In this document: positions 1 to 64,000 of the stretch, in pieces
How the letters are laid out: every line of letters starts with the position of its first letter
How positions within the stretch are numbered: position 1 is the stretch's first letter
Translations under genes and position numbers: made by a program
Source: Chloranthus sessilifolius
Taxonomy: Eukaryota; Streptophyta; Magnoliopsida; Chloranthales; Chloranthaceae
Direction of reading: 5' to 3'
Assembly: GCA_021018995.1 (NCBI GenBank)
Contig: CM037587.1
Coordinates: 88,223,251 to 88,287,250 of the forward strand
DNA length: 64,000 nucleotides
The notes under the pieces: model-generated
Databases searched by the model: none
What the model was told of the DNA's origin: nothing
Seen by the model: only the letters and a program-made list of their open reading frames with translations

Positions 1-1106
1 TTTTGAAAATGAAGTAATCTCACACCTGTTTTTTTTTAAAATGAGGAAGTTAAAACTTTTTAAAATTAATTTCTAGTGTAATTCTAATACTTTCATGAAG
101 TGAATGTCAGGAAATTTCTGAAAATTGATGTTTTAGTAAACCTAAAATGAAGGAAAACAGTGAAGATATACCTCAAGAAGTTGATATAAAACCACACCCA
201 GTGAGGTTTGGGCCTGAAATGTATTCTTTGGAGGTATGCTTTGGCAATCTTTTCTGCTTTTGGGACTATGTGAATCTGCTTACTTACACTAGAAGTTACA
301 CATATCCAAATCAAAATAATTTGATAGCACTCATGATATTAAAGACATGATGTAAGGCCTCCTTTTGGATAGTTTGAACCTTACAAAGCCCCACCTTTTG
401 AAACTGCCCTTGATACACACCATTTGAGCTAAATAAATCTATGATTCCTTTGAAATCTCCCCCAATAAACCTCATCAACCTTATTTAGCCTAACCCTACC
501 CCGAGAAGGCAGAAGATAAAGGGAAGGAAGCTGAGGAAGGAGAATTGAGTAACAATGTAATAGCAAAAGAAGGGTAAAAGTTGAAGGCAATGATGAAACA
601 GCATAGGGAATGTGGCATGCAGTCAGTGCTAATTCGAAAAAGAAAAAAAAAATATTTGAGCAAAACAAAAGAAAGAAGGCATTTTCATTGGAAGTTTGAA
701 AAAGAAAGAGAAAAGATGGCCACTTTGGCTCTGGAAATTCAAAAGAAGAAGATGAAACTATGCTGAAGAAGAGTGGGTTTGTATATAACCTCCTGACCTT
801 GACTGACTTCTCAAATATGAACACCATTCCAACCCTTTTGAGAAATTTCACCCATAAGCCACAATAAAACCCAAGTAAAAGTCCTTACTGATCAATGATG
901 GATTGAGCTATCTCATGGAGATAAGAATTTGTGTAATCTATGGTGAAAGGAACAATGAATTTATAACTAAAAGCAATGCCTATGCTCACCTTACTCCTAT
1001 TTGAGGACCAGAATCGCTCTTAATTTGTGTGAAATAGTACAACCCTCTCATTTGCTTATTGAGTGAAAATCCTGGTGAGAATTAGGTTTAAAATCAACTG
1101 ATTAGG
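1..1106. other. Unassigned AT-rich sequence, possibly decayed Ty3 internal region
   Basis: No gene is supported here. The longest open stretch (429-851, minus strand) is low-complexity Phe/Leu/Ser sequence opposite a purine-rich plus strand and has no recognisable domain. The region runs without a visible border into the 3' internal segment of the Tat-like element at 1107, so I infer that it is the non-coding 3' part of that element. I saw no motif that proves this. Confidence 0.3.
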
Positions 1107-1524
1107 GCAACATCGAAGCTGGATTCCTAAATCAAAGGCTAGCTGTTCATTAATTTTTCTTGTAAAAAGTTTTTGACACCAACTGAGTGAATGGTAAAGG
1201 AATTACAGCAGAATTTTAGTTTTGAACTGATGTTTTCTTGAAAATCTTCTTACAACCTGACTGATGCAGGTGTGAATAATCTAATTGGATAAAAGTTTAC
1301 TTTAACAGAACTGCATTGATCTTAACTGATTTATTGGAGAAGTTTGTGGGTACCTTCACTGAAAACCCTCAGGAGACTTCACTCCTCCACTAGGGATCAC
1401 CTAGGGGTTTAAAAGGCTTGTTGCATATGCTAAATGCAACCGTGCTCCCTACAAAAATGGCTTTTCATTCTATTTTTAAATTTTGTCTTTGCTCAGGGAC
1501 TAGCAAAGCTTAGGTTTGGGGGTG
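1107..1524 (+). repeat. 3' internal segment and polypurine tract, copy 1
   Basis: This is direct-repeat partner of 3352-3770. It holds the shared block around 1370-1425 ('aggagacttcactcctcc', then 'gggatcacctaggggttt') and ends in the polypurine tract at about 1512-1524, immediately before the LTR. It is non-coding. Confidence 0.6.
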
Positions 1525-3351
1525 TGTTGAGAACTGAAAAATACCATTTTTCACCCCTTAATCTGGGCCTTGATAGACCCTTGAGAGAACTAAATAAGTG
1601 TTTTAAGTGCCTATGTTGCAGCTAACAATAAAGACAGGCTTAACCATAAAAGCAGCTCAAAAGTGCCAAAAAGATGACAATCCATGTCAGTCCAAAGGAA
1701 GGAAGTGAAGAAACAACCTCATCACCGTGGAAAGGTCTAAAAGAAGAGGCAAAGACCGTAAGGGAAGCAGGAACAATTCAACAGAGAAATGCACTACGAG
1801 TTCATTTCAAGAAAGAACTCGACTTTTCAGAAGAACTGAACTCGCGAAAGGACTAAAACTCAGCTTAGTTTTCAAGAGCATCCGAACTCTTCAAAAGAAG
1901 ATTGAACTTTTAAAAGGAGAAAATACAATTGAAAGAGATTGAACATTGCTAAAAGAGCTTCAAGTCACAAAGACTTTGAAAAGGCCCTTAAGCTCTGCGA
2001 AAAGACATTCTAGAGATTCGCAGCTTTAACAAGGGCAATTCAAGAGATGTCCAATGAGTTTTAAAGCCCAGGGACATTCCGAAAGATTCTGAGCATGAAC
2101 CAAAGGCATATTCCACCCCATGTGAACACCCAAAGATGAAATTACTTGGCGGGAACTTCTAGAAGCTCAAACAGATTTTTGAATTACATAACAGAATTGA
2201 TGCTTCTATCACCTGATTGACTGAACCAGATCAAGTAGTTCTGATTGGCCAAAATAGATCTGGATCCTTGTGCTCGACTCCTATTGGTTGATACAGATCT
2301 ATCCAATTCTGATTGGTTGATACACATCTGAGCTGGCTTAGGGAAAACTATAAATAGACGAACCATTTGCCCAATTTGGGTATCCAGATTTTGAGTTTCA
2401 TTTCTAATCCCCCATTTCCCAGCCAAACAGCTTGTCTGTAATCCTTGTAATAGCCTACTTTGTACTTGCATTTGAGAGTCAGTGAGATATCTGCTTTGTA
2501 ATTCAAAGGAGAGTTTGCATCCAAGATCGCAAATCCGAGAGTCATAAGCCGTGCTCGTAAATTGTAAGGATGAATTTTAAAGGTTGTCAGAACTATGCAT
2601 TCTCCATTGGAGTCATGTCAAGGGTTCCCTCTGATCTCCTCAGTACATTAGACTCCTTTAGATTCATTGTTTTGCATGCAATTTCCCTTGATTCATTAAT
2701 CCTGTAAGAATTAGTGTTGGTAACCTAGTCTCTTACAGAATTTGTAGTGATGTTTCCTGTTCTGAATTGAGGATTTGGATTAAAGACTATTGGATGGTTT
2801 GTGGCCTTTAAAGTGGACAGACCATAGCCATAAGTGTAAGCCTAATCCTTGAATTAGATTTATCTCTCTTACATCTGTGCTTGTAGCCAGATGAAGATTG
2901 GATCACCTCTGTTGAGCTGCAGTTATTCTCATTAGATTTCAAAGACCAAATCAAAGTTAGATATTACTTCTCCATTTTTTATATAAGTTTACCACAAACG
3001 TTTCCCTAACTCGGATCTAGATCACTTAGTTTAATTTTTACTTTTATCATTTAGTTAATGTGACAAATTCAACCTCCCTTCTTATGTACCTCGTAGATAG
3101 GATAAGAGGCTAGATCTGGTAGCTCAGATCTGGAGGTTTATCTTAAATTTTAAATCAATTCCCTGTGGACGATCTTTTACTCACTTACATTTAAAACTTG
3201 CTACAATTGGCCCTGATCTTGCAGGCTAATTTACTTCTACCTGTGCTGATATTTCTTTACTCTTTCTAATATTCTAGATTCATTATAATTTAGCAGTTGC
3301 AAACCTGTTTTCAAAACACACATAAATCAAGCACACTAAGAATCAACAACA
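1525..3351 (+). repeat. Tat-like LTR A (about 1.83 kb)
   Basis: The LTR runs from TGTTGAGAAC to AATCAACAACA. The 5' boundary is fixed by the polypurine tract. The 3' boundary is where similarity to LTR B stops (copy A continues 'gtaacatc', copy B 'aggtctag'). It contains a TATAAATAG box at 2349-2357 with ATTGG repeats upstream, so U3, R and U5 are all likely to be present. Confidence 0.6.
2206..2357 (+). promoter_or_regulatory. LTR A promoter: ATTGG (inverted CCAAT) cluster plus TATA box
   Basis: A TATAAATAG box lies at 2349-2357. Upstream are spaced ATTGG pentamers at 2244, 2283 and 2312, each within a loose repeat of the form 'ctgattggttgatacagatctg'. ATTGG is the complement of the CCAAT box bound by NF-Y. 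The arrangement is conserved in LTR B. Promoter function is inferred. Confidence 0.5.
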
Positions 3352-3770
3352 GTAACATCAAAGTTGGATTCTTAAATAGAAGGCAAGTTGTTCATTAATT
3401 TTTCTTATAAACAACTTTTGACATAAATTGACTGAATGGTAACAAGAATTACAGCTAAATTTTAGTTTTGAACTGATGTTTTTCTTGAAAATCTTCTTAC
3501 AACATGACTGATGCAGGTGTGAATAATCTGATTGGATGAAAGTTTGTTGTAACATAACTGCAGTGATCTTAACTGATTTATTGAAGAAGTTTGTGGGTAC
3601 CTTCCCTGAAAACCCTCAGGAGACTTCACTCCTCCACTAGGGATCACCTAGGGGTTTAAAAGGCTTGTTGCATATACTAAATGCAACTGTGCTCCCTACA
3701 AAAGTGGCTTTTTACTTTGTTTTTAATTTTGTCTTTGCTCAGGGACTAGTAAAGCTTAGGTTTGGGGGTG
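3352..3770 (+). repeat. 3' internal segment and polypurine tract, copy 2
   Basis: This is direct-repeat partner of 1107-1524 at a spacing of about 2,245 bp. It begins within 2 bp of the end of LTR A and ends in the polypurine tract at 3761-3770, next to LTR B. No primer-binding site follows LTR A, as expected if the 5' internal part of this second element was lost up to the LTR edge. Confidence 0.6.
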
Positions 3771-4059
3771 TGTTGAGAACTGGAAAATACCATTTTTCAC
3801 CCCTCAACCTGAGTCTTGATAGACCTTTGAGAGAACTAAATAAGTGTTCTAAGTGCCTGTATTTCAGCTAACAATAAAGATAGGATTAACCATGAAAGCA
3901 GCTTAAAAGTTCCAAAAAGATGATAATCCATGTCGATCCAAACGAAGAAAGAGAAGGGACAACCTCACTAGCTGTTAAAAGGTCTGAACTGAAGAGGCAA
4001 AGACCTGGTCTCAACCCAGAAAAGAAGAGTGGAGCAATTCGAACAGAAAAATGCACTAC

Positions 4060-4285
4060 AGAGTGCTTTTCGAAAAGAACCTGAACTGTTCGAAAAGAAC
4101 CTGAACTCTGCGAAAAGAACTAAAAACTCCAGGCTTAGTTTTCGAAGAGAACCTGAACTCTTCGAAGAGATGATTGACCTTTTCGAAAAGAAGAGAACTC
4201 CTTTCGAACAGAACCTGAACGTTGCGAAAAGAGCTTCAGAAGTTACAGCACCTTGCGAAAAGTCCCCTAAATTATGCGAAAAGGT
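4060..4285 (+). repeat. TTCGAAAAGAACCTGAAC microsatellite-like repeat in LTR B
   Basis: A loose tandem repeat with units of about 20-30 bp is built on 'ttcgaaaagaacctgaact' and variants (tgcgaaaag, ttcgaagag). LTR A has a much more degenerate version near 1800-1990. The repeat is open in one frame, but this looks incidental. Confidence 0.6.
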
Positions 4286-4494
4286 ATTCTAAAGATTCCC
4301 AGCTTTTGCAAGGGTAATTCAGTAATCTTTTTCACGCGTCCCAATGCATTTAAAAACCTAGGGACATTCCAGAAGATTCTAAGCATGAAGCGAAGGCATA
4401 TTCCACCCCATGTGAGCACCCAGAGATGAAATAATTTCGCGGGAACTTCTAGAAGCTCTAACAGATTTTCAAAATGCATAACAGAATTGATGCT

Positions 4495-4648
4495 TATGTC
4501 GCCTGATTGGCTGAACCAGATCGAGCAATTCTGATTGGCCAGAACAGATCTGGATCCTTGTGCTCAACTACCATTGGTTGATACAGATCTGAGCACTTCT
4601 GATTGGTTGATACACATCTGAGCTGGACTTAGGGAACACTATAAATAG
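4495..4648 (+). promoter_or_regulatory. LTR B promoter: four ATTGG boxes plus TATA box
   Basis: Four ATTGG pentamers at 4506, 4534, 4573 and 4602 precede TATAAATAG at 4640-4648. The alternating 'gattggttgatacagatctg' units look like tandem duplications of one CCAAT-type module. Copy A shows three of the four. Confidence 0.5.
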
Positions 4649-5637
4649 ACGAACCATTTACCCAATTTGGGCATCCAGATTTTGAGTTTCATTCCTATTC
4701 TCCCATTTCCAAACTAGATAGTTTGTCTGAAATCCCTGTAATAGCCTCACTTTTACTTGCAATTGAGAGCTGTGAGATACTTCTGTAAGTCAAAAGAGAG
4801 TTGTATTCAAGACTACAAATCTGAGAGCTGTTTAAGCTGTGCTCTGTAATTGTAATGGTGAATTTGAAAAGGTTGCTGTAAACCGTACATTCTCAATTGG
4901 ACTCATGTTAAGGGTTCCCTCTGATCTCCTTATTGCATTAGACTCCTTTAGAATTACTGTTTTTCATGCAATTTCCCTTGATTCATTAATCCTGTGAGAA
5001 TTAGTGTTTCTAACCTAATCTCTCACGGCATTTGTAGTGATGCTTCTTGTTCTAAATTAAGGCTTTGGATTAAAGACTATTGGATGGTCTGTGGCCATTA
5101 AAGTGGACAGACCATAGCCATAAGCCTAAATCTAATCCTTGAGTTAGATTTATTTCTCTTACATCTGTGCTTGTAGCCAGATGAAGATTGGATCATCTCT
5201 TAGTTGATCTGCAGTCATTCTCATTGTATTTCAAGGACCAAATCAAAGTTAGATATTATTTCTCCATTTTTTATAAGTTTACATCAAAATTCCTCAACTC
5301 AAATCTGGATCATTTAGTTTAACTTTTACTTTTATCATAATTAATGTGACAAATTCAACCTCCCATCTTATGTGCTTTCTAGATAGGATAAGAGGCCAGA
5401 TCTAGTAGCTCAGATCTGGAGGTTTATCTTGCATTTTAAACAAATTCTCTGTGGACGATCTTTTACTCACTTACATTTAAAACTTGCTACAATTGGCCCT
5501 GATCTTGCAGGCTAATTCACTTCTCTCTGTGCTGATATTTCTTTACTCTTTTTAATGTTCTAGATTCATTATAACTTAGCAGTTGCAAATCTGTTTTCAA
5601 AATACAAATAAATCAAGCACACTTAGAAGCAACAACA

Positions 5638-6349
5638 AGGTCTAGTATGGGTACGTTAGACTTAGTTCAGGTTCTAAGGGTCTGGTTGGGGTTTTTAAGG
5701 GTTCTTGTTGATTCCTACGGCTTGGGAGGTGCTATCAGAAGCTCGGAAGTGCACCGTTCTCGAAATGTGAGTTCATTGAGTTAGTTGAGATTTTGCCTTA
5801 AATTATGTTGGTAGTACTGATCAATGGGTTAGACTATACACCTACAACTGTGCGGTTCGTGGCAGAGCCCCCATGCCAAAAAAAATTTAGTGTTACAAAG
5901 AGTATTTTCTTCATATTTTATATGGGGCGGTTATACTTTGTATTAGATATTAACTCGACATATAGATAAGGGTTATTTTGAAGGAAACTCGATTTCTGCA
6001 TTGAGTGAGGTGAGATCTGAGAGATTTATAACCCTAGTTTTCACAAATTAGTGAAAGGACTGTGACCTTGTGTTTGCTTTTTGTTAGTTTTGTGCATTTT
6101 ATTTATTGCCATATTTTCTACACTTACGATAAAAAATTATTGAGTAAAGTCCACCCTTACTCGGTCCTGGGAGTAAAGGTTAGAGAAACATTACCTTAAT
6201 CGATGGAACATTAAAACATTTTTAGCTTAATATGTCGATCCGAGAAGAGGTTAGAGAGACATTACCGACATTTGCAATTGGAGAACTTGTCCATTCCCTA
6301 TCGTGGTTGAGTCCTTGCCTTGATAATCGATTTTGTTTGTTGTGCTAAC
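5638..6349. other. Unassigned intergenic sequence
   Basis: There is no ORF of note and no recognised element in this stretch. The phrase 'ggttagag(a)gacattacc' occurs twice (about 6180 and 6250) as a short imperfect direct repeat. The right border is set by the LTR of element X. Confidence 0.5.
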
Positions 6350-6670
6350 TATTGGATATTTAAAACTTTTAAATAGTGGGGGATTGTTAGATATTTAAAA
6401 GTTTTATAATTTATGTCTTTTCAAAGTGGTGTGTCTTTTCAAAAGAAGTGTCTTTTCAAAGTATTGTGTGTTTTCAAAAGAAGTGTCTTTCCAAAGTGGT
6501 GTGTCGTTTCTGAAGGGATGCGTGTAGCACCTTTTCATAGGAAAAGTGTGCATTAACACACCACTTGATTTCTATTTAAGGAATCTAAAACCACTGTTTT
6601 ATACACCATAATAGTCTTCTTTCTTCTCTGTTGTTAGGTCTTTAAAGGTCTTTATCAGAGCGTTCTTACA
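6350..6670 (+). repeat. Element X left LTR
   Basis: This is the only X LTR outside the array. It contains an internal direct duplication of about 37 bp at its 5' end (tattggatatttaaaac, then tgttagatatttaaaag), a ladder of 'gtcttttcaaagtggtgt' microrepeats at about 6415-6515, a TATA-like 'ctatttaagg' near 6572 and a pyrimidine-rich stretch near 6610. The 3' end at 6670 (ttaca) is a best guess. Confidence 0.5.
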
Positions 6671-8599
6671 ATATTTGGTGTTCGAATAGCGTGATGAGAT
6701 TCGCCAAATCCATCACAAGAATACACAATCGGTTCGTTATACCTTGGAACCAGTTTGCCGGTAATCTATTGGTGACTACTTTTTCAAAGTGGTGGGGGGA
6801 AATATTAGTTTAAAGACAATGATATTTCTCGTGCCTCGGACCGGTTCCCTGTATTATTTTGGGTCAATATTTAATAATTTTTCCAATAATTTTAAACCAA
6901 TATTTATGTTAGCAAGTGTGTCGATGATTCGAGGGGCTCCACGTTTATCATGAAGTTCAATCAATGCACAGATTGAATTAATCATTGGGAATTTGAATTT
7001 GGAGAATCGGCTACAGACAATTGTAGGAGATGATGATGTGACTGCAATATCAGGCACTCTTTGAATTAAAAAATGGTATGCTTACTTTTAAATATTCAGT
7101 TACAGTTACAGGTGTCTCTCCAACCCAAGGATTTTGAATTGATGTGGCCATAGTGGCACCAATTTTATTTCTTCGTTATTTATCTATTCTAACTAATATA
7201 TAATGCTGCTCTAACCCTCGAAATGGGAATGTGTGAGTGTCTATACAACACCTGCACATGTGATAGTTGTGTGTGGGTAGGCATATCACGCACACGTGCA
7301 CTTGATGTAAGCCACTTATAAGAGATAGTTTATTATTATCATTTTCGAAATCACTTCGTACATACTTGTTATAAAAATGTGTATTATAATTATATGTTTT
7401 TCAATTATTTTATTTAGGGTGAGCCCATTGAACGAATTTTAGGTTAGCACGGGTTGGTATCGATGTTGGTTTGGGATCAAATTATTTTATTGATATTTCA
7501 TTAGTAAACACCAATTGGCATCTTTCTTGCCAAGGATTTTGGCACCAACTCATTCTTCAGTGATCATGTTTGTGCAACATTGATCAAGTGACAATTATTC
7601 CTTCTTTTTGGCAATAAATTAAAATATTGAAATTAAGTATCCACATAATGGGATGGGCGTGATTCATACGTCATTGCTATGTGTTTATGGTTGATTTGTG
7701 CTCAATCATTTGGGTGGTTTGATTGATCAGTTGATCAGGCCTCAATCATGCAGGAATTGAGTGCCCTTGATCAAGTTAGCATGGCTTGAAATCATTATCA
7801 ATGATTTGGCCATAAACTTTTGACAACATCGACTTGTTATGAAAAGATTGCTAGGATCATGTGGAGATGATCAAATAATTTTGCTTGAATATCTTAGAAA
7901 GATAATGGGTTTGGATTTGATAATCTAAATAATTTGAAGATGATATTCCTCTAATGATGGGTGTCTATAAATCGCATTGAATGCATTGCTTGAATGAAAA
8001 TAGGTAACGAAATGAAGTGGCGTAAGGTCCATTGGTAGACTTACCAATAAGATTAAGTCAAAACTTCTAAATTCTTTATGGAAGTTGTTTCCTTGTCAAT
8101 AAACAAGAAAACAAATGATATGTGATTTCCGGCAGAAATGTCTGAAAAAGTACTTTATGTATTGATAATTACAATTATGAGTAATTGTTTGATCAATGTT
8201 TAGGTTCAAAAGAAAGAACAAGTCGTAAATTCATGGCAGATAAAGGGGCACTATATTGATGAGAATTAAATTCTCATAAATATCCCAAGAAGCGTAATGT
8301 TTTTCATGTAATGGATATGGGGAGGTTGAACATTGCTCTTAATAGATGCTATAACACAATATGTTGAGATATTAAAGTTACAGGGGCATCTCTTATAGGT
8401 CTACCTATATAAGTGTGAGGGTGGAGCCGCCTTCAATGAGACATGAATTTATCTTATAAGCACTTATTAAAATCAGGATACTAACATATGGCCTAAATGT
8501 GCTAACCACTTTATTAAACATTAAATATATGAAATATGTGTATAGAATAGTTCTGATTTGTCGTATAAGATTGTTAGTTCAAGAGTTAGTTTTACTAAA
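6671..8599 (+). other. Element X internal region, non-coding
   Basis: The first 215 bp or so (to about 6888) match the 5' leader in every array unit. The rest to 8599 is found only here in the window. It is AT-rich, has no ORF longer than 70 codons, and contains a cluster of TGATCA palindromes (about 7555-8200). The stretch 8240-8560 ('ggatatggggaggttgaac', 'gagggtggagccgcc') is the least AT-rich part. I do not recognise it. Confidence 0.4.
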
Positions 8600-9889
8600 G
8601 ACCTTGGCAAACTTCGAGTTATTTCAACTAAACTGAAAAATTCAAGTCTGTAAGACATTTTAATTTATGCATTTATTTCTTGCTTTGCTCTGATTTCAAA
8701 AATTTTAAATAGTGGGGAATTGTTGGATATTTAAAACTTTTAAATAGTGGGTGATTGTTAGATATTTAAAAGTTTTATAATTTATGTCTTTTCAAAGTGG
8801 TGTGTTTTCAAAGAAGTGTCTTTTCAAAGTGGTTCGTCTTTTCAAAAGAAGTGTCTTTCCAAAGTGGTGTGTCTTTTCCGAAGGGATGCATGTAGCATCT
8901 TTTCATAAGAAAATGATGCATTAATACACCACTTGATTTCTATTTAAGGAATCTAAAACCACTGTTTTATACACCATAATAATCTTCTTTCTTCTCTCTT
9001 GTTATATCTTTAAAGGTCTTTATCAGAGCGTTCTTGTAATATTTGTCAGAGTGTTCTTGCTATATTTGGTGTTCGGATAGCATGATCAGATTTGCCAAAT
9101 CCTTCACAAGAATATAGAACCGATTCATTGTATCCTGGAACCGCTTTAGAACCTATTGGTGACCACTTTTGTCGAAGTGGTGGGGGCAAATATTGGTTTA
9201 AAGACAACGATATTTCTCGTGCCTCAGACCGGTTCCTTGTATTATTTCGGGTCAACATTCCAAAATTTTTCCAACACTAACCGTAGTCACCAAGTCGCAG
9301 TTCGGCAATAATTCAGCGAGCTTACAATTAGAAAAATCTGGCAAGTTCGGGGAAATATTCGGAGAGAAGAAATAAAAAAACAAAAAAAAAGATTTAAAAG
9401 TATAGAAAGTTTTTAAAATATTGTAAATCACAATTTTTTGAAAATTTTGGGAATTAGTCACGTATTTTGAAACATTCGTGAATAATTCGGGATTAATTAG
9501 CAGAACCTTAAATTCACAAATTATTTACAAATTTTCCAAAAAATCGGCGATTTTTGTTACTATAGTGCTAACATCATCACTTGTTATGTGATTACTAGCT
9601 CCCATGCCCGGATGCCAGTACTGCTCATATATAGGAGGATGAAATTGACATGAATGAGAATTCTCTACAAATTCAGATTGTTGAAAATTATTAGTTTTGT
9701 TGAACCTAAAAGTTAGGAAGGTTATAGTAATTTTGACAATAACATTTTGATGGCTGCATATTTGAGAAATCACCAGGGTGCCAAAGCACTTAAAACCCCA
9801 TGATTATTACAAATGTTCCTCATCCAAGGGAATTCATGTGATTGTTATGACCATGGCCTCGATATTTACCACGACCACGCCCTCGTTAT
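8600..9889 (+). repeat. First array unit (reference for unit anatomy)
   Basis: Parts: X 3' end 8600-8706 and polypurine tract 8707-8720; LTR 8721 to about 9060; X 5' leader about 9060-9273; AT-rich spacer of unknown origin about 9274-9553; inverted copia protease-to-gag fragment about 9554-9889. Relative to the single-copy LTR at 6350, the unit LTR carries an extra 23-bp direct duplication at about 9021-9066 (tcagagcgttcttg / tcagagtgttcttg). All array units examined share it. Confidence 0.8.
9554..9889 (-). mobile_element. Inverted Ty1/copia gag-protease fragment, repeated in every array unit
   Basis: On the minus strand the segment shows an Arg/Gly-rich stretch (RGRGRGKYRGHG-like), a zinc-knuckle-like SQIC segment and the copia protease-like string 'WHPGMGASNHITSD', in the gag-to-protease order of Ty1/copia. 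It is opposite in orientation to the element X LTR of the same unit. The same fragment recurs in all 27 units. In the last unit it joins the remaining 5' part of the copia element at 43187. It is a broken fossil fragment with no coding potential of its own. Confidence 0.65.
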
Positions 9890-12800
9890 GACCTTGGCAA
9901 ACTTCGAAGTTATTTCATCTAAACTGAAAAATTCAAGTCTGTAAGACATATTAATTTATGCACTTATTACTTGCTTTGCTCTGATTACAAAAATTTTAAA
10001 AAGTGCGGAACTATTGGATATTTAAAACTTTTAAATAGTGGGTGATTGTTAGATATTTAAAAGTTTTATAATTTATGTCTTTTCAAAGTGGTGTGTTTTC
10101 AAAGAAGTGTCTTTTCAAAGTGGTTCGTCTTTTCAAAAGAAGTGTCTTTCCAAAGTGGTGTGTCTTTTCCGAAGGGATGCATGTAGCATCTTTTCATAAG
10201 AAAATGATGCATTAATACACCACTTGATTTCTATTTAAGGAATCTAAAACCACTGTTTTATACACCATAATAATCTTCTTTCTTCTCTCTTGTTATATCT
10301 TTAAAGGTCTTTATCAGAGCGTTCTTGTAATATTTGTCAGAGTGTTCTTGCTATATTTGGTGTTCGGATAGCATGATCAGATTTGCCAAATCCTTCACAA
10401 GAATATAGAACCGATTCATTGTATCCTGGAACCCGGTTTGCTTTAACCTATTGGTGACCACTTTGTCGAAGTGGTGGGGGCAAATATTGGTTTAAAGACA
10501 ACGATATTTCTCGTGCCTCAGACCGGTTCCTTGTATTATTTCGGGTCAACATTCCAAAATTTTTCCAACACTAACCGTAGTCACCAAGTCGCAGTTCGGC
10601 AATAATTCAGCGAGCTTACAATTAGAAAAAATCAGCAAGTTCGGGAAATATTCGGAGAGAAGAAATAAAAAACAAAAAAGATTTAAAAGTATAGAAAGTT
10701 TTAAAATATTGTAAATCACAATTTTTTGAAAATTTTGGGAATTAGTCACGTATTTTTGAAACATTCGTGAATAATTCGGATTAATTAGCGTAACCTTAAA
10801 TTCACAAATTATTTACAAATTTTTCAAAAATCGGCGATTTTGTTACTATAGTGCTAACATCATCACTTGTTATGTGATTACTAGCTCCCATGCCCGGATG
10901 CCGCGATCTTGCTCATATATAGGAGGATGAAATTGACATGAATGAGAATTCTCTAAGCAAATCAGATTGTTGAAAATTATTAGTTTTGTTGAACCTAAAA
11001 GTTAGGAAGGTTATAGTAATTTTGACAATAACATTTTGATGGTCGCATATTTGAGAAATCACCGGTGCCAAAGCACTTAAAACCCCATGATTATTACAAA
11101 TGTTCCTCATCCAAGGGAATTCATGTGATTGTTATGACCATGGCCTCGATATTTACCACGCCCACGCCCTCGTTATGACCTTGGCAAACTTCGAGTTATT
11201 TCAACTAAATGAAAAATTCAAGTCTAAGACATTTTAATTTATGCATTTATTTCTTGCTTTGCTCTGATTTCAAAAATTTTAAATAGTGGGGAATTGTTGG
11301 ATATTTAAAACTTTTAAATAGTGGGTGATTGTTAGATATTTAAAAGTTTTATAATTTATGTCTTTTCAAAGTGGTGTGTTTTCAAAGAAGTGTCTTTTCA
11401 AAGTGGTTCGTCTTTTCAAAAGAAGTGTCTTTCCAAAGTGGTGTGTCTTTTAGAAGGATGCATGTAGCATCTTTTCATAAGAAAATGATGCATTAATACA
11501 CCACTTGATTTCTATTTAAGGAATCTAAAACCCGCTTTATACACCATAATAATCTTCTTTCTTCTCTCTTGTTATATCTTTAAAGGTCTTTATCAGAGCG
11601 TTCTTGTAATATTTGTCAGAGTGTTCTTGCTATATTTGGTGTTCGGATAGCATGATCAGATTTGCCAAATCCTTCACAAGAATATAGAACCGATTCATTG
11701 TATCCTGGAACCAGCTTTGGTGACCACTTTGTCGAAGTGGTGGGGGCAAATATTGGTTTAAAGACAACGATATTTCTCGTGCCTCAGACCGGTTCCTTGT
11801 ATTATTTCGGGTCAACATTCCAAAATTTTTCCAACACTAACCGTAGTCACCAAGTCGCAGTTCGGCAATAATTCAGCGAGCTTACAATTAGAAAAATCTG
11901 GCAAGTTCGGGGAAATATTCGGAGAGAAGAAATAAAAAAACAAAAAAAAAGATTTAAAAGTATAGAAAGTTTTTAAAATATTGTAAATCACAATTTTTTT
12001 GAAAATTTTGGGAATTAGTCACGTATTTTTGAAACATTCGTGAATAATTCGGGATTAATTAGCAGAACCTTAAATTCACAAATTATTTACAAATTTTTCA
12101 AAAATCTTTTTGTTACTATAGTGCTAACATCATCACTTGTTATGTGATTACTAGCTCCCATGCCGGGATGCCAGTACTGCTCATATATAGGAGGATGAAA
12201 TTGACATGAATGAGAATTCTCTAAGCAAATCAGATTGTTGAAAATTATTAGTTTTGTTGAACCTAAAAGTTAGGAAGGTTATAGTAATTTTGACAATAAC
12301 ATTTTGATGGCTGCATATTTGAGAAATCACCAGGGTGCCAAAGCACTTAAAACCCCATGATTATTACAAATGTTCCTCATCCAAGGGAATTCATGTGATT
12401 GTTATGACCATGGCCTCGATATTTACCACGCCCACGTCCTCGTTATGACCTTGGCAAACTTCGAGTTATTTCAACTAAACTGAAAAATTCAAGTCTGTAA
12501 GACATTTTAATTTATGCATTTATTTCTTGCTTTGCTCTGATTTCAAAAATTTTAAATAGTGGGGAATTGTTGGATATTTAAAACTTTTAAATAGTGGGTG
12601 ATTGTTAGATATTTAAAAGTTTTATAATTTATGTCTTTTCAAAGTGGTGTGTTTTCAAAGAAGTGTCTTTTCAAAGTGGTTCGTCTTTTCAAAAGAAGTG
12701 TCTTTCCAAAGTGGTGTGTCTTTTCAGAAGGGATGCATGTAGCATCTTTTCATAAGAAAATGATGCATTAATACACCACTTGATTTCTATTTAAGGAATC

Positions 12801-15800
12801 TAAAACCACTGTTTTATACACCATAATAATCTTCTTTCTTCTCTCTTGTTATATCTTTAAAGGTCTTTATCAGAGCTTTCTTGTAATATTTGTCAGAGTG
12901 TTCTTGCTATATTTGGTGTTGATAGCATGATCAGATTTGCCAAATCCTTCACAAGAATATAGACCCGATTCATTGTATCCTGGAACCAGTTTGCCGGTAA
13001 CCTATTGGTGACCACTTTGTCGAAGTGGTGGGGGCAAATATTGGTTTAAAGACAACGATATTTCTCGTGCCTCGAATCGGTTCCATGTATTATTTCGGGT
13101 CAACATTCCAAAATTTTTCCAACACTAACCGTAGTCACCAAGTCGCAGTGATTAATAATTCAAATGAGCTTACAATTAGAAAAATCTGGCAAGTTCGGGG
13201 AAATATTCGGAGAGAAGAAATAAAAAAACAAAAAAAAGATTTAAAAGTATAGAAAGTTTTTAAAATATTGTAAATCACAATTTTTGAAAATTTTGGGAAT
13301 TAGTCATTTTGAAACATTCGTGAATAATTCGGGATTAATAGCGTAACCTTAAATTCACAAATTATTTACAAATTTTTCAAAAATCGCGATTTTTGTTACT
13401 ATAGTGCTAACATCATCACTTGTTATGTGATTACTAGCTCCCATGCCCGGATGCCAGTACTGCTCATATATAGGAGGATGAAATTGACATGAATGAGAAT
13501 TCTCTAAGCAAATCAGATTGTTGAAAATTATTAGTTTTGTTGAACCTAAAAGTTAGGAAGGTTATAGTAATTTTGACAATAACATTTTGATGGCTGCATA
13601 TTTGAGAAATCACCAGGGTGCCAAAGCACTTAAAACCCCATGATTATTACAAATGTTCCTCATCCAAGGGAATTCATGTGATTGTTATGACCATGGCCTC
13701 GATATTTACCACGTCCACGCCCTCGTTATGACCTTGGCAAACTTGAGTTATTATTTCAACTAAATGAAAAATTCAAGTCTGTAAGACATTTTAATTTATG
13801 CATTTATTTCTTGCTTTGCTCGATTTCAAAAATTTTAAATAGTGGGAATTGTTGGATACTTAAAACTTTTAAATAGTGGGTGATTGTTAGATATTTAAAA
13901 GTTTTATAATTTATGTCTTTTCAAAGTGGTGTGTTTTCAAAGAAGTGTCTTTTCAAAGTGGTTCGTCTTTTCAAAAGAAGTGTCTTTCCAAAGTGGTGTG
14001 TCTTTTTCCGAAGGATGCATGTAGCATCTTTTCATAAGAAAATGATGCATTAATACACCACTTGATTTCTATTTAAGGAATCTAAAACCACGCTTTTATA
14101 CACCATAATAATCTTCTTTCTTCTCTTGTTATATCTTTAAAGGTCTTTATCGAGCGTTCTTGTAATATTTGTCGAGTGTTCTTGCTATATTTGGTGTTCG
14201 GATAGCATGATCGATTTGCCAAATCCTTCACAAGAATATAGAACCGATTCATTGTATCCACGGAACGTTTGCAGAACCTATTGGTGACCACTTTGTCAAG
14301 TGGTGGGGCAAATATTGGTTTAAAGACAACGATATTTCTCGCATCGGTTCCTTGTATTATTTCGGTCAACATTCCAAAATTTTTCCAACACTAACCGTAG
14401 TCACCAAGTCGCAATAATTCAAATGAGCTTACAATTAGAAAAATCGCAAGTTCGGGAAATATTCGGAGAGAAGAAATAAAAAACAAAAAAGATTTAAAAG
14501 TATAGAAAGTTTTAAAATATTGTAAATCACAATTTTTGAAAATTTTGGGAATTAGTCACGTATTTTTGAAACATTCGTGAATAATTCGGGATTAATTAGC
14601 GTAACCTTAAATTCACAAATTATTTACAAATTTTTCAAAAATCGGCGATTTTGTTACTATAGTGCTAACATCATCACTTGTTATGTGATTACTAGCTCCC
14701 ATGCGGATGCCAAGATCGCTCATATATAGGAGGATGAAATTGACATGAATGAGAATTCTCTAAGCAAATCGATTGTTGAAAATTATTAGTTTTGTTGAAC
14801 CTAAAAGTTAGGAAGGTTATAGTAATTTTGACAATAACATTTTGATGGTCTGCATATTTGAGAAATCACCGTGGTGCCAAAGCACTTAAAACCCCATGAT
14901 TATTACAAATGTTCCTCATCCAAGGGAATTCATGTGATTGTTATGACCATGGCCTCGATATTTACCACGTCCACGCCTCGTTATGACCTTGGCAAACTTC
15001 GAGTTATTTCAACTAAACCGAAAAAATTCAAGTCTGTAAGACATTTTAATTTATGCATTTATTTCTTGCTTTGCTCGATTTCAAAATTTTAAATAGTGGG
15101 GAATTGTTGGATATTTAAAACTTTTAAATAGTGGGTGATTGTTAGATATTTAAAAGTTTTATAATTTATGTCTTTTCAAAGTGGTGTGTTTTCAAAGAAG
15201 TGTCTTTTCAAAGTGGTTCGTCTTTTCAAAAGAAGTGTCTTTCCAAAGTGGTGTGTCTTTTCCGAAGGGATGCATGTAGCATCTTTTCATAAGAAAATGA
15301 TGCATTAATACACCACTTGATTTCTATTTAAGGAATCTAAAACCACTGTTTTATACACCATAATAATCTTCTTTCTTCTCTCTTGTTATATCTTTAAAGG
15401 TCTTTATCAGAGCGTTCTTGTAATATTTGTCAGAGTGTTCTTGCTATATTTGGTGTTCGGATAGCATGATCAGATTTGCCAAATCCTTCACAAGAATATA
15501 GAACCGATTCATTGTATCCTGGAACCAGTTTGCCGGTAACCTATTGGTGACCACTTTGTCGAAGTGGTGGGGGCAAATATTGGTTTAAAGACAACGATAT
15601 TTCTCGTGCCTCAGACCGGTTCCTTGTATTATTTCGGGTCAACATTCCAAAATTTTTCCAACACTAACCGTAGTCACCAAGTCGCAGTTCGGCAATAATT
15701 CAAATGAGCTTTCAATTAGAAAAATCTGGCAAGTTCGGGGAAATATTCGGAGAGAAGAAATAAAAAAACAAAAAAAAAGATTTAAAAGTATAGAAAGATT

Positions 15801-18800
15801 TTAAAATATTGTAAATCACAATTTTTTTGAAAATTTTGGGAATTAGTCACGTATTTTTGAAACATTCGTGAATAATTCGGGATTAATTAGCAGAACCTTA
15901 AATTCACAAATTATTTACAAATTTTTCAAAAAATCGGCGATTTTTGTTACTATAGTGCTAACATCATCACTTGTTATGTGATTACTAGCTCCCATGCCCG
16001 GATGCCAGTACTGCTCATATATAGGAGGATGAAATTGACATGAATGAGAATTCTCTAAGCAAATCGATTGTTGAAAATTATTAGTTTTGTTGAACCTAAA
16101 AGTTAGGAAGGTTATAGTAATTTTGACAATAACATTTTGATGGTCGCATATTTGAGAAATCACCAGGGTGCCAAAGCACTTAAAACCCCATGATTATTAC
16201 AAATGTTCCTCATCCAAGGGAATTCATGTGATTGTTATGACCATGGCCTCGATATTTACCACGTCCACGTCCTCGTTATGACCTTGGCAAACTTCGAGTT
16301 ATTTCAACTAAACTGAAAAATTCAAGTCTGTAAGACATTTTAATTTATGCATTTATTTCTTGCTTTGCTCTGATTTCAAAAATTTTAAATAGTGGGGAAT
16401 TGTTGGATATTTAAAACTTTTAAATAGTGGGTGATTGTTAGATATTTAAAAGTTTTATAATTTATGTCTTTTCAAAGTGGTGTGTTTTCAAAGAAGTGTC
16501 TTTTCAAAGTGGTTCGTCTTTTCAAAAGAAGTGTCTTTCCAAAGTGGTGTGTCTTTCAGAGGATGCATGTAGCATCTTTTCATAAGAAAATGATGCATTA
16601 ATACACCACTTGATTTCTATTTAAGGAATCTAAAACCACGCTTTTATACACCATAATAATCTTCTTTCTTCTCTTGTTATATCTTTAAAGGTCTTTATCG
16701 AGCGTTCTTGTAATATTTGTCGAGTGTTCTTGCTATATTTGGTGTTCGGATAGCATGATCGATTGCCAAATCCTTCACAAGAATATAGAACCGATTCATT
16801 GTATCCTCGGAACCGTTTGCGGTAACCTATTGGTGACCACTTTGTCAAGTGGTGGGGCAAATATTGGTTTAAAGACAACGATATTTCTCGTGCCTCGGAC
16901 CGGTTCCTTGTATTATTTGGTCAACATTCCAAAATTTTTCCAACACTAACAAGTAGTCACCAAGTCGCAGTCCAAATAATTCAATGAGCTTACAATTAGA
17001 AAAACAGCAAGTTCGGGGAAATATTCGGAGAGAAGAAATAAAAAAACAAAAAAAAAGATTTAAAAGTATAGAAAGTTTTTAAAATATTGTAAATCACAAT
17101 TTTTTTGAAAATTTTGGGAATTAGTCACGTATTTTTGAAACATTCGTGAATAATTCGGGATTAATTAGCGTAACCTTAAATTCACAAATTATTTACAAAT
17201 TTTTCAAAAATCGATTTTGTTACTATAGTGCTAACATCATCACTTGTTATGTGATTACTAGCACCCATGCCCGGATGCCAGTACTGCTCATATATAGGAG
17301 GATGAAATTGACATGAATGAGAATTCTCTAAGCAAATCAGATTGTTGAAAATTATTAGTTTTGTTGAACCTAAAAGTTAGGAAGGTTATAGTAATTTTGA
17401 CAATAACATTTTGATGGTGCATATTTGAGAAATCACCAGGTGCCAAAGCACTTAAAACCCCATGATTATTACAAATGTTCCTCATCCAAGGGAATTCATG
17501 TGATTGTTATGACCATGGCCCCGATATTTACCACGTCCACGCCCTCGTTATGACCTTGGCAAACTTCGAGTTATTTCAACTAAACTGAAAAATTCAAGTC
17601 TGTAAGACATTTTAATTTATGCATTTATTTCTTGCTTTGCTCTGATTTCAAAAATTTTAAATAGTGGGGAATTGTTGGATATTTAAAACTTTTAAATAGT
17701 GGGTGATTGTTAGATATTTAAAAGTTTTATAATTTATGTCTTTTCAAAGTGGTGTGTTTTCAAAGAAGTGTCTTTTCAAAGTGGTTCGTGTTTTCAAAAG
17801 AAGTGTCTTTCCAAAGTGGTGTGTCTTTTCCGAAGGGATGCATGTAGCATCTTTTCATAAGAAAATGATGCATTAATACACCACTTGATTTCTATTTAAG
17901 GAATCTAAAACCACTGTTTTATACACCATAATAATCTTCTTTCTTCTCTTGTTATATCTTTAAAGGTCTTTATCAGAGCGTTCTTGTAATATTTGTCAGA
18001 GTGTTCTTGCTATATTTGGTGTTCGGATAGCATGATCAGATTTGCCAAATCCTTCACAAGAATATAGAACCGATTCATTGTATCCTGGAACCAGTTTGCC
18101 GGTAACCTATTGGTGACCACTTTGTCGAAGTGGTGGGGGCAAATATTGGTTTAAAGACAACGATATTTCTCGTGCCTCAGACCGGTTCCTTGTATTATTT
18201 CGGGTCAACATTCCAAAATTTTTCCAACACTAACCGTAGTCACCAAGTCGCAGTTCGGCAATAATTCAGCGAGCTTACAATTAGAAAAATCTGGCAAGTT
18301 CGGGGAAATATTCGGAGAGAAGAAATAAAAAAACAAAAAAAAAGATTTAAAAGTATAGAAAGTTTTTAAAATATTGTAAATCACAATTTTTTTGAAAATT
18401 TTGGGAATTAGTCACGTATTTTTGAAACATTCGTGAATAATTCGGGATTAATTAGCAGAACCTTAAATTCACAAATTATTTACAAATTTTTCAAAAAATC
18501 GGCGATTTTTGTTACTATAGTGCTAACATCATCACTTGTTATGTGATTACTAGCTCCCATGCCCGGATGCCAGTACTGCTCATATATAGGAGGATGAAAT
18601 TGACATGAATGAGAATTCTCTAAGCAAATCAGATTGTTGAAAATTATTAGTTTTGTTGAACCTAAAAGTTAGGAAGGTTATAGTAATTTTGACAATAACA
18701 TTTTGATGGCTGCATATTTGAGAAATCACCAGGGTGCCAAAGCACTTAAAACCCCATGATTATTACAAATGTTCCTCATCCAAGGGAATTCATGTGATTG

Positions 18801-21800
18801 TTATGACCATGGCCTAGATATTTACTTCACGCTCCACGCCCTCTATGACCTTTGGCAACTTCGAAGTTATTTCAACTAAACCGAAAAATTCAAGTCTGTA
18901 AGACATTTTAATTTATGCATTTATTTCTTGCTTTGCTCGATTTCAAAATTTTAAATAGTGGGGAATTGTTGGATATTTAAAACTTTTAAATAGTGGGTGA
19001 TTGTTAGATATTTAAAAGTTTTATAATTTATGTCTTTTCAAAGTGGTGTGTTTTCAAAGAAGTGTCTTTTCAAAGTGGTTCGTCTTTTCAAAAGAAGTGT
19101 CTTTCCAAAGTGGTGTGTCTTTTCCGAAGGGATGCATGTAGCATCTTTTCATAAGAAAATGATGCATTAATACACCACTTGATTTCTATTTAAGGAATCT
19201 AAAACCACTGTTTTATACACCATAATAATCTTCTTTCTTCTCTCTTGTTATATCTTTAAAGGTCTTTATCAGAGCGTTCTTGTAATATTTGTCAGAGTGT
19301 TCTTGCTATATTTGGTGTTCGGATAGCATGATCAGATTTGCCAAATCCTTCACAAGAATATAGAACCGATTCATTGTATCCTGGAACCAGTTTGCCGGTA
19401 ACCTATTGGTGACCACTTTGTCGAAGTGGTGGGGGCAAATATTGGTTTAAAGACAACGATATTTCTCGTGCCTCAGACCGGTTCCTTGTATTATTTCGGG
19501 TCAACATTCCAAAATTTTTCCAACACTAACCGTAGTCACCAAGTCGCAGGATTAACAATAATTGCTTACAATTAGAAAAATCAAAAGTTCGGGAAATATT
19601 CGGAGAGAAGAAATAAAAAAACAAAAAAAAAGATTTAAAAGTATAGAAAGTTTTTAAAATATTGTAAATCACAATTTTTTTGAAAATTTTGGGAATTAGT
19701 CACGTATTTTTGAAACATTCGTGAATAATTCGGGATTAATTAGCAGAACCTTAAATTCACAAATTATTTACAAATTTTTCAAAAAATCGGCGATTTTTGT
19801 TACTATAGTGCTAACATCATCACTTGTTATGTGATTACTAGCTCCCATGCCCGGATGCCAGTACTGCTCATATATAGGAGGATGAAATTGACATGAATGA
19901 GAATTCTCTAAGCAAATCAGATTGTTGAAAATTATTAGTTTTGTTGAACCTAAAAGTTAGGAAGGTTATAGTAATTTTGACAATAACAGTTTGATGGTGC
20001 ATATTTGAGAAATCACCGTGGTGCCAAAGCACTTAAAACCCCATGATTATTACAAATGTTCCTCATCCAAGGGAATTCATGTGATTGTTATGACCATGGC
20101 CTCGATATTTTTACCACGTCCACGCCTCGTTATGACCTTGGCAAACTTCGAGTTATTTCAACTAAACCGAAAATTCAAGTCCGTAAGACATTTTAATTTA
20201 TGCATTTATTTCTTGCTTTGCTCGATTTCAAAAATTTTAAATAGTGGGAATTGTTGGATATTTAAAACTTTTAAATAGTGGGTGATTGTTAGATATTTAA
20301 AAGTTTTATAATTTATGTCTTTTCAAAGTGGTGTGTTTTCAAAGAAGTGTCTTTTCAAAGTGGTTCGTCTTTTCAAAAGAAGTGTCTTTCCAAAGTGGTG
20401 TGTCTTTTCCGAAGGGATGCATGTAGCATCTTTTCATAAGAAAATGATGCATTAATACACCACTTGATTTCTATTTAAGGAATCTAAAACCACTGTTTTA
20501 TACACCATAATAATCTTCTTTCTTCTCTCTTGTTATATCTTTAAAGGTCTTTATCGAGGCGTTCTTGTAATATTTGTCAGAGTGTTCTTGCTATATTTGG
20601 TGTTCGGATAGCATGATCAGATTTGCCAAATCCTTCACAAGAATATAGAACCGATTCATTGTATCCTGGAACCAGTCTGCCGGTAGCCTGTTGGTGACCA
20701 CTTTGTCGAAGTGGTGGGGAAAATATTGGTTTAAAGACAACGATATTTCTCGTGCCTCGGACCGATTTCTTGTATTATTTCGGGTCAACATTCCAAAATT
20801 TTTCCAACACTAACCGTAGTCACCAAGTCGCAGTTCGGCAATAATTCAGCGAGCTTACAATTAGAAAAATCTGGCAAGTTCGGGGAAATATTCGGAGAAG
20901 AAATAAAAAACAAAAAAAGATTTAAAAGTATAGAAAGTTTTAAAATATTGTAAATCACAATTTTTTGAAAATTTTGGGAATTAGTCACGTATTTTGAAAC
21001 ATTCGTGAATAATTGGGATTAATTAGCGTAACCTTAAATTCACAAATTATTTACAAATTTTTCAAAAAATCGGCGATTTTGTTACTATAGTGCTAACATC
21101 ATCACTTGTTATGTGATTACTAGCTCCCATGCCCGGATGCCGATCGCTCATATATAGGAGGATGAAATTGACATGAATGAGAATTCTCTAAGCAAATTCA
21201 GTTGTTGAAAATTATTAGTTTTGTTGAACCTAAAAGTTAGGAAGGTTATAGTAATTTTGACAATAACATTTTGATGGTCGACATATTTGAGAAATCACCC
21301 GGTGCCAAAGCACTTAAAACCCCATGATTATTACAAATGTTCCTCATCCAAGGGAATTCATGTGATTATGACCATGGCCTCGATATTTACCACGCCCACG
21401 TCCTCGTTATGACCTTGGCAAACTTGAGTTATTTCAACTAAAGAAAAATTCAAGTCTAAGACATTTTAATTTATGCATTTATTTCTTGCTTTGCTCGATT
21501 TCAAAAATTTTAAATAGTGGGGAATTGTTGGATATTTAAAACTTTTAAATAGTGGTGATTGTTAGATATTTAAAAGTTTTATAATTTATGTCTTTCAAAG
21601 TGGTGTGTTTTCAAAGAAGTGTCTTTTCAAAGTGGTTCGTCTTTTCAAAAGAAGTGTCTTTCCAAAGTGGTGTGTCTTTTCCGAAGGGATGCATGTAGCA
21701 TCTTTTCATAAGAAAATGATGCATTAATACACCACTTGATTTCTATTTAAGGAATCTAAAACCACTGTTTTATACACCATAATAATCTTCTTTCTTCTCT

Positions 21801-24800
21801 CTTGTTATATCTTTAAAGGTCTTTATCAGAGCGTTCTTGTAATATTTGTCAGAGTGTTCTTGCTATATTTGGTGTTCGGATAGCATGATCGATTTGCCAA
21901 ATCCTTCACAAGAATATAGAACCGATTCATTGTATCCTGGAACCAGTTTGCCGGTAACCTATTGGTGACCACTTTGTCGAAGTGGTGGGGGCAAATATTG
22001 GTTTAAAGACAACGATATTTCTCGTGCCTCGACGGTTCCTTGTATTATTTGGTCAACATTCCAAAATTTTTCCAACACTAACCGTAGTCACCAAGTCGCA
22101 GTTGGCAATAATTCAAATTGAGCTTACAATTAGAAAAATCGCAAGTTCGGGAAATATTCGAGAGAAGAAATAAAAAACAAAAAAGATTTAAAAGTATAGA
22201 AAGTTTTTAAAATATTGTAAATCACAATTTTTGAAAATTTTGGGAATTAGTCACGTATTTTGAAACATTCGTGAATAATTCGGGATTAATTAGCGTAACC
22301 TTAAATTCACAAATTATTTACAAATTTTTCAAAAATCGGCGATTTTGTTACTATAGTGCTAACATCATCACTTGTTATGTGATTACTAGCTCCCATGCCC
22401 GGATGCCGATCGCTCATATATAGGAGGATGAAATTGACATGAATGAGAATTCTCTAAGCAAATCAGATTGTTGAAAATTATTAGTTTTGTTGAACCTAAA
22501 AGTTAGGAAGGTTATAGTAATTTTGACAATAACATTTTGATGGTATTTGAGAAATCACCGGTGCCAAAGCACTTAAAACCCCATGATTATTACAAATGTT
22601 CCTCATCCAAGGGAATTCATGTGATTGTTATGACCATGGCCTCGATATTTACCACGTCCACGTCCTCGTTATGACCTTGGCAAACTTGAGTTATTTCAAC
22701 TAAACTGAAAATTCAAGTCTGTAAGACATTTTAATTTATGCATTTATTTCTTGCTTTGCTCGATTTCAAAATTTTAAATAGTGGGGAATTGTTGGATATT
22801 TAAAACTTTTAAATAGTGGGTGATTGTTAGATATTTAAAAGTTTTATAATTTATGTCTTTTCAAAGTGGTGTGTTTTCAAAAAGTGTCTTTTCAAAGTGG
22901 TTCGTCTTTTCAAAAGAAGTGTCTTTCCAAAGTGGTGTGTCTTTTTCCGAAGGATGCATGTAGCATCTTTTCATAAGAAAATGATGCATTAATACACCAC
23001 TTGATTTCTATTTAAGGAATCTAAAACCACTGTTTTATACACCATAATAATCTTCTTTCTTCTCTCTTGTTATATCTTTAAAGGTCTTTATCAGAGCGTT
23101 CTTGTAATATTTGTCAGAGTGTTCTTGCTATATTTGGTGTTCGGATAGCATGATCAGATTTGCCAAATCCTTCACAAGAATATAGAACCGATTCATTGTA
23201 TCCACGGAACGGTTGCCGGTAACCTATTGGTGACCACTTTGTCGAAGTGGTGGGGGCAAATATTGGTTTAAAGACAACGATATTTCTCGTGCCTCAGACC
23301 GGTTCCTTGTATTATTTCGGGTCAACATTCCAAAATTTTTCCAACACTAACCGTAGTCACCAAGTCGCAGCGATTAAATGCAATAATTACAATTAGAAAA
23401 ATCTGGCAAGTTCGGGGAAATATTCGGAGAGAAGAAATAAAAAAACAAAAAAAAAGATTTAAAAGTATAGAAAGTTTTTAAAATATTGTAAATCACAATT
23501 TTTTTGAAAATTTTGGGAATTAGTCACGTATTTTTGAAACATTCGTGAATAATTCGGATTAATTAGCGTAACCTTAAATTCACAAATTATTTACAAATTT
23601 TTCAAAAAATCGCGATTTTTGTTACTATAGTGCTAACATCATCACTTGTTATGTGATTACTAGCTCCCATGCGGATGCGATCTTGCTCATATATAGGAGG
23701 ATGAAATTGACATGAATGAGAATTCTCTCAAATCGATTGTTGAAAATTATTAGTTTTGTTGAACCTAAAAGTTAGGAAGGTTATAGTAATTTTGACAATA
23801 ACATTTTGATGGCTGCATATTTGAGAAATCACCAGGGTGCCAAAGCACTTAAAACCCCATGATTATTACAAATGTTCCTCATCCAAGGGAATTCATGTGA
23901 TTGTTATGACCATGGCCTCGATATTTACCACGTCCACGTCCTCGTTATGACCTTGGCAAACTTCGAGTTATTTCAACTAAACTGAAAAATTCAAGTCTGT
24001 AAGACATTTTAATTTATGCATTTATTTCTTGCTTTGCTCTGATTTCAAAAATTTTAAATAGTGGGGAATTGTTGGATATTTAAAACTTTTAAATAGTGGG
24101 TGATTGTTAGATATTTAAAAGTTTTATAATTTATGTCTTTTCAAAGTGGTGTGTTTTCAAAGAAGTGTCTTTTCAAAGTGGTTCGTCTTTTCAAAAGAAG
24201 TGTCTTTCCAAAGTGGTGTGTCTTTTCCGAAGGGATGCATGTAGCATCTTTTCATAAGAAAATGATGCATTAATACACCACTTGATTTCTATTTAAGGAA
24301 TCTAAAACCACTGTTTTATACACCATAATAATCTTCTTTCTTCTCTCTTGTTATATCTTTAAAGGTCTTTATCAGAGCGTTCTTGTAATATTTGTCAGAG
24401 TGTTCTTGCTATATTTGGTGTTCGGATAGCATGATCAGATTTGCCAAATCCTTCACAAGAATATAGAACCGATTCATTGTATCCTGGAACCAGCGGTTTG
24501 CATTGTAACCTATTGGTGACCACTTTGTCGAAGTGGTGGGGGCAAATATTGGTTTAAAGACAACGATATTTCTCGTGCCTCAGACCGGTTCCTTGTATTA
24601 TTTCGGGTCAACATTCCAAAATTTTTCCAACACTAACCGTAGTCACCAAGTCGCAGTTCGGCAATAATTCAGCGAGCTTACAATTAGAAAAATCTGGCAA
24701 GTTCGGGGAAATATTCGGAGAGAAGAAATAAAAAAACAAAAAAAAAGATTTAAAAGTATAGAAAGTTTTTAAAATATTGTAAATCACAATTTTTTTGAAA

Positions 24801-27800
24801 ATTTTGGGAATTAGTCACGTATTTTTGAAACATTCGTGAATAATTCGGGATTAATTAGCAGAACCTTAAATTCACAAATTATTTACAAATTTTTCAAAAA
24901 TTCGGCGATTTTTGTTACTATAGTGCTAACATCATCACTTGTTATGTGATTACTAGCTCCCATGCCCGGATGCCAGTACTGCTCATATATAGGAGGATGA
25001 AATTGACATGAATGAGAATTCTCTAAGCAAATCAGATTGTTGAAAATTATTAGTTTTGTTGAACCTAAAAGTTAGGAAGGTTATAGTAATTTTGACAATA
25101 ACATTTTGATGGTCGCATATTTGAGAAATCACCGGTGCCAAAGCACTTAAAACCCCATGATTATTACAAATGTTCCTCATCCAAGGGAATTCATGTGATT
25201 GTTATGACCATGGCCTCGATATTTACCACGTCTACGTCCTCGTTATGACCTTGGCAAACTTCGAGTTATTTCAACTAAACTGAAAAATTCAAGTCTGTAA
25301 GACATTTTAATTTATGCATTTATTTCTTGCTTTGCTCTGATTTCAAAAATTTTAAATAGTGGGGAATTGTTGGATATTTAAAACTTTTAAATAGTGGGTG
25401 ATTGTTAGATATTTAAAAGTTTTATAATTTATGTCTTTTCAAAGTGGTGTGTTTTCAAAGAAGTGTCTTTTCAAAGTGGTTCGTCTTTTCAAAAGAAGTG
25501 TCTTTCCAAAGTGGTGTGTCTTTTCCGAAGGGATGCATGTAGCATCTTTTCATAAGAAAATGATGCATTAATACACCACTTGATTTCTATTTAAGGAATC
25601 TAAAACCACTGTTTTATACACCATAATAATCTTCTTTCTTCTCTCTTGTTATATCTTTAAAGGTCTTTATCAGAGCGTTCTTGTAATATTTGTCAGAGTG
25701 TTCTTGCTATATTTGGTGTTCGGATAGCATGATCAGATTTGCCAAATCCTTCACAAGAATATAGAACCGATTCATTGTATCCTGGAACCAGTTTGCCGGT
25801 AACCTATTGGTGACCACTTTGTCGAAGTGGTGGGGGCAAATATTGGTTTAAAGACAACGATATTTCTCGTGCCTCAGACCGGTTCCTTGTATTATTTCGG
25901 GTCAACATTCCAAAATTTTTCCAACACTAACCGTAGTCACCAAGTCGCAGTCAATAATTCAAATGAGCTTACAATTAGAAAAATCGCAAGTTCGGGAAAT
26001 ATTAGGAGAAGAAATAAAAAAAAAAAAAGATTTAAAAGTATAGAAAGTTTTTAAAATATTGTAAATCACAATTTTTTTGAAAATTTTGGGAATTAGTCAC
26101 GTATTTTTGAAACATTCGTGAATAATTCGGGATTAATTAGCAGAACCTTAAATTCACAAATTATTTACAAATTTTTCAAAAATCGGATTTTGTTACTATA
26201 GTGCTAACATCATCACTTGTTATGTGATTACTAGCTCCCATGCCCGGATGCCAAGATCGCTCATATATAGGAGGATGAAATTGACATGAATGAGAATTCT
26301 CTAAGCAAATCAGTTGTTGAAAATTATTAGTTTTGTTGAACCTAAAAGTTAGGAAGGTTATAGTAATTTTGACAATAACATTTTGATGGTCGATATTTGA
26401 GAAATCACCAGGGTGCCAAAGCACTTAAAACCCCATGATTATTACAAATGTTCCTCATCCAAGGGAATTCATGTGATTGTTATGACCATGGCCTCGATAT
26501 TTACCACGTCCACGTCCTCGTTATGACCTTGGCAAACTTCGAGTTATTTCAACTAAACTGAAAAATTCAAGTCTGTAAGACATTTTAATTTATGCATTTA
26601 TTTCTTGCTTTGCTCTGATTTCAAAAATTTTAAATAGTGGGGAATTGTTGGATATTTAAAACTTTTAAATAGTGGGTGATTGTTAGATATTTAAAAGTTT
26701 TATAATTTATGTCTTTTCAAAGTGGTGTGTTTTCAAAGAAGTGTCTTTTCAAAGTGGTTCGTCTTTTCAAAAGAAGTGTCTTTCCAAAGTGGTGTGTCTT
26801 TTCCGAAGGGATGCATGTAGCATCTTTTCATAAGAAAATGATGCATTAATACACCACTTGATTTCTATTTAAGGAATCTAAAACCACTGTTTTATACACC
26901 ATAATAATCTTCTTTCTTCTCTCTTGTTATATCTTTAAAGGTCTTTATCAGAGCGTTCTTGTAATATTTGTCAGAGTGTTCTTGCTATATTTGGTGTTCG
27001 GATAGCATGATCAGATTTGCCAAATCCTTCACAAGAATATAGAACCGATTCATTGTATCCTGGAACCAGTTTGCCGGTAACCTATTGGTGACCACTTTGT
27101 CGAAGTGGTGGGGGCAAATATTGGTTTAAAGACAACGATATTTCTCGTGCCTCAGACCGGTTCCTTGTATTATTTCGGGTCAACATTCCAAAATTTTTCC
27201 AACACTAACCGTAGTCACCAAGTCGCATTCAATAATTCAAATGAAGCTTACAATTAGAAAAATCTGCAAGTTCGGGAAATATTCGAGAGAAGAAATAAAA
27301 AACAAAAAAAGATTTAAAAGTATAGAAAGTTTTAAAATATTGTAAATCACAATTTTTTGAAAATTTTGGGAATTAGTCACGTATTTTGAAACATTCGTGA
27401 ATAATTCGGGATTAGCGTAACCTTAAATTCACAAATTATTTACAAATTTTTCAAAAATCGCGTTTTGTTACTATAGTGCTAACATCATCACTTGTTATGT
27501 GATTACTAGCTCCCATGCCCGGATGCCGATCGCTCATATATAGGAGGATGAAATTGACATGAATGAGAATTCTCTAAGCAAATCAGATTGTTGAAAATTA
27601 TTAGTTTTGTTGAACCTAAAAGTTAGGAAGGTTATAGTAATTTTGACAATAACATTTTGATGGCATATTTGAGAAATCAGGTGCCAAAGCACTTAAAACC
27701 CCATGATTATTACAAATGTTCCTCATCCAAGGAATTCATGTGATTGTTATGACCATGGCCTCGATATTTACCACGTCCACGTCCTCGTTATGACCTTGGC

Positions 27801-30800
27801 AAACTTGAGTTATTTCAACTAAACCGAAAATTCAAGTCTGTAAGACATTTTAATTTATGCATTTATTTCTTGCTTTGCTCGATTTCAAAAATTTTAAATA
27901 GTGGGGAATTGTTGGATATTTAAAACTTTTTAAATAGTGGGTGATTGTTAGATATTTAAAAGTTTTATAATTTATGTCTTTTCAAAGTGGTGTGTTTTCA
28001 AAGAAGTGTCTTTTCAAAGTGGTTCGTCTTTTCAAAAGAAGTGTCTTTCCAAAGTGGTGTGTCTTTTCCGAAGGGATGCATGTAGCATCTTTTCATAAGA
28101 AAATGATGCATTAATACACCACTTGATTTCTATTTACGGAATCTAAACCACCGCTTTATACACCATAATAATCTTCTTTCTTCTCTCTTGTTATATCTTT
28201 AAAGGTCTTTATCGAGCGTTCTTGTAATATTTGTCGAGTGTTCTTGCTATATTTGGTGTTCGGATAGCATGATCAAATTTGCTTCACAAGAATATAGAAC
28301 CGATTCATTGTATCCTGGAACCAGTTTGCCGGTAACCTATTGGTGACCACTTTGTCGAAGTGGTGGGGGCAAATATTGGTTTAAAGACAACGATATTTCT
28401 CGTGCCTCAGACCGGTTCCTTGTATTATTTCGGGTCAACATTCCAAAATTTTTCCAACACTAACCGTAGTCACCAAGTCGCAGTTCGGCAATAATTCAGC
28501 GAGCTTACAATTAGAAAAATCTGGCAAGTTCGGGGAAATATTCGGAGAGAAGAAATAAAAAAACAAAAAAAAAGATTTAAAAGTATAGAAAGTTTTTAAA
28601 ATATTGTAAATCACAATTTTTTTGAAAATTTTGGGAATTAGTCACGTATTTTTGAAACATTCGTGAATAATTCGGGATTAATTAGCAGAACCTTAAATTC
28701 ACAAATTATTTACAAATTTTTCAAAAAATCGGCGATTTTTGTTACTATAGTGCTAACATCATCACTTGTTATGTGATTACTAGCTCCCATGCCCGGATGC
28801 CAGTACTGCTCATATATAGGAGGATGAAATTGACATGAATGAGAATTCTCTAAGCAAATCAGATTGTTGAAAATTATTAGTTTTGTTGAACCTAAAAGTT
28901 AGGAAGGTTATAGTAATTTTGACAATAACATTTTGATGGTCATATTTGAGAAATCACCAGGGTGCCAAAGCACTTAAAACCCCATGATTATTACAAATGT
29001 TCCTCATCCAAGGGAATTCATGTGATTGTTATGACCATGGCCTCGATATTTACCACGTCCACGTCCTCGTTATGACCTTGGCAAACTTCGAGTTATTTCA
29101 ACTAAACTGAAAAATTCAAGTCTGTAAGACATTTTAATTTATGCATTTATTTCTTGCTTTGCTCTGATTTCAAAAATTTTAAATAGTGGGGAATTGTTGG
29201 ATATTTAAAACTTTTAAATAGTGGGTGATTGTTAGATATTTAAAAGTTTTATAATTTATGTCTTTTCAAAGTGGTGTGTTTTCAAAAGTGTCTTTTCAAA
29301 GTGGTTCGTCTTTTCAAAAGAAGTGTCTTTCCAAAGTGGTGTGTCTTTTCCGAAGGGATGCATGTAGCATCTTTTCATAAGAAAATGATGCATTAATACA
29401 CCACTTGATTTCTATTTAAGGAATCTAAAACCACTGTTTTATACACCATAATAATCTTCTTTCTTCTCTCTTGTTATATCTTTAAAGGTCTTTATCAGAG
29501 CGTTCTTGTAATATTTGTCAGAGTGTTCTTGCTATATTTGGTGTTCGGATAGCATGATCAGATTTGCCAAATCCTTCACAAGAATATAGAACCGATTCAT
29601 TGTATCCTGGAACCAGTTTGCCGGTAACCTATTGGTGACCACTTTGTCGAAGTGGTGGGGGCAAATATTGGTTTAAAGACAACGATATTTCTCGTGCCTC
29701 AGACCGGTTCCTTGTATTATTTCGGGTCAACATTCCAAAATTTTTCCAACACTAACCGTAGTCACCAAGTCGCAGTTCGGCAATAATTCAGCGAGCTTAC
29801 AATTAGAAAAATCTGGCAAGTTCGGGGAAATATTCGGAGAGAAGAAATAAAAAAACAAAAAAAAAGATTTAAAAGTATAGAAAGTTTTTAAAATATTGTA
29901 AATCACAATTTTTTTGAAAATTTTGGGAATTAGTCACGTATTTTTGAAACATTCGTGAATAATTCGGATTAATTCCTTAAATTCACAAATTATTTACAAA
30001 TTTTTCAAAAATCGTGATTTTTGTTACTATAGTGCTAACATCATCACTTGTTATGTGATTACTAGCTCCCATGCCCGGATGCCGATCTCGCTCATATATA
30101 GGAGGATGAAATTGACATGAATGAGAATTCTCTAAATCAGTTGTTGAAAATTATTAGTTTTGTTGAACCTAAAAGTTAGGAAGGTTATAGTAATTTTGAC
30201 AATAACATTTTGATGGCTGCATATTTGAGAAATCACCAGGGTGCCAAAGCACTTAAAACCCCATGATTATTACAAATGTTCCTCATCCAAGGGAATTCAT
30301 GTGATTGTTATGACCATGGCCTCGATATTTACCACGTCCACGTCCTCGTTATGACCTTGGCAAACTTCGAGTTATTTCAACTAAACTGAAAAATTCAAGT
30401 CTGTAAGACATTTTAATTTATGCATTTATTTCTTGCTTTGCTCGATTTCAAAAATTTTAAATAGTGGGAATTGTTGGATATTTAAAACTTTTAAATAGTG
30501 GGTGATTGTTAGATATTTAAAAGTTTTATAATTTATGTCTTTTCAAAGTGGTGTGTTTTCAAAGAAGTGTCTTTTCAAAGTGGTTCGTCTTTTCAAAAGA
30601 AGTGTCTTTCCAAAGTGGTGTGTCTTTTAGAAGGATGCATGTAGCATCTTTTCATAACAAAATGATGCATTAATACACCACTTGATTTCTATTTAAGGAC
30701 TCTAAAACCACTGTTTTATACTCCATAATAATCTTCTTTCTTCTCTCTTGTTATATCTTTAAAGGTCTTTATCGAGCTCTTGTAATATTTGTCAGAGTGT

Positions 30801-33800
30801 TCTTGCTATATTTGGTGTTCGGATAGCATGATCAGATTTGCCAAATCCTTCACAAGAATATAGAACCGATTCATTGTATCCTGGAACCAGTTTGCCGGTA
30901 ACCTATTGGTGACCACTTTGTCGAAGTGGTGGGGGCAAATATTGGTTTAAAGACAACGATATTTCTCGTGCCTCAGACCGGTTCCTTGTATTATTTCGGG
31001 TCAACATTCCAAAATTTTTCCAACACTAACCGTAGTCACCAAGTCGCAGTTCGGCAATAATTCAGCGAGCTTACAATTAGAAAAATCTGGCAAGTTCGGG
31101 GAAATATTCGGAGAGAAGAAATAAAAAACAAAAAAAGATTTAAAAGTATAGAAAGTTTTAAAATATTGTAAATCACAATTTTTTTGAAAATTTTGGGAAT
31201 TAGTCACGTATTTTTGAAACATTCGTGAATAATTCGGGATTAATTAGCAGAACCTTAAATTCACAAATTATTTACAAATTTTTCAAAAAATCGGCGATTT
31301 TTGTTACTATAGTGCTAACATCATCACTTGTTATGTGATTACTAGCTCCCATGCCCGGATGCCAAGATCTTTAGGAGGATGAAATTGACATGAATGAGAA
31401 TTCTAAGCAAACCGATTGTTGAAAATTATTAGTTTTGTTGAACCTAAAAGTTAGGAAGGTTATAGTAATTTTGACAATAACATTTTGATGGTGCATATTT
31501 GAGAAATCACCAGGGTGCCAAAGCACTTAAAACCCCATGATTATTACAAATGTTCCTCATCCAAGGGAATTCATGTGATTGTTATGACCATGGCCTCGAT
31601 ATTTACCACGTCCACGTCCTCGTTATGACCTTGGCAAACTTCGAGTTATTTCAACTAAACTGAAAAATTCAAGTCTGTAAGACATTTTAATTTATGCATT
31701 TATTTCTTGCTTTGCTCTGATTTCAAAAATTTTAAATAGTGGGGAATTGTTGGATATTTAAAACTTTTAAATAGTGGGTGATTGTTAGATATTTAAAAGT
31801 TTTATAATTTATGTCTTTTCAAAGTGGTGTGTTTTCAAAGAAGTGTCTTTTCAAAGTGGTTCGTCTTTTCAAAAGAAGTGTCTTTCCAAAGTGGTGTGTC
31901 TTTTCCGAAGGGATGCATGTAGCATCTTTTCATAAGAAAATGATGCATTAATACACCACTTGATTTCTATTTAAGGAATCTAAAACCACTGTTTTATACA
32001 CCATAATAATCTTCTTTCTTCTCTCTTGTTATATCTTTAAAGGTCTTTATCAGAGCGTTCTTGTAATATTTGTCAGAGTGTTCTTGCTATATTTGGTGTT
32101 CGGATAGCATGATCAGATTTGCCAAATCCTTCACAAGAATATAGAACCGATTCATTGTATCCTGGAACCAGCTTGTTGCGGTAACCTATTGGTGACCACT
32201 TTGTCAAGTGGTGGGGCAAATATTGGTTTAAAGACAACGATATTTCTCGTGCCTCGACCGGTTCCTTGTATTATTTGGTCAACATTCCAAAATTTTTCCA
32301 ACACTAACCGTAGTCACCAAGTCGCAGTTCGGCAATAATTCAGCGAGCTTACAATTAGAAAAATCTGGCAAGTTCGGGGAAATATTCGGAGAGAAGAAAT
32401 AAAAAAACAAAAAAAAAGATTTAAAAGTATAGAAAGTTTTTAAAATATTGTAAATCACAATTTTTTTGAAAATTTTGGGAATTAGTCACGTATTTTTGAA
32501 ACATTCGTGAATAATTCGGGATTAATTAGCAGAACCTTAAATTCACAAATTATTTACAAATTTTTCAAAAAATCGGCGATTTTTGTTACTATAGTGCTAA
32601 CATCATCACTTGTTATGTGATTACTAGCTCCCATGCCCGGATGCCAGTACTGCTCATATATAGGAGGATGAAATTGACATGAATGAGAATTCTCTAAGCA
32701 AATCAGATTGTTGAAAATTATTAGTTTTGTTGAACCTAAAAGTTAGGAAGGTTATAGTAATTTTGACAATAACATTTTGATGGCTGCATATTTGAGAAAT
32801 CACCAGGGTGCCAAAGCACTTAAAACCCCATGATTATTACAAATGTTCCTCATCCAAGGGAATTCATGTGATTGTTATGACCATGGCCTCGATATTTACC
32901 ACGTCCACGTCCTCGTTATGACCTTGGCAAACTTCGAGTTATTTCAACTAAACTGAAAAATTCAAGTCTGTAAGACATTTTAATTTATGCATTTATTTCT
33001 TGCTTTGCTCTGATTTCAAAAATTTTAAATAGTGGGGAATTGTTGGATATTTAAAACTTTTAAATAGTGGGTGATTGTTAGATATTTAAAAGTTTTATAA
33101 TTTATGTCTTTTCAAAGTGGTGTGTTTTCAAAGAAGTGTCTTTTCAAAGTGGTTCGTCTTTTCAAAAGAAGTGTCTTTCCAAAGTGGTGTGTCTTTTCCG
33201 AAGGGATGCATGTAGCATCTTTTCATAAGAAAATGATGCATTAATACACCACTTGATTTCTATTTAAGGAATCTAAAACCACTGTTTTATACACCATAAT
33301 AATCTTCTTTCTTCTCTCTTGTTATATCTTTAAAGGTCTTTATCAGAGCGTTCTTGTAATATTTGTCAGAGTGTTCTTGCTATATTTGGTGTTCGGATAG
33401 CATGATCAGATTTGCCAAATCCTTCACAAGAATATAGAACCGATTCATTGTATCCTGGAACCAGTTTGCCGGTAACCTATTGGTGACCACTTTGTCGAAG
33501 TGGTGGGGGCAAATATTGGTTTAAAGACAACGATATTTCTCGTGCCTCAGACCGGTTCCTTGTATTATTTCGGGTCAACATTCCAAAATTTTTCCAACAC
33601 TAACCGTAGTCACCAAGTCGCAGTTCGGCAATAATAATTGCTTACAATTAGAAAAAATCTGGCAAGTTCGGGGAAATATTCGGAGAGAAGAAATAAAAAA
33701 ACAAAAAAAAAGATTTAAAAGTATAGAAAGTTTTTAAAATATTGTAAATCACAATTTTTTTGAAAATTTTGGGAATTAGTCACGTATTTTTGAAACATTC

Positions 33801-36800
33801 GTGAATAATTCGGGATTAATTAGCAGAACCTTAAATTCACAAATTATTTACAAATTTTTCAAAAATCGATTTTGTTACTATAGTGCTAACATCATCACTT
33901 GTTATGTGATTACTAGCTCCCATGCCCGGATGCCGATCGCTTCATATATTGGAGGATGAAATTGACATGAATGAGAATTCTCTAAGCAAATCAGATTGTT
34001 GAAAATTATTAGTTTTGTTGAACCTAAAAGTTAGGAAGGTTATAGTAATTTTGACAATAACATTTTGATGGCTGCATATTTGAGAAATCACCAGGGTGCC
34101 AAAGCACTTAAAACCCCATGATTATTACAAATGTTCCTCATCCAAGGGAATTCATGTGATTGTTATGACCATGGCCTCGATATTTACCACGTCCACGTCC
34201 TCGTTATGACCTTGGCAAACTTCGAGTTATTTCAACTAAAGCTGAAAAATTCAAGTCAGAAGACATTTTAATTTATGCATTTATTTCTTGCTTTGCTCGA
34301 TTTCATAAATTTTAAATAGTGGGGAATTGTTGGATATTTAAAACTTTTAAATAGTGGGTGATTGTTAGATATTTAAAAGTTTTATAATTTATGTCTTTTC
34401 AAAGTGGTGTGTTTTCAAAGAAGTGTCTTTTCAAAGTGGTTCGTCTTTTCAAAAGAAGTGTCTTTCCAAAGTGGTGTGTCTTTTCCGAAGGGATGCATGT
34501 AGCATCTTTTCATAAGAAAATGATGCATTAATACACCACTTGATTTCTATTTAAGGAATCTAAAACCACTGTTTTATACACCATAATAATCTTCTTTCTT
34601 CTCTCTTGTTATATGTTTAAAGGTCTTTATCAGGCGTTCTTGTAATATTTGTCGAGTGTTCTTGCTATATTTGGTGTTGGATAGCATGATCAGTTGCCAA
34701 ATCCTTCACAAGAATATAGAACCGATTCATTGTATCCTGGAACCGGTTTGCTGGTGACCACTTTGTCAAGTGGTGGGGGCAAATATTGGTTTAAAGACAA
34801 CGATATTTCTCGTGCCTCAGACCGGTTCCTTGTATTATTTCGGGTCAACATTCCAAAATTTTTCCAACACTAACCGTAGTCACCAAGTCGCAGTTCGGCA
34901 ATAATTCAAATGAGCTTACAATTAGAAAAATGCAAGTTCTGGGAAATATTCGAGAGAAGAAATAAAAAAACAAAAAAAAAGATTTAAAAGTATAGAAAGT
35001 TTTTAAAATATTGTAAATCACAATTTTTTTGAAAATTTTGGGAATTAGTCACGTATTTTTGAAACATTCGTGAATAATTCGGGATTAATTAGCAGAACCT
35101 TAAATTCACAAATTATTTACAAATTTTTCAAAAATCGCGATTTTTGTTACTATAGTGCTAACATCATCACTTGTTATGTGATTACTAGCTCCCATGCCCG
35201 GATGCCAGTACTGCTCATATATAGGAGGATGAAATTGACATGAATGAGAATTCTCTAAGCAAATCAGATTGTTGAAAATTATTAGTTTTGTTGAACCTAA
35301 AAGTTAGGAAGGTTATAGTAATTTTGACAATAACATTTTGATGGCTGCATATTTGAGAAATCACCAGGGTGCCAAAGCACTTAAAACCCCATGATTATTA
35401 CAAATGTTCCTCATCCAAGGGAATTCATGTGATTGTTATGACCATGGCCTCGATATTTACCACGTCCACGTCCTCGTTATGACCTTGGCAAACTTCGAGT
35501 TATTTCAACTAAACTGAAAAATTCAAGTCTGTAAGACATTTTAATTTATGCATTTATTTCTTGCTTTGCTCTGATTTCAAAAATTTTAAATAGTGGGGAA
35601 TTGTTGGATATTTAAAACTTTTAAATAGTGGGTGATTGTTAGATATTTAAAAGTTTTATAATTTATGTCTTTCAAAGTGGTGTGTTTTCAAAGAAGTGTC
35701 TTTTCAAAGTGGTTCGTCTTTTCAAAGAAGTGTCTTTCCAAAGTGGTGTGTCTTTTCCGAAGGATGCATGTAGCATCTTTTCATAAGAAAATGATGCATT
35801 AATACACTTGATTTCTATTTAAGGAATCTAAAACCACTGTTTTATACACCATAATAATCTTCTTTCTTCTCTCTTGTTATATCTTTAAAGGTCTTTATCA
35901 GAGCGTTCTTGTAATATTTGTCAGAGTGTTCTTGCTATATTTGGTGTTCGGATAGCATGATCAGATTTGCCAAATCCTTCACAAGAATATAGAACCGATT
36001 CATTGTATCCTGGAACCAGTTTGCCGGTAACCTATTGGTGACCACTTTGTCGAAGTGGTGGGGGCAAATATTGGTTTAAAGACAACGATATTTCTCGTGC
36101 CTCAGACCGGTTCCTTGTATTATTTCGGGTCAACATTCCAAAATTTTTCCAACACTAACCGTAGTCACCAAGTCGCAGTTCGGCAATAATTCAGCGAGCT
36201 TACAATTAGAAAAATCTGGCAAGTTCGGGGAAATATTCGGAGAGAAGAAATAAAAAAACAAAAAAAAAGATTTAAAAGTATAGAAAGTTTTTAAATATTG
36301 TAAATCACAATTTTTTGAAAATTTTGGGAATTAGTCACGTATTTTTGAAACATTCGTGAATAATTCGGGATTAATTAGCAGAACCTTAAATTCACAAATT
36401 ATTTACAAATTTTTCAAAAAATCGGCGATTTTTGTTACTATAGTGCTAACATCATCACTTGTTATGTGATTACTAGCTCCCATGCCCGGATGCCAGTACT
36501 GCTCATATATAGGAGGATGAAATTGACATGAATGAGAATTCTCTAAGCAAATCAGATTGTTGAAAATTATTAGTTTTGTTGAACCTAAAAGTTAGGAAGG
36601 TTATAGTAATTTTGACAATAACATTTTGATGGCTGCATATTTGAGAAATCACCAGGGTGCCAAAGCACTTAAAACCCCATGATTATTACAAATGTTCCTC
36701 ATCCAAGGGAATTCATGTGATTGTTATGACCATGGCCTCGATATTTACCACGTCCACGTCCTCGTTATGACCTTGGCAAACTTCGAGTTATTTCAACTAA

Positions 36801-39800
36801 ACTGAAAAATTCAAGTCTGTAAGACATTTTAATTTATGCATTTATTTCTTGCTTTGCTCTGATTTCAAAAATTTTAAATAGTGGGGAATTGTTGGATATT
36901 TAAAACTTTTAAATAGTGGGTGATTGTTAGATATTTAAAAGTTTTATAATTTATGTCTTTTCAAAGTGGTGTGTTTTCAAAGAAGTGTCTTTTCAAAGTG
37001 GTTCGTCTTTTCAAAAGAAGTGTCTTTCCAAAGTGGTGTGTCTTTTCCGAAGGGATGCATGTAGCATCTTTTCATAAGAAAATGATGCATTAATACACCA
37101 CTTGATTTCTATTTAAGGAATCTAAAACCACTGTTTTATACACCATAATAATCTTCTTTCTTCTCTCTTGTTATATCTTTAAAGCTCTTTATCGTAGGCG
37201 TTCTTGTAATATTTGTCGAGTGTTCTTGCTATATTTGGTGTTCGGATAGCATGATCAGTTGCCAAATCCTGGACAAGAATATAGAACCGATTCCTTGTAT
37301 CCTGGAACCAGTTTGCCGGTACCCTAGTGGTGACCACGTTGCCGGAGTGGTGGGGGCAAATATTGGTTTAAAGACAACGATATTTCTGGTGCCTCGCACG
37401 TTCCTTGTATTATTTCGGTCAACATTCCAAATTTTTCCAACACTAACCGTAGTCACCAAGTCGCTTCGGCAATAATTCAAATGAGCTTACAATTAGAAAA
37501 ATCGCAAGTTCGGGAAATATTCGAGAGAAGAAATAAAAAACAAAAAAAGATTTAAAAGTATAGAAAGTTTTAAAATATTGTAAATCACAATTTTTTGAAA
37601 ATTTTGGGAATTAGTCACGTATTTTTGAAACATTCGTGAATAATTCGGGATTAATTAGCGTAACCTTAAATTCACAAATTATTTACAAATTTTTCAAAAA
37701 TCGGCGATTTTGTTACTATATAGTGCTAACATCATCACTTGTTATGTGATTACTAGCTCCCATGGGATGCCGATCTTGCTCATATATAGGAGGATGAAAT
37801 TGACATGAATGAGAATTCTCTAAGCAAATCAGTTGTTGAAAATTATTAGTTTTGTTGAACCTAAAAGTTAGGAAGGTTATAGTAATTTTGACAATAACAT
37901 TTTGATGGTGCATATTTGAGAAATCACCGTGGTGCCAAAGCACTTAAAACCCCATGATTATTACAAATGTTCCTCATCCAAGGGAATTCATGTGATTGTT
38001 ATGACCATGGCCTCGATATTTACCACGTCCACGTCCTCGTTATGACCTTGGCAAACTTCGAGTTATTTCAACTAAACTGAAAATTCAAGTCTGTAAGACA
38101 TTTTAATTTATGCATTTATTTCTTGCTTTGCTCTGATTTCAAAAATTTTAAATAGTGGGGAATTGTTGGATATTTAAAACTTTTAAATAGTGGGTGATTG
38201 TTAGATATTTAAAAGTTTTATAATTTATGTCTTTTCAAAGTGGTGTGTTTTCAAAGAAGTGTCTTTTCAAAGTGGTTCGTCTTTTCAAAAGAAGTGTCTT
38301 TCCAAAGTGGTGTGTCTTTTCCGAAGGGATGCATGTAGCATCTTTTCATAAGAAAATGATGCATTAATACACCACTTGATTTCTATTTAAGGAATCTAAA
38401 ACCACCGCTTTTTTACACCATAATAATTCTTTCTTCTCTCTTGTTATATCTTTAAAGGTCTTTATCGAGCGTTCTTGTAATATTTGTCGAGTGTTCTTGC
38501 TATATTTGGTGTTCGGATAGCATGATCGATTTTACAAATCCTTCACAAGAATATAGAACCCATTCATTGTATCCACGAACCGGTTTGCGGTAACCTATTG
38601 GTGACCACTTTGTCGAAGTGGTGGGGCAAATATTGGTTTAAAGACAACGATATTTCTCGTGCCTCGGACGGTTCCTTGTATTATTTCGGGCCAACATTCC
38701 AAAATTTTTCCAACACTACCCGTAGCCACCAAGTCGCAGTTCGGCAATAATCCAGCGAGCTTACAATTAGAAAAATCTGGCAAGTTCGGGGAAATATTCG
38801 GAGAGAAGAAATAAAAAAACAAAAAAAAAGATTTAAAAGTATAGAAAGTTTTTAAAATATTGTAAATCACAATTTTTTTGAAAATTTTGGGAATTAGTCA
38901 CGTATTTTTGATACATTCGTGAATAATTCGGGATTAATTAGCGTAACCTTAAATTCACAAATTATTTATAAATTTTTCAAAAATCGGCATTTTGTTACTA
39001 TAGTGCTAACATCATCACTTGTTATGTGATTACTAGCTCCATGCCCTGGATGCGATCATGCTCATATATAGGAGGATGAAATTGACATGAATGAGAATTC
39101 TCTAAGCAAACCGATTGTTGAAAATTATTAGTTTTGTTGAACCTAAAAGTTAGGAAGGTTATAGTAATTTTGACAATAACATTTTGATGGTGCATATTTG
39201 AGAAATCACCAGGGTGCCAAAGCACTTAAAACCCCATGATTATTACAAATGTTCCTCATCCAAGGGAATTCATGTGATTGTTATGACCATGGCCTCGATA
39301 TTTACCACGTCCACGTCCTCGTTATGACCTTGGCAAACTTCGAGTTATTTCAACTAAACTGAAAAATTCAAGTCTGTAAGACATTTTAATTTATGCATTT
39401 ATTTCTTGCTTTGCTCTGATTTCAAAAATTTTAAATAGTGGGGAATTGTTGGATATTTAAAACTTTTAAATAGTGGGTGATTGTTAGATATTTAAAAGTT
39501 TTATAATTTATGTCTTTTCAAAGTGGTGTGTTTTCAAAGAAGTGTCTTTTCAAAGTGGTTCGTCTTTTCAAAAGAAGTGTCTTTCCAAAGTGGTGTGTCT
39601 TTTCCGAAGGGATGCATGTAGCATCTTTTCATAAGAAAATGATGCATTAATACACCACTTGATTTCTATTTAAGGAATCTAAAACCACTGTTTTATACAC
39701 CATAATAATCTTCTTTCTTCTCTCTTGTTATATCTTTAAAGGTCTTTATCAGAGCGTTCTTGTAATATTTGTCAGAGTGTTCTTGCTATATTTGGTGTTC

Positions 39801-41890
39801 GGATAGCATGATCAGATTTGCCAAATCCTTCACAAGAATATAGAACCGATTCATTGTATCCTGGAACCAGTTTGCCGGTAACCTATTGGTGACCACTTTG
39901 TCGAAGTGGTGGGGGCAAATATTGGTTTAAAGACAACGATATTTCTCGTGCCTCAGACCGGTTCCTTGTATTATTTCGGGTCAACATTCCAAAATTTTTC
40001 CAACACTAACTAGTAGTCACCAAGTCGCAGCTCGGCAATAATTCAAATGAGCTTACAATTAGAAAAATCGCAAGTTCGGGAAATATCGAGAGAAGAAATA
40101 AAAAACAAAAAAAGATTTAAAAGTATAGAAAGTTTTAAAATATTGTAAATCACAATTTTTTGAAAATTTTGGGATTTAGTCACGTATTTTTGAAACATTC
40201 GTGAATAATTCGGGATTAATTAGCAGAACCTTAAATTCACAAATTATTTACAAATTTTTCAAAAAATCGGCGATTTTTGTTACTATAGTGCTAACATCAT
40301 CACTTGTTATGTGATTACTAGCTCCCATGCCCGGATGCCAGTACTGCTCATATATAGGAGGATGAAATTGACATGAATGGGAATTCTCTAAGCAAATCGA
40401 TTGTTGAAAATTATTAGTTTTGTTGAACCTAAAAGTTAGGAAGGTTATAGTAATTTTGACAATAACATTTTGATGGTCTGCATATTTGAGAAATCACCAG
40501 GTGCCAAAGCACTTAAAACCCCATGATTATTACAAATGTTCCTCATCCAAGGAATTCATGTGATTGTTATGACCATGGCCTCGATATTTACCACGCCCAC
40601 GTCCTCGTTATGACCTTGGCAAACTTCGAGTTATTTCAACTAAACTGAAAAATTCAAGTCTGTAAGACATTTTAATTTATGCATTTATTTCTTGCTTTGC
40701 TCGATTTCAAAATTTTAAATAGTGGGAATTGTTGGATATTTAAAACTTTTAAATAGTGGGTGATTGTTAGATATTTAAAAGTTTTATAATTTATGTCTTT
40801 TCAAAGTGGTGTGTTTTCAAAGAAGTGTCTTTTCAAAGTGGTTCGCCTTTTCAAAAGAAGTGTCTTTCCAAAGTGGTGTGTCTTTTCGAAGGATGCATGT
40901 AGCATCTTTTCATAAGAAAATGATGCATTAATACACCACTTGATTTCTATTTAAGGAATCTAAAACCCGCTTTATACACCATAATAATCTTCTTTCTTCT
41001 CTTGTTATATCTTTAAAGGTCTTTATCGTAGCGTTCTTGTAATATTTGTCGAGTGTTCTTGCTATATTTGGTGTTGGATAGCATGATCAGATTTGCCAAA
41101 TCCTTCACAAGAATATAGAACCGATTCATTGTATCCGGAACCGGTTTGCGGTAACCTATTGGTGACCACTTTGTCGAAGTGGTGGGGCAAATATTGGTTT
41201 AAAGACAACGATATTTCTCCTCAGACCGGTTCCTTGTATTATTTCGGGTCAACATTCCAAAATTTTTCCAACACTAACCGTAGTCACCAAGTCGCAGTTC
41301 GGCAATAATTCAGCGAGCTTACAATTAGAAAAATCTGGCAAGTTCGGGGAAATATTCGGAGAGAAGAAATAAAAAAACAAAAAAAAAGAATAAAAAGTAT
41401 AGAAAGGTTTAAAAATATTGTAAATCACAATTTTTTTGAAAATTTTGGGAATTAGTCACGTATTTTTGAAACATTCGTGAATAATTCGGGATTAATTAGC
41501 AGAACCTTAAATTCACAAATTATTTACAAATTTTTCAAAAAATCGGCGATTTTTGTTACTATAGTGCTAACATCATCACTTGTTATGTGATTACTAGCTC
41601 CCATGCCCGGATGCCAGTACTGCTCATATATAGGAGGATGAAATTGACATGAATGAGAATTCTCTAAGCAAATCAGATTGTTGAAAATTATTAGTTTTGT
41701 TGAACCTAAAAGTTAGGAAGGTTATAGTAATTTTGACAATAACATTTTGATGGTCTGCATATTTGAGAAATCACCGTGTGTGCCAAAGCACTTAAAACCC
41801 CATGATTATTACAAATGTTCCTCATCCAAGGAATTCATGTGATTGTTATGACCATGGCCTCGATATTTACCACGTCCACGTCCTCGTTAT

Positions 41891-43186
41891 GACCTTGGCA
41901 AACTTCGAGTTATTTCAACTAAACGAAAATTCAAGTCTAAGACATTTTAATTTATGCATTTATTTCTTGCTTTGCTCGATTTCAAAATTTTAAATAGTGG
42001 GGAATTGTTGGATATTTAAAACTTTTAAATAGTGGGTGATTGTTAGATATTTAAAAGTTTTATAATTTATGTCTTTCAAAGTGGTGTGTTTTCAAAGAAG
42101 TGTCTTTTCAAAGTGGTTCGTCTTTTCAAAAGAAGTGTCTTTCCAAAGTGGTGTGTCTTTTCCAAGGATGCATGTAGCATCTTTTCATAAGAAAATGATG
42201 CATTAATACACCACTTGATTTCTATTTAAGGAATCTAAAACCACTTTATACACCATAATAATCTTCTTTCTTCTCTCTTGTTATATCTTTAAAGGTCTTT
42301 ATCGTGAGCGTTCTTGTAATATTTGTCAGAGTGTTCTTGCTATATTTGGTGTTCGGATAGCATGATCAGATTTGCCAAATCCTTCACAAGAATATAGAAC
42401 CGATTCATTGTATCCTGGAACCAGTTTGCCGGTAACCTATTGGTGACCACTTTGTCGAAGTGGTGGGGGCAAATATTGGTTTAAAGACAACGATATTTCT
42501 CGTGCCTCAGACCGGTTCCTTGTATTATTTCGGGTCAACATTCCAAAATTTTTCCAACACTAACCGTAGTCACCAAGTCGCAGTTCGGCAATAATTCAGC
42601 GAGCTTACAATTAGAAAAATCTGGGCAAGTTCGGGGAAATATTCGGAGAGAAGAAATAAAAAAACAAAAAAAAAGATTTAAAAGTATAGAAAGTTTTTAA
42701 AATATTGTAAATCACAATTTTTTTGAAAATTTTGGGAATTAGTCACGTATTTTTGAAACATTCGTGAATAATTCGGGATTAATTAGCAGAACCTTAAATT
42801 CACAAATTATTTACAAATTTTTCAAAAAATCGGCGATTTTTGTTACTATAGTGCTAACATCATCACTTGTTATGTGATTACTAGCTCCCATGCCCGGATG
42901 CCAGTACTGCTCATATATAGGAGGATGAAATTGACATGAATGAGAATTCTCTAAGCAAATCAGATTGTTGAAAATTATTAGTTTTGTTGAACCTAAAAGT
43001 TAGGAAGGTTATAGTAATTTTGACAATAACATTTTGATGGCTGCATATTTGAGAAATCACCAGGGTGCCAAAGCACTTAAAACCCCATGATTATTACAAA
43101 TGTTCCTCATCCAAGGGAATTCATGTGATTGTTATGACCATGGCCTCGATATTTACCACGTCCACGTCCACGTCCTCGTTATGACC
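41891..43186 (+). repeat. Last array unit, with extra hexamer at its right edge
   Basis: This unit has the full length of 1,296 bp. It differs from the others in carrying one more 'tccacg' hexamer (three 'ccacgt' steps at 43156-43173) just before the terminal GACC at 43183-43186. The flanking sequence then continues 'atggctcgattaga' into copia gag rather than 'ttggcaaacttcg' into another unit. Confidence 0.8.
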
Positions 43187-43884
43187 ATGGCTCGATTAGA
43201 GTAAAAGGAAGTGGATGTTCAGTGGTGATCACTGATTTCGGATTAAGGTTCTCAAGAAAGCTTCTTGATCAAGTAGAAAATTGGGAATTTCTTACTTGTT
43301 TTTATTAGTTATGGTTGTCACAAACAGTGGATGCTCGATAGAGAGGACACTCATGCAGTTTTAGACGAGTTCCTTATAAGGGACATAATCATCGGCCACT
43401 TGAAGAGAATCAGCAAGATTCCTGACATGATTGAGATACAGAGCTATTTCTTGATCGGGTGTCTTCTTGATGGGTTAGAAGTGATGAAGAATGAGACGAA
43501 TAGGCATGCTCTATTGCCAACCATGCATCTCGAGCAGGAAGACGAATGATTTGTCCAAGAACAAATTTGGTCACTGCTGCCTTAATCCAACTGAGTGCAA
43601 GTTGATCGACTCTTTTCCAAGTTATGTAGGCAGGGTAGAACTTGGTACGTAGTGGGAGTCACTTTCATCAATTAGGTCTTTTGAAGAATTGGGATTTCGC
43701 CATGTTAGATCAATGAACATATTGAATGAGATCTCGTTGTACATGACTTGTTCAATTTGATATTTCCACAAGAGTATTTAGTTCGACCGAGCTTGATTTA
43801 TACAAGGATTTGAAAAGGTCCCAGTGAGTCGATGAAGAAGAAGCCATAACAGATGAGTAGAAAAAGATAAATGAACAAATGTAC

Positions 43885-43895
43885 CTCTGATACCA
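43885..43895 (-). other. Primer-binding site (initiator Met tRNA type)
   Basis: The plus strand reads ctctgatacca, i.e. TGGTATCAGAG on the minus strand, the standard PBS of plant Ty1/copia elements. It sits between the LTR and the gag start. Confidence 0.75.
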
Positions 43896-43904
43896 TAAGA
43901 GGTT

Positions 43905-44102
43905 TGAAAAAAGAATGAAAAAATATTTTTGGGTGGGTGGTTTTCGGGATCCATCTATTTGTATATGTTACATATTAAAAAGATATTTGGAAGAATTCTC
44001 ATTTTGGTAGGATTTGATTAGCGCTATAACATAATCCCAACGATTATCCTAATCGCCGATATATGTAAAGTTTATCCTTTACATCTCTAAAGAGAATCCT
44101 CA
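43905..44102 (-). repeat. Ty1/copia 5' LTR (about 198 bp)
   Basis: In the element's orientation the LTR starts TGAGGATTC and ends TTTTTTCA, 9 bp before the TGGTATCAGAG site. The 3' edge (43905) is uncertain by a few bases. No second copy is seen in the window, so the target duplication cannot be checked. Confidence 0.5.
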
Positions 44103-44279
44103 GGTAGCAAAGTCAGTGCCATTTGATTAGCAAAGTAGAAGATGACATGATAAGCATTTTTAATGGCTTCAAAACCAATAATCTTTGCATACATAATCGA
44201 TGGCTTACTGTGTTCACTCGACTCTTTTCACAGAACAAATGTGTACTCATGTAGAAATTACACCACTTTGCATGTTGAT
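44103..44279. other. Single-copy flank of the copia LTR, unassigned
   Basis: The minus strand has one open stretch of about 45 codons that contains the peptide 'MYAKIIGFEAIKNAYHVIFY' and runs up to the copia LTR at 44102. It reads like protein sequence but I do not recognise it, and it is too short to call a gene. It may be an exon remnant of a host gene or chance. Confidence 0.25.
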
Positions 44280-44289
44280 GGCTTAACTC

Positions 44290-44448
44290 AAGGATCAAAA
44301 TTTCGGCCGAAAACCAAAAATTTGGCCGAAATTTCGGCCTAAATTTTGAGTGCCATACAAATTTGGACCGAAATTTCGATCCAAATTATCGTTTCAGTGG
44401 GGACCGAAACCAATAATTTCGGTCATTTCGGCCGAAATTTTGATCATT
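44290..44448. mobile_element. MITE with long TIRs, probably Mutator-like
   Basis: A 159-bp element has near-perfect terminal inverted repeats: AAGGATCAAAATTTCGG at the left and its complement (CCGAAATTTTGATCATT, one mismatch) at the right, with more GGCCGAAAT repeats inside. It is flanked by a direct repeat of 9-10 bp, ggcttaactc (44280-44289) and ggcttaactt (44449-44458). A 9-10 bp target duplication is the hallmark of Mutator-like transposons. There is no coding capacity. Confidence 0.7.
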
Positions 44449-44458
44449 GGCTTAACTT

Positions 44459-44664
44459 CTTTATTTGAATTTTAATTATTTTGATGCACAATAATCCCTG
44501 TGGGGTGCAGTGCCCCACCGTTACCACGACTATTTCAAGAATTAGCATACTCACCTCACCCATTAGTACACTCATTTATGGAGTATTTTTTCAACCTTTT
44601 CTTCAACAACTTGCCCATTTTTAGAAATACATCAAAAAGTATAACTTCCATAAGTTAATAGATC
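44459..44664. other. Unassigned spacer between MITE and CACTA end
   Basis: This is about 206 bp of AT-rich sequence. The only structure seen is a small hairpin with arms gtgggg (44500-44505) and ccccac (44513-44518). Confidence 0.5.
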
Positions 44665-44770
44665 CACTACAGAAAAACTGACAATTAATGGCATTTCAAA
44701 AAATATACAAAAGTATTTGTGGCATTTTTCGAAAATGCCGCTAATTAAACTATGTTGGGGAAGGTCTTAG
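44665..44770 (+). mobile_element. CACTA (EnSpm) transposon, terminal part, left piece
   Basis: The piece begins CACTACAGAAAAACTGAC, the typical terminal inverted repeat of plant CACTA elements. Subterminal repeats of the form 'ggcatttttcgaaaatgccg' follow (about 44733-44752), i.e. an inverted GGCATTT/AAATGCC pair. The element is interrupted at 44770 by the Tekay element and resumes at 54977. No transposase is present. Confidence 0.75.
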
Positions 44771-47057
44771 TGTGACAACCCGACTTTTCCAATCCCTCAG
44801 GTATAGGAAAGGCCGGTTCGCCAACCTATCGAATAAACGATAAGCTGGACAAACAGGGCACATATCAGAGTAAAGCGCAATAAATATCCATAGCTAAAAT
44901 AAATGCGGAAGCAATTAAAAGTAAAGAACCACCAATGATGGCCGACCATCATCGAAACATGGCTCATAACAGAAATCAATGTCAAGTATAAAACTATGAT
45001 ATCCAACTAAAATGGGCCCATAAATTCAAGTCTAACTCTCACCACCAATAAGAAAATCAGTAAGTTCTATACTGGGAAAAACTCCTCAGGAGGAACCTCA
45101 AGCTCTTCCTCAAGCACGTAGTCAGGATCAGTCTCACAGCCCTGAATAGCCACATCAGTACCTGAACCTGTGACGTATAGTCGGAGTGAGCTAACCAACA
45201 AAGCTCAGTAGAATAAAGACATCTACGGCATTTTACTTTAACTAACATGGTTTCAAAACCAATACCGGAATATAGCTTGTCAAACATATAAGCAAATAAT
45301 AAACTGAATTTAGGTGCGGAAATCATATGTAAGATTTATTTCTAAATGTGTGAAAACAGTTTCAAGAAACGGTCTGTTTTGATGTCTTAGTTTCTCTAAC
45401 TTCTATATGCAAAGTTCAGTAATTCATGACTTAATCCTCAACTTAAAATACCTCCCGAGTAAACTATATCTCGAGAGCAGGAATATAGCCGATGGGAACC
45501 CCTACCTACCATCGTCGTTCATGAACCCTTTTTTAGGATGCAACAAACCCCTACGTAATGAGGGAAACTTGTGCCAGAAAGTTGTTCAGGAATTTTGAGG
45601 GGTCGTTCAGATGAATCGTAAAACAGATGCAGATAAATATCATTCGGATGCAAGTTTCTTATTCATAATTCTGATTTCTGATTTTGGAGTTCAGGCAGAT
45701 TCTGCTTTTCAGAGCTTATATCAGGTTTTCGGTTTATAGATGTATTTTCAGATGACAGATGCAGGTTCAAAATCTAATACAAATTATCCATGCGAATTAA
45801 AATAAAATACTGTAGAGATGAGATTCTCCTACCTAAAACTTAGAGTTATGCGAAGTCAAGTAAGGTCCTATTGATGGCCTCTCGCCCTCAATCTACATCA
45901 CAATATACGTTAATGCATTAAGACTAATTCTAATTACTAATAATATAGACCTATTTAAGTGTTTCCTCAAAAACAAGTCAAAACAGGCAAGTTGCGCCAA
46001 TCCTAGAATTTGATGTAACATTCTCATATATGTTTGACCATCAAGACGATTGATCCACAAGTTGGTCAAAACATGAAAGTTGTAGATTGTTCTATTAGCT
46101 TTCCAACGCAAAAAGAATCGTCTCAATCGGAGTTCGGGATAAACAGTTATGACTAAAATACTAAGATAATATCGGAGTTCGGTGATACCTCGCTCGAGCG
46201 ATGATAATAGCTCAGAACTTTCTCGCTCGAGCGAGGGCAGGGAACGCCTTTTCAAGTATTTTAGTGTATCCTCGCTCGAGCGATGATAATAGCTCGAGCG
46301 ACGCAATTTCGCTCGTTTTCACCCGAATCGAAACCCATACATCCCAAAGCAAAACCCATGGCTAATCTAATGATTTTAATCAAAAAGTTTAATTAAAACG
46401 TACCTTTAATCTAAGGATTCCTAGATTAGAAATGAGTCACGCAAATAGAGCTTCGGAACGAAACCGACGGGTTTCCTCGACGATTTGCATCGCGATCGAT
46501 CCCACGAGTTCACAGAGACAATTCCAACACGTCCCCAATGCTCTCAACCTCTCCCAATAGCCAACTACGAATCCAAGGTTGATTCAAGTTCTTTCTAAGG
46601 TTCATGTGTTTTCAACAAAGAGGATTCTAGAGAAGGAGGTTTTCTAAACCGTTCTCATATGATGATTGAAGAAGAGAGAAGACGGAGTTTCACACGATTG
46701 GGTAACTATCAAACAACTACGGTTCTTCACGGCACTCACGTCTCTTCCTCTCTTAACAAAACCTAGTATAATACGGGAATGCAATTCCTTCTTATAATAG
46801 GATTGCTCACAAAGTTAAGCACACACACACCTCTTATGTATTATACACTTCTAATTTTAAAACTCAAGCCCGGTGTTGAGCGGCCTCACCGAGGTCGGTG
46901 CACAACTTTCGCACGAGGGTCAAAAGGGGCTCTAAATCAAAAATTTTCCGCACAATCACATCTAGATAAAAATCCAAAACAAATGGTGATGTCGGTTGCC
47001 GAGCCGAATACACACACGGGGTCAGTCTAACTCGGGTTCAAAATACGGGTCTTTACA
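44771..47057 (-). repeat. Tekay 3' LTR (2.29 kb)
   Basis: This is the plus-strand copy from TGTGACAACCCG to GGGTCTTTACA, with the same palindrome cluster at 46190-46305. It abuts the target duplication on the left and the polypurine tract on the right. Confidence 0.9.
46190..46305. repeat. Palindromic TCGCTCGAGCGA repeat cluster in Tekay 3' LTR
   Basis: Three XhoI-type CTCGAG palindromes with flanking CG-rich arms lie within about 110 bp, plus one related 'agctcgagcgacg'. It is the counterpart of 54068-54215 but shorter. Confidence 0.75.
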
Positions 47058-47073
47058 TTCTACCCTCCTTAGG
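47058..47073 (-). other. Tekay polypurine tract
   Basis: The minus strand reads CCTAAGGAGGGTAGAA immediately before the 3' LTR, preceded by 'TTTCGAGGACGAAAATT', a combination common in plant Tekay/Del elements. Confidence 0.8.
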
Positions 47074-47702
47074 AATTTTCGTCCTCGAAAATGTACGGAT
47101 AGCTAAACCGAACTGCGGTAAGTCCTTATCCTAACACCAGTATAAAGCAAAATCGAAACAGTCTAAAGTCAAAGAACTTTGGTCGCGATGCAGTAGGCTT
47201 CACTAAGCATGCTTTCAAGGGTCGGGATCCGTAGTAACCTGGATGTACTGCGTGTGGCATCCCATATTGCCATAGAGGATTGCATCCGTACATGGATGCA
47301 TACCTTCCCAAGTGTCACGTGCCTGGAAACATACTTCACTATGACCCAAACCTAGCACACACACCTACCTCACCCTTTTGGTAATTATTTGAGCAGAAAT
47401 TTCAGATGTCAAAATCGAATACTTATTCAGAAGCATGATCACATGCCTGGTAACATGTTCTAACTGATGACACGGGTTCCAACAGACACACGGTTCTAAC
47501 CGAGAATGAATAAATATGACATTTAAGATTTTATTGTATGATCGTTATAGATATATATGTAAAGCATCGATGTTATGAACCAATTTAACATTGAAGATTT
47601 TGAAGAAATTCTCTTTTTTTTTTTTTTTTTTTTAAAGAAGCAAATTCAAGAATTTAAAGGTACGTATGGTTTTCTTACATAACTATAGTTTACAATATAC
47701 CT
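47074..47702. other. Tekay 3' untranslated region
   Basis: This stretch lies between the chromodomain end and the polypurine tract. It contains a plus-strand poly-T run at about 47612-47632. No coding sequence is seen. Confidence 0.7.
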
Positions 47703-49095
47703 TCACTCGAAAAATTGTGGAAATTGCTCGCGAATCTCCGCTTCACGCTCCCATGTGGCTTCCTCTAAAGAATGGTTCCGCCACTTCACGAGTACTAAGG
47801 GAATGCTCTTTGTCCATAAGATTTGTTCTTTACGATCCAAGATTCGTATCAGTTCCTCAACCAAGGATAGGTCTTCCTGGAGCTCAATGGGCTGGTAGTC
47901 CAATACGTGAGTCGGGTCCTTAACATATCTTCGTAATATGGACACATGAAACACGTTGTGCATTTCCGATAGCTGCGGTGGCAAGGCTACTCGATAGGCA
48001 ACCTCGCCGACTCGGCCCAATACCTCGAAAGGTCCAATATAGCGCGGACTCAGCTTCCCACGCTTCCCAAAATGCATCACGCCTTTTGTAGGAGAGATTT
48101 TGACAAATACGTTATCTCCCACCTTAAACTCAACATGGTTCCTTTTCAGATCAGCGTAGCTCTTCTGACGACTTTGAGCAATGCGTAGTCTCTCACGGAT
48201 TAACCGAACTGTCTCGGTTGTATTCTCCATGATCTCGGGACCTAAAATGAGTTTCTCACCCACTTCTTCCCAATTAAGCGGAGACCTGCACCGTCGTCCA
48301 TACAAAGCTTCGTAGGGTGCCATGCCGATGCTAGCCTGGTAACTGTTATTGTAGGCGAGCTCGATCAGCGGTAAATGTTGGTCCCATGACCCCTGAAAAT
48401 CTAGCATGCAAGCACGTAACATATCTTCTATAATCTGATTCACCCTCTCAGTCTGCCCATCGGTCTGAGGATGGAATGCTATACTGTAATCGAGCCTAGA
48501 GCCCATTCCTTCTTGAAATTATTGCCAAAACTGAGATGTGTACATCGGGTCTCTATCGGATACGATACTGACCAGTATACCATGCAGCCTAACTATCTCC
48601 TTGATGTATAATTCTGTGAGCTCGTTGGCGGTATACGACGTATTATAAGGAAGGAAGTGTGCGGACTTAGTCAATCGATCCACAATGACCCAGATGGCAT
48701 TGTATTTTCTTAATGTTCTTGGCAATCCCAAAATAATGTCCATAGAAATGGCCTCCCATTTCCACTCAGGTATCGGTAGTAGTGGTTATATTGATCCTGC
48801 GGATTTCGATGATCCACCTTTACTTGCTGACACATAAGACATCTCGAGACATACACAGCGACATCTTTCTTTAAACTTCTCCACCAGAAGCTTTTCTTTA
48901 AGTCCTGGTACATCTTGGTACTGCCAGGGTGAATAGCATACATAGACTTATGAGCCTCTTCCAAAATAGTGTCCCGAAGCTCAGTACTAGTTGCCGGTTT
49001 CTAAACAACAAAGTGTCATCATCTTTGATAGAAAAATCTATTTTGCTTCCCCCAATCACATCCCGTCTGATAGCCATAAGTTCATCATCCGTCAT
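47703..49095 (-). mobile_element. Tekay integrase with C-terminal chromodomain (fossil)
   Basis: The region has a zinc-binding HHCC segment (HPGSTKMYQDL … CLMCQQVK, about 48820-48930). The DDE core follows (VIVDRLTKSAHFLP near 48680; SIVSDRDPMYTSQFW near 48530; FHPQTDGQTERVNQ near 48450), then a GPF-type C-terminal domain (RYIGPFEVLGRVG). The last 55 or so codons form a chromodomain-like segment (VLVKWRNHSLEEATWERE). In chromoviruses this tail is thought to steer insertion to heterochromatin. The region is broken. Confidence 0.87.
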
Positions 49096-49149
49096 CTAAA
49101 GTCTGCGAATGTTCTCATAGAGGGTGGAACGAATCACCAGTGTAGTCAA

Positions 49150-51060
49150 CCATGCCTTTTTGAACCTTTTACGTCAAATCTCATGCTATTTAGAGCCATA
49201 TCTTCCAATAGATGCCATCTTCGCACCCTTGCGGTGAGATGTGATAACTGAGCAGAGAACTTCCGACTTAACGCATCTGCCACTACGTTTGCTTTCCCGG
49301 GGTGGTACTGGATGGTACAATCATAATCTTTCAAGAACTCCATCCATCGACGCTGTCTCATATTCAACTCCTTTTGTGAGAAGAGATACTTGAGGCTCTT
49401 ACGATCAGTAAATATATCGAAGGTCTCCCCATAAACGTAATGCCTCCATATCTTCAGAGTAAAAATCACTGCTGCCAACTCAAGATCATGCGTCGGGTAA
49501 TTCTTCTCATGGTATTTTAGCTGTCTAGACCCATAACCAATGACTCTCTCATTCTGGTTAAGCACACAGCCTAAACCCCCATATGATGCATCACTGTATA
49601 CTGCAAAGCCTCCCACGATGGTATAGCAATCTTGGCGCGATGGTCGATTGTTTCTTGAGTTCCTGAAAACTTTGCTCACACTGCTCTGTCCAATCAAATT
49701 TAGTATTCTTCTTCATAAGTTGTGTAAGAGGACCTGATATCTTGGAGAAGCCCTCCACAAACCTTCTGTAGTATCCTGCCAAACCGAGGAAACTACGAAC
49801 CTCCATAACGGTCTTTGGTTGTTCCCAATTCATCACTGACTCAATCTTTATTGGGTCAACTGTAATACCGGTCTCAGAGATAACATGGCCTAGGAAACTG
49901 ACCTGCTCAAGCCAAAACTCACACTTACTAAGTTTTGCATATAACTGATGGTCTCTAAGGGTTTGTAGAGCCACTCACAGAAGTTGCTCATGTTCTTCTC
50001 GCATTTTTGAATAGATGAGGATGTCATCTACAAAAACCACTGTAGACTTATCCAAATGTGATTTGAATATCCGGTTCATCAAGTCCATAAATGACGCGGG
50101 TGCGTTTGTCAACCCAAATGGCATGACCAAGAACGCGGGTTCTGAACGCTGTCTTCTGAATGTCTTCAGACTTAACTTTCAATTGATGGTAGCCTGACCT
50201 CAAGTCGATCTTCGAGAAGAACCTTGCTCCTTGTAACTGATCGAACAGATCATCAATTCTTGGAAGTGGATAACGGTTCTTAATTGTCAACTTATTTAGC
50301 TGGCGGTAATCGATGCAAAGCCGCATTGAACCATCTTTCTTCTTTACAAATAGAACCGGTGCTCCCCAGGGTGACACACTCGGTCTGATAAAGCCCTTAT
50401 CTAGCAGTTCCTGAAGCTGCTCCTTCAACTCTTTCAATTCTGCAGGCGCCATTCTATACGAAGCTTTTGATATCGTTCAAGATGCACGCTAACTCAATAA
50501 ACTCAATCTCCCCTGTGGTAATCCAGGTAGATCTTCAGGAAAACCATCTGAATACTCGCAAGCAATCGTAATATCTGCAATATTTTTCTTCTCCTCCTTA
50601 TGATCTTGCAAGTAGGCCAGATAACCACAACACCCGTTCCTCATCATACGGTCTGCTCGAATGGAAGAGATAAACGGTATCACACAAGATTTGACTCCGC
50701 AAAATCGAAAAGATTTTCTCTTCGGCGGGCGGAATGTTACAATCTTCCGAAGATAATCCACGCTCGCATGGTAAGTAGATAACCAATCCATCCCTAGTAT
50801 CACGTCGAACCCTTCCATGCTCAAAATGATCAAATCAGCCACTGTCTCGTGGTCTTCGATCATCACGATCACTGATTGACACATGGTATCGGAGCTCACT
50901 GAGTTACCAGTAGGAACTGACACTGCCAAGATGAAATCAAGGGCCTTGGGAATGATGCCCAACTTCTCAACGAACAATGGAGTAATAAAAGAATGTGTAG
51001 ACCCGGGGTCTATCAACACTCGCGCTTCGATTTTGCTTACATCGCTCCCCCGATGCATAA
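49150..51060 (-). mobile_element. Tekay protease, reverse transcriptase and RNase H region (fossil)
   Basis: The order is as in Ty3/gypsy pol. The aspartic protease has an active-site-like motif (LIDPGSTHSFI, about 51010-51030). RT begins near 50450 with [13 protein letters not shown] and [11 protein letters not shown], with a VDD catalytic box near 50020-50040 and the connection segment [12 protein letters not shown] near 49780. RNase H follows (about 49260-49640) with [13 protein letters not shown] and TDRKSLKYL. These would copy the element RNA into DNA inside the particle. The region is broken. Confidence 0.85.
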
Positions 51061-51229
51061 AAAGGGTACCTTAGTTTAGACAATTATATATAACAATTAT
51101 ATATAACTTATTAAACAATTAGTTTAGACAATTCTAAGTATGTGTGTTCATCCATAACTTATTAAACAATTATATATAACAAATAAAATAAGAAGACATC
51201 TCAGCTTTTAATAATACCTTGGATCACGT

Positions 51230-52484
51230 CGTTCGATGTTAAACCGCTTCGAGCATCACGGCATAAGCTCGACCTTGAAACAGTTGGTCGTCGAGAACCA
51301 GTTCTTCCCTTGTCCTCCTGAGGACAATCCTTAACCATGTGTCCGATTGTACCACACCGAAAACACGCTCCAGTGTTCCTCCTGCAATCCTCGGTCTTGT
51401 GTGGTTTCCCACACCTTAGGCACATAATGACCAAAACAAAAGATGGTGCACGAGAGGATCCCTGTGCCACTGAAGTTCCACTAGCCGTAGAACCCCGGTG
51501 TCGGATTGCACGGTGATGATCTTTGCCAATCTCGATAAAGGGGTCGGTTAAGAAAATGTTGGTCTAGAAAATGCAAGTTGAATAAGGTTCACTGGCGGCT
51601 TTGTAAACTTGGCCCTCTTATTCTCATAAGTACCTGACTGCCCTTGTACAACCCTGTCCTTGTTATTTGGCTTCTCAAGACCCGCTTTTGAATTTCTTCC
51701 TCTGCTATGAGGGCCTTTGACAGTACTCCTCCATATGTTTCCATTTCCCACATAGCCACGCTCTCCTGTATACTCGGCCTAAGACCCAGCTGAAATTTTC
51801 TGGCCTTCATCATATCGGTGGCCACATGTTGAGGTGCAAACCTTGAAAGTCGCGTGAACTCATCTCCATACTCACGCACTGACATTGTACCCTTGCTTGA
51901 CTCGATGGGCGAACTTCCATCGATGCCTAACGATCTTGGGAAAATCTTGATCGTTGAGCGCCTCGATAAACTCAGCCCATGTCCAAGGGTATTGGGAAAC
52001 TCTGCTGCCGGTGTCTAGCCACGGACTTCCACCATGGTCCAGCCTGTCCATCCAGTTTGAAGGTTGCCCATCTAACCTTCTCGACATCGGTGCACTGAAG
52101 CACCTCGAAGATCTTTTCCATCTCATCCAACCAACCTTCAGCTTCCATCGGGTCGGTCTGTCCAGAAAAATTTGGAGGTCTCATCCTCCTGAATTCGGCA
52201 AATCCTGATGATTGTTGTTGTTGTCCAGCAGAAATCAGCTCTACTTGCTGGGCGATTGCAACAGTCAGTTGAGCCATAGATGCGGTCTGCTGATCAATGT
52301 TGGTGGCCAGACTTTCCAACACTTGTTCCATTCTTTCACCCTGACCTCTATCAACTCTGGCTCCTATAGGGACTGCATTAGAACCGGATGCGAAGGCAAC
52401 TCCCCTTGATGTACCGACACCTTCAGGAATGTCCTCTAAAGGCACCGTCCTACCTCTGCCTCTGCCTCTAAATCTTGGGGCCAT
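51230..52484 (-). mobile_element. Tekay gag region (fossil)
   Basis: The region starts with MAPRFRGRGRGRT, about 155 bp downstream of the PBS. It contains a Ty3-type retrotransposon gag (capsid) segment (for example 'FSGQTDPMEAEGWLDEMEKI') and, near 51310-51430, two CCHC-like zinc knuckles (CLRCGKPHKTEDC and CFRCGTIGHMVKDC) that would bind the RNA genome. The gag protein normally forms the virus-like particle in the cytoplasm. The region is broken. Confidence 0.85.
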
Positions 52485-52639
52485 ACTGATCTGTCATTGT
52501 GAACACCACAACATCAGTCAACATTGATTGTAAAGACAATCACAAACAGTACTAGTGATTCTGGACCTAACGACATGACTCTGATGCGAACTGTACCGGG
52601 TCACGGTTGGTTCTCATGGGTCCTTAGAGAATCTAAAAA

Positions 52640-52656
52640 CCATAGCTCTGATACCA
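52640..52656 (-). other. Tekay primer-binding site (initiator Met tRNA type)
   Basis: The minus strand reads TGGTATCAGAGCTATGG, 2 bp inside the 5' LTR edge. This fits the 3' end of plant initiator Met tRNA. Confidence 0.85.
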
Positions 52657-52658
52657 AC

Positions 52659-54971
52659 TGTGACGACCCGACTTTTCCAATCCCTCAGGTATAGGAAAGG
52701 CCGGTTCGCCAACCTATCGAATAAACGATAAGCCGGACAAACAGGGCACATATCAGAGTAAAGCGCAATAAATATCCATAGCTAAAATAAATGCGGAAGT
52801 AATTAAAAGTAAAGAACCACCGATGATGGCCGACCATCATCGAAACATAGCTCATAACAGAAATCAACGTCAAGTATAAAACTATGATATCCAACTAAAA
52901 TGGGCCCATAAATTCAAGTCTAACTCTCACCACCAATAAGAAAATCAGTAAGTTCTATACTGGGAAAAACTCCTCAGGAGGAACCTCAAGCTCTTCCTCA
53001 GGGACGTAGTCGATCGATCTCACACACGAATAGCGTCGATTACTGAACTCGTGACGATAGTCGAGTGAGCTAACCAACAAAGCTCAGTAGAAGAAAGACA
53101 TCTACGGCATTTTACTTTAACTAACATGGCTTCAAAACCAATACCGGAATATAGCTTGTCAAACATATAAGCAGATAATAAACTGAATTTAGGTGCGGAA
53201 ATCATATGTAAGATTTATTTCTAAATGTGTGAAAACAGTTTCAAGAGTCACGGTGTTTGTTGTCTTAGTTTCTCTAACTTCTATATGCAAAGTTCAGTAA
53301 TTCATGACTTAATCCTCAACTTAAAATACCTCCCGAGTAAACTATATCTCGAGAGCAGGAATATAGCCGATGGGAACCCCTACCTACCATCGTCGTACAT
53401 AAACCCTTTTTCAGGATGCAACAAACCCCTACGTAATGAGGGAAACTTGTGCCAGGAAGTTGTTCAGGAATTTTGAGGGGTCATTCAGATGAATCGTAAA
53501 ACAGATGCAGATAAATATCATTCGGATGCAAGTTTCTTATTCATAATTCTGATTTCTGATTTCGGAGTTCAGGCAGATTCTGCTTTTCAGAGCTTATATC
53601 AGGTTTTTGGTTTATAGATGTATTTTCAGATGACAGATGCAGGTTCAAAATCTAATACAAATTATCCATGCAAATTAAAATTAAATACTGTAGAGATGAG
53701 ATTCTCCTACCTAAAACTCGGAGTTATGCGAAGTCAAGCAAGGTCCTATTGATGGCCTCTCGCCCTCAATCTATATCACAATATACGTTAATGCATTAAG
53801 ACTAACTCTAATTACTAATAATATAGACCTATTTAAGTGTTTCCTCAAAACCAAGTCAAAAAAGGCAAGTTGCGCCAATCCTAGAATTTAACGTAACATT
53901 CTCATATATTTTTAACCATCAAGCCGATTTATCCACGAGTTGGTCAAAACATGAAAGTTGTAGATTGTTCTATTAGCTTTCCAACGTAAAATGAATCGTC
54001 TCAATCAGAGTTCGGGATAAAAAGTTATGACTAAAATACTAAGATAATATCGGAGTTCGGTGATACCTCACTCGAGCGATGATAATAGCTCAAAATTTTC
54101 TCGCTCGAGCGATGACAAAAGCTCGCTCGAGCGAGGGCAGGGAACTCCTTTTCGAGTATTTTATTGTATCCTCGCTCAAGCGATAATAACAGCTCGCTCA
54201 AGCGAGCTACAGCGACGTGATTTCGCTCGTTTTCACCCGAATCGAAACCCATACATCCCAAAGCAAAACCCATGGCTAATCTAATGATTTTAATCAAAAA
54301 GTTTAATTAAAACGTACCTTTAATCTAAGGATTCCTAGATTAGAAATGAGTCACGCGAATGGAGCTTCGGAACGAAATCGACGGGTTTCCTCGACGATTC
54401 GCGCCGTGATCCATCCCACGAGTTCACAGAGACAACTCCAACACGTCCCCAATGATCTCAACCTCTCCCAATAGCCAACTATGAATCCAAGGTTAATTCA
54501 AGTTCTTTCTAAGGTTCAAGTGTTTTCAACAAAGAGGGTTCTAGAGAAGGAGGTTTTCTAAACCGATCTCCTACGATGATTGAAGAAGAGAGAAGACGGA
54601 GTTTCACACGGTTGGGTAACTATCAAACGACTACGGTTCTTCACGGCACTCACGTCTCTTCCTCTCTTAACAAAACCTAGTATAATACGGGAATGTAATT
54701 CTTTCTTATAATAGGATTTCTCACAAAGTTAAGCACATACACACCTCTTATGTATTATACACTTCTAATTTTAAAACTCAAGCCCGGTGTTGAGCGGCCA
54801 CACCGAGGTCGGTGCACAACTTTCACATGAGGGTCCAAATGGGCTCTAAATCAAAATCTGTCCGCACAATCACATCTAGATAAAATTCCAAAACAAATGG
54901 TGACGTCGGTTGCCGAGCCAAATACACACACAGGGTCAGTCTAACTTGGGTTCAAAATATGGGTCTTTACA
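52659..54971 (-). repeat. Tekay 5' LTR (2.31 kb)
   Basis: On the plus strand the LTR runs from TGTGACGACCCG to GGGTCTTTACA. It contains a TCGCTCGAGCGA palindrome cluster at 54068-54215. The patch 53005-53060 differs strongly from the other LTR, mostly at CAG/CTG sites. Short open frames within the LTR are not considered genes. Confidence 0.9.
54068..54215. repeat. Palindromic TCGCTCGAGCGA repeat cluster in Tekay 5' LTR
   Basis: Several perfect or near-perfect copies of CTCGAGCGA-type palindromes are separated by 'tgataatagct' or 'tgacaaaagct'. An equivalent cluster lies at 46190-46305 in the other LTR with a different copy number, so it varies like a minisatellite. Confidence 0.75.
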
Positions 54972-54976
54972 CTTAG

Positions 54977-55082
54977 CTACATTTTTGGCAGCATTTGCTA
55001 AAAACGCAGCTAATAGTTTCACAACCGCCACAATTTCCAAACACTATGGATTATTAGCAATAAAGCATATGACTAGTCATCT
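54977..55082 (+). mobile_element. CACTA transposon, right piece, cut by the Sirevirus
   Basis: The piece resumes after the Tekay target duplication with more subterminal-type repeats ('ggcagcatttgctaaaaacg' at about 54987). It ends abruptly at 55082, where the Sirevirus-type LTR starts. The matching terminus (…AGTTTTTCTGTAGTG) is not in the window and is expected to the right of the Sirevirus, if it survives. Confidence 0.6.
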
Positions 55083-55736
55083 TGTAAGATTTTTTGTCAC
55101 CATCATGACCCAAAAATCAGTGTTGCTCCTTTAGGATTAAGTCTTGCCAAGTAATTAAGTTTGATAAATTGTTTTGTCAATTTTGGACCCACGGTCGTCC
55201 GTAGTACACTCACGGACGACCGTAAGTGATTCACGGACGTCCGTGACCCGAAAACATATAAATTTTCGGTAGTTCGGATAGTTTTGTAACTGATCCGAAA
55301 ATTTTCATTCTAAAATTTTTCTGGTCCAAATTTTGTCTTTGAGATTACTTACCATCTTTTGATTTCATTCTTAAATCTCATTGATGTTTGTGTGTCTTTA
55401 CGATTTCATGTTTGAGAGTGTAAGACTTGTGTGAGACAAGTGAATCTTCGCGAGAGACGTCGGTTGATGGAAATGTTCACTATGGATAGTGTGATGGTGA
55501 GAGGCTGTCATGTTTGGTGATTGGAGTGTTAGAGCATATCATTCCAAAGAAGCACTGTAAGGTTTTTTGATTCATAGTGAATGTTTGCTTTGGATCTGAG
55601 ATAGATCTCGTGGTTTTTGCCTGTGATGGGTTTTCCACGTTAAAAATGTCTTGCGTACTTATTTTGATTGTGTGGTGATTGTGAGTAGAGTTTAATTGAT
55701 AAATTTAATAGATTATATTAAAAATCCCTTATTTCA
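55083..55736 (+). repeat. Sirevirus-type 5' LTR (654 bp)
   Basis: The LTR begins TGTAAGATTTTTTG at the CACTA junction and ends TTTCA before the PBS. U3 contains palindromes of the ACGGACGTCCGT type at 55191-55245. Confidence 0.85.
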
Positions 55737-55738
55737 AT

Positions 55739-55754
55739 TGGTATCAGAGCCTGG
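55739..55754 (+). other. Sirevirus primer-binding site (initiator Met tRNA type)
   Basis: TGGTATCAGAGCCTGG starts 2 bp after the LTR end. Confidence 0.85.
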
Positions 55755-55785
55755 TCACTTGGTAAATTTTAACAAATTAAGTGTT

Positions 55786-57385
55786 ATGTCTAATTTGGGA
55801 TATCACGATCTTCCTAGAGAAGGTGCGTCTACTGCTAGACCCCCTCTGTTTGATGGCTCTAATTATCCTTACTGGAAGGCAAGGATGGGAGAATTTTTAA
55901 GTTCACTTGATCCTCACATTTGGTATTCTATTGAGGACGGATGTTCGCCACCAACTACGACCTCTGTTGTCGATAATATACCACATACCACTATCAAACC
56001 TAGATCTTTATGGACAGATCAAGAATATGATAATCTTGGTTATAATTCCAAGGCCTTTAATGCAATAAGTACTTGCACCATAGCCAAAGATGTATGGAAA
56101 ATTCTTGAAACCACTTATGAAGGGACTCCTCAAGTAAAGTTTTCCAAACTTCAAATGCTCACTTCTCAGTTTGAAAATCTTCGCATGGATGAGGATGAAA
56201 AATTTTCTGATTTCTATATTCGCTTAAATGATATTGTAAATGGCTCATTTAATTTAGGAGAACCTGTTTCTAATACTAAAATTGTGCGAAATTCTAAGGT
56301 CTCTACCTAAAAGGTTCAGATCGAAAGTCAATGCTATTGTTGAATCTAAAGATGTTGACAATCTAAACTTAGATGAACTTGTTGGGTCTTTACAAACTTA
56401 TGAATATGAAATTCAAGATAATCATGTCCCTAAAAGTGTTGCATTTAAATCATCAAAGGTTGAGTCTGATTCTAGCAGTGATTATGATCAATCAGATGAA
56501 CTTGCTTTATTTGTTAAAAAATTTTAAAAATTTTATAAAAATAAGAAACAGCCTTTTAAAAAAATTGAAAATTCTGAAAAATTTAAATCATTTGAGAAGA
56601 AACCTAAAAAGGATTCTCCTGACACTACTCAATGCTTTAAGTGTCATGGTTATGGGCATTACGCTAATAAATGTCCTAGTAAGAAAAATGATAAAGGAAA
56701 ATCCAAAGCCTTGACCGCTTCACATGAGATTGATATATCAAATGAGTCATCTTCTGATGAATCTGAATCTAGTTCTTAAGGGTTTAGAGCTTTTGTTGCT
56801 TCTATTGTGGAATCTAATAATTCTCAGACACCTTTCCATACTGAAACTGACTCTATTGATTCAATCTCATCTGCTAATGAAATTGATGGTGATGTATTGG
56901 AAATGACTAATGCCTACAGTGAACTTTATCAAGAATCAATACATCTAACTAAAGAAAAAATTAAATTGATCAAAGAAGTGACTGAGTTAAAAAACATTAT
57001 AAGAAATCTTCAAGAGAATGTAAATTGTTTCACTTCAAAATTTATAGAACAAGAAAATAAAGTAAATTCCCTTATTGAAATAAATGAAAATTTAAAAAGG
57101 GAACTTGGTTCTATTTCTGAAAAATATTCAAACATTTACAAGACTAATGAGAAAATGAAAAAATTACTCAGTTCTGGTCAAAGAACAACAGACAAATCAG
57201 GTATTGGATATCGTCATGTATTAAATAAAAATCTAAAACCTGAGGTAACTCATGCTCCACAAGTTGTTAAAGAAATAACCCATGCTCCAAAATTTGTTAA
57301 AGAAATCAAATCACTTTCTACGAATTCTAAACAAAAGGACAATAAATTCAGATCTTCCAATACTAGATTTTTTAATAGGAGAGTG
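55786..57385 (+). mobile_element. Sirevirus gag region (fossil)
   Basis: The region starts MSNLGYHDLPREG. The N-terminal part has the copia gag pattern PPLFDGSNYPYWKARM (about residues 20-35), followed by a UBN2-like capsid segment. A CCHC zinc knuckle (CFKCHGYGHYANKC) lies near 56630. A Lys/Glu-rich stretch likely to form a coiled coil lies near 56900-57170. The long gag with its extended C-terminal part is usual for Sirevirus. The region is broken. Confidence 0.85.
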
Positions 57386-60300
57386 TAAATCTGCTATACT
57401 TGTGGATGGGAAGGGCATACTTATGTGTATTGTCCATTTGCTTTTGAATACTCTCAATACTATGTTCCTAACTACCAAACTTTTAAGAAAAATAAAGTAA
57501 TTTCATTGAGTAGTTCAAATAAATATAACAACAAACATGTGACTCAAAACAAATCAAATCTTAAATACAAACGTGTTTGGATTCAAAAATCTGATTTGAC
57601 TGCTCAGATTGCTCATATTTCACTAAAAGCAAGTGAATCGTCTAAGTGGTTCTTTGATAGTGGCTGTTCTAGGCATATGACTGGTGAAAAATCATTCTTC
57701 TCTCATCTTAGTCCATGCTCGGAAGGAAATGTGACTTTTGGTAATGGAAGTTCTTATAAAATTACTGGAAAATGAACAATTAATGCTCCTGGATGCCCTA
57801 AACTAAAAGAAGTCCTTTATGTTGAAGGACTTAAGGCTAATCTCATTAGTATTAGCCATTTATGTGATGATGGGATGAATATTAATTTTTCAAAAAAATT
57901 GTGCACTGTTGTTGATTCTAATGGCAAAATTGTTCTTGAAGGGATTAGATCTACTGATAACTGTTACACTTTTAGTGATCCTCTCAAAAATAATTGTCTT
58001 ATCACTAAAACAAATGAGATCAATATTTGGCATCAGAGGCTTGGCCACATGAATAAAAATGATCTTTACAAATTAGCCTCTGATCATCTTGTTAAAGGTT
58101 TACCTAAATTAAGTAAACCAGATGGATCTATTTGTAGTGCATGTCAAATGGGTAAACAGACCCGTGTTCCTCACAAGAAAGTAAATGTTCCTACTTCTTC
58201 TAGGATTCTTGAATTAATACATTTTGATCTTGTAGGTCCCATGAGAACAAGTAGTTTAGGAGGTAAGAAATATGTACTTGTTGTGGTTGATGATTTTTCT
58301 AGATATACTTGGGTTGCTTTTCTTAGAGAAAAATCTCAAGCTTTTGATGAATTTAGTATCATCTCTAAGAGAATTCAAATTGAAAAAAATCTTTCTATAG
58401 TTCGAATTCGTAGTGATCATGGTAAAGAATTTGAAAATTCATCTGTTGCTAAATATTGTGCATCAAATGAAATAAAGCATGAATTTTATGCTCCTCACAC
58501 ACCTCAACAAAATGGTGTGGTTGAGAGAAAAAATAGGGTTCTTCAAGAGATGGCTAGGGTTATGTTAAATGCTAATAATGTGGCTAGAAATCTGTGGGCT
58601 GAGGCTGTTAGTACTACATGTTATATTTCAAATCAAGTATACCTTAGACCGAACACTACTAAGACTCCATATGAAATATGGAATGCTAAAAAACCTCAAG
58701 TTAGTTATTTTCGAGTTTTTGATAGTGCTTGTCACATTTTAAGAGATCGTGAATCTCTTAGTAAATTTGATGCTAAAATTGACAATGGTATTTTTCTTGG
58801 TTACTATTGAACAGCAGAGCTTATAGAGTTTTTAATTTAAGAACTCTTACTGTTATTGAATCAGTTAATGTGGTTGTAGAAGATCAAAAATTAGATTCTT
58901 CTTCTGTTTTAAATAGAGATATTGATGATGAAGTTCTTATTGTTCCTATTATTCATGAAAAAATTAGACTTGATAACACTAATCTGTCTTCTGACAATGA
59001 AAATTCTACACACACTATATCTAATATCACTGAAGATATGAGTGTAGATATTTCACACAACAATATCTCTGAAAATGAGTCTCGACATAGGCCTTCCTAT
59101 GCTCGTGATATGAAAAGTCATCCACCAACTGCTATCATTGGTGATTTGTCCACTAAACTACTGACTAGGAGAAAATTTAAAAATCTATCAAATCTTCTTT
59201 GTCATGTTTGTTACACATCAAATCTTGAACCAAAAAATATTAAAGAAGCTCTTCTTCATGAGCATTGGGTTACTGCGATGCAAGAAGAGCTTACTCAATT
59301 TAAAAGGAATGATGTGTGGGAACTTGTTTCTAGACCTTCAAACATTAGGATCATTGGTACGAAATGGATTTTTAAAAATAAATCTAATGAAGAAGGTAAA
59401 ATCATTAGAAACAAAGCAAGATTGGTGGCTCAAGGGTACACACAGGTTGAAGGTATTGACTTTCATGAAACTTTTGCACCTGTGGCTAGACTTGAGTCCA
59501 TACGCATTATCTTAGCAATGGCATGTCATTTAAAGTTTAAATTATATCAAATGGATGTAAAGAGTGCCTTTTTAAATGGTTTTTTGACTGAGGAAGTGTA
59601 TGTGGAAGAACCCAAAGGATTTGAAGATCCACATCATCCTCATGATGTTTTTAGACTTAAAAAGGCATTATATGGCTTGAAACAAGCACCTTGTGCTTGG
59701 TATGATAGACTCACAAAATACCTAATCATTAATGAGTTTAAACATGGTAGTGTGGATAAAACGTTATTTTTGAAAGAAGAATCATCTAATTTAACTGTTG
59801 CTCAAATTTATGTTGATGACATTATCTTTGGATCCACATTAGACTTAAATGCTCATAAATTTCAAACTCTAATGAGCAATGAATTTGAAATGAGTTTATT
59901 CTGTGAGTTAAATTGCTTCTTAGGTCTCTAAATAAAATAATGTTCCACTGGCAAATTCATATCCCAATCTAAATATGCAAAAGAACTTGTAAAGAAATTT
60001 GGTTTGGAATCAAGTAAACCAGCCCGCACTCCTAGGAGTACTTCAGTGAAATTGACAAAAGATGTAAATGGTAAAACTGTAGGAGAAACACTTTATAGAA
60101 GCATGATAGGTAGTCTCCTCTATATTACTGCTAGTAGACTAGATATTGCTTATAGTGTGGGTATGTGCGCTAGATTTCAGGCAGCTCTTAAGGAGTCTCA
60201 CCTATTCTTAGACGTATCATCCGTTATGTTAACGGTACATTAGAGTTAGGTCTCTGGTATCCCTTCAATACCACATCTCATATCATTGGTTTTTCCGACT

Positions 60301-60749
60301 CTGATTGGGCCGGTAATTCTGATGATCGTAAAAGCACTAGTGGTGGTTGTTTTTATATCAGAAATTGTCTTGTGTCTTGGCTCAGCAAGAAACAAGCTTC
60401 GGTTTCATTATCCACTGCTGAAGCAGAATATGTTTCTGCTGGAAATGGGTGTACTCAACTTTTATGGATGAAGCAAATGTTGTCTGACTATGGGATTACT
60501 CAAGGTGTAATGACCTTGTTTTGTGATAACACCAGTGCTATTTGTATTTCTGAAAATCCTGTACAATATTCTAGGACTAAACACATTGATATTCGACACC
60601 ACTTCATACGTGATTTGGTGGAAGATAAAATTATTCTCCTGGAGCACATAGACACACAATTACAATTGGCAGATATTTTTACAAAACCGTTGAATTTTGT
60701 TCGATTTGAATTTCTTCAAAAATCCATTGGTTTATGCTTCATCGATTAA
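57386..60749 (+). mobile_element. Sirevirus pol: protease, integrase, RT, RNase H (fossil)
   Basis: A second zinc-knuckle-like segment lies near 57390-57440 (CYTCG / GHT). The protease is recognised by WFFDSGCSRHMTG near 57650. The integrase follows: zinc-binding IWHQRLGHMN … CSACQMGK at about 58025-58155, then the catalytic core with HFDLVGPM, RSDHGKEFEN and HTPQQNGVVERKNR. RT (RVT_2) spans about 59250-59930, with [28 protein letters not shown] and the catalytic box [11 protein letters not shown]. RNase H spans about 60260-60749, with SLSTAEAEYVS, CDNTSAI and LADIFTKPL. The order PR-INT-RT-RH defines Ty1/copia. The region is broken. Confidence 0.9.
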
Positions 60750-62124
60750 TCATTATTTCATCACTTGTATATTTTTTATTTTATTTATTTGCACATATTT
60801 TTTTAATTTTGTATGATACATTCTAAAGTTTTAAACGTGAACATGTGATAAAATTCCATGAGAATGCATTTGTATTATTTTGAGTTACACTAATTGGCTT
60901 TTTTTTTCTGTATCATCAAGGTATTTTTTATTATCGTTAGTATATAAAGGAATTTTTTTAAAACAGTCATTGCAACAAGCTTATGTTCTGGGTATAATGT
61001 TGGATTTTGGCTTATATGTTCAATTATATTCTTATTCTTCTGATCTCTCTTACATTCATTTTGCCTTTTCAACTCGAGTTAATAAGCCCGATGGAGTATT
61101 CTATACTTAATGCCCTAAGTCAACTGAATTGGGAGTCATTGGCCTAACCCTCGTTAAATGAGTTTAATAGAAAGCAAGTAAGTTTCAGATCGAATATTCA
61201 ATTTATTTTTCACTCTACCTTGCTGCCTAATTGACTCGAGCAAGTAAAACCGTTGGGATTTCTTAAAATCTATTGCCCTAAACTAACTAGTTGAGAGTCA
61301 ATGTTCTAAAGCTCATTAAAAGGGTCTTTTAGAAAGCTTAAAAAGTGTGAGTGACATTGTATTATCAAGAGATTTTAAAAAAAAAAAAATTGGAAAGCTT
61401 AAAAGGAGTCTCAATATACTTTTGGACTACAAATTTGGACTATATATTCTTTGTTGCAATTGACTTTGATTCTTAAAATCTTCCTTTGTTAACTATTATA
61501 TTTCGTAAAGTAATACCTATGATGTGTATTGAAAATAGTGAATATTGATCTACTCTAATCTTTTCGTATGCATTTTAGGGTGTTTTAACTCTTTCACATG
61601 AAATTTTATTAAGTATAATATAAAATTGTTTTTAAAAAAAAAAAATTCTCTCTTTTCAAATTTTTTTTCTTTTCTAAAAGTTTCTTTTAAGTGTTACGGA
61701 CGTCCGTGGGCTCTTCACGGACGTCCGTAAATTTAGCGTCACACTGCCAAATTCTATCCAGACGTCAGCGAATCATTACGGACGTCCGTGTTTCTAGAGC
61801 CTCACTGGCTCTTTTCCACGGACGTCCGTCAATCACTACGGACGTCCGGAGACGAACCATTTTTCATGATACGAACGGTCATGTCGCAGTTATTTCAACT
61901 GCAATCTGTCATTTCACTCACAGATGTCCGTGGTTCAACTTCCAACGTCTACTGCAGACGGTTAATCTTTATACACACGGATCTCTAAATTCGACGGACG
62001 TCCGTGCCCTTCTCACGGACGTCCGTCCAAATTTTTTTAAAACCGCATTTTTTGAACCGTCTACCTCATTTTCTTGTCAAATTTTTTTAAATCCTTTCCT
62101 TCCCATTTCGACCTTAGATTCAAA
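60750..62124 (+). other. Sirevirus spacer between pol and env-like region
   Basis: This is about 1.37 kb of non-coding DNA. It holds an imperfect direct repeat of about 85 bp (61109-61190 and 61271-61355; shared 'gagagtca'/'gggagtca' and 'aaagc' blocks) and, at 61696-62026, a cluster of ACGGACGTCCGT palindromes also present in the LTR. Confidence 0.7.
61696..62026. repeat. Cluster of ACGGACGTCCGT palindromes
   Basis: Six perfect 12-bp palindromes (61696, 61717, 61778, 61818, 61994, 62015) and one with a single mismatch (61838) lie in 331 bp, plus partial copies such as 'gatgtccgtg' near 61924. The same palindrome occurs at 55233-55244 in the 5' LTR with degenerate neighbours, and the 3' LTR is entering one at the end of the window. 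Confidence 0.9.
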
Positions 62125-63309
62125 ATGTCTCTAAATAGAAAAAACTCTAAGAAATCTAAAGGTTCTTCCTCTTCTTCATCCCATGAACTTCAACGTTTTC
62201 CTTCTAAAAGCCATGAAGAACGTTTTCAACGTCTATTTGTTACTCGAAATCTCATAGTCGAACGGATTGTTCTTGACAAGTTTCTTAAAGAGCATGATCT
62301 GTTTGAGATATTTGCGTCTCGGGGTTGGTTGTCACTTCTATCTCTGTCTAGCTCCGCCTACACCAATGTGGTTCGGTGTTTTTAATCTAATCTTCTAAAC
62401 GCCAAAATCGTTGAAAGCCGGATGGAATGTTACGCCGTGACGTACATTTTTGGTAAGCAAATAACTTTCTCTCCTTTGCTTATCTCTGAAATTTTGGGTA
62501 TACCCTTGAATGATAATGGGTATAGCTATCCTGTAGATGAAAGCCAAATTGAGTCACTCTTTCATCCTTCTACTGTATATGACTTTGTGCGTTCTAATCC
62601 AAATCAACTTACTGGAACAGCAAAGCATTATACTACTTTAAAACCAAAATTTCAGTGGCTCCGTCACGTCCTTTTTGCCACTCTCACTCCGAGAGTGGGA
62701 AATAAGGATCAAGTTCGTTGGGATATTATCTACCTCATGTTTCTCTTAGAAAAACATCGTCCTTTATGTGTATCTACAATTATCTTTGAATTTATCATTC
62801 ATCAAATGAAGGACGATACCTCGAAAATGTCTCTTCCTTTTCCCTTAATTATCAGTAAAATTGTTGAGTCTCAAATGACTCTTCCACCTAATTTGGCTAC
62901 TACTCGGGCCATGGCACCACTGGGTAGGCTAAAGAAAATTGGGAAAAGGATAAGACTCGATTTGGATGATGTTGAATTTGTTGGTGAAAGTTCAGACGAT
63001 GATGAGGCAGAAGAGATCTCTCCTCAAGAAGACATTGGTCAAGCTGCTCCTGCTCCTCCACCAGTTCCTCCGTATCACGGTCAAGAGGGTCATTATTATG
63101 ACCCACATTTTGATAGGATGCATACTGAGATGCAACATATGAATTCTGACATTCAAAACTTATCTAATCGGATTGAAACTGGTTTCAATTTCCATGGGGA
63201 GCAAATTTCTTCGCTGCAAATGACTATGCTTGACGGTTTTGAAACAATTTTGAATCGCTTAAACAATGTCTTCCCGCCTTCAGGAGCACACTTTCCGCCT
63301 CCTCAATGA
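62125..63309 (+). mobile_element. Sirevirus env-like ORF region (fossil)
   Basis: The region starts MSLNRKNSKKSKG, Ser-rich at its N-terminus. It includes a segment of the form 'GKQITFSPLLISEILGIPL', the pattern shared by the extra ORF of SIRE1-like elements and the related plant 'putative transposon protein' family. It ends with an acidic stretch, a Pro-rich stretch (APAPPPVPPYHG) and a likely coiled coil (HTEMQHMNSDIQNLSNRIE). It has been called env-like because of its position after pol. I see no clear signal peptide or membrane segment. The region is broken. Confidence 0.7.
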
Positions 63310-63860
63310 TGTTATTTTGATGTATTTGTTCTCATTTTTTGTTGTCTTGTTGTAATTCTGACGATGATATTTTTTTGTTTTGTTTGTGGTCACTTGTTTA
63401 TGGGTACACTTTGTTAGGTGTTGTTATGAAGAAACTTGGTTCATTTTCTTTCACAACATGTGTTAATCTTTCCAATTTTATTATGACGTGAAATGTTTTC
63501 TTCTTTTGTGCTAAACTTCAGAATTTATATTTGAATGCGGTTTCACTAGTTAAATGCACCCTTTGTCACATTATGACAAAAAGGGGGAGATACATTTTAT
63601 ATTACACTTGTGCTATTAATGTGTTCTATGGTTAATTCAACAGGTGAAGAGCTACAAATCAAATATCAATTTCTAATATAGTGTTGAGGTTACACTTTTA
63701 CTTGGCAAATAGTTAGGGGGAGCAAATAGAGTTGTAATTTCTGCATTTGCATTCTAGATTGATGTATAGGACTTAGATGAGAAATGAATGTATTGTAATT
63801 TTTATTTTTTTTGGATCTTTGTAAACTGATTTTTGTTATGATTGTGACAAAGGGGGAGAT
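63310..63860 (+). other. Sirevirus 3' untranslated region with repeated purine tracts
   Basis: Purine tracts occur at 63579-63591 (aaaaagggggaga), 63714-63722 (ttaggggga) and 63849-63860 (aaagggggagat); the last abuts the 3' LTR and is the functional polypurine tract. Repeated tracts upstream of the LTR are a known Sirevirus feature. Confidence 0.75.
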
Positions 63861-64000
63861 TGTAAGATTTTTTGTCACCATCATGACCCAAAAATCAGTG
63901 TTGCTCCTTTAGGATTAAGTCTTGCCAAGTAATTAAGTTTGACAAATTGTTTTGTCAATTTTGGACCCATGGTCATCCGTAGTACACTCACGGACGTCCG
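63861..64000 (+). repeat. Sirevirus 3' LTR, first 140 bp
   Basis: The sequence matches the start of the 5' LTR at 55083 (TGTAAGATTTTTTGTCACC) and runs off the window. Confidence 0.9.

What the first reader, a model, noticed from the sequence alone, without database searches (positions are those of the whole stretch)
8600..43186. A 27-unit, 34.6-kb satellite-like array whose unit is a chimera of two retroelements in opposite orientation
Each 1.28-kb unit joins the 3' end, LTR and 5' leader of one short LTR element (plus strand) to an AT-rich spacer and an inverted gag/protease fragment of a Ty1/copia element (minus strand). Tandem arrays of short LTR elements sharing LTRs are known in plants, but a unit combining an LTR with an inverted coding fragment of a different element is unusual. 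The array is a whole number of units in one orientation. It may be a satellite caught early, still beside its parent sequences.
Basis: seen in the sequence. Interest (0 to 1): 0.82.

Follow-up and report, generated by a model that had tools for sequence, protein, structure and literature searches.

The report
Newborn satellite from nested dead transposons
In a plant chromosome, a 1.3-kb stretch cut across three mobile elements nested inside one another has been copied 27 times in a row at the spot where it arose, so both its source sequences and the join that started it can still be read.

Summary
The array is real: 27 head-to-tail units of ~1.28 kb at 8604-43186, one orientation; the MITE-copia part of the unit was found full length only here in the 2.17-Gb assembly. 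Both parent breakpoints carry GACC, so the unit most likely arose in place by a microhomology-sized tandem duplication and was then amplified. Most differences between units look like sequencing error: they cluster at CAG/CTG sites (156 of 486 cells) as length-changing or CG-containing calls, as expected if methylated plant DNA was mis-basecalled. At clean sites base substitutions from consensus are ~0.2%, against ~9% between the parent's LTRs, so amplification is recent. TE-derived and composite satellites are known; one with its nesting history and founding junction in place is a useful variant, not a new kind.

The parts
6130..6349 (-). Left remnant of the old copia element (protease region beyond the MITE insertion point); 6342-6349 = left copy of the MITE's 8-bp duplication GTGCTAAC
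   Evidence: With the LTR element and the MITE left out, one frame runs through the join (WHPGMGASNHITSDDVS/TTNKIDYQGKDSTTIGNGQVLQLQM). The motif match is by eye and recalled; Pfam, blastp and the protein database gave nothing significant; no other copy of this stretch found in the assembly.
6345..6349 (.). Left target-site duplication CTAAC of LTR element A
   Evidence: the same 5 bp follow the 3' LTR at 9277-9281
6350..6888 (+). 5' LTR of element A (539 bp)
   Evidence: family copies elsewhere in the assembly; of 8 family rows aligned, 6 begin with TG at this point and 6 end in AACA
6889..8720 (+). Internal region of element A (1.83 kb, no coding domain found), ending in a polypurine tract; its last 117 bp (8604-8720) are the start of unit 1
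   Evidence: 6 of the 7 family loci L002-L008 have this interior next to the LTR; 4 short ORFs overlapping it gave no Pfam family (only these of the ORFs were tested)
8604..43186 (+). Tandem array, 27 units of 1255-1298 bp
8721..9276 (+). 3' LTR of element A (unit 1 copy; consensus unit 118-676)
9277..9281 (.). Right target duplication CTAAC of element A (unit 1 copy)
   Evidence: CCAACACTAAC exact in 26 of 27 units, 27 of 27 with up to 2 edits
9282..9564 (.).
   Evidence: 12 other places at 74-79% identity match this segment alone; 7 of those 12 were fetched and aligned and show terminal inverted repeats and 8-bp duplications
9565..9572 (.). Right copy of the MITE's 8-bp duplication GTGCTAAC (unit 1)
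   Evidence: GTGCTAACATC exact 27 times in the array, one per unit
9573..9893 (-). Copia gag/protease fragment (unit 1 copy)
   Evidence: RGRGRG and WHPGMGASNHITSD motifs read on the minus strand of the last unit; related copia at C9:87701424-87701784
8600..8603 (.). GACC at the left breakpoint; the same 4 bases end the last unit (43183-43186)
   Evidence: Identical 4 bp at both parent breakpoints, none beyond
43187..43905 (-). Unamplified continuation of the copia gag to its primer-binding site (43884-43895)
   Evidence: Two gag pieces joined with X match Retrotran_gag_2, E=3.8e-4, below Pfam's cut-off; PBS one substitution from GCTCTGATACCA

Best explanation
A nascent satellite made in place. 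An old copia element (minus strand) received a hAT-like MITE; a 2.93-kb non-autonomous LTR element then inserted in the MITE's left target duplication. Much later one 1.28-kb slice, from the last 117 bp of the LTR element's interior to the copia gag, was duplicated in tandem by joining at GACC (microhomology-mediated repair or template switching). Once two copies existed, homology-based events (unequal sister-chromatid exchange, or replication-based copying) raised the number to 27. Shown: the nested stack, the breakpoints, one locus in the searches made, near-identity of units. Inferred: the repair pathway and the mode of expansion.
For: Left flank and unit 1 are contiguous inside one LTR element whose other LTR and CTAAC duplication lie outside the array. 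The last unit is contiguous with copia gag on the right. MITE: dispersed family, 8-bp duplication intact on both sides of the stack. One frame runs through the site when LTR element and MITE are left out. GACC at both breakpoints; 2.0% of 200,000 random junctions share 4 or more bases. Full-length MITE+copia only in the 27 units. 22 array-side and 20 5'-LTR-side private substitutions against 34 base substitutions in 27 x 613 clean cells between units and consensus: amplification came after nearly all of the parent's decay.
Against: Four bases of microhomology are weak alone. Assignment of the left remnant (6130-6349) to copia rests on frame continuity and motifs read by eye; database searches were negative and no other copy was found. 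Similarity between units does not depend on their distance (Spearman 0.07, p=0.19), so unequal exchange is not positively supported; with so few real differences it could hardly be.
Confidence: 0.88

Rival explanations
1. A circle was cut out of this locus by joining at GACC, copied by rolling circle, and the concatemer put back at the same place by homology.
For: Gives the same junctions and would explain the near-identity of units and the lack of distance structure.
Against: Needs two extra steps; no trace distinguishes it here.
Confidence: 0.2
2. The array is real but its length in the assembly is wrong (collapsed or expanded by the assembler).
For: Units are near identical and appear unpolished: 156 of 486 CAG/CTG cells deviate, so consensus quality inside the array is poor.
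Against: Units carry different error patterns, and the two ends are distinct (unit 27 alone has an extra CGTCCA), so it is not a pasted copy of one unit.
Confidence: 0.25
3. The chimeric unit was first formed as a mobile element (recombinant RNA packaged and reverse transcribed) and then arrayed.
For: Recombinant LTR elements exist (maize CRM1 and CRM4, passage in PMC3648361).
Against: Both duplications (CTAAC, GTGCTAAC) are in register with an in-place nested stack; unit ends match the flanks on both sides; no dispersed chimeric copy among the matches.
Confidence: 0.03
4. The differences between units are true mutations of an old, evolving satellite.
For: CG and CAG/CTG are methylation sites and mutate fast; in the gypsy LTR pair of this window CWG triplets also differ more (11 of 43) than triplets far from such sites (81 of 914; kinds of change not examined).
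Against: In nine dispersed LTR copies 11 of 14 CWG changes are simple transitions and 1 changes length; in the array only 10 of 156 are such transitions, 81 change length and 88 deviant forms contain CG. At 613 clean positions base substitutions are about 0.2%, all deviations about 0.5%.
Confidence: 0.06

Closest known systems
Composite satellite monomers from 'TE graveyards' (PMC12628747, section 5 read)
   Same: Monomer holds pieces of several transposable elements from a nested, decayed stretch that was then tandemised; the authors propose a scenario of this kind and call the origin of such monomers an open question.
   Different: [quoted passage not shown] here all three elements, their insertion order and the founding junction can be read at the locus. 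Not seen beyond one locus.
Sobo satellite of a wild potato (Tek et al. 2005; paper not held; known here from a passage in PMC3648361)
   Same: Long monomer with LTR similarity in a pericentromeric block; 'recently amplified' by its title.
   Different: 4.7-kb monomer in ~360 kb there; 1.28 kb in 34.6 kb here, with MITE and inverted copia parts.
CRM1TR / CRM4TR of maize (PMC3648361, passages)
   Same: Tandem repeats from an LTR-UTR region; illegitimate recombination proposed as first step.
   Different: Derived from centromeric retrotransposons alone; the short direct repeats needed for a one-step junction were not found there, while 4 bp are present here.
Tandem LTR-element arrays such as Cassandra (PMC7215508, passages)
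   Same: LTRs in tandem.
   Different: Those alternate LTR and internal domain; here the unit has only 117 bp of interior and two foreign pieces. The Cassandra-like form does occur for this LTR family at L009.
Satellites expanded from tandem repeats inside LTR retrotransposons, Lathyrus (PMC7004042, abstract)
   Same: LTR-retrotransposon origin.
   Different: There short arrays lie inside the retrotransposons; here the array grew across element borders after insertion.

Membership tests
Satellite DNA | Long head-to-tail array of near-identical units | tested here: met
   27 units
Satellite DNA | Abundant, many arrays or very large heterochromatic blocks | tested here: not met
   One locus of 34.6 kb among the matches in the assembly; so 'nascent satellite' or large tandem repeat, not a mature satellite
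Composite TE-derived satellite (PMC12628747) | Monomer with segments of several TEs | tested here: met
   LTR element, MITE, copia
Composite TE-derived satellite (PMC12628747) | Later propagation in the genome | tested here: not met
Non-autonomous LTR retrotransposon (element A) | LTR pair, inverted ends, 5-bp duplication | tested here: met
   TGTTGGA..TCCAACA in the 3' copy, TATTGGA..TCCAATA in the 5' copy, CTAAC
Non-autonomous LTR retrotransposon (element A) | tRNA primer-binding site after the 5' LTR | tested here: not met
   No match to TGGTATCAGAGC within 2 substitutions after 6888; other tRNAs not tested; element decayed
hAT-like MITE (element S) | Short dispersed element with terminal inverted repeats | tested here: met
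   287-305 bp in the 7 copies aligned of 12 found, CATAGTCACC..GTGACTATG
hAT-like MITE (element S) | 8-bp target duplication | tested here: met
   8 of 8 in 3 of 7 copies (L030 after a 2-base shift of one end), 7 of 8 in 2 of 7, 5 and 6 of 8 (after shifts) in 2 of 7; 8 of 8 in the window
hAT-like MITE (element S) | Mobilised by a hAT transposase | not tested
   No autonomous partner was sought; the superfamily name rests on recalled traits
Ty1/copia | Copia gag and initiator-Met PBS | tested here: inconclusive
   Retrotran_gag_2 E=3.8e-4, 20.4 bits against cut-off 27; PBS at 43884-43895 one substitution from the pattern

The most novel reading that the evidence does not exclude
Because every unit places an LTR (reading rightwards) in front of an inverted gag/protease fragment, the array would, if transcribed, make antisense RNA to a copia element 27 times over: a newly formed silencing locus built by chance from the debris of the element it targets. 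The CAG/CTG miscalls, if they do mark CHG methylation, would fit a locus under RNA-directed silencing. Against it: only one other copy of this copia was found in the assembly, so there may be little left to silence.
Probability: 0.04. Interest if true: 0.8.

Novelty: new variant of a known kind. Interest (0 to 1): 0.5.

Why it matters
How satellites are born is usually inferred from mature arrays whose origin is erased. Here the nested insertions, both target duplications, the founding breakpoint and the amplified product lie on one contig, so the order of events and the size of the founding homology can be read, and copy number at this locus can be tracked in relatives. It is a worked case of the kind of scenario that a 2025 review put forward for an open question (PMC12628747). 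It also suggests how methylation-linked miscalls can pass for satellite divergence and distort age estimates.

Tried and rejected
I first thought the spacer might be a CACTA element (CACTA..TAGTG near its edges); the family alignment put the ends elsewhere and gave 8-bp duplications. I thought the short junction pattern was specific: of 32 matches with up to 1 mismatch, 25 are array junctions (of 26 internal ones) and 7 lie elsewhere; the 4 of those 7 that I fetched (L013-L016) are interior 3' ends of related LTR elements. Distance structure among units: none. Protein searches with one gag piece and with the joined protease piece: no candidates; Pfam on the protease pieces: nothing significant; blastp against the copia proteins listed, best E 0.51. 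Left remnant 6130-6349 elsewhere in the genome: only itself. L033, the one other copia copy, gave no match to the region that would prove the join. The LTR/MITE junction pattern was asked and never answered. Paper searches on nanopore errors at CHG sites: no listed title or abstract states the CAG/CTG effect; PMC9749173 (passages) says methylation differences likely reduce basecalling accuracy and has no hit for CHG, CAG or CTG. So nanopore and methylation as the source are my inference.

Full report
WHAT IS THERE. The window lies at 88.2 Mb of a 168-Mb contig of a 2.17-Gb assembly in 32 contigs. An integrase ORF of another copia element in it is most like plant proteins (named hits among the first 33 rows, 51-61% identity, from Acer, Aristolochia and Prunus), so the host is a flowering plant; I did not identify it further. 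The array runs from 8604 to 43186: 27 units, 1255-1298 bp, one orientation, consensus 1295 bp.

THE NESTED STACK. Leftwards from the array the first unit runs on into a complete LTR element A: 5' LTR 6350-6888, interior to 8720, 3' LTR 8721-9276, with CTAAC before the 5' LTR and after the 3' LTR. Its LTR family is dispersed: 42 LTR places, whole or partial, 76-89% identity, one of them the window's own 5' LTR, were listed (39 of 5242 candidates scored, the array itself not listed, so a lower bound). Of the seven family loci L002-L008, six have the interior next to the LTR and one shows only the LTR within its 3.5 kb (L003 and L005 belong to one tandem locus, L009). Searched against the assembly, spacer plus copia gave 42 matches: 27 full-length places, all units of this array; 12 places with the spacer alone, with 2 secondary pieces at two of them; and one with the copia part alone (40 of 2643 candidates scored). 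Seven of the 12 spacer places were fetched and aligned. They share ends CATAGTCACC..GTGACTATG, and their flanks carry 8-bp duplications: 8 of 8 in three (one after a 2-base shift), 7 of 8 in two, 5 and 6 of 8 in two. It is a hAT-like MITE (the name rests on recalled superfamily traits). In the window its duplication GTGCTAAC stands at 6342-6349, outside A, and right of the MITE in all 27 units. A's own duplication CTAAC is the last five bases of GTGCTAAC, so A inserted at the MITE's left edge.

The rest of each unit, and about 720 bp beyond the last unit, is a copia element on the minus strand: PBS 43884-43895, gag (Retrotran_gag_2, E=3.8e-4 on two pieces joined with X, below the curated cut-off), RGRGRG and WHPGMGASNHITSD. 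If A and the MITE are left out, one frame continues into TTNKIDYQGKDSTTIGNGQVLQLQM left of A. This looks like the copia protease region by recalled motif; every database test of it was negative or not significant, and no other copy of 6130-6349 was found. The only other copy of this copia found is at C9:87701175-87701784 (all 28 candidates scored).

THE FOUNDING JUNCTION. Left parent ...ACTAAAGACC|TTGGCAAAC, unit junction ...TTATGACC|TTGGCAAAC, right parent ...TTATGACC|ATGGCTCG. Exactly four bases, GACC, are shared; random pairs of positions in the flanks share four or more in 2.0% of 200,000 draws. The unit is thus a tandem duplication of the stretch between two GACC sites of the stack. Other copies of A differ in the bases just before GACC, so the ancestral homology could have been slightly different.

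VARIATION BETWEEN UNITS. 939 deviating cells were counted against the consensus. 494 lie near CAG/CTG sites (18% of positions), 256 near CG only (16%), 102 in homopolymers only (18%) and 87 in the remaining 47%. I counted one further CTG site, hidden by an ambiguous alignment column near consensus 1156, as 'near CAG/CTG' after seeing the data; it is not among the 18 sites tested. All 18 CAG/CTG sites of the consensus deviate in 5 to 13 of 27 units; the mean, 0.321, is reached by 0 of 1275 circular shifts (null mean 0.053, maximum 0.156). Typical changes are CAG>CG, CTG>C, CAG>CGT. As a control, nine dispersed LTR copies (the window's 5' LTR and eight rows from L002-L009; array consensus dropped) have 14 of 36 CWG cells changed, 11 of them simple transitions, one a length change, two forms containing CG. 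The array has 10 simple transitions, 81 length changes and 88 CG-containing forms among 156. Real decay of methylated DNA gives transitions, so the array pattern is best read as basecalling error at methylated CHG sites in a region that could not be polished. The platform, the methylation and the polishing failure are inferred. Against a purely array-bound effect: in the gypsy LTR pair of this window CWG triplets also differ more often, 11 of 43 against 81 of 914 far triplets, with the kinds of change not examined. At 613 clean positions the units show 34 base substitutions from consensus, about 0.2%, with units 2 and 23 holding 12 of them; with gaps, 87 cells or about 0.5%. Units 1 and 27 differ at 20 of 1277 aligned bases over all sites.

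AGE. A's two LTRs differ at 46 of 530 ungapped sites, with 35 gap columns. With eight family rows as reference, at sites where at least six agree, 20 changes are private to the 5' LTR and 22 to the array consensus. So the array-side LTR had collected nearly all its changes before amplification. No date in years is given because species and rate are unknown.

HOW IT WORKS. Best reading: nested insertion, decay, microhomology-sized tandem duplication, then homology-driven growth. Unequal exchange and rolling-circle return cannot be told apart: similarity does not depend on distance (Spearman 0.07, p=0.19). Nothing points to a function; the antisense reading is stated as the novel case only.

COMPARISON. 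TE-derived satellites, LTR-derived tandem repeats and composite monomers are all known (PMC3648361, PMC9659126 and PMC7215508, passages; PMC12628747, passages and section 5; PMC7004042, abstract). PMC12628747 says the origin of composite monomers is open and proposes a course of this kind. In the library searched the titles and abstract openings listed showed no case with three parents and the founding junction still in place; that is a statement about those listings only.

Noticed in passing
L009 2817-7972 (C7:55750500-55760400): The same LTR family forms a three-LTR, two-interior tandem element, the Cassandra-like arrangement.
   Followed up: partly
window 9894-10020 (unit 2): Unit 2 has ten differences from unit 22 in the first 130 alignment columns, and no other unit has a clean-site substitution in consensus positions 1-119; possible conversion from another copy or local misassembly.
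   Followed up: partly
window, unit ends 9880-43186: In the CACGTCCACGTCC stretch, 9 of units 1-10 carry a C (or A) variant against 1 of units 11-27 (unit 25; unit 13 has another change), and unit 27 alone has an extra CGTCCA: edge units may be less homogenised.
   Followed up: no
window 55082-64000 and L012: A copia element with LTRs at 55082 and 63860 (95% identical over 669 aligned bases) and, after its RNase H region, an extra sense ORF at 62386-63309 matching Transposase_32 (E=3.7e-10, 40.4 bits against Pfam's cut-off 45).
   Followed up: partly
window 1109-5637: Two adjacent ~2.28-kb direct repeats, 85% identical, with only 2 bases between them, just left of the nested stack.
   Followed up: no
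window 44771-54971: A Ty3/gypsy-type element on the minus strand with 2.3-kb LTRs 95.8% identical at ungapped sites (RNase H domain).
   Followed up: no
window 5784-6128: An abundant dispersed repeat (40 of 1085 candidates scored) abuts the left copia remnant.
   Followed up: no
element A LTR, 6350-6400 and 8721-8771: The LTR begins with what looks like an old polypurine tract and a second TGTTAGATATT start ~35 bp inside, as if the LTR had been lengthened by priming at an upstream tract (read by eye).
   Followed up: no
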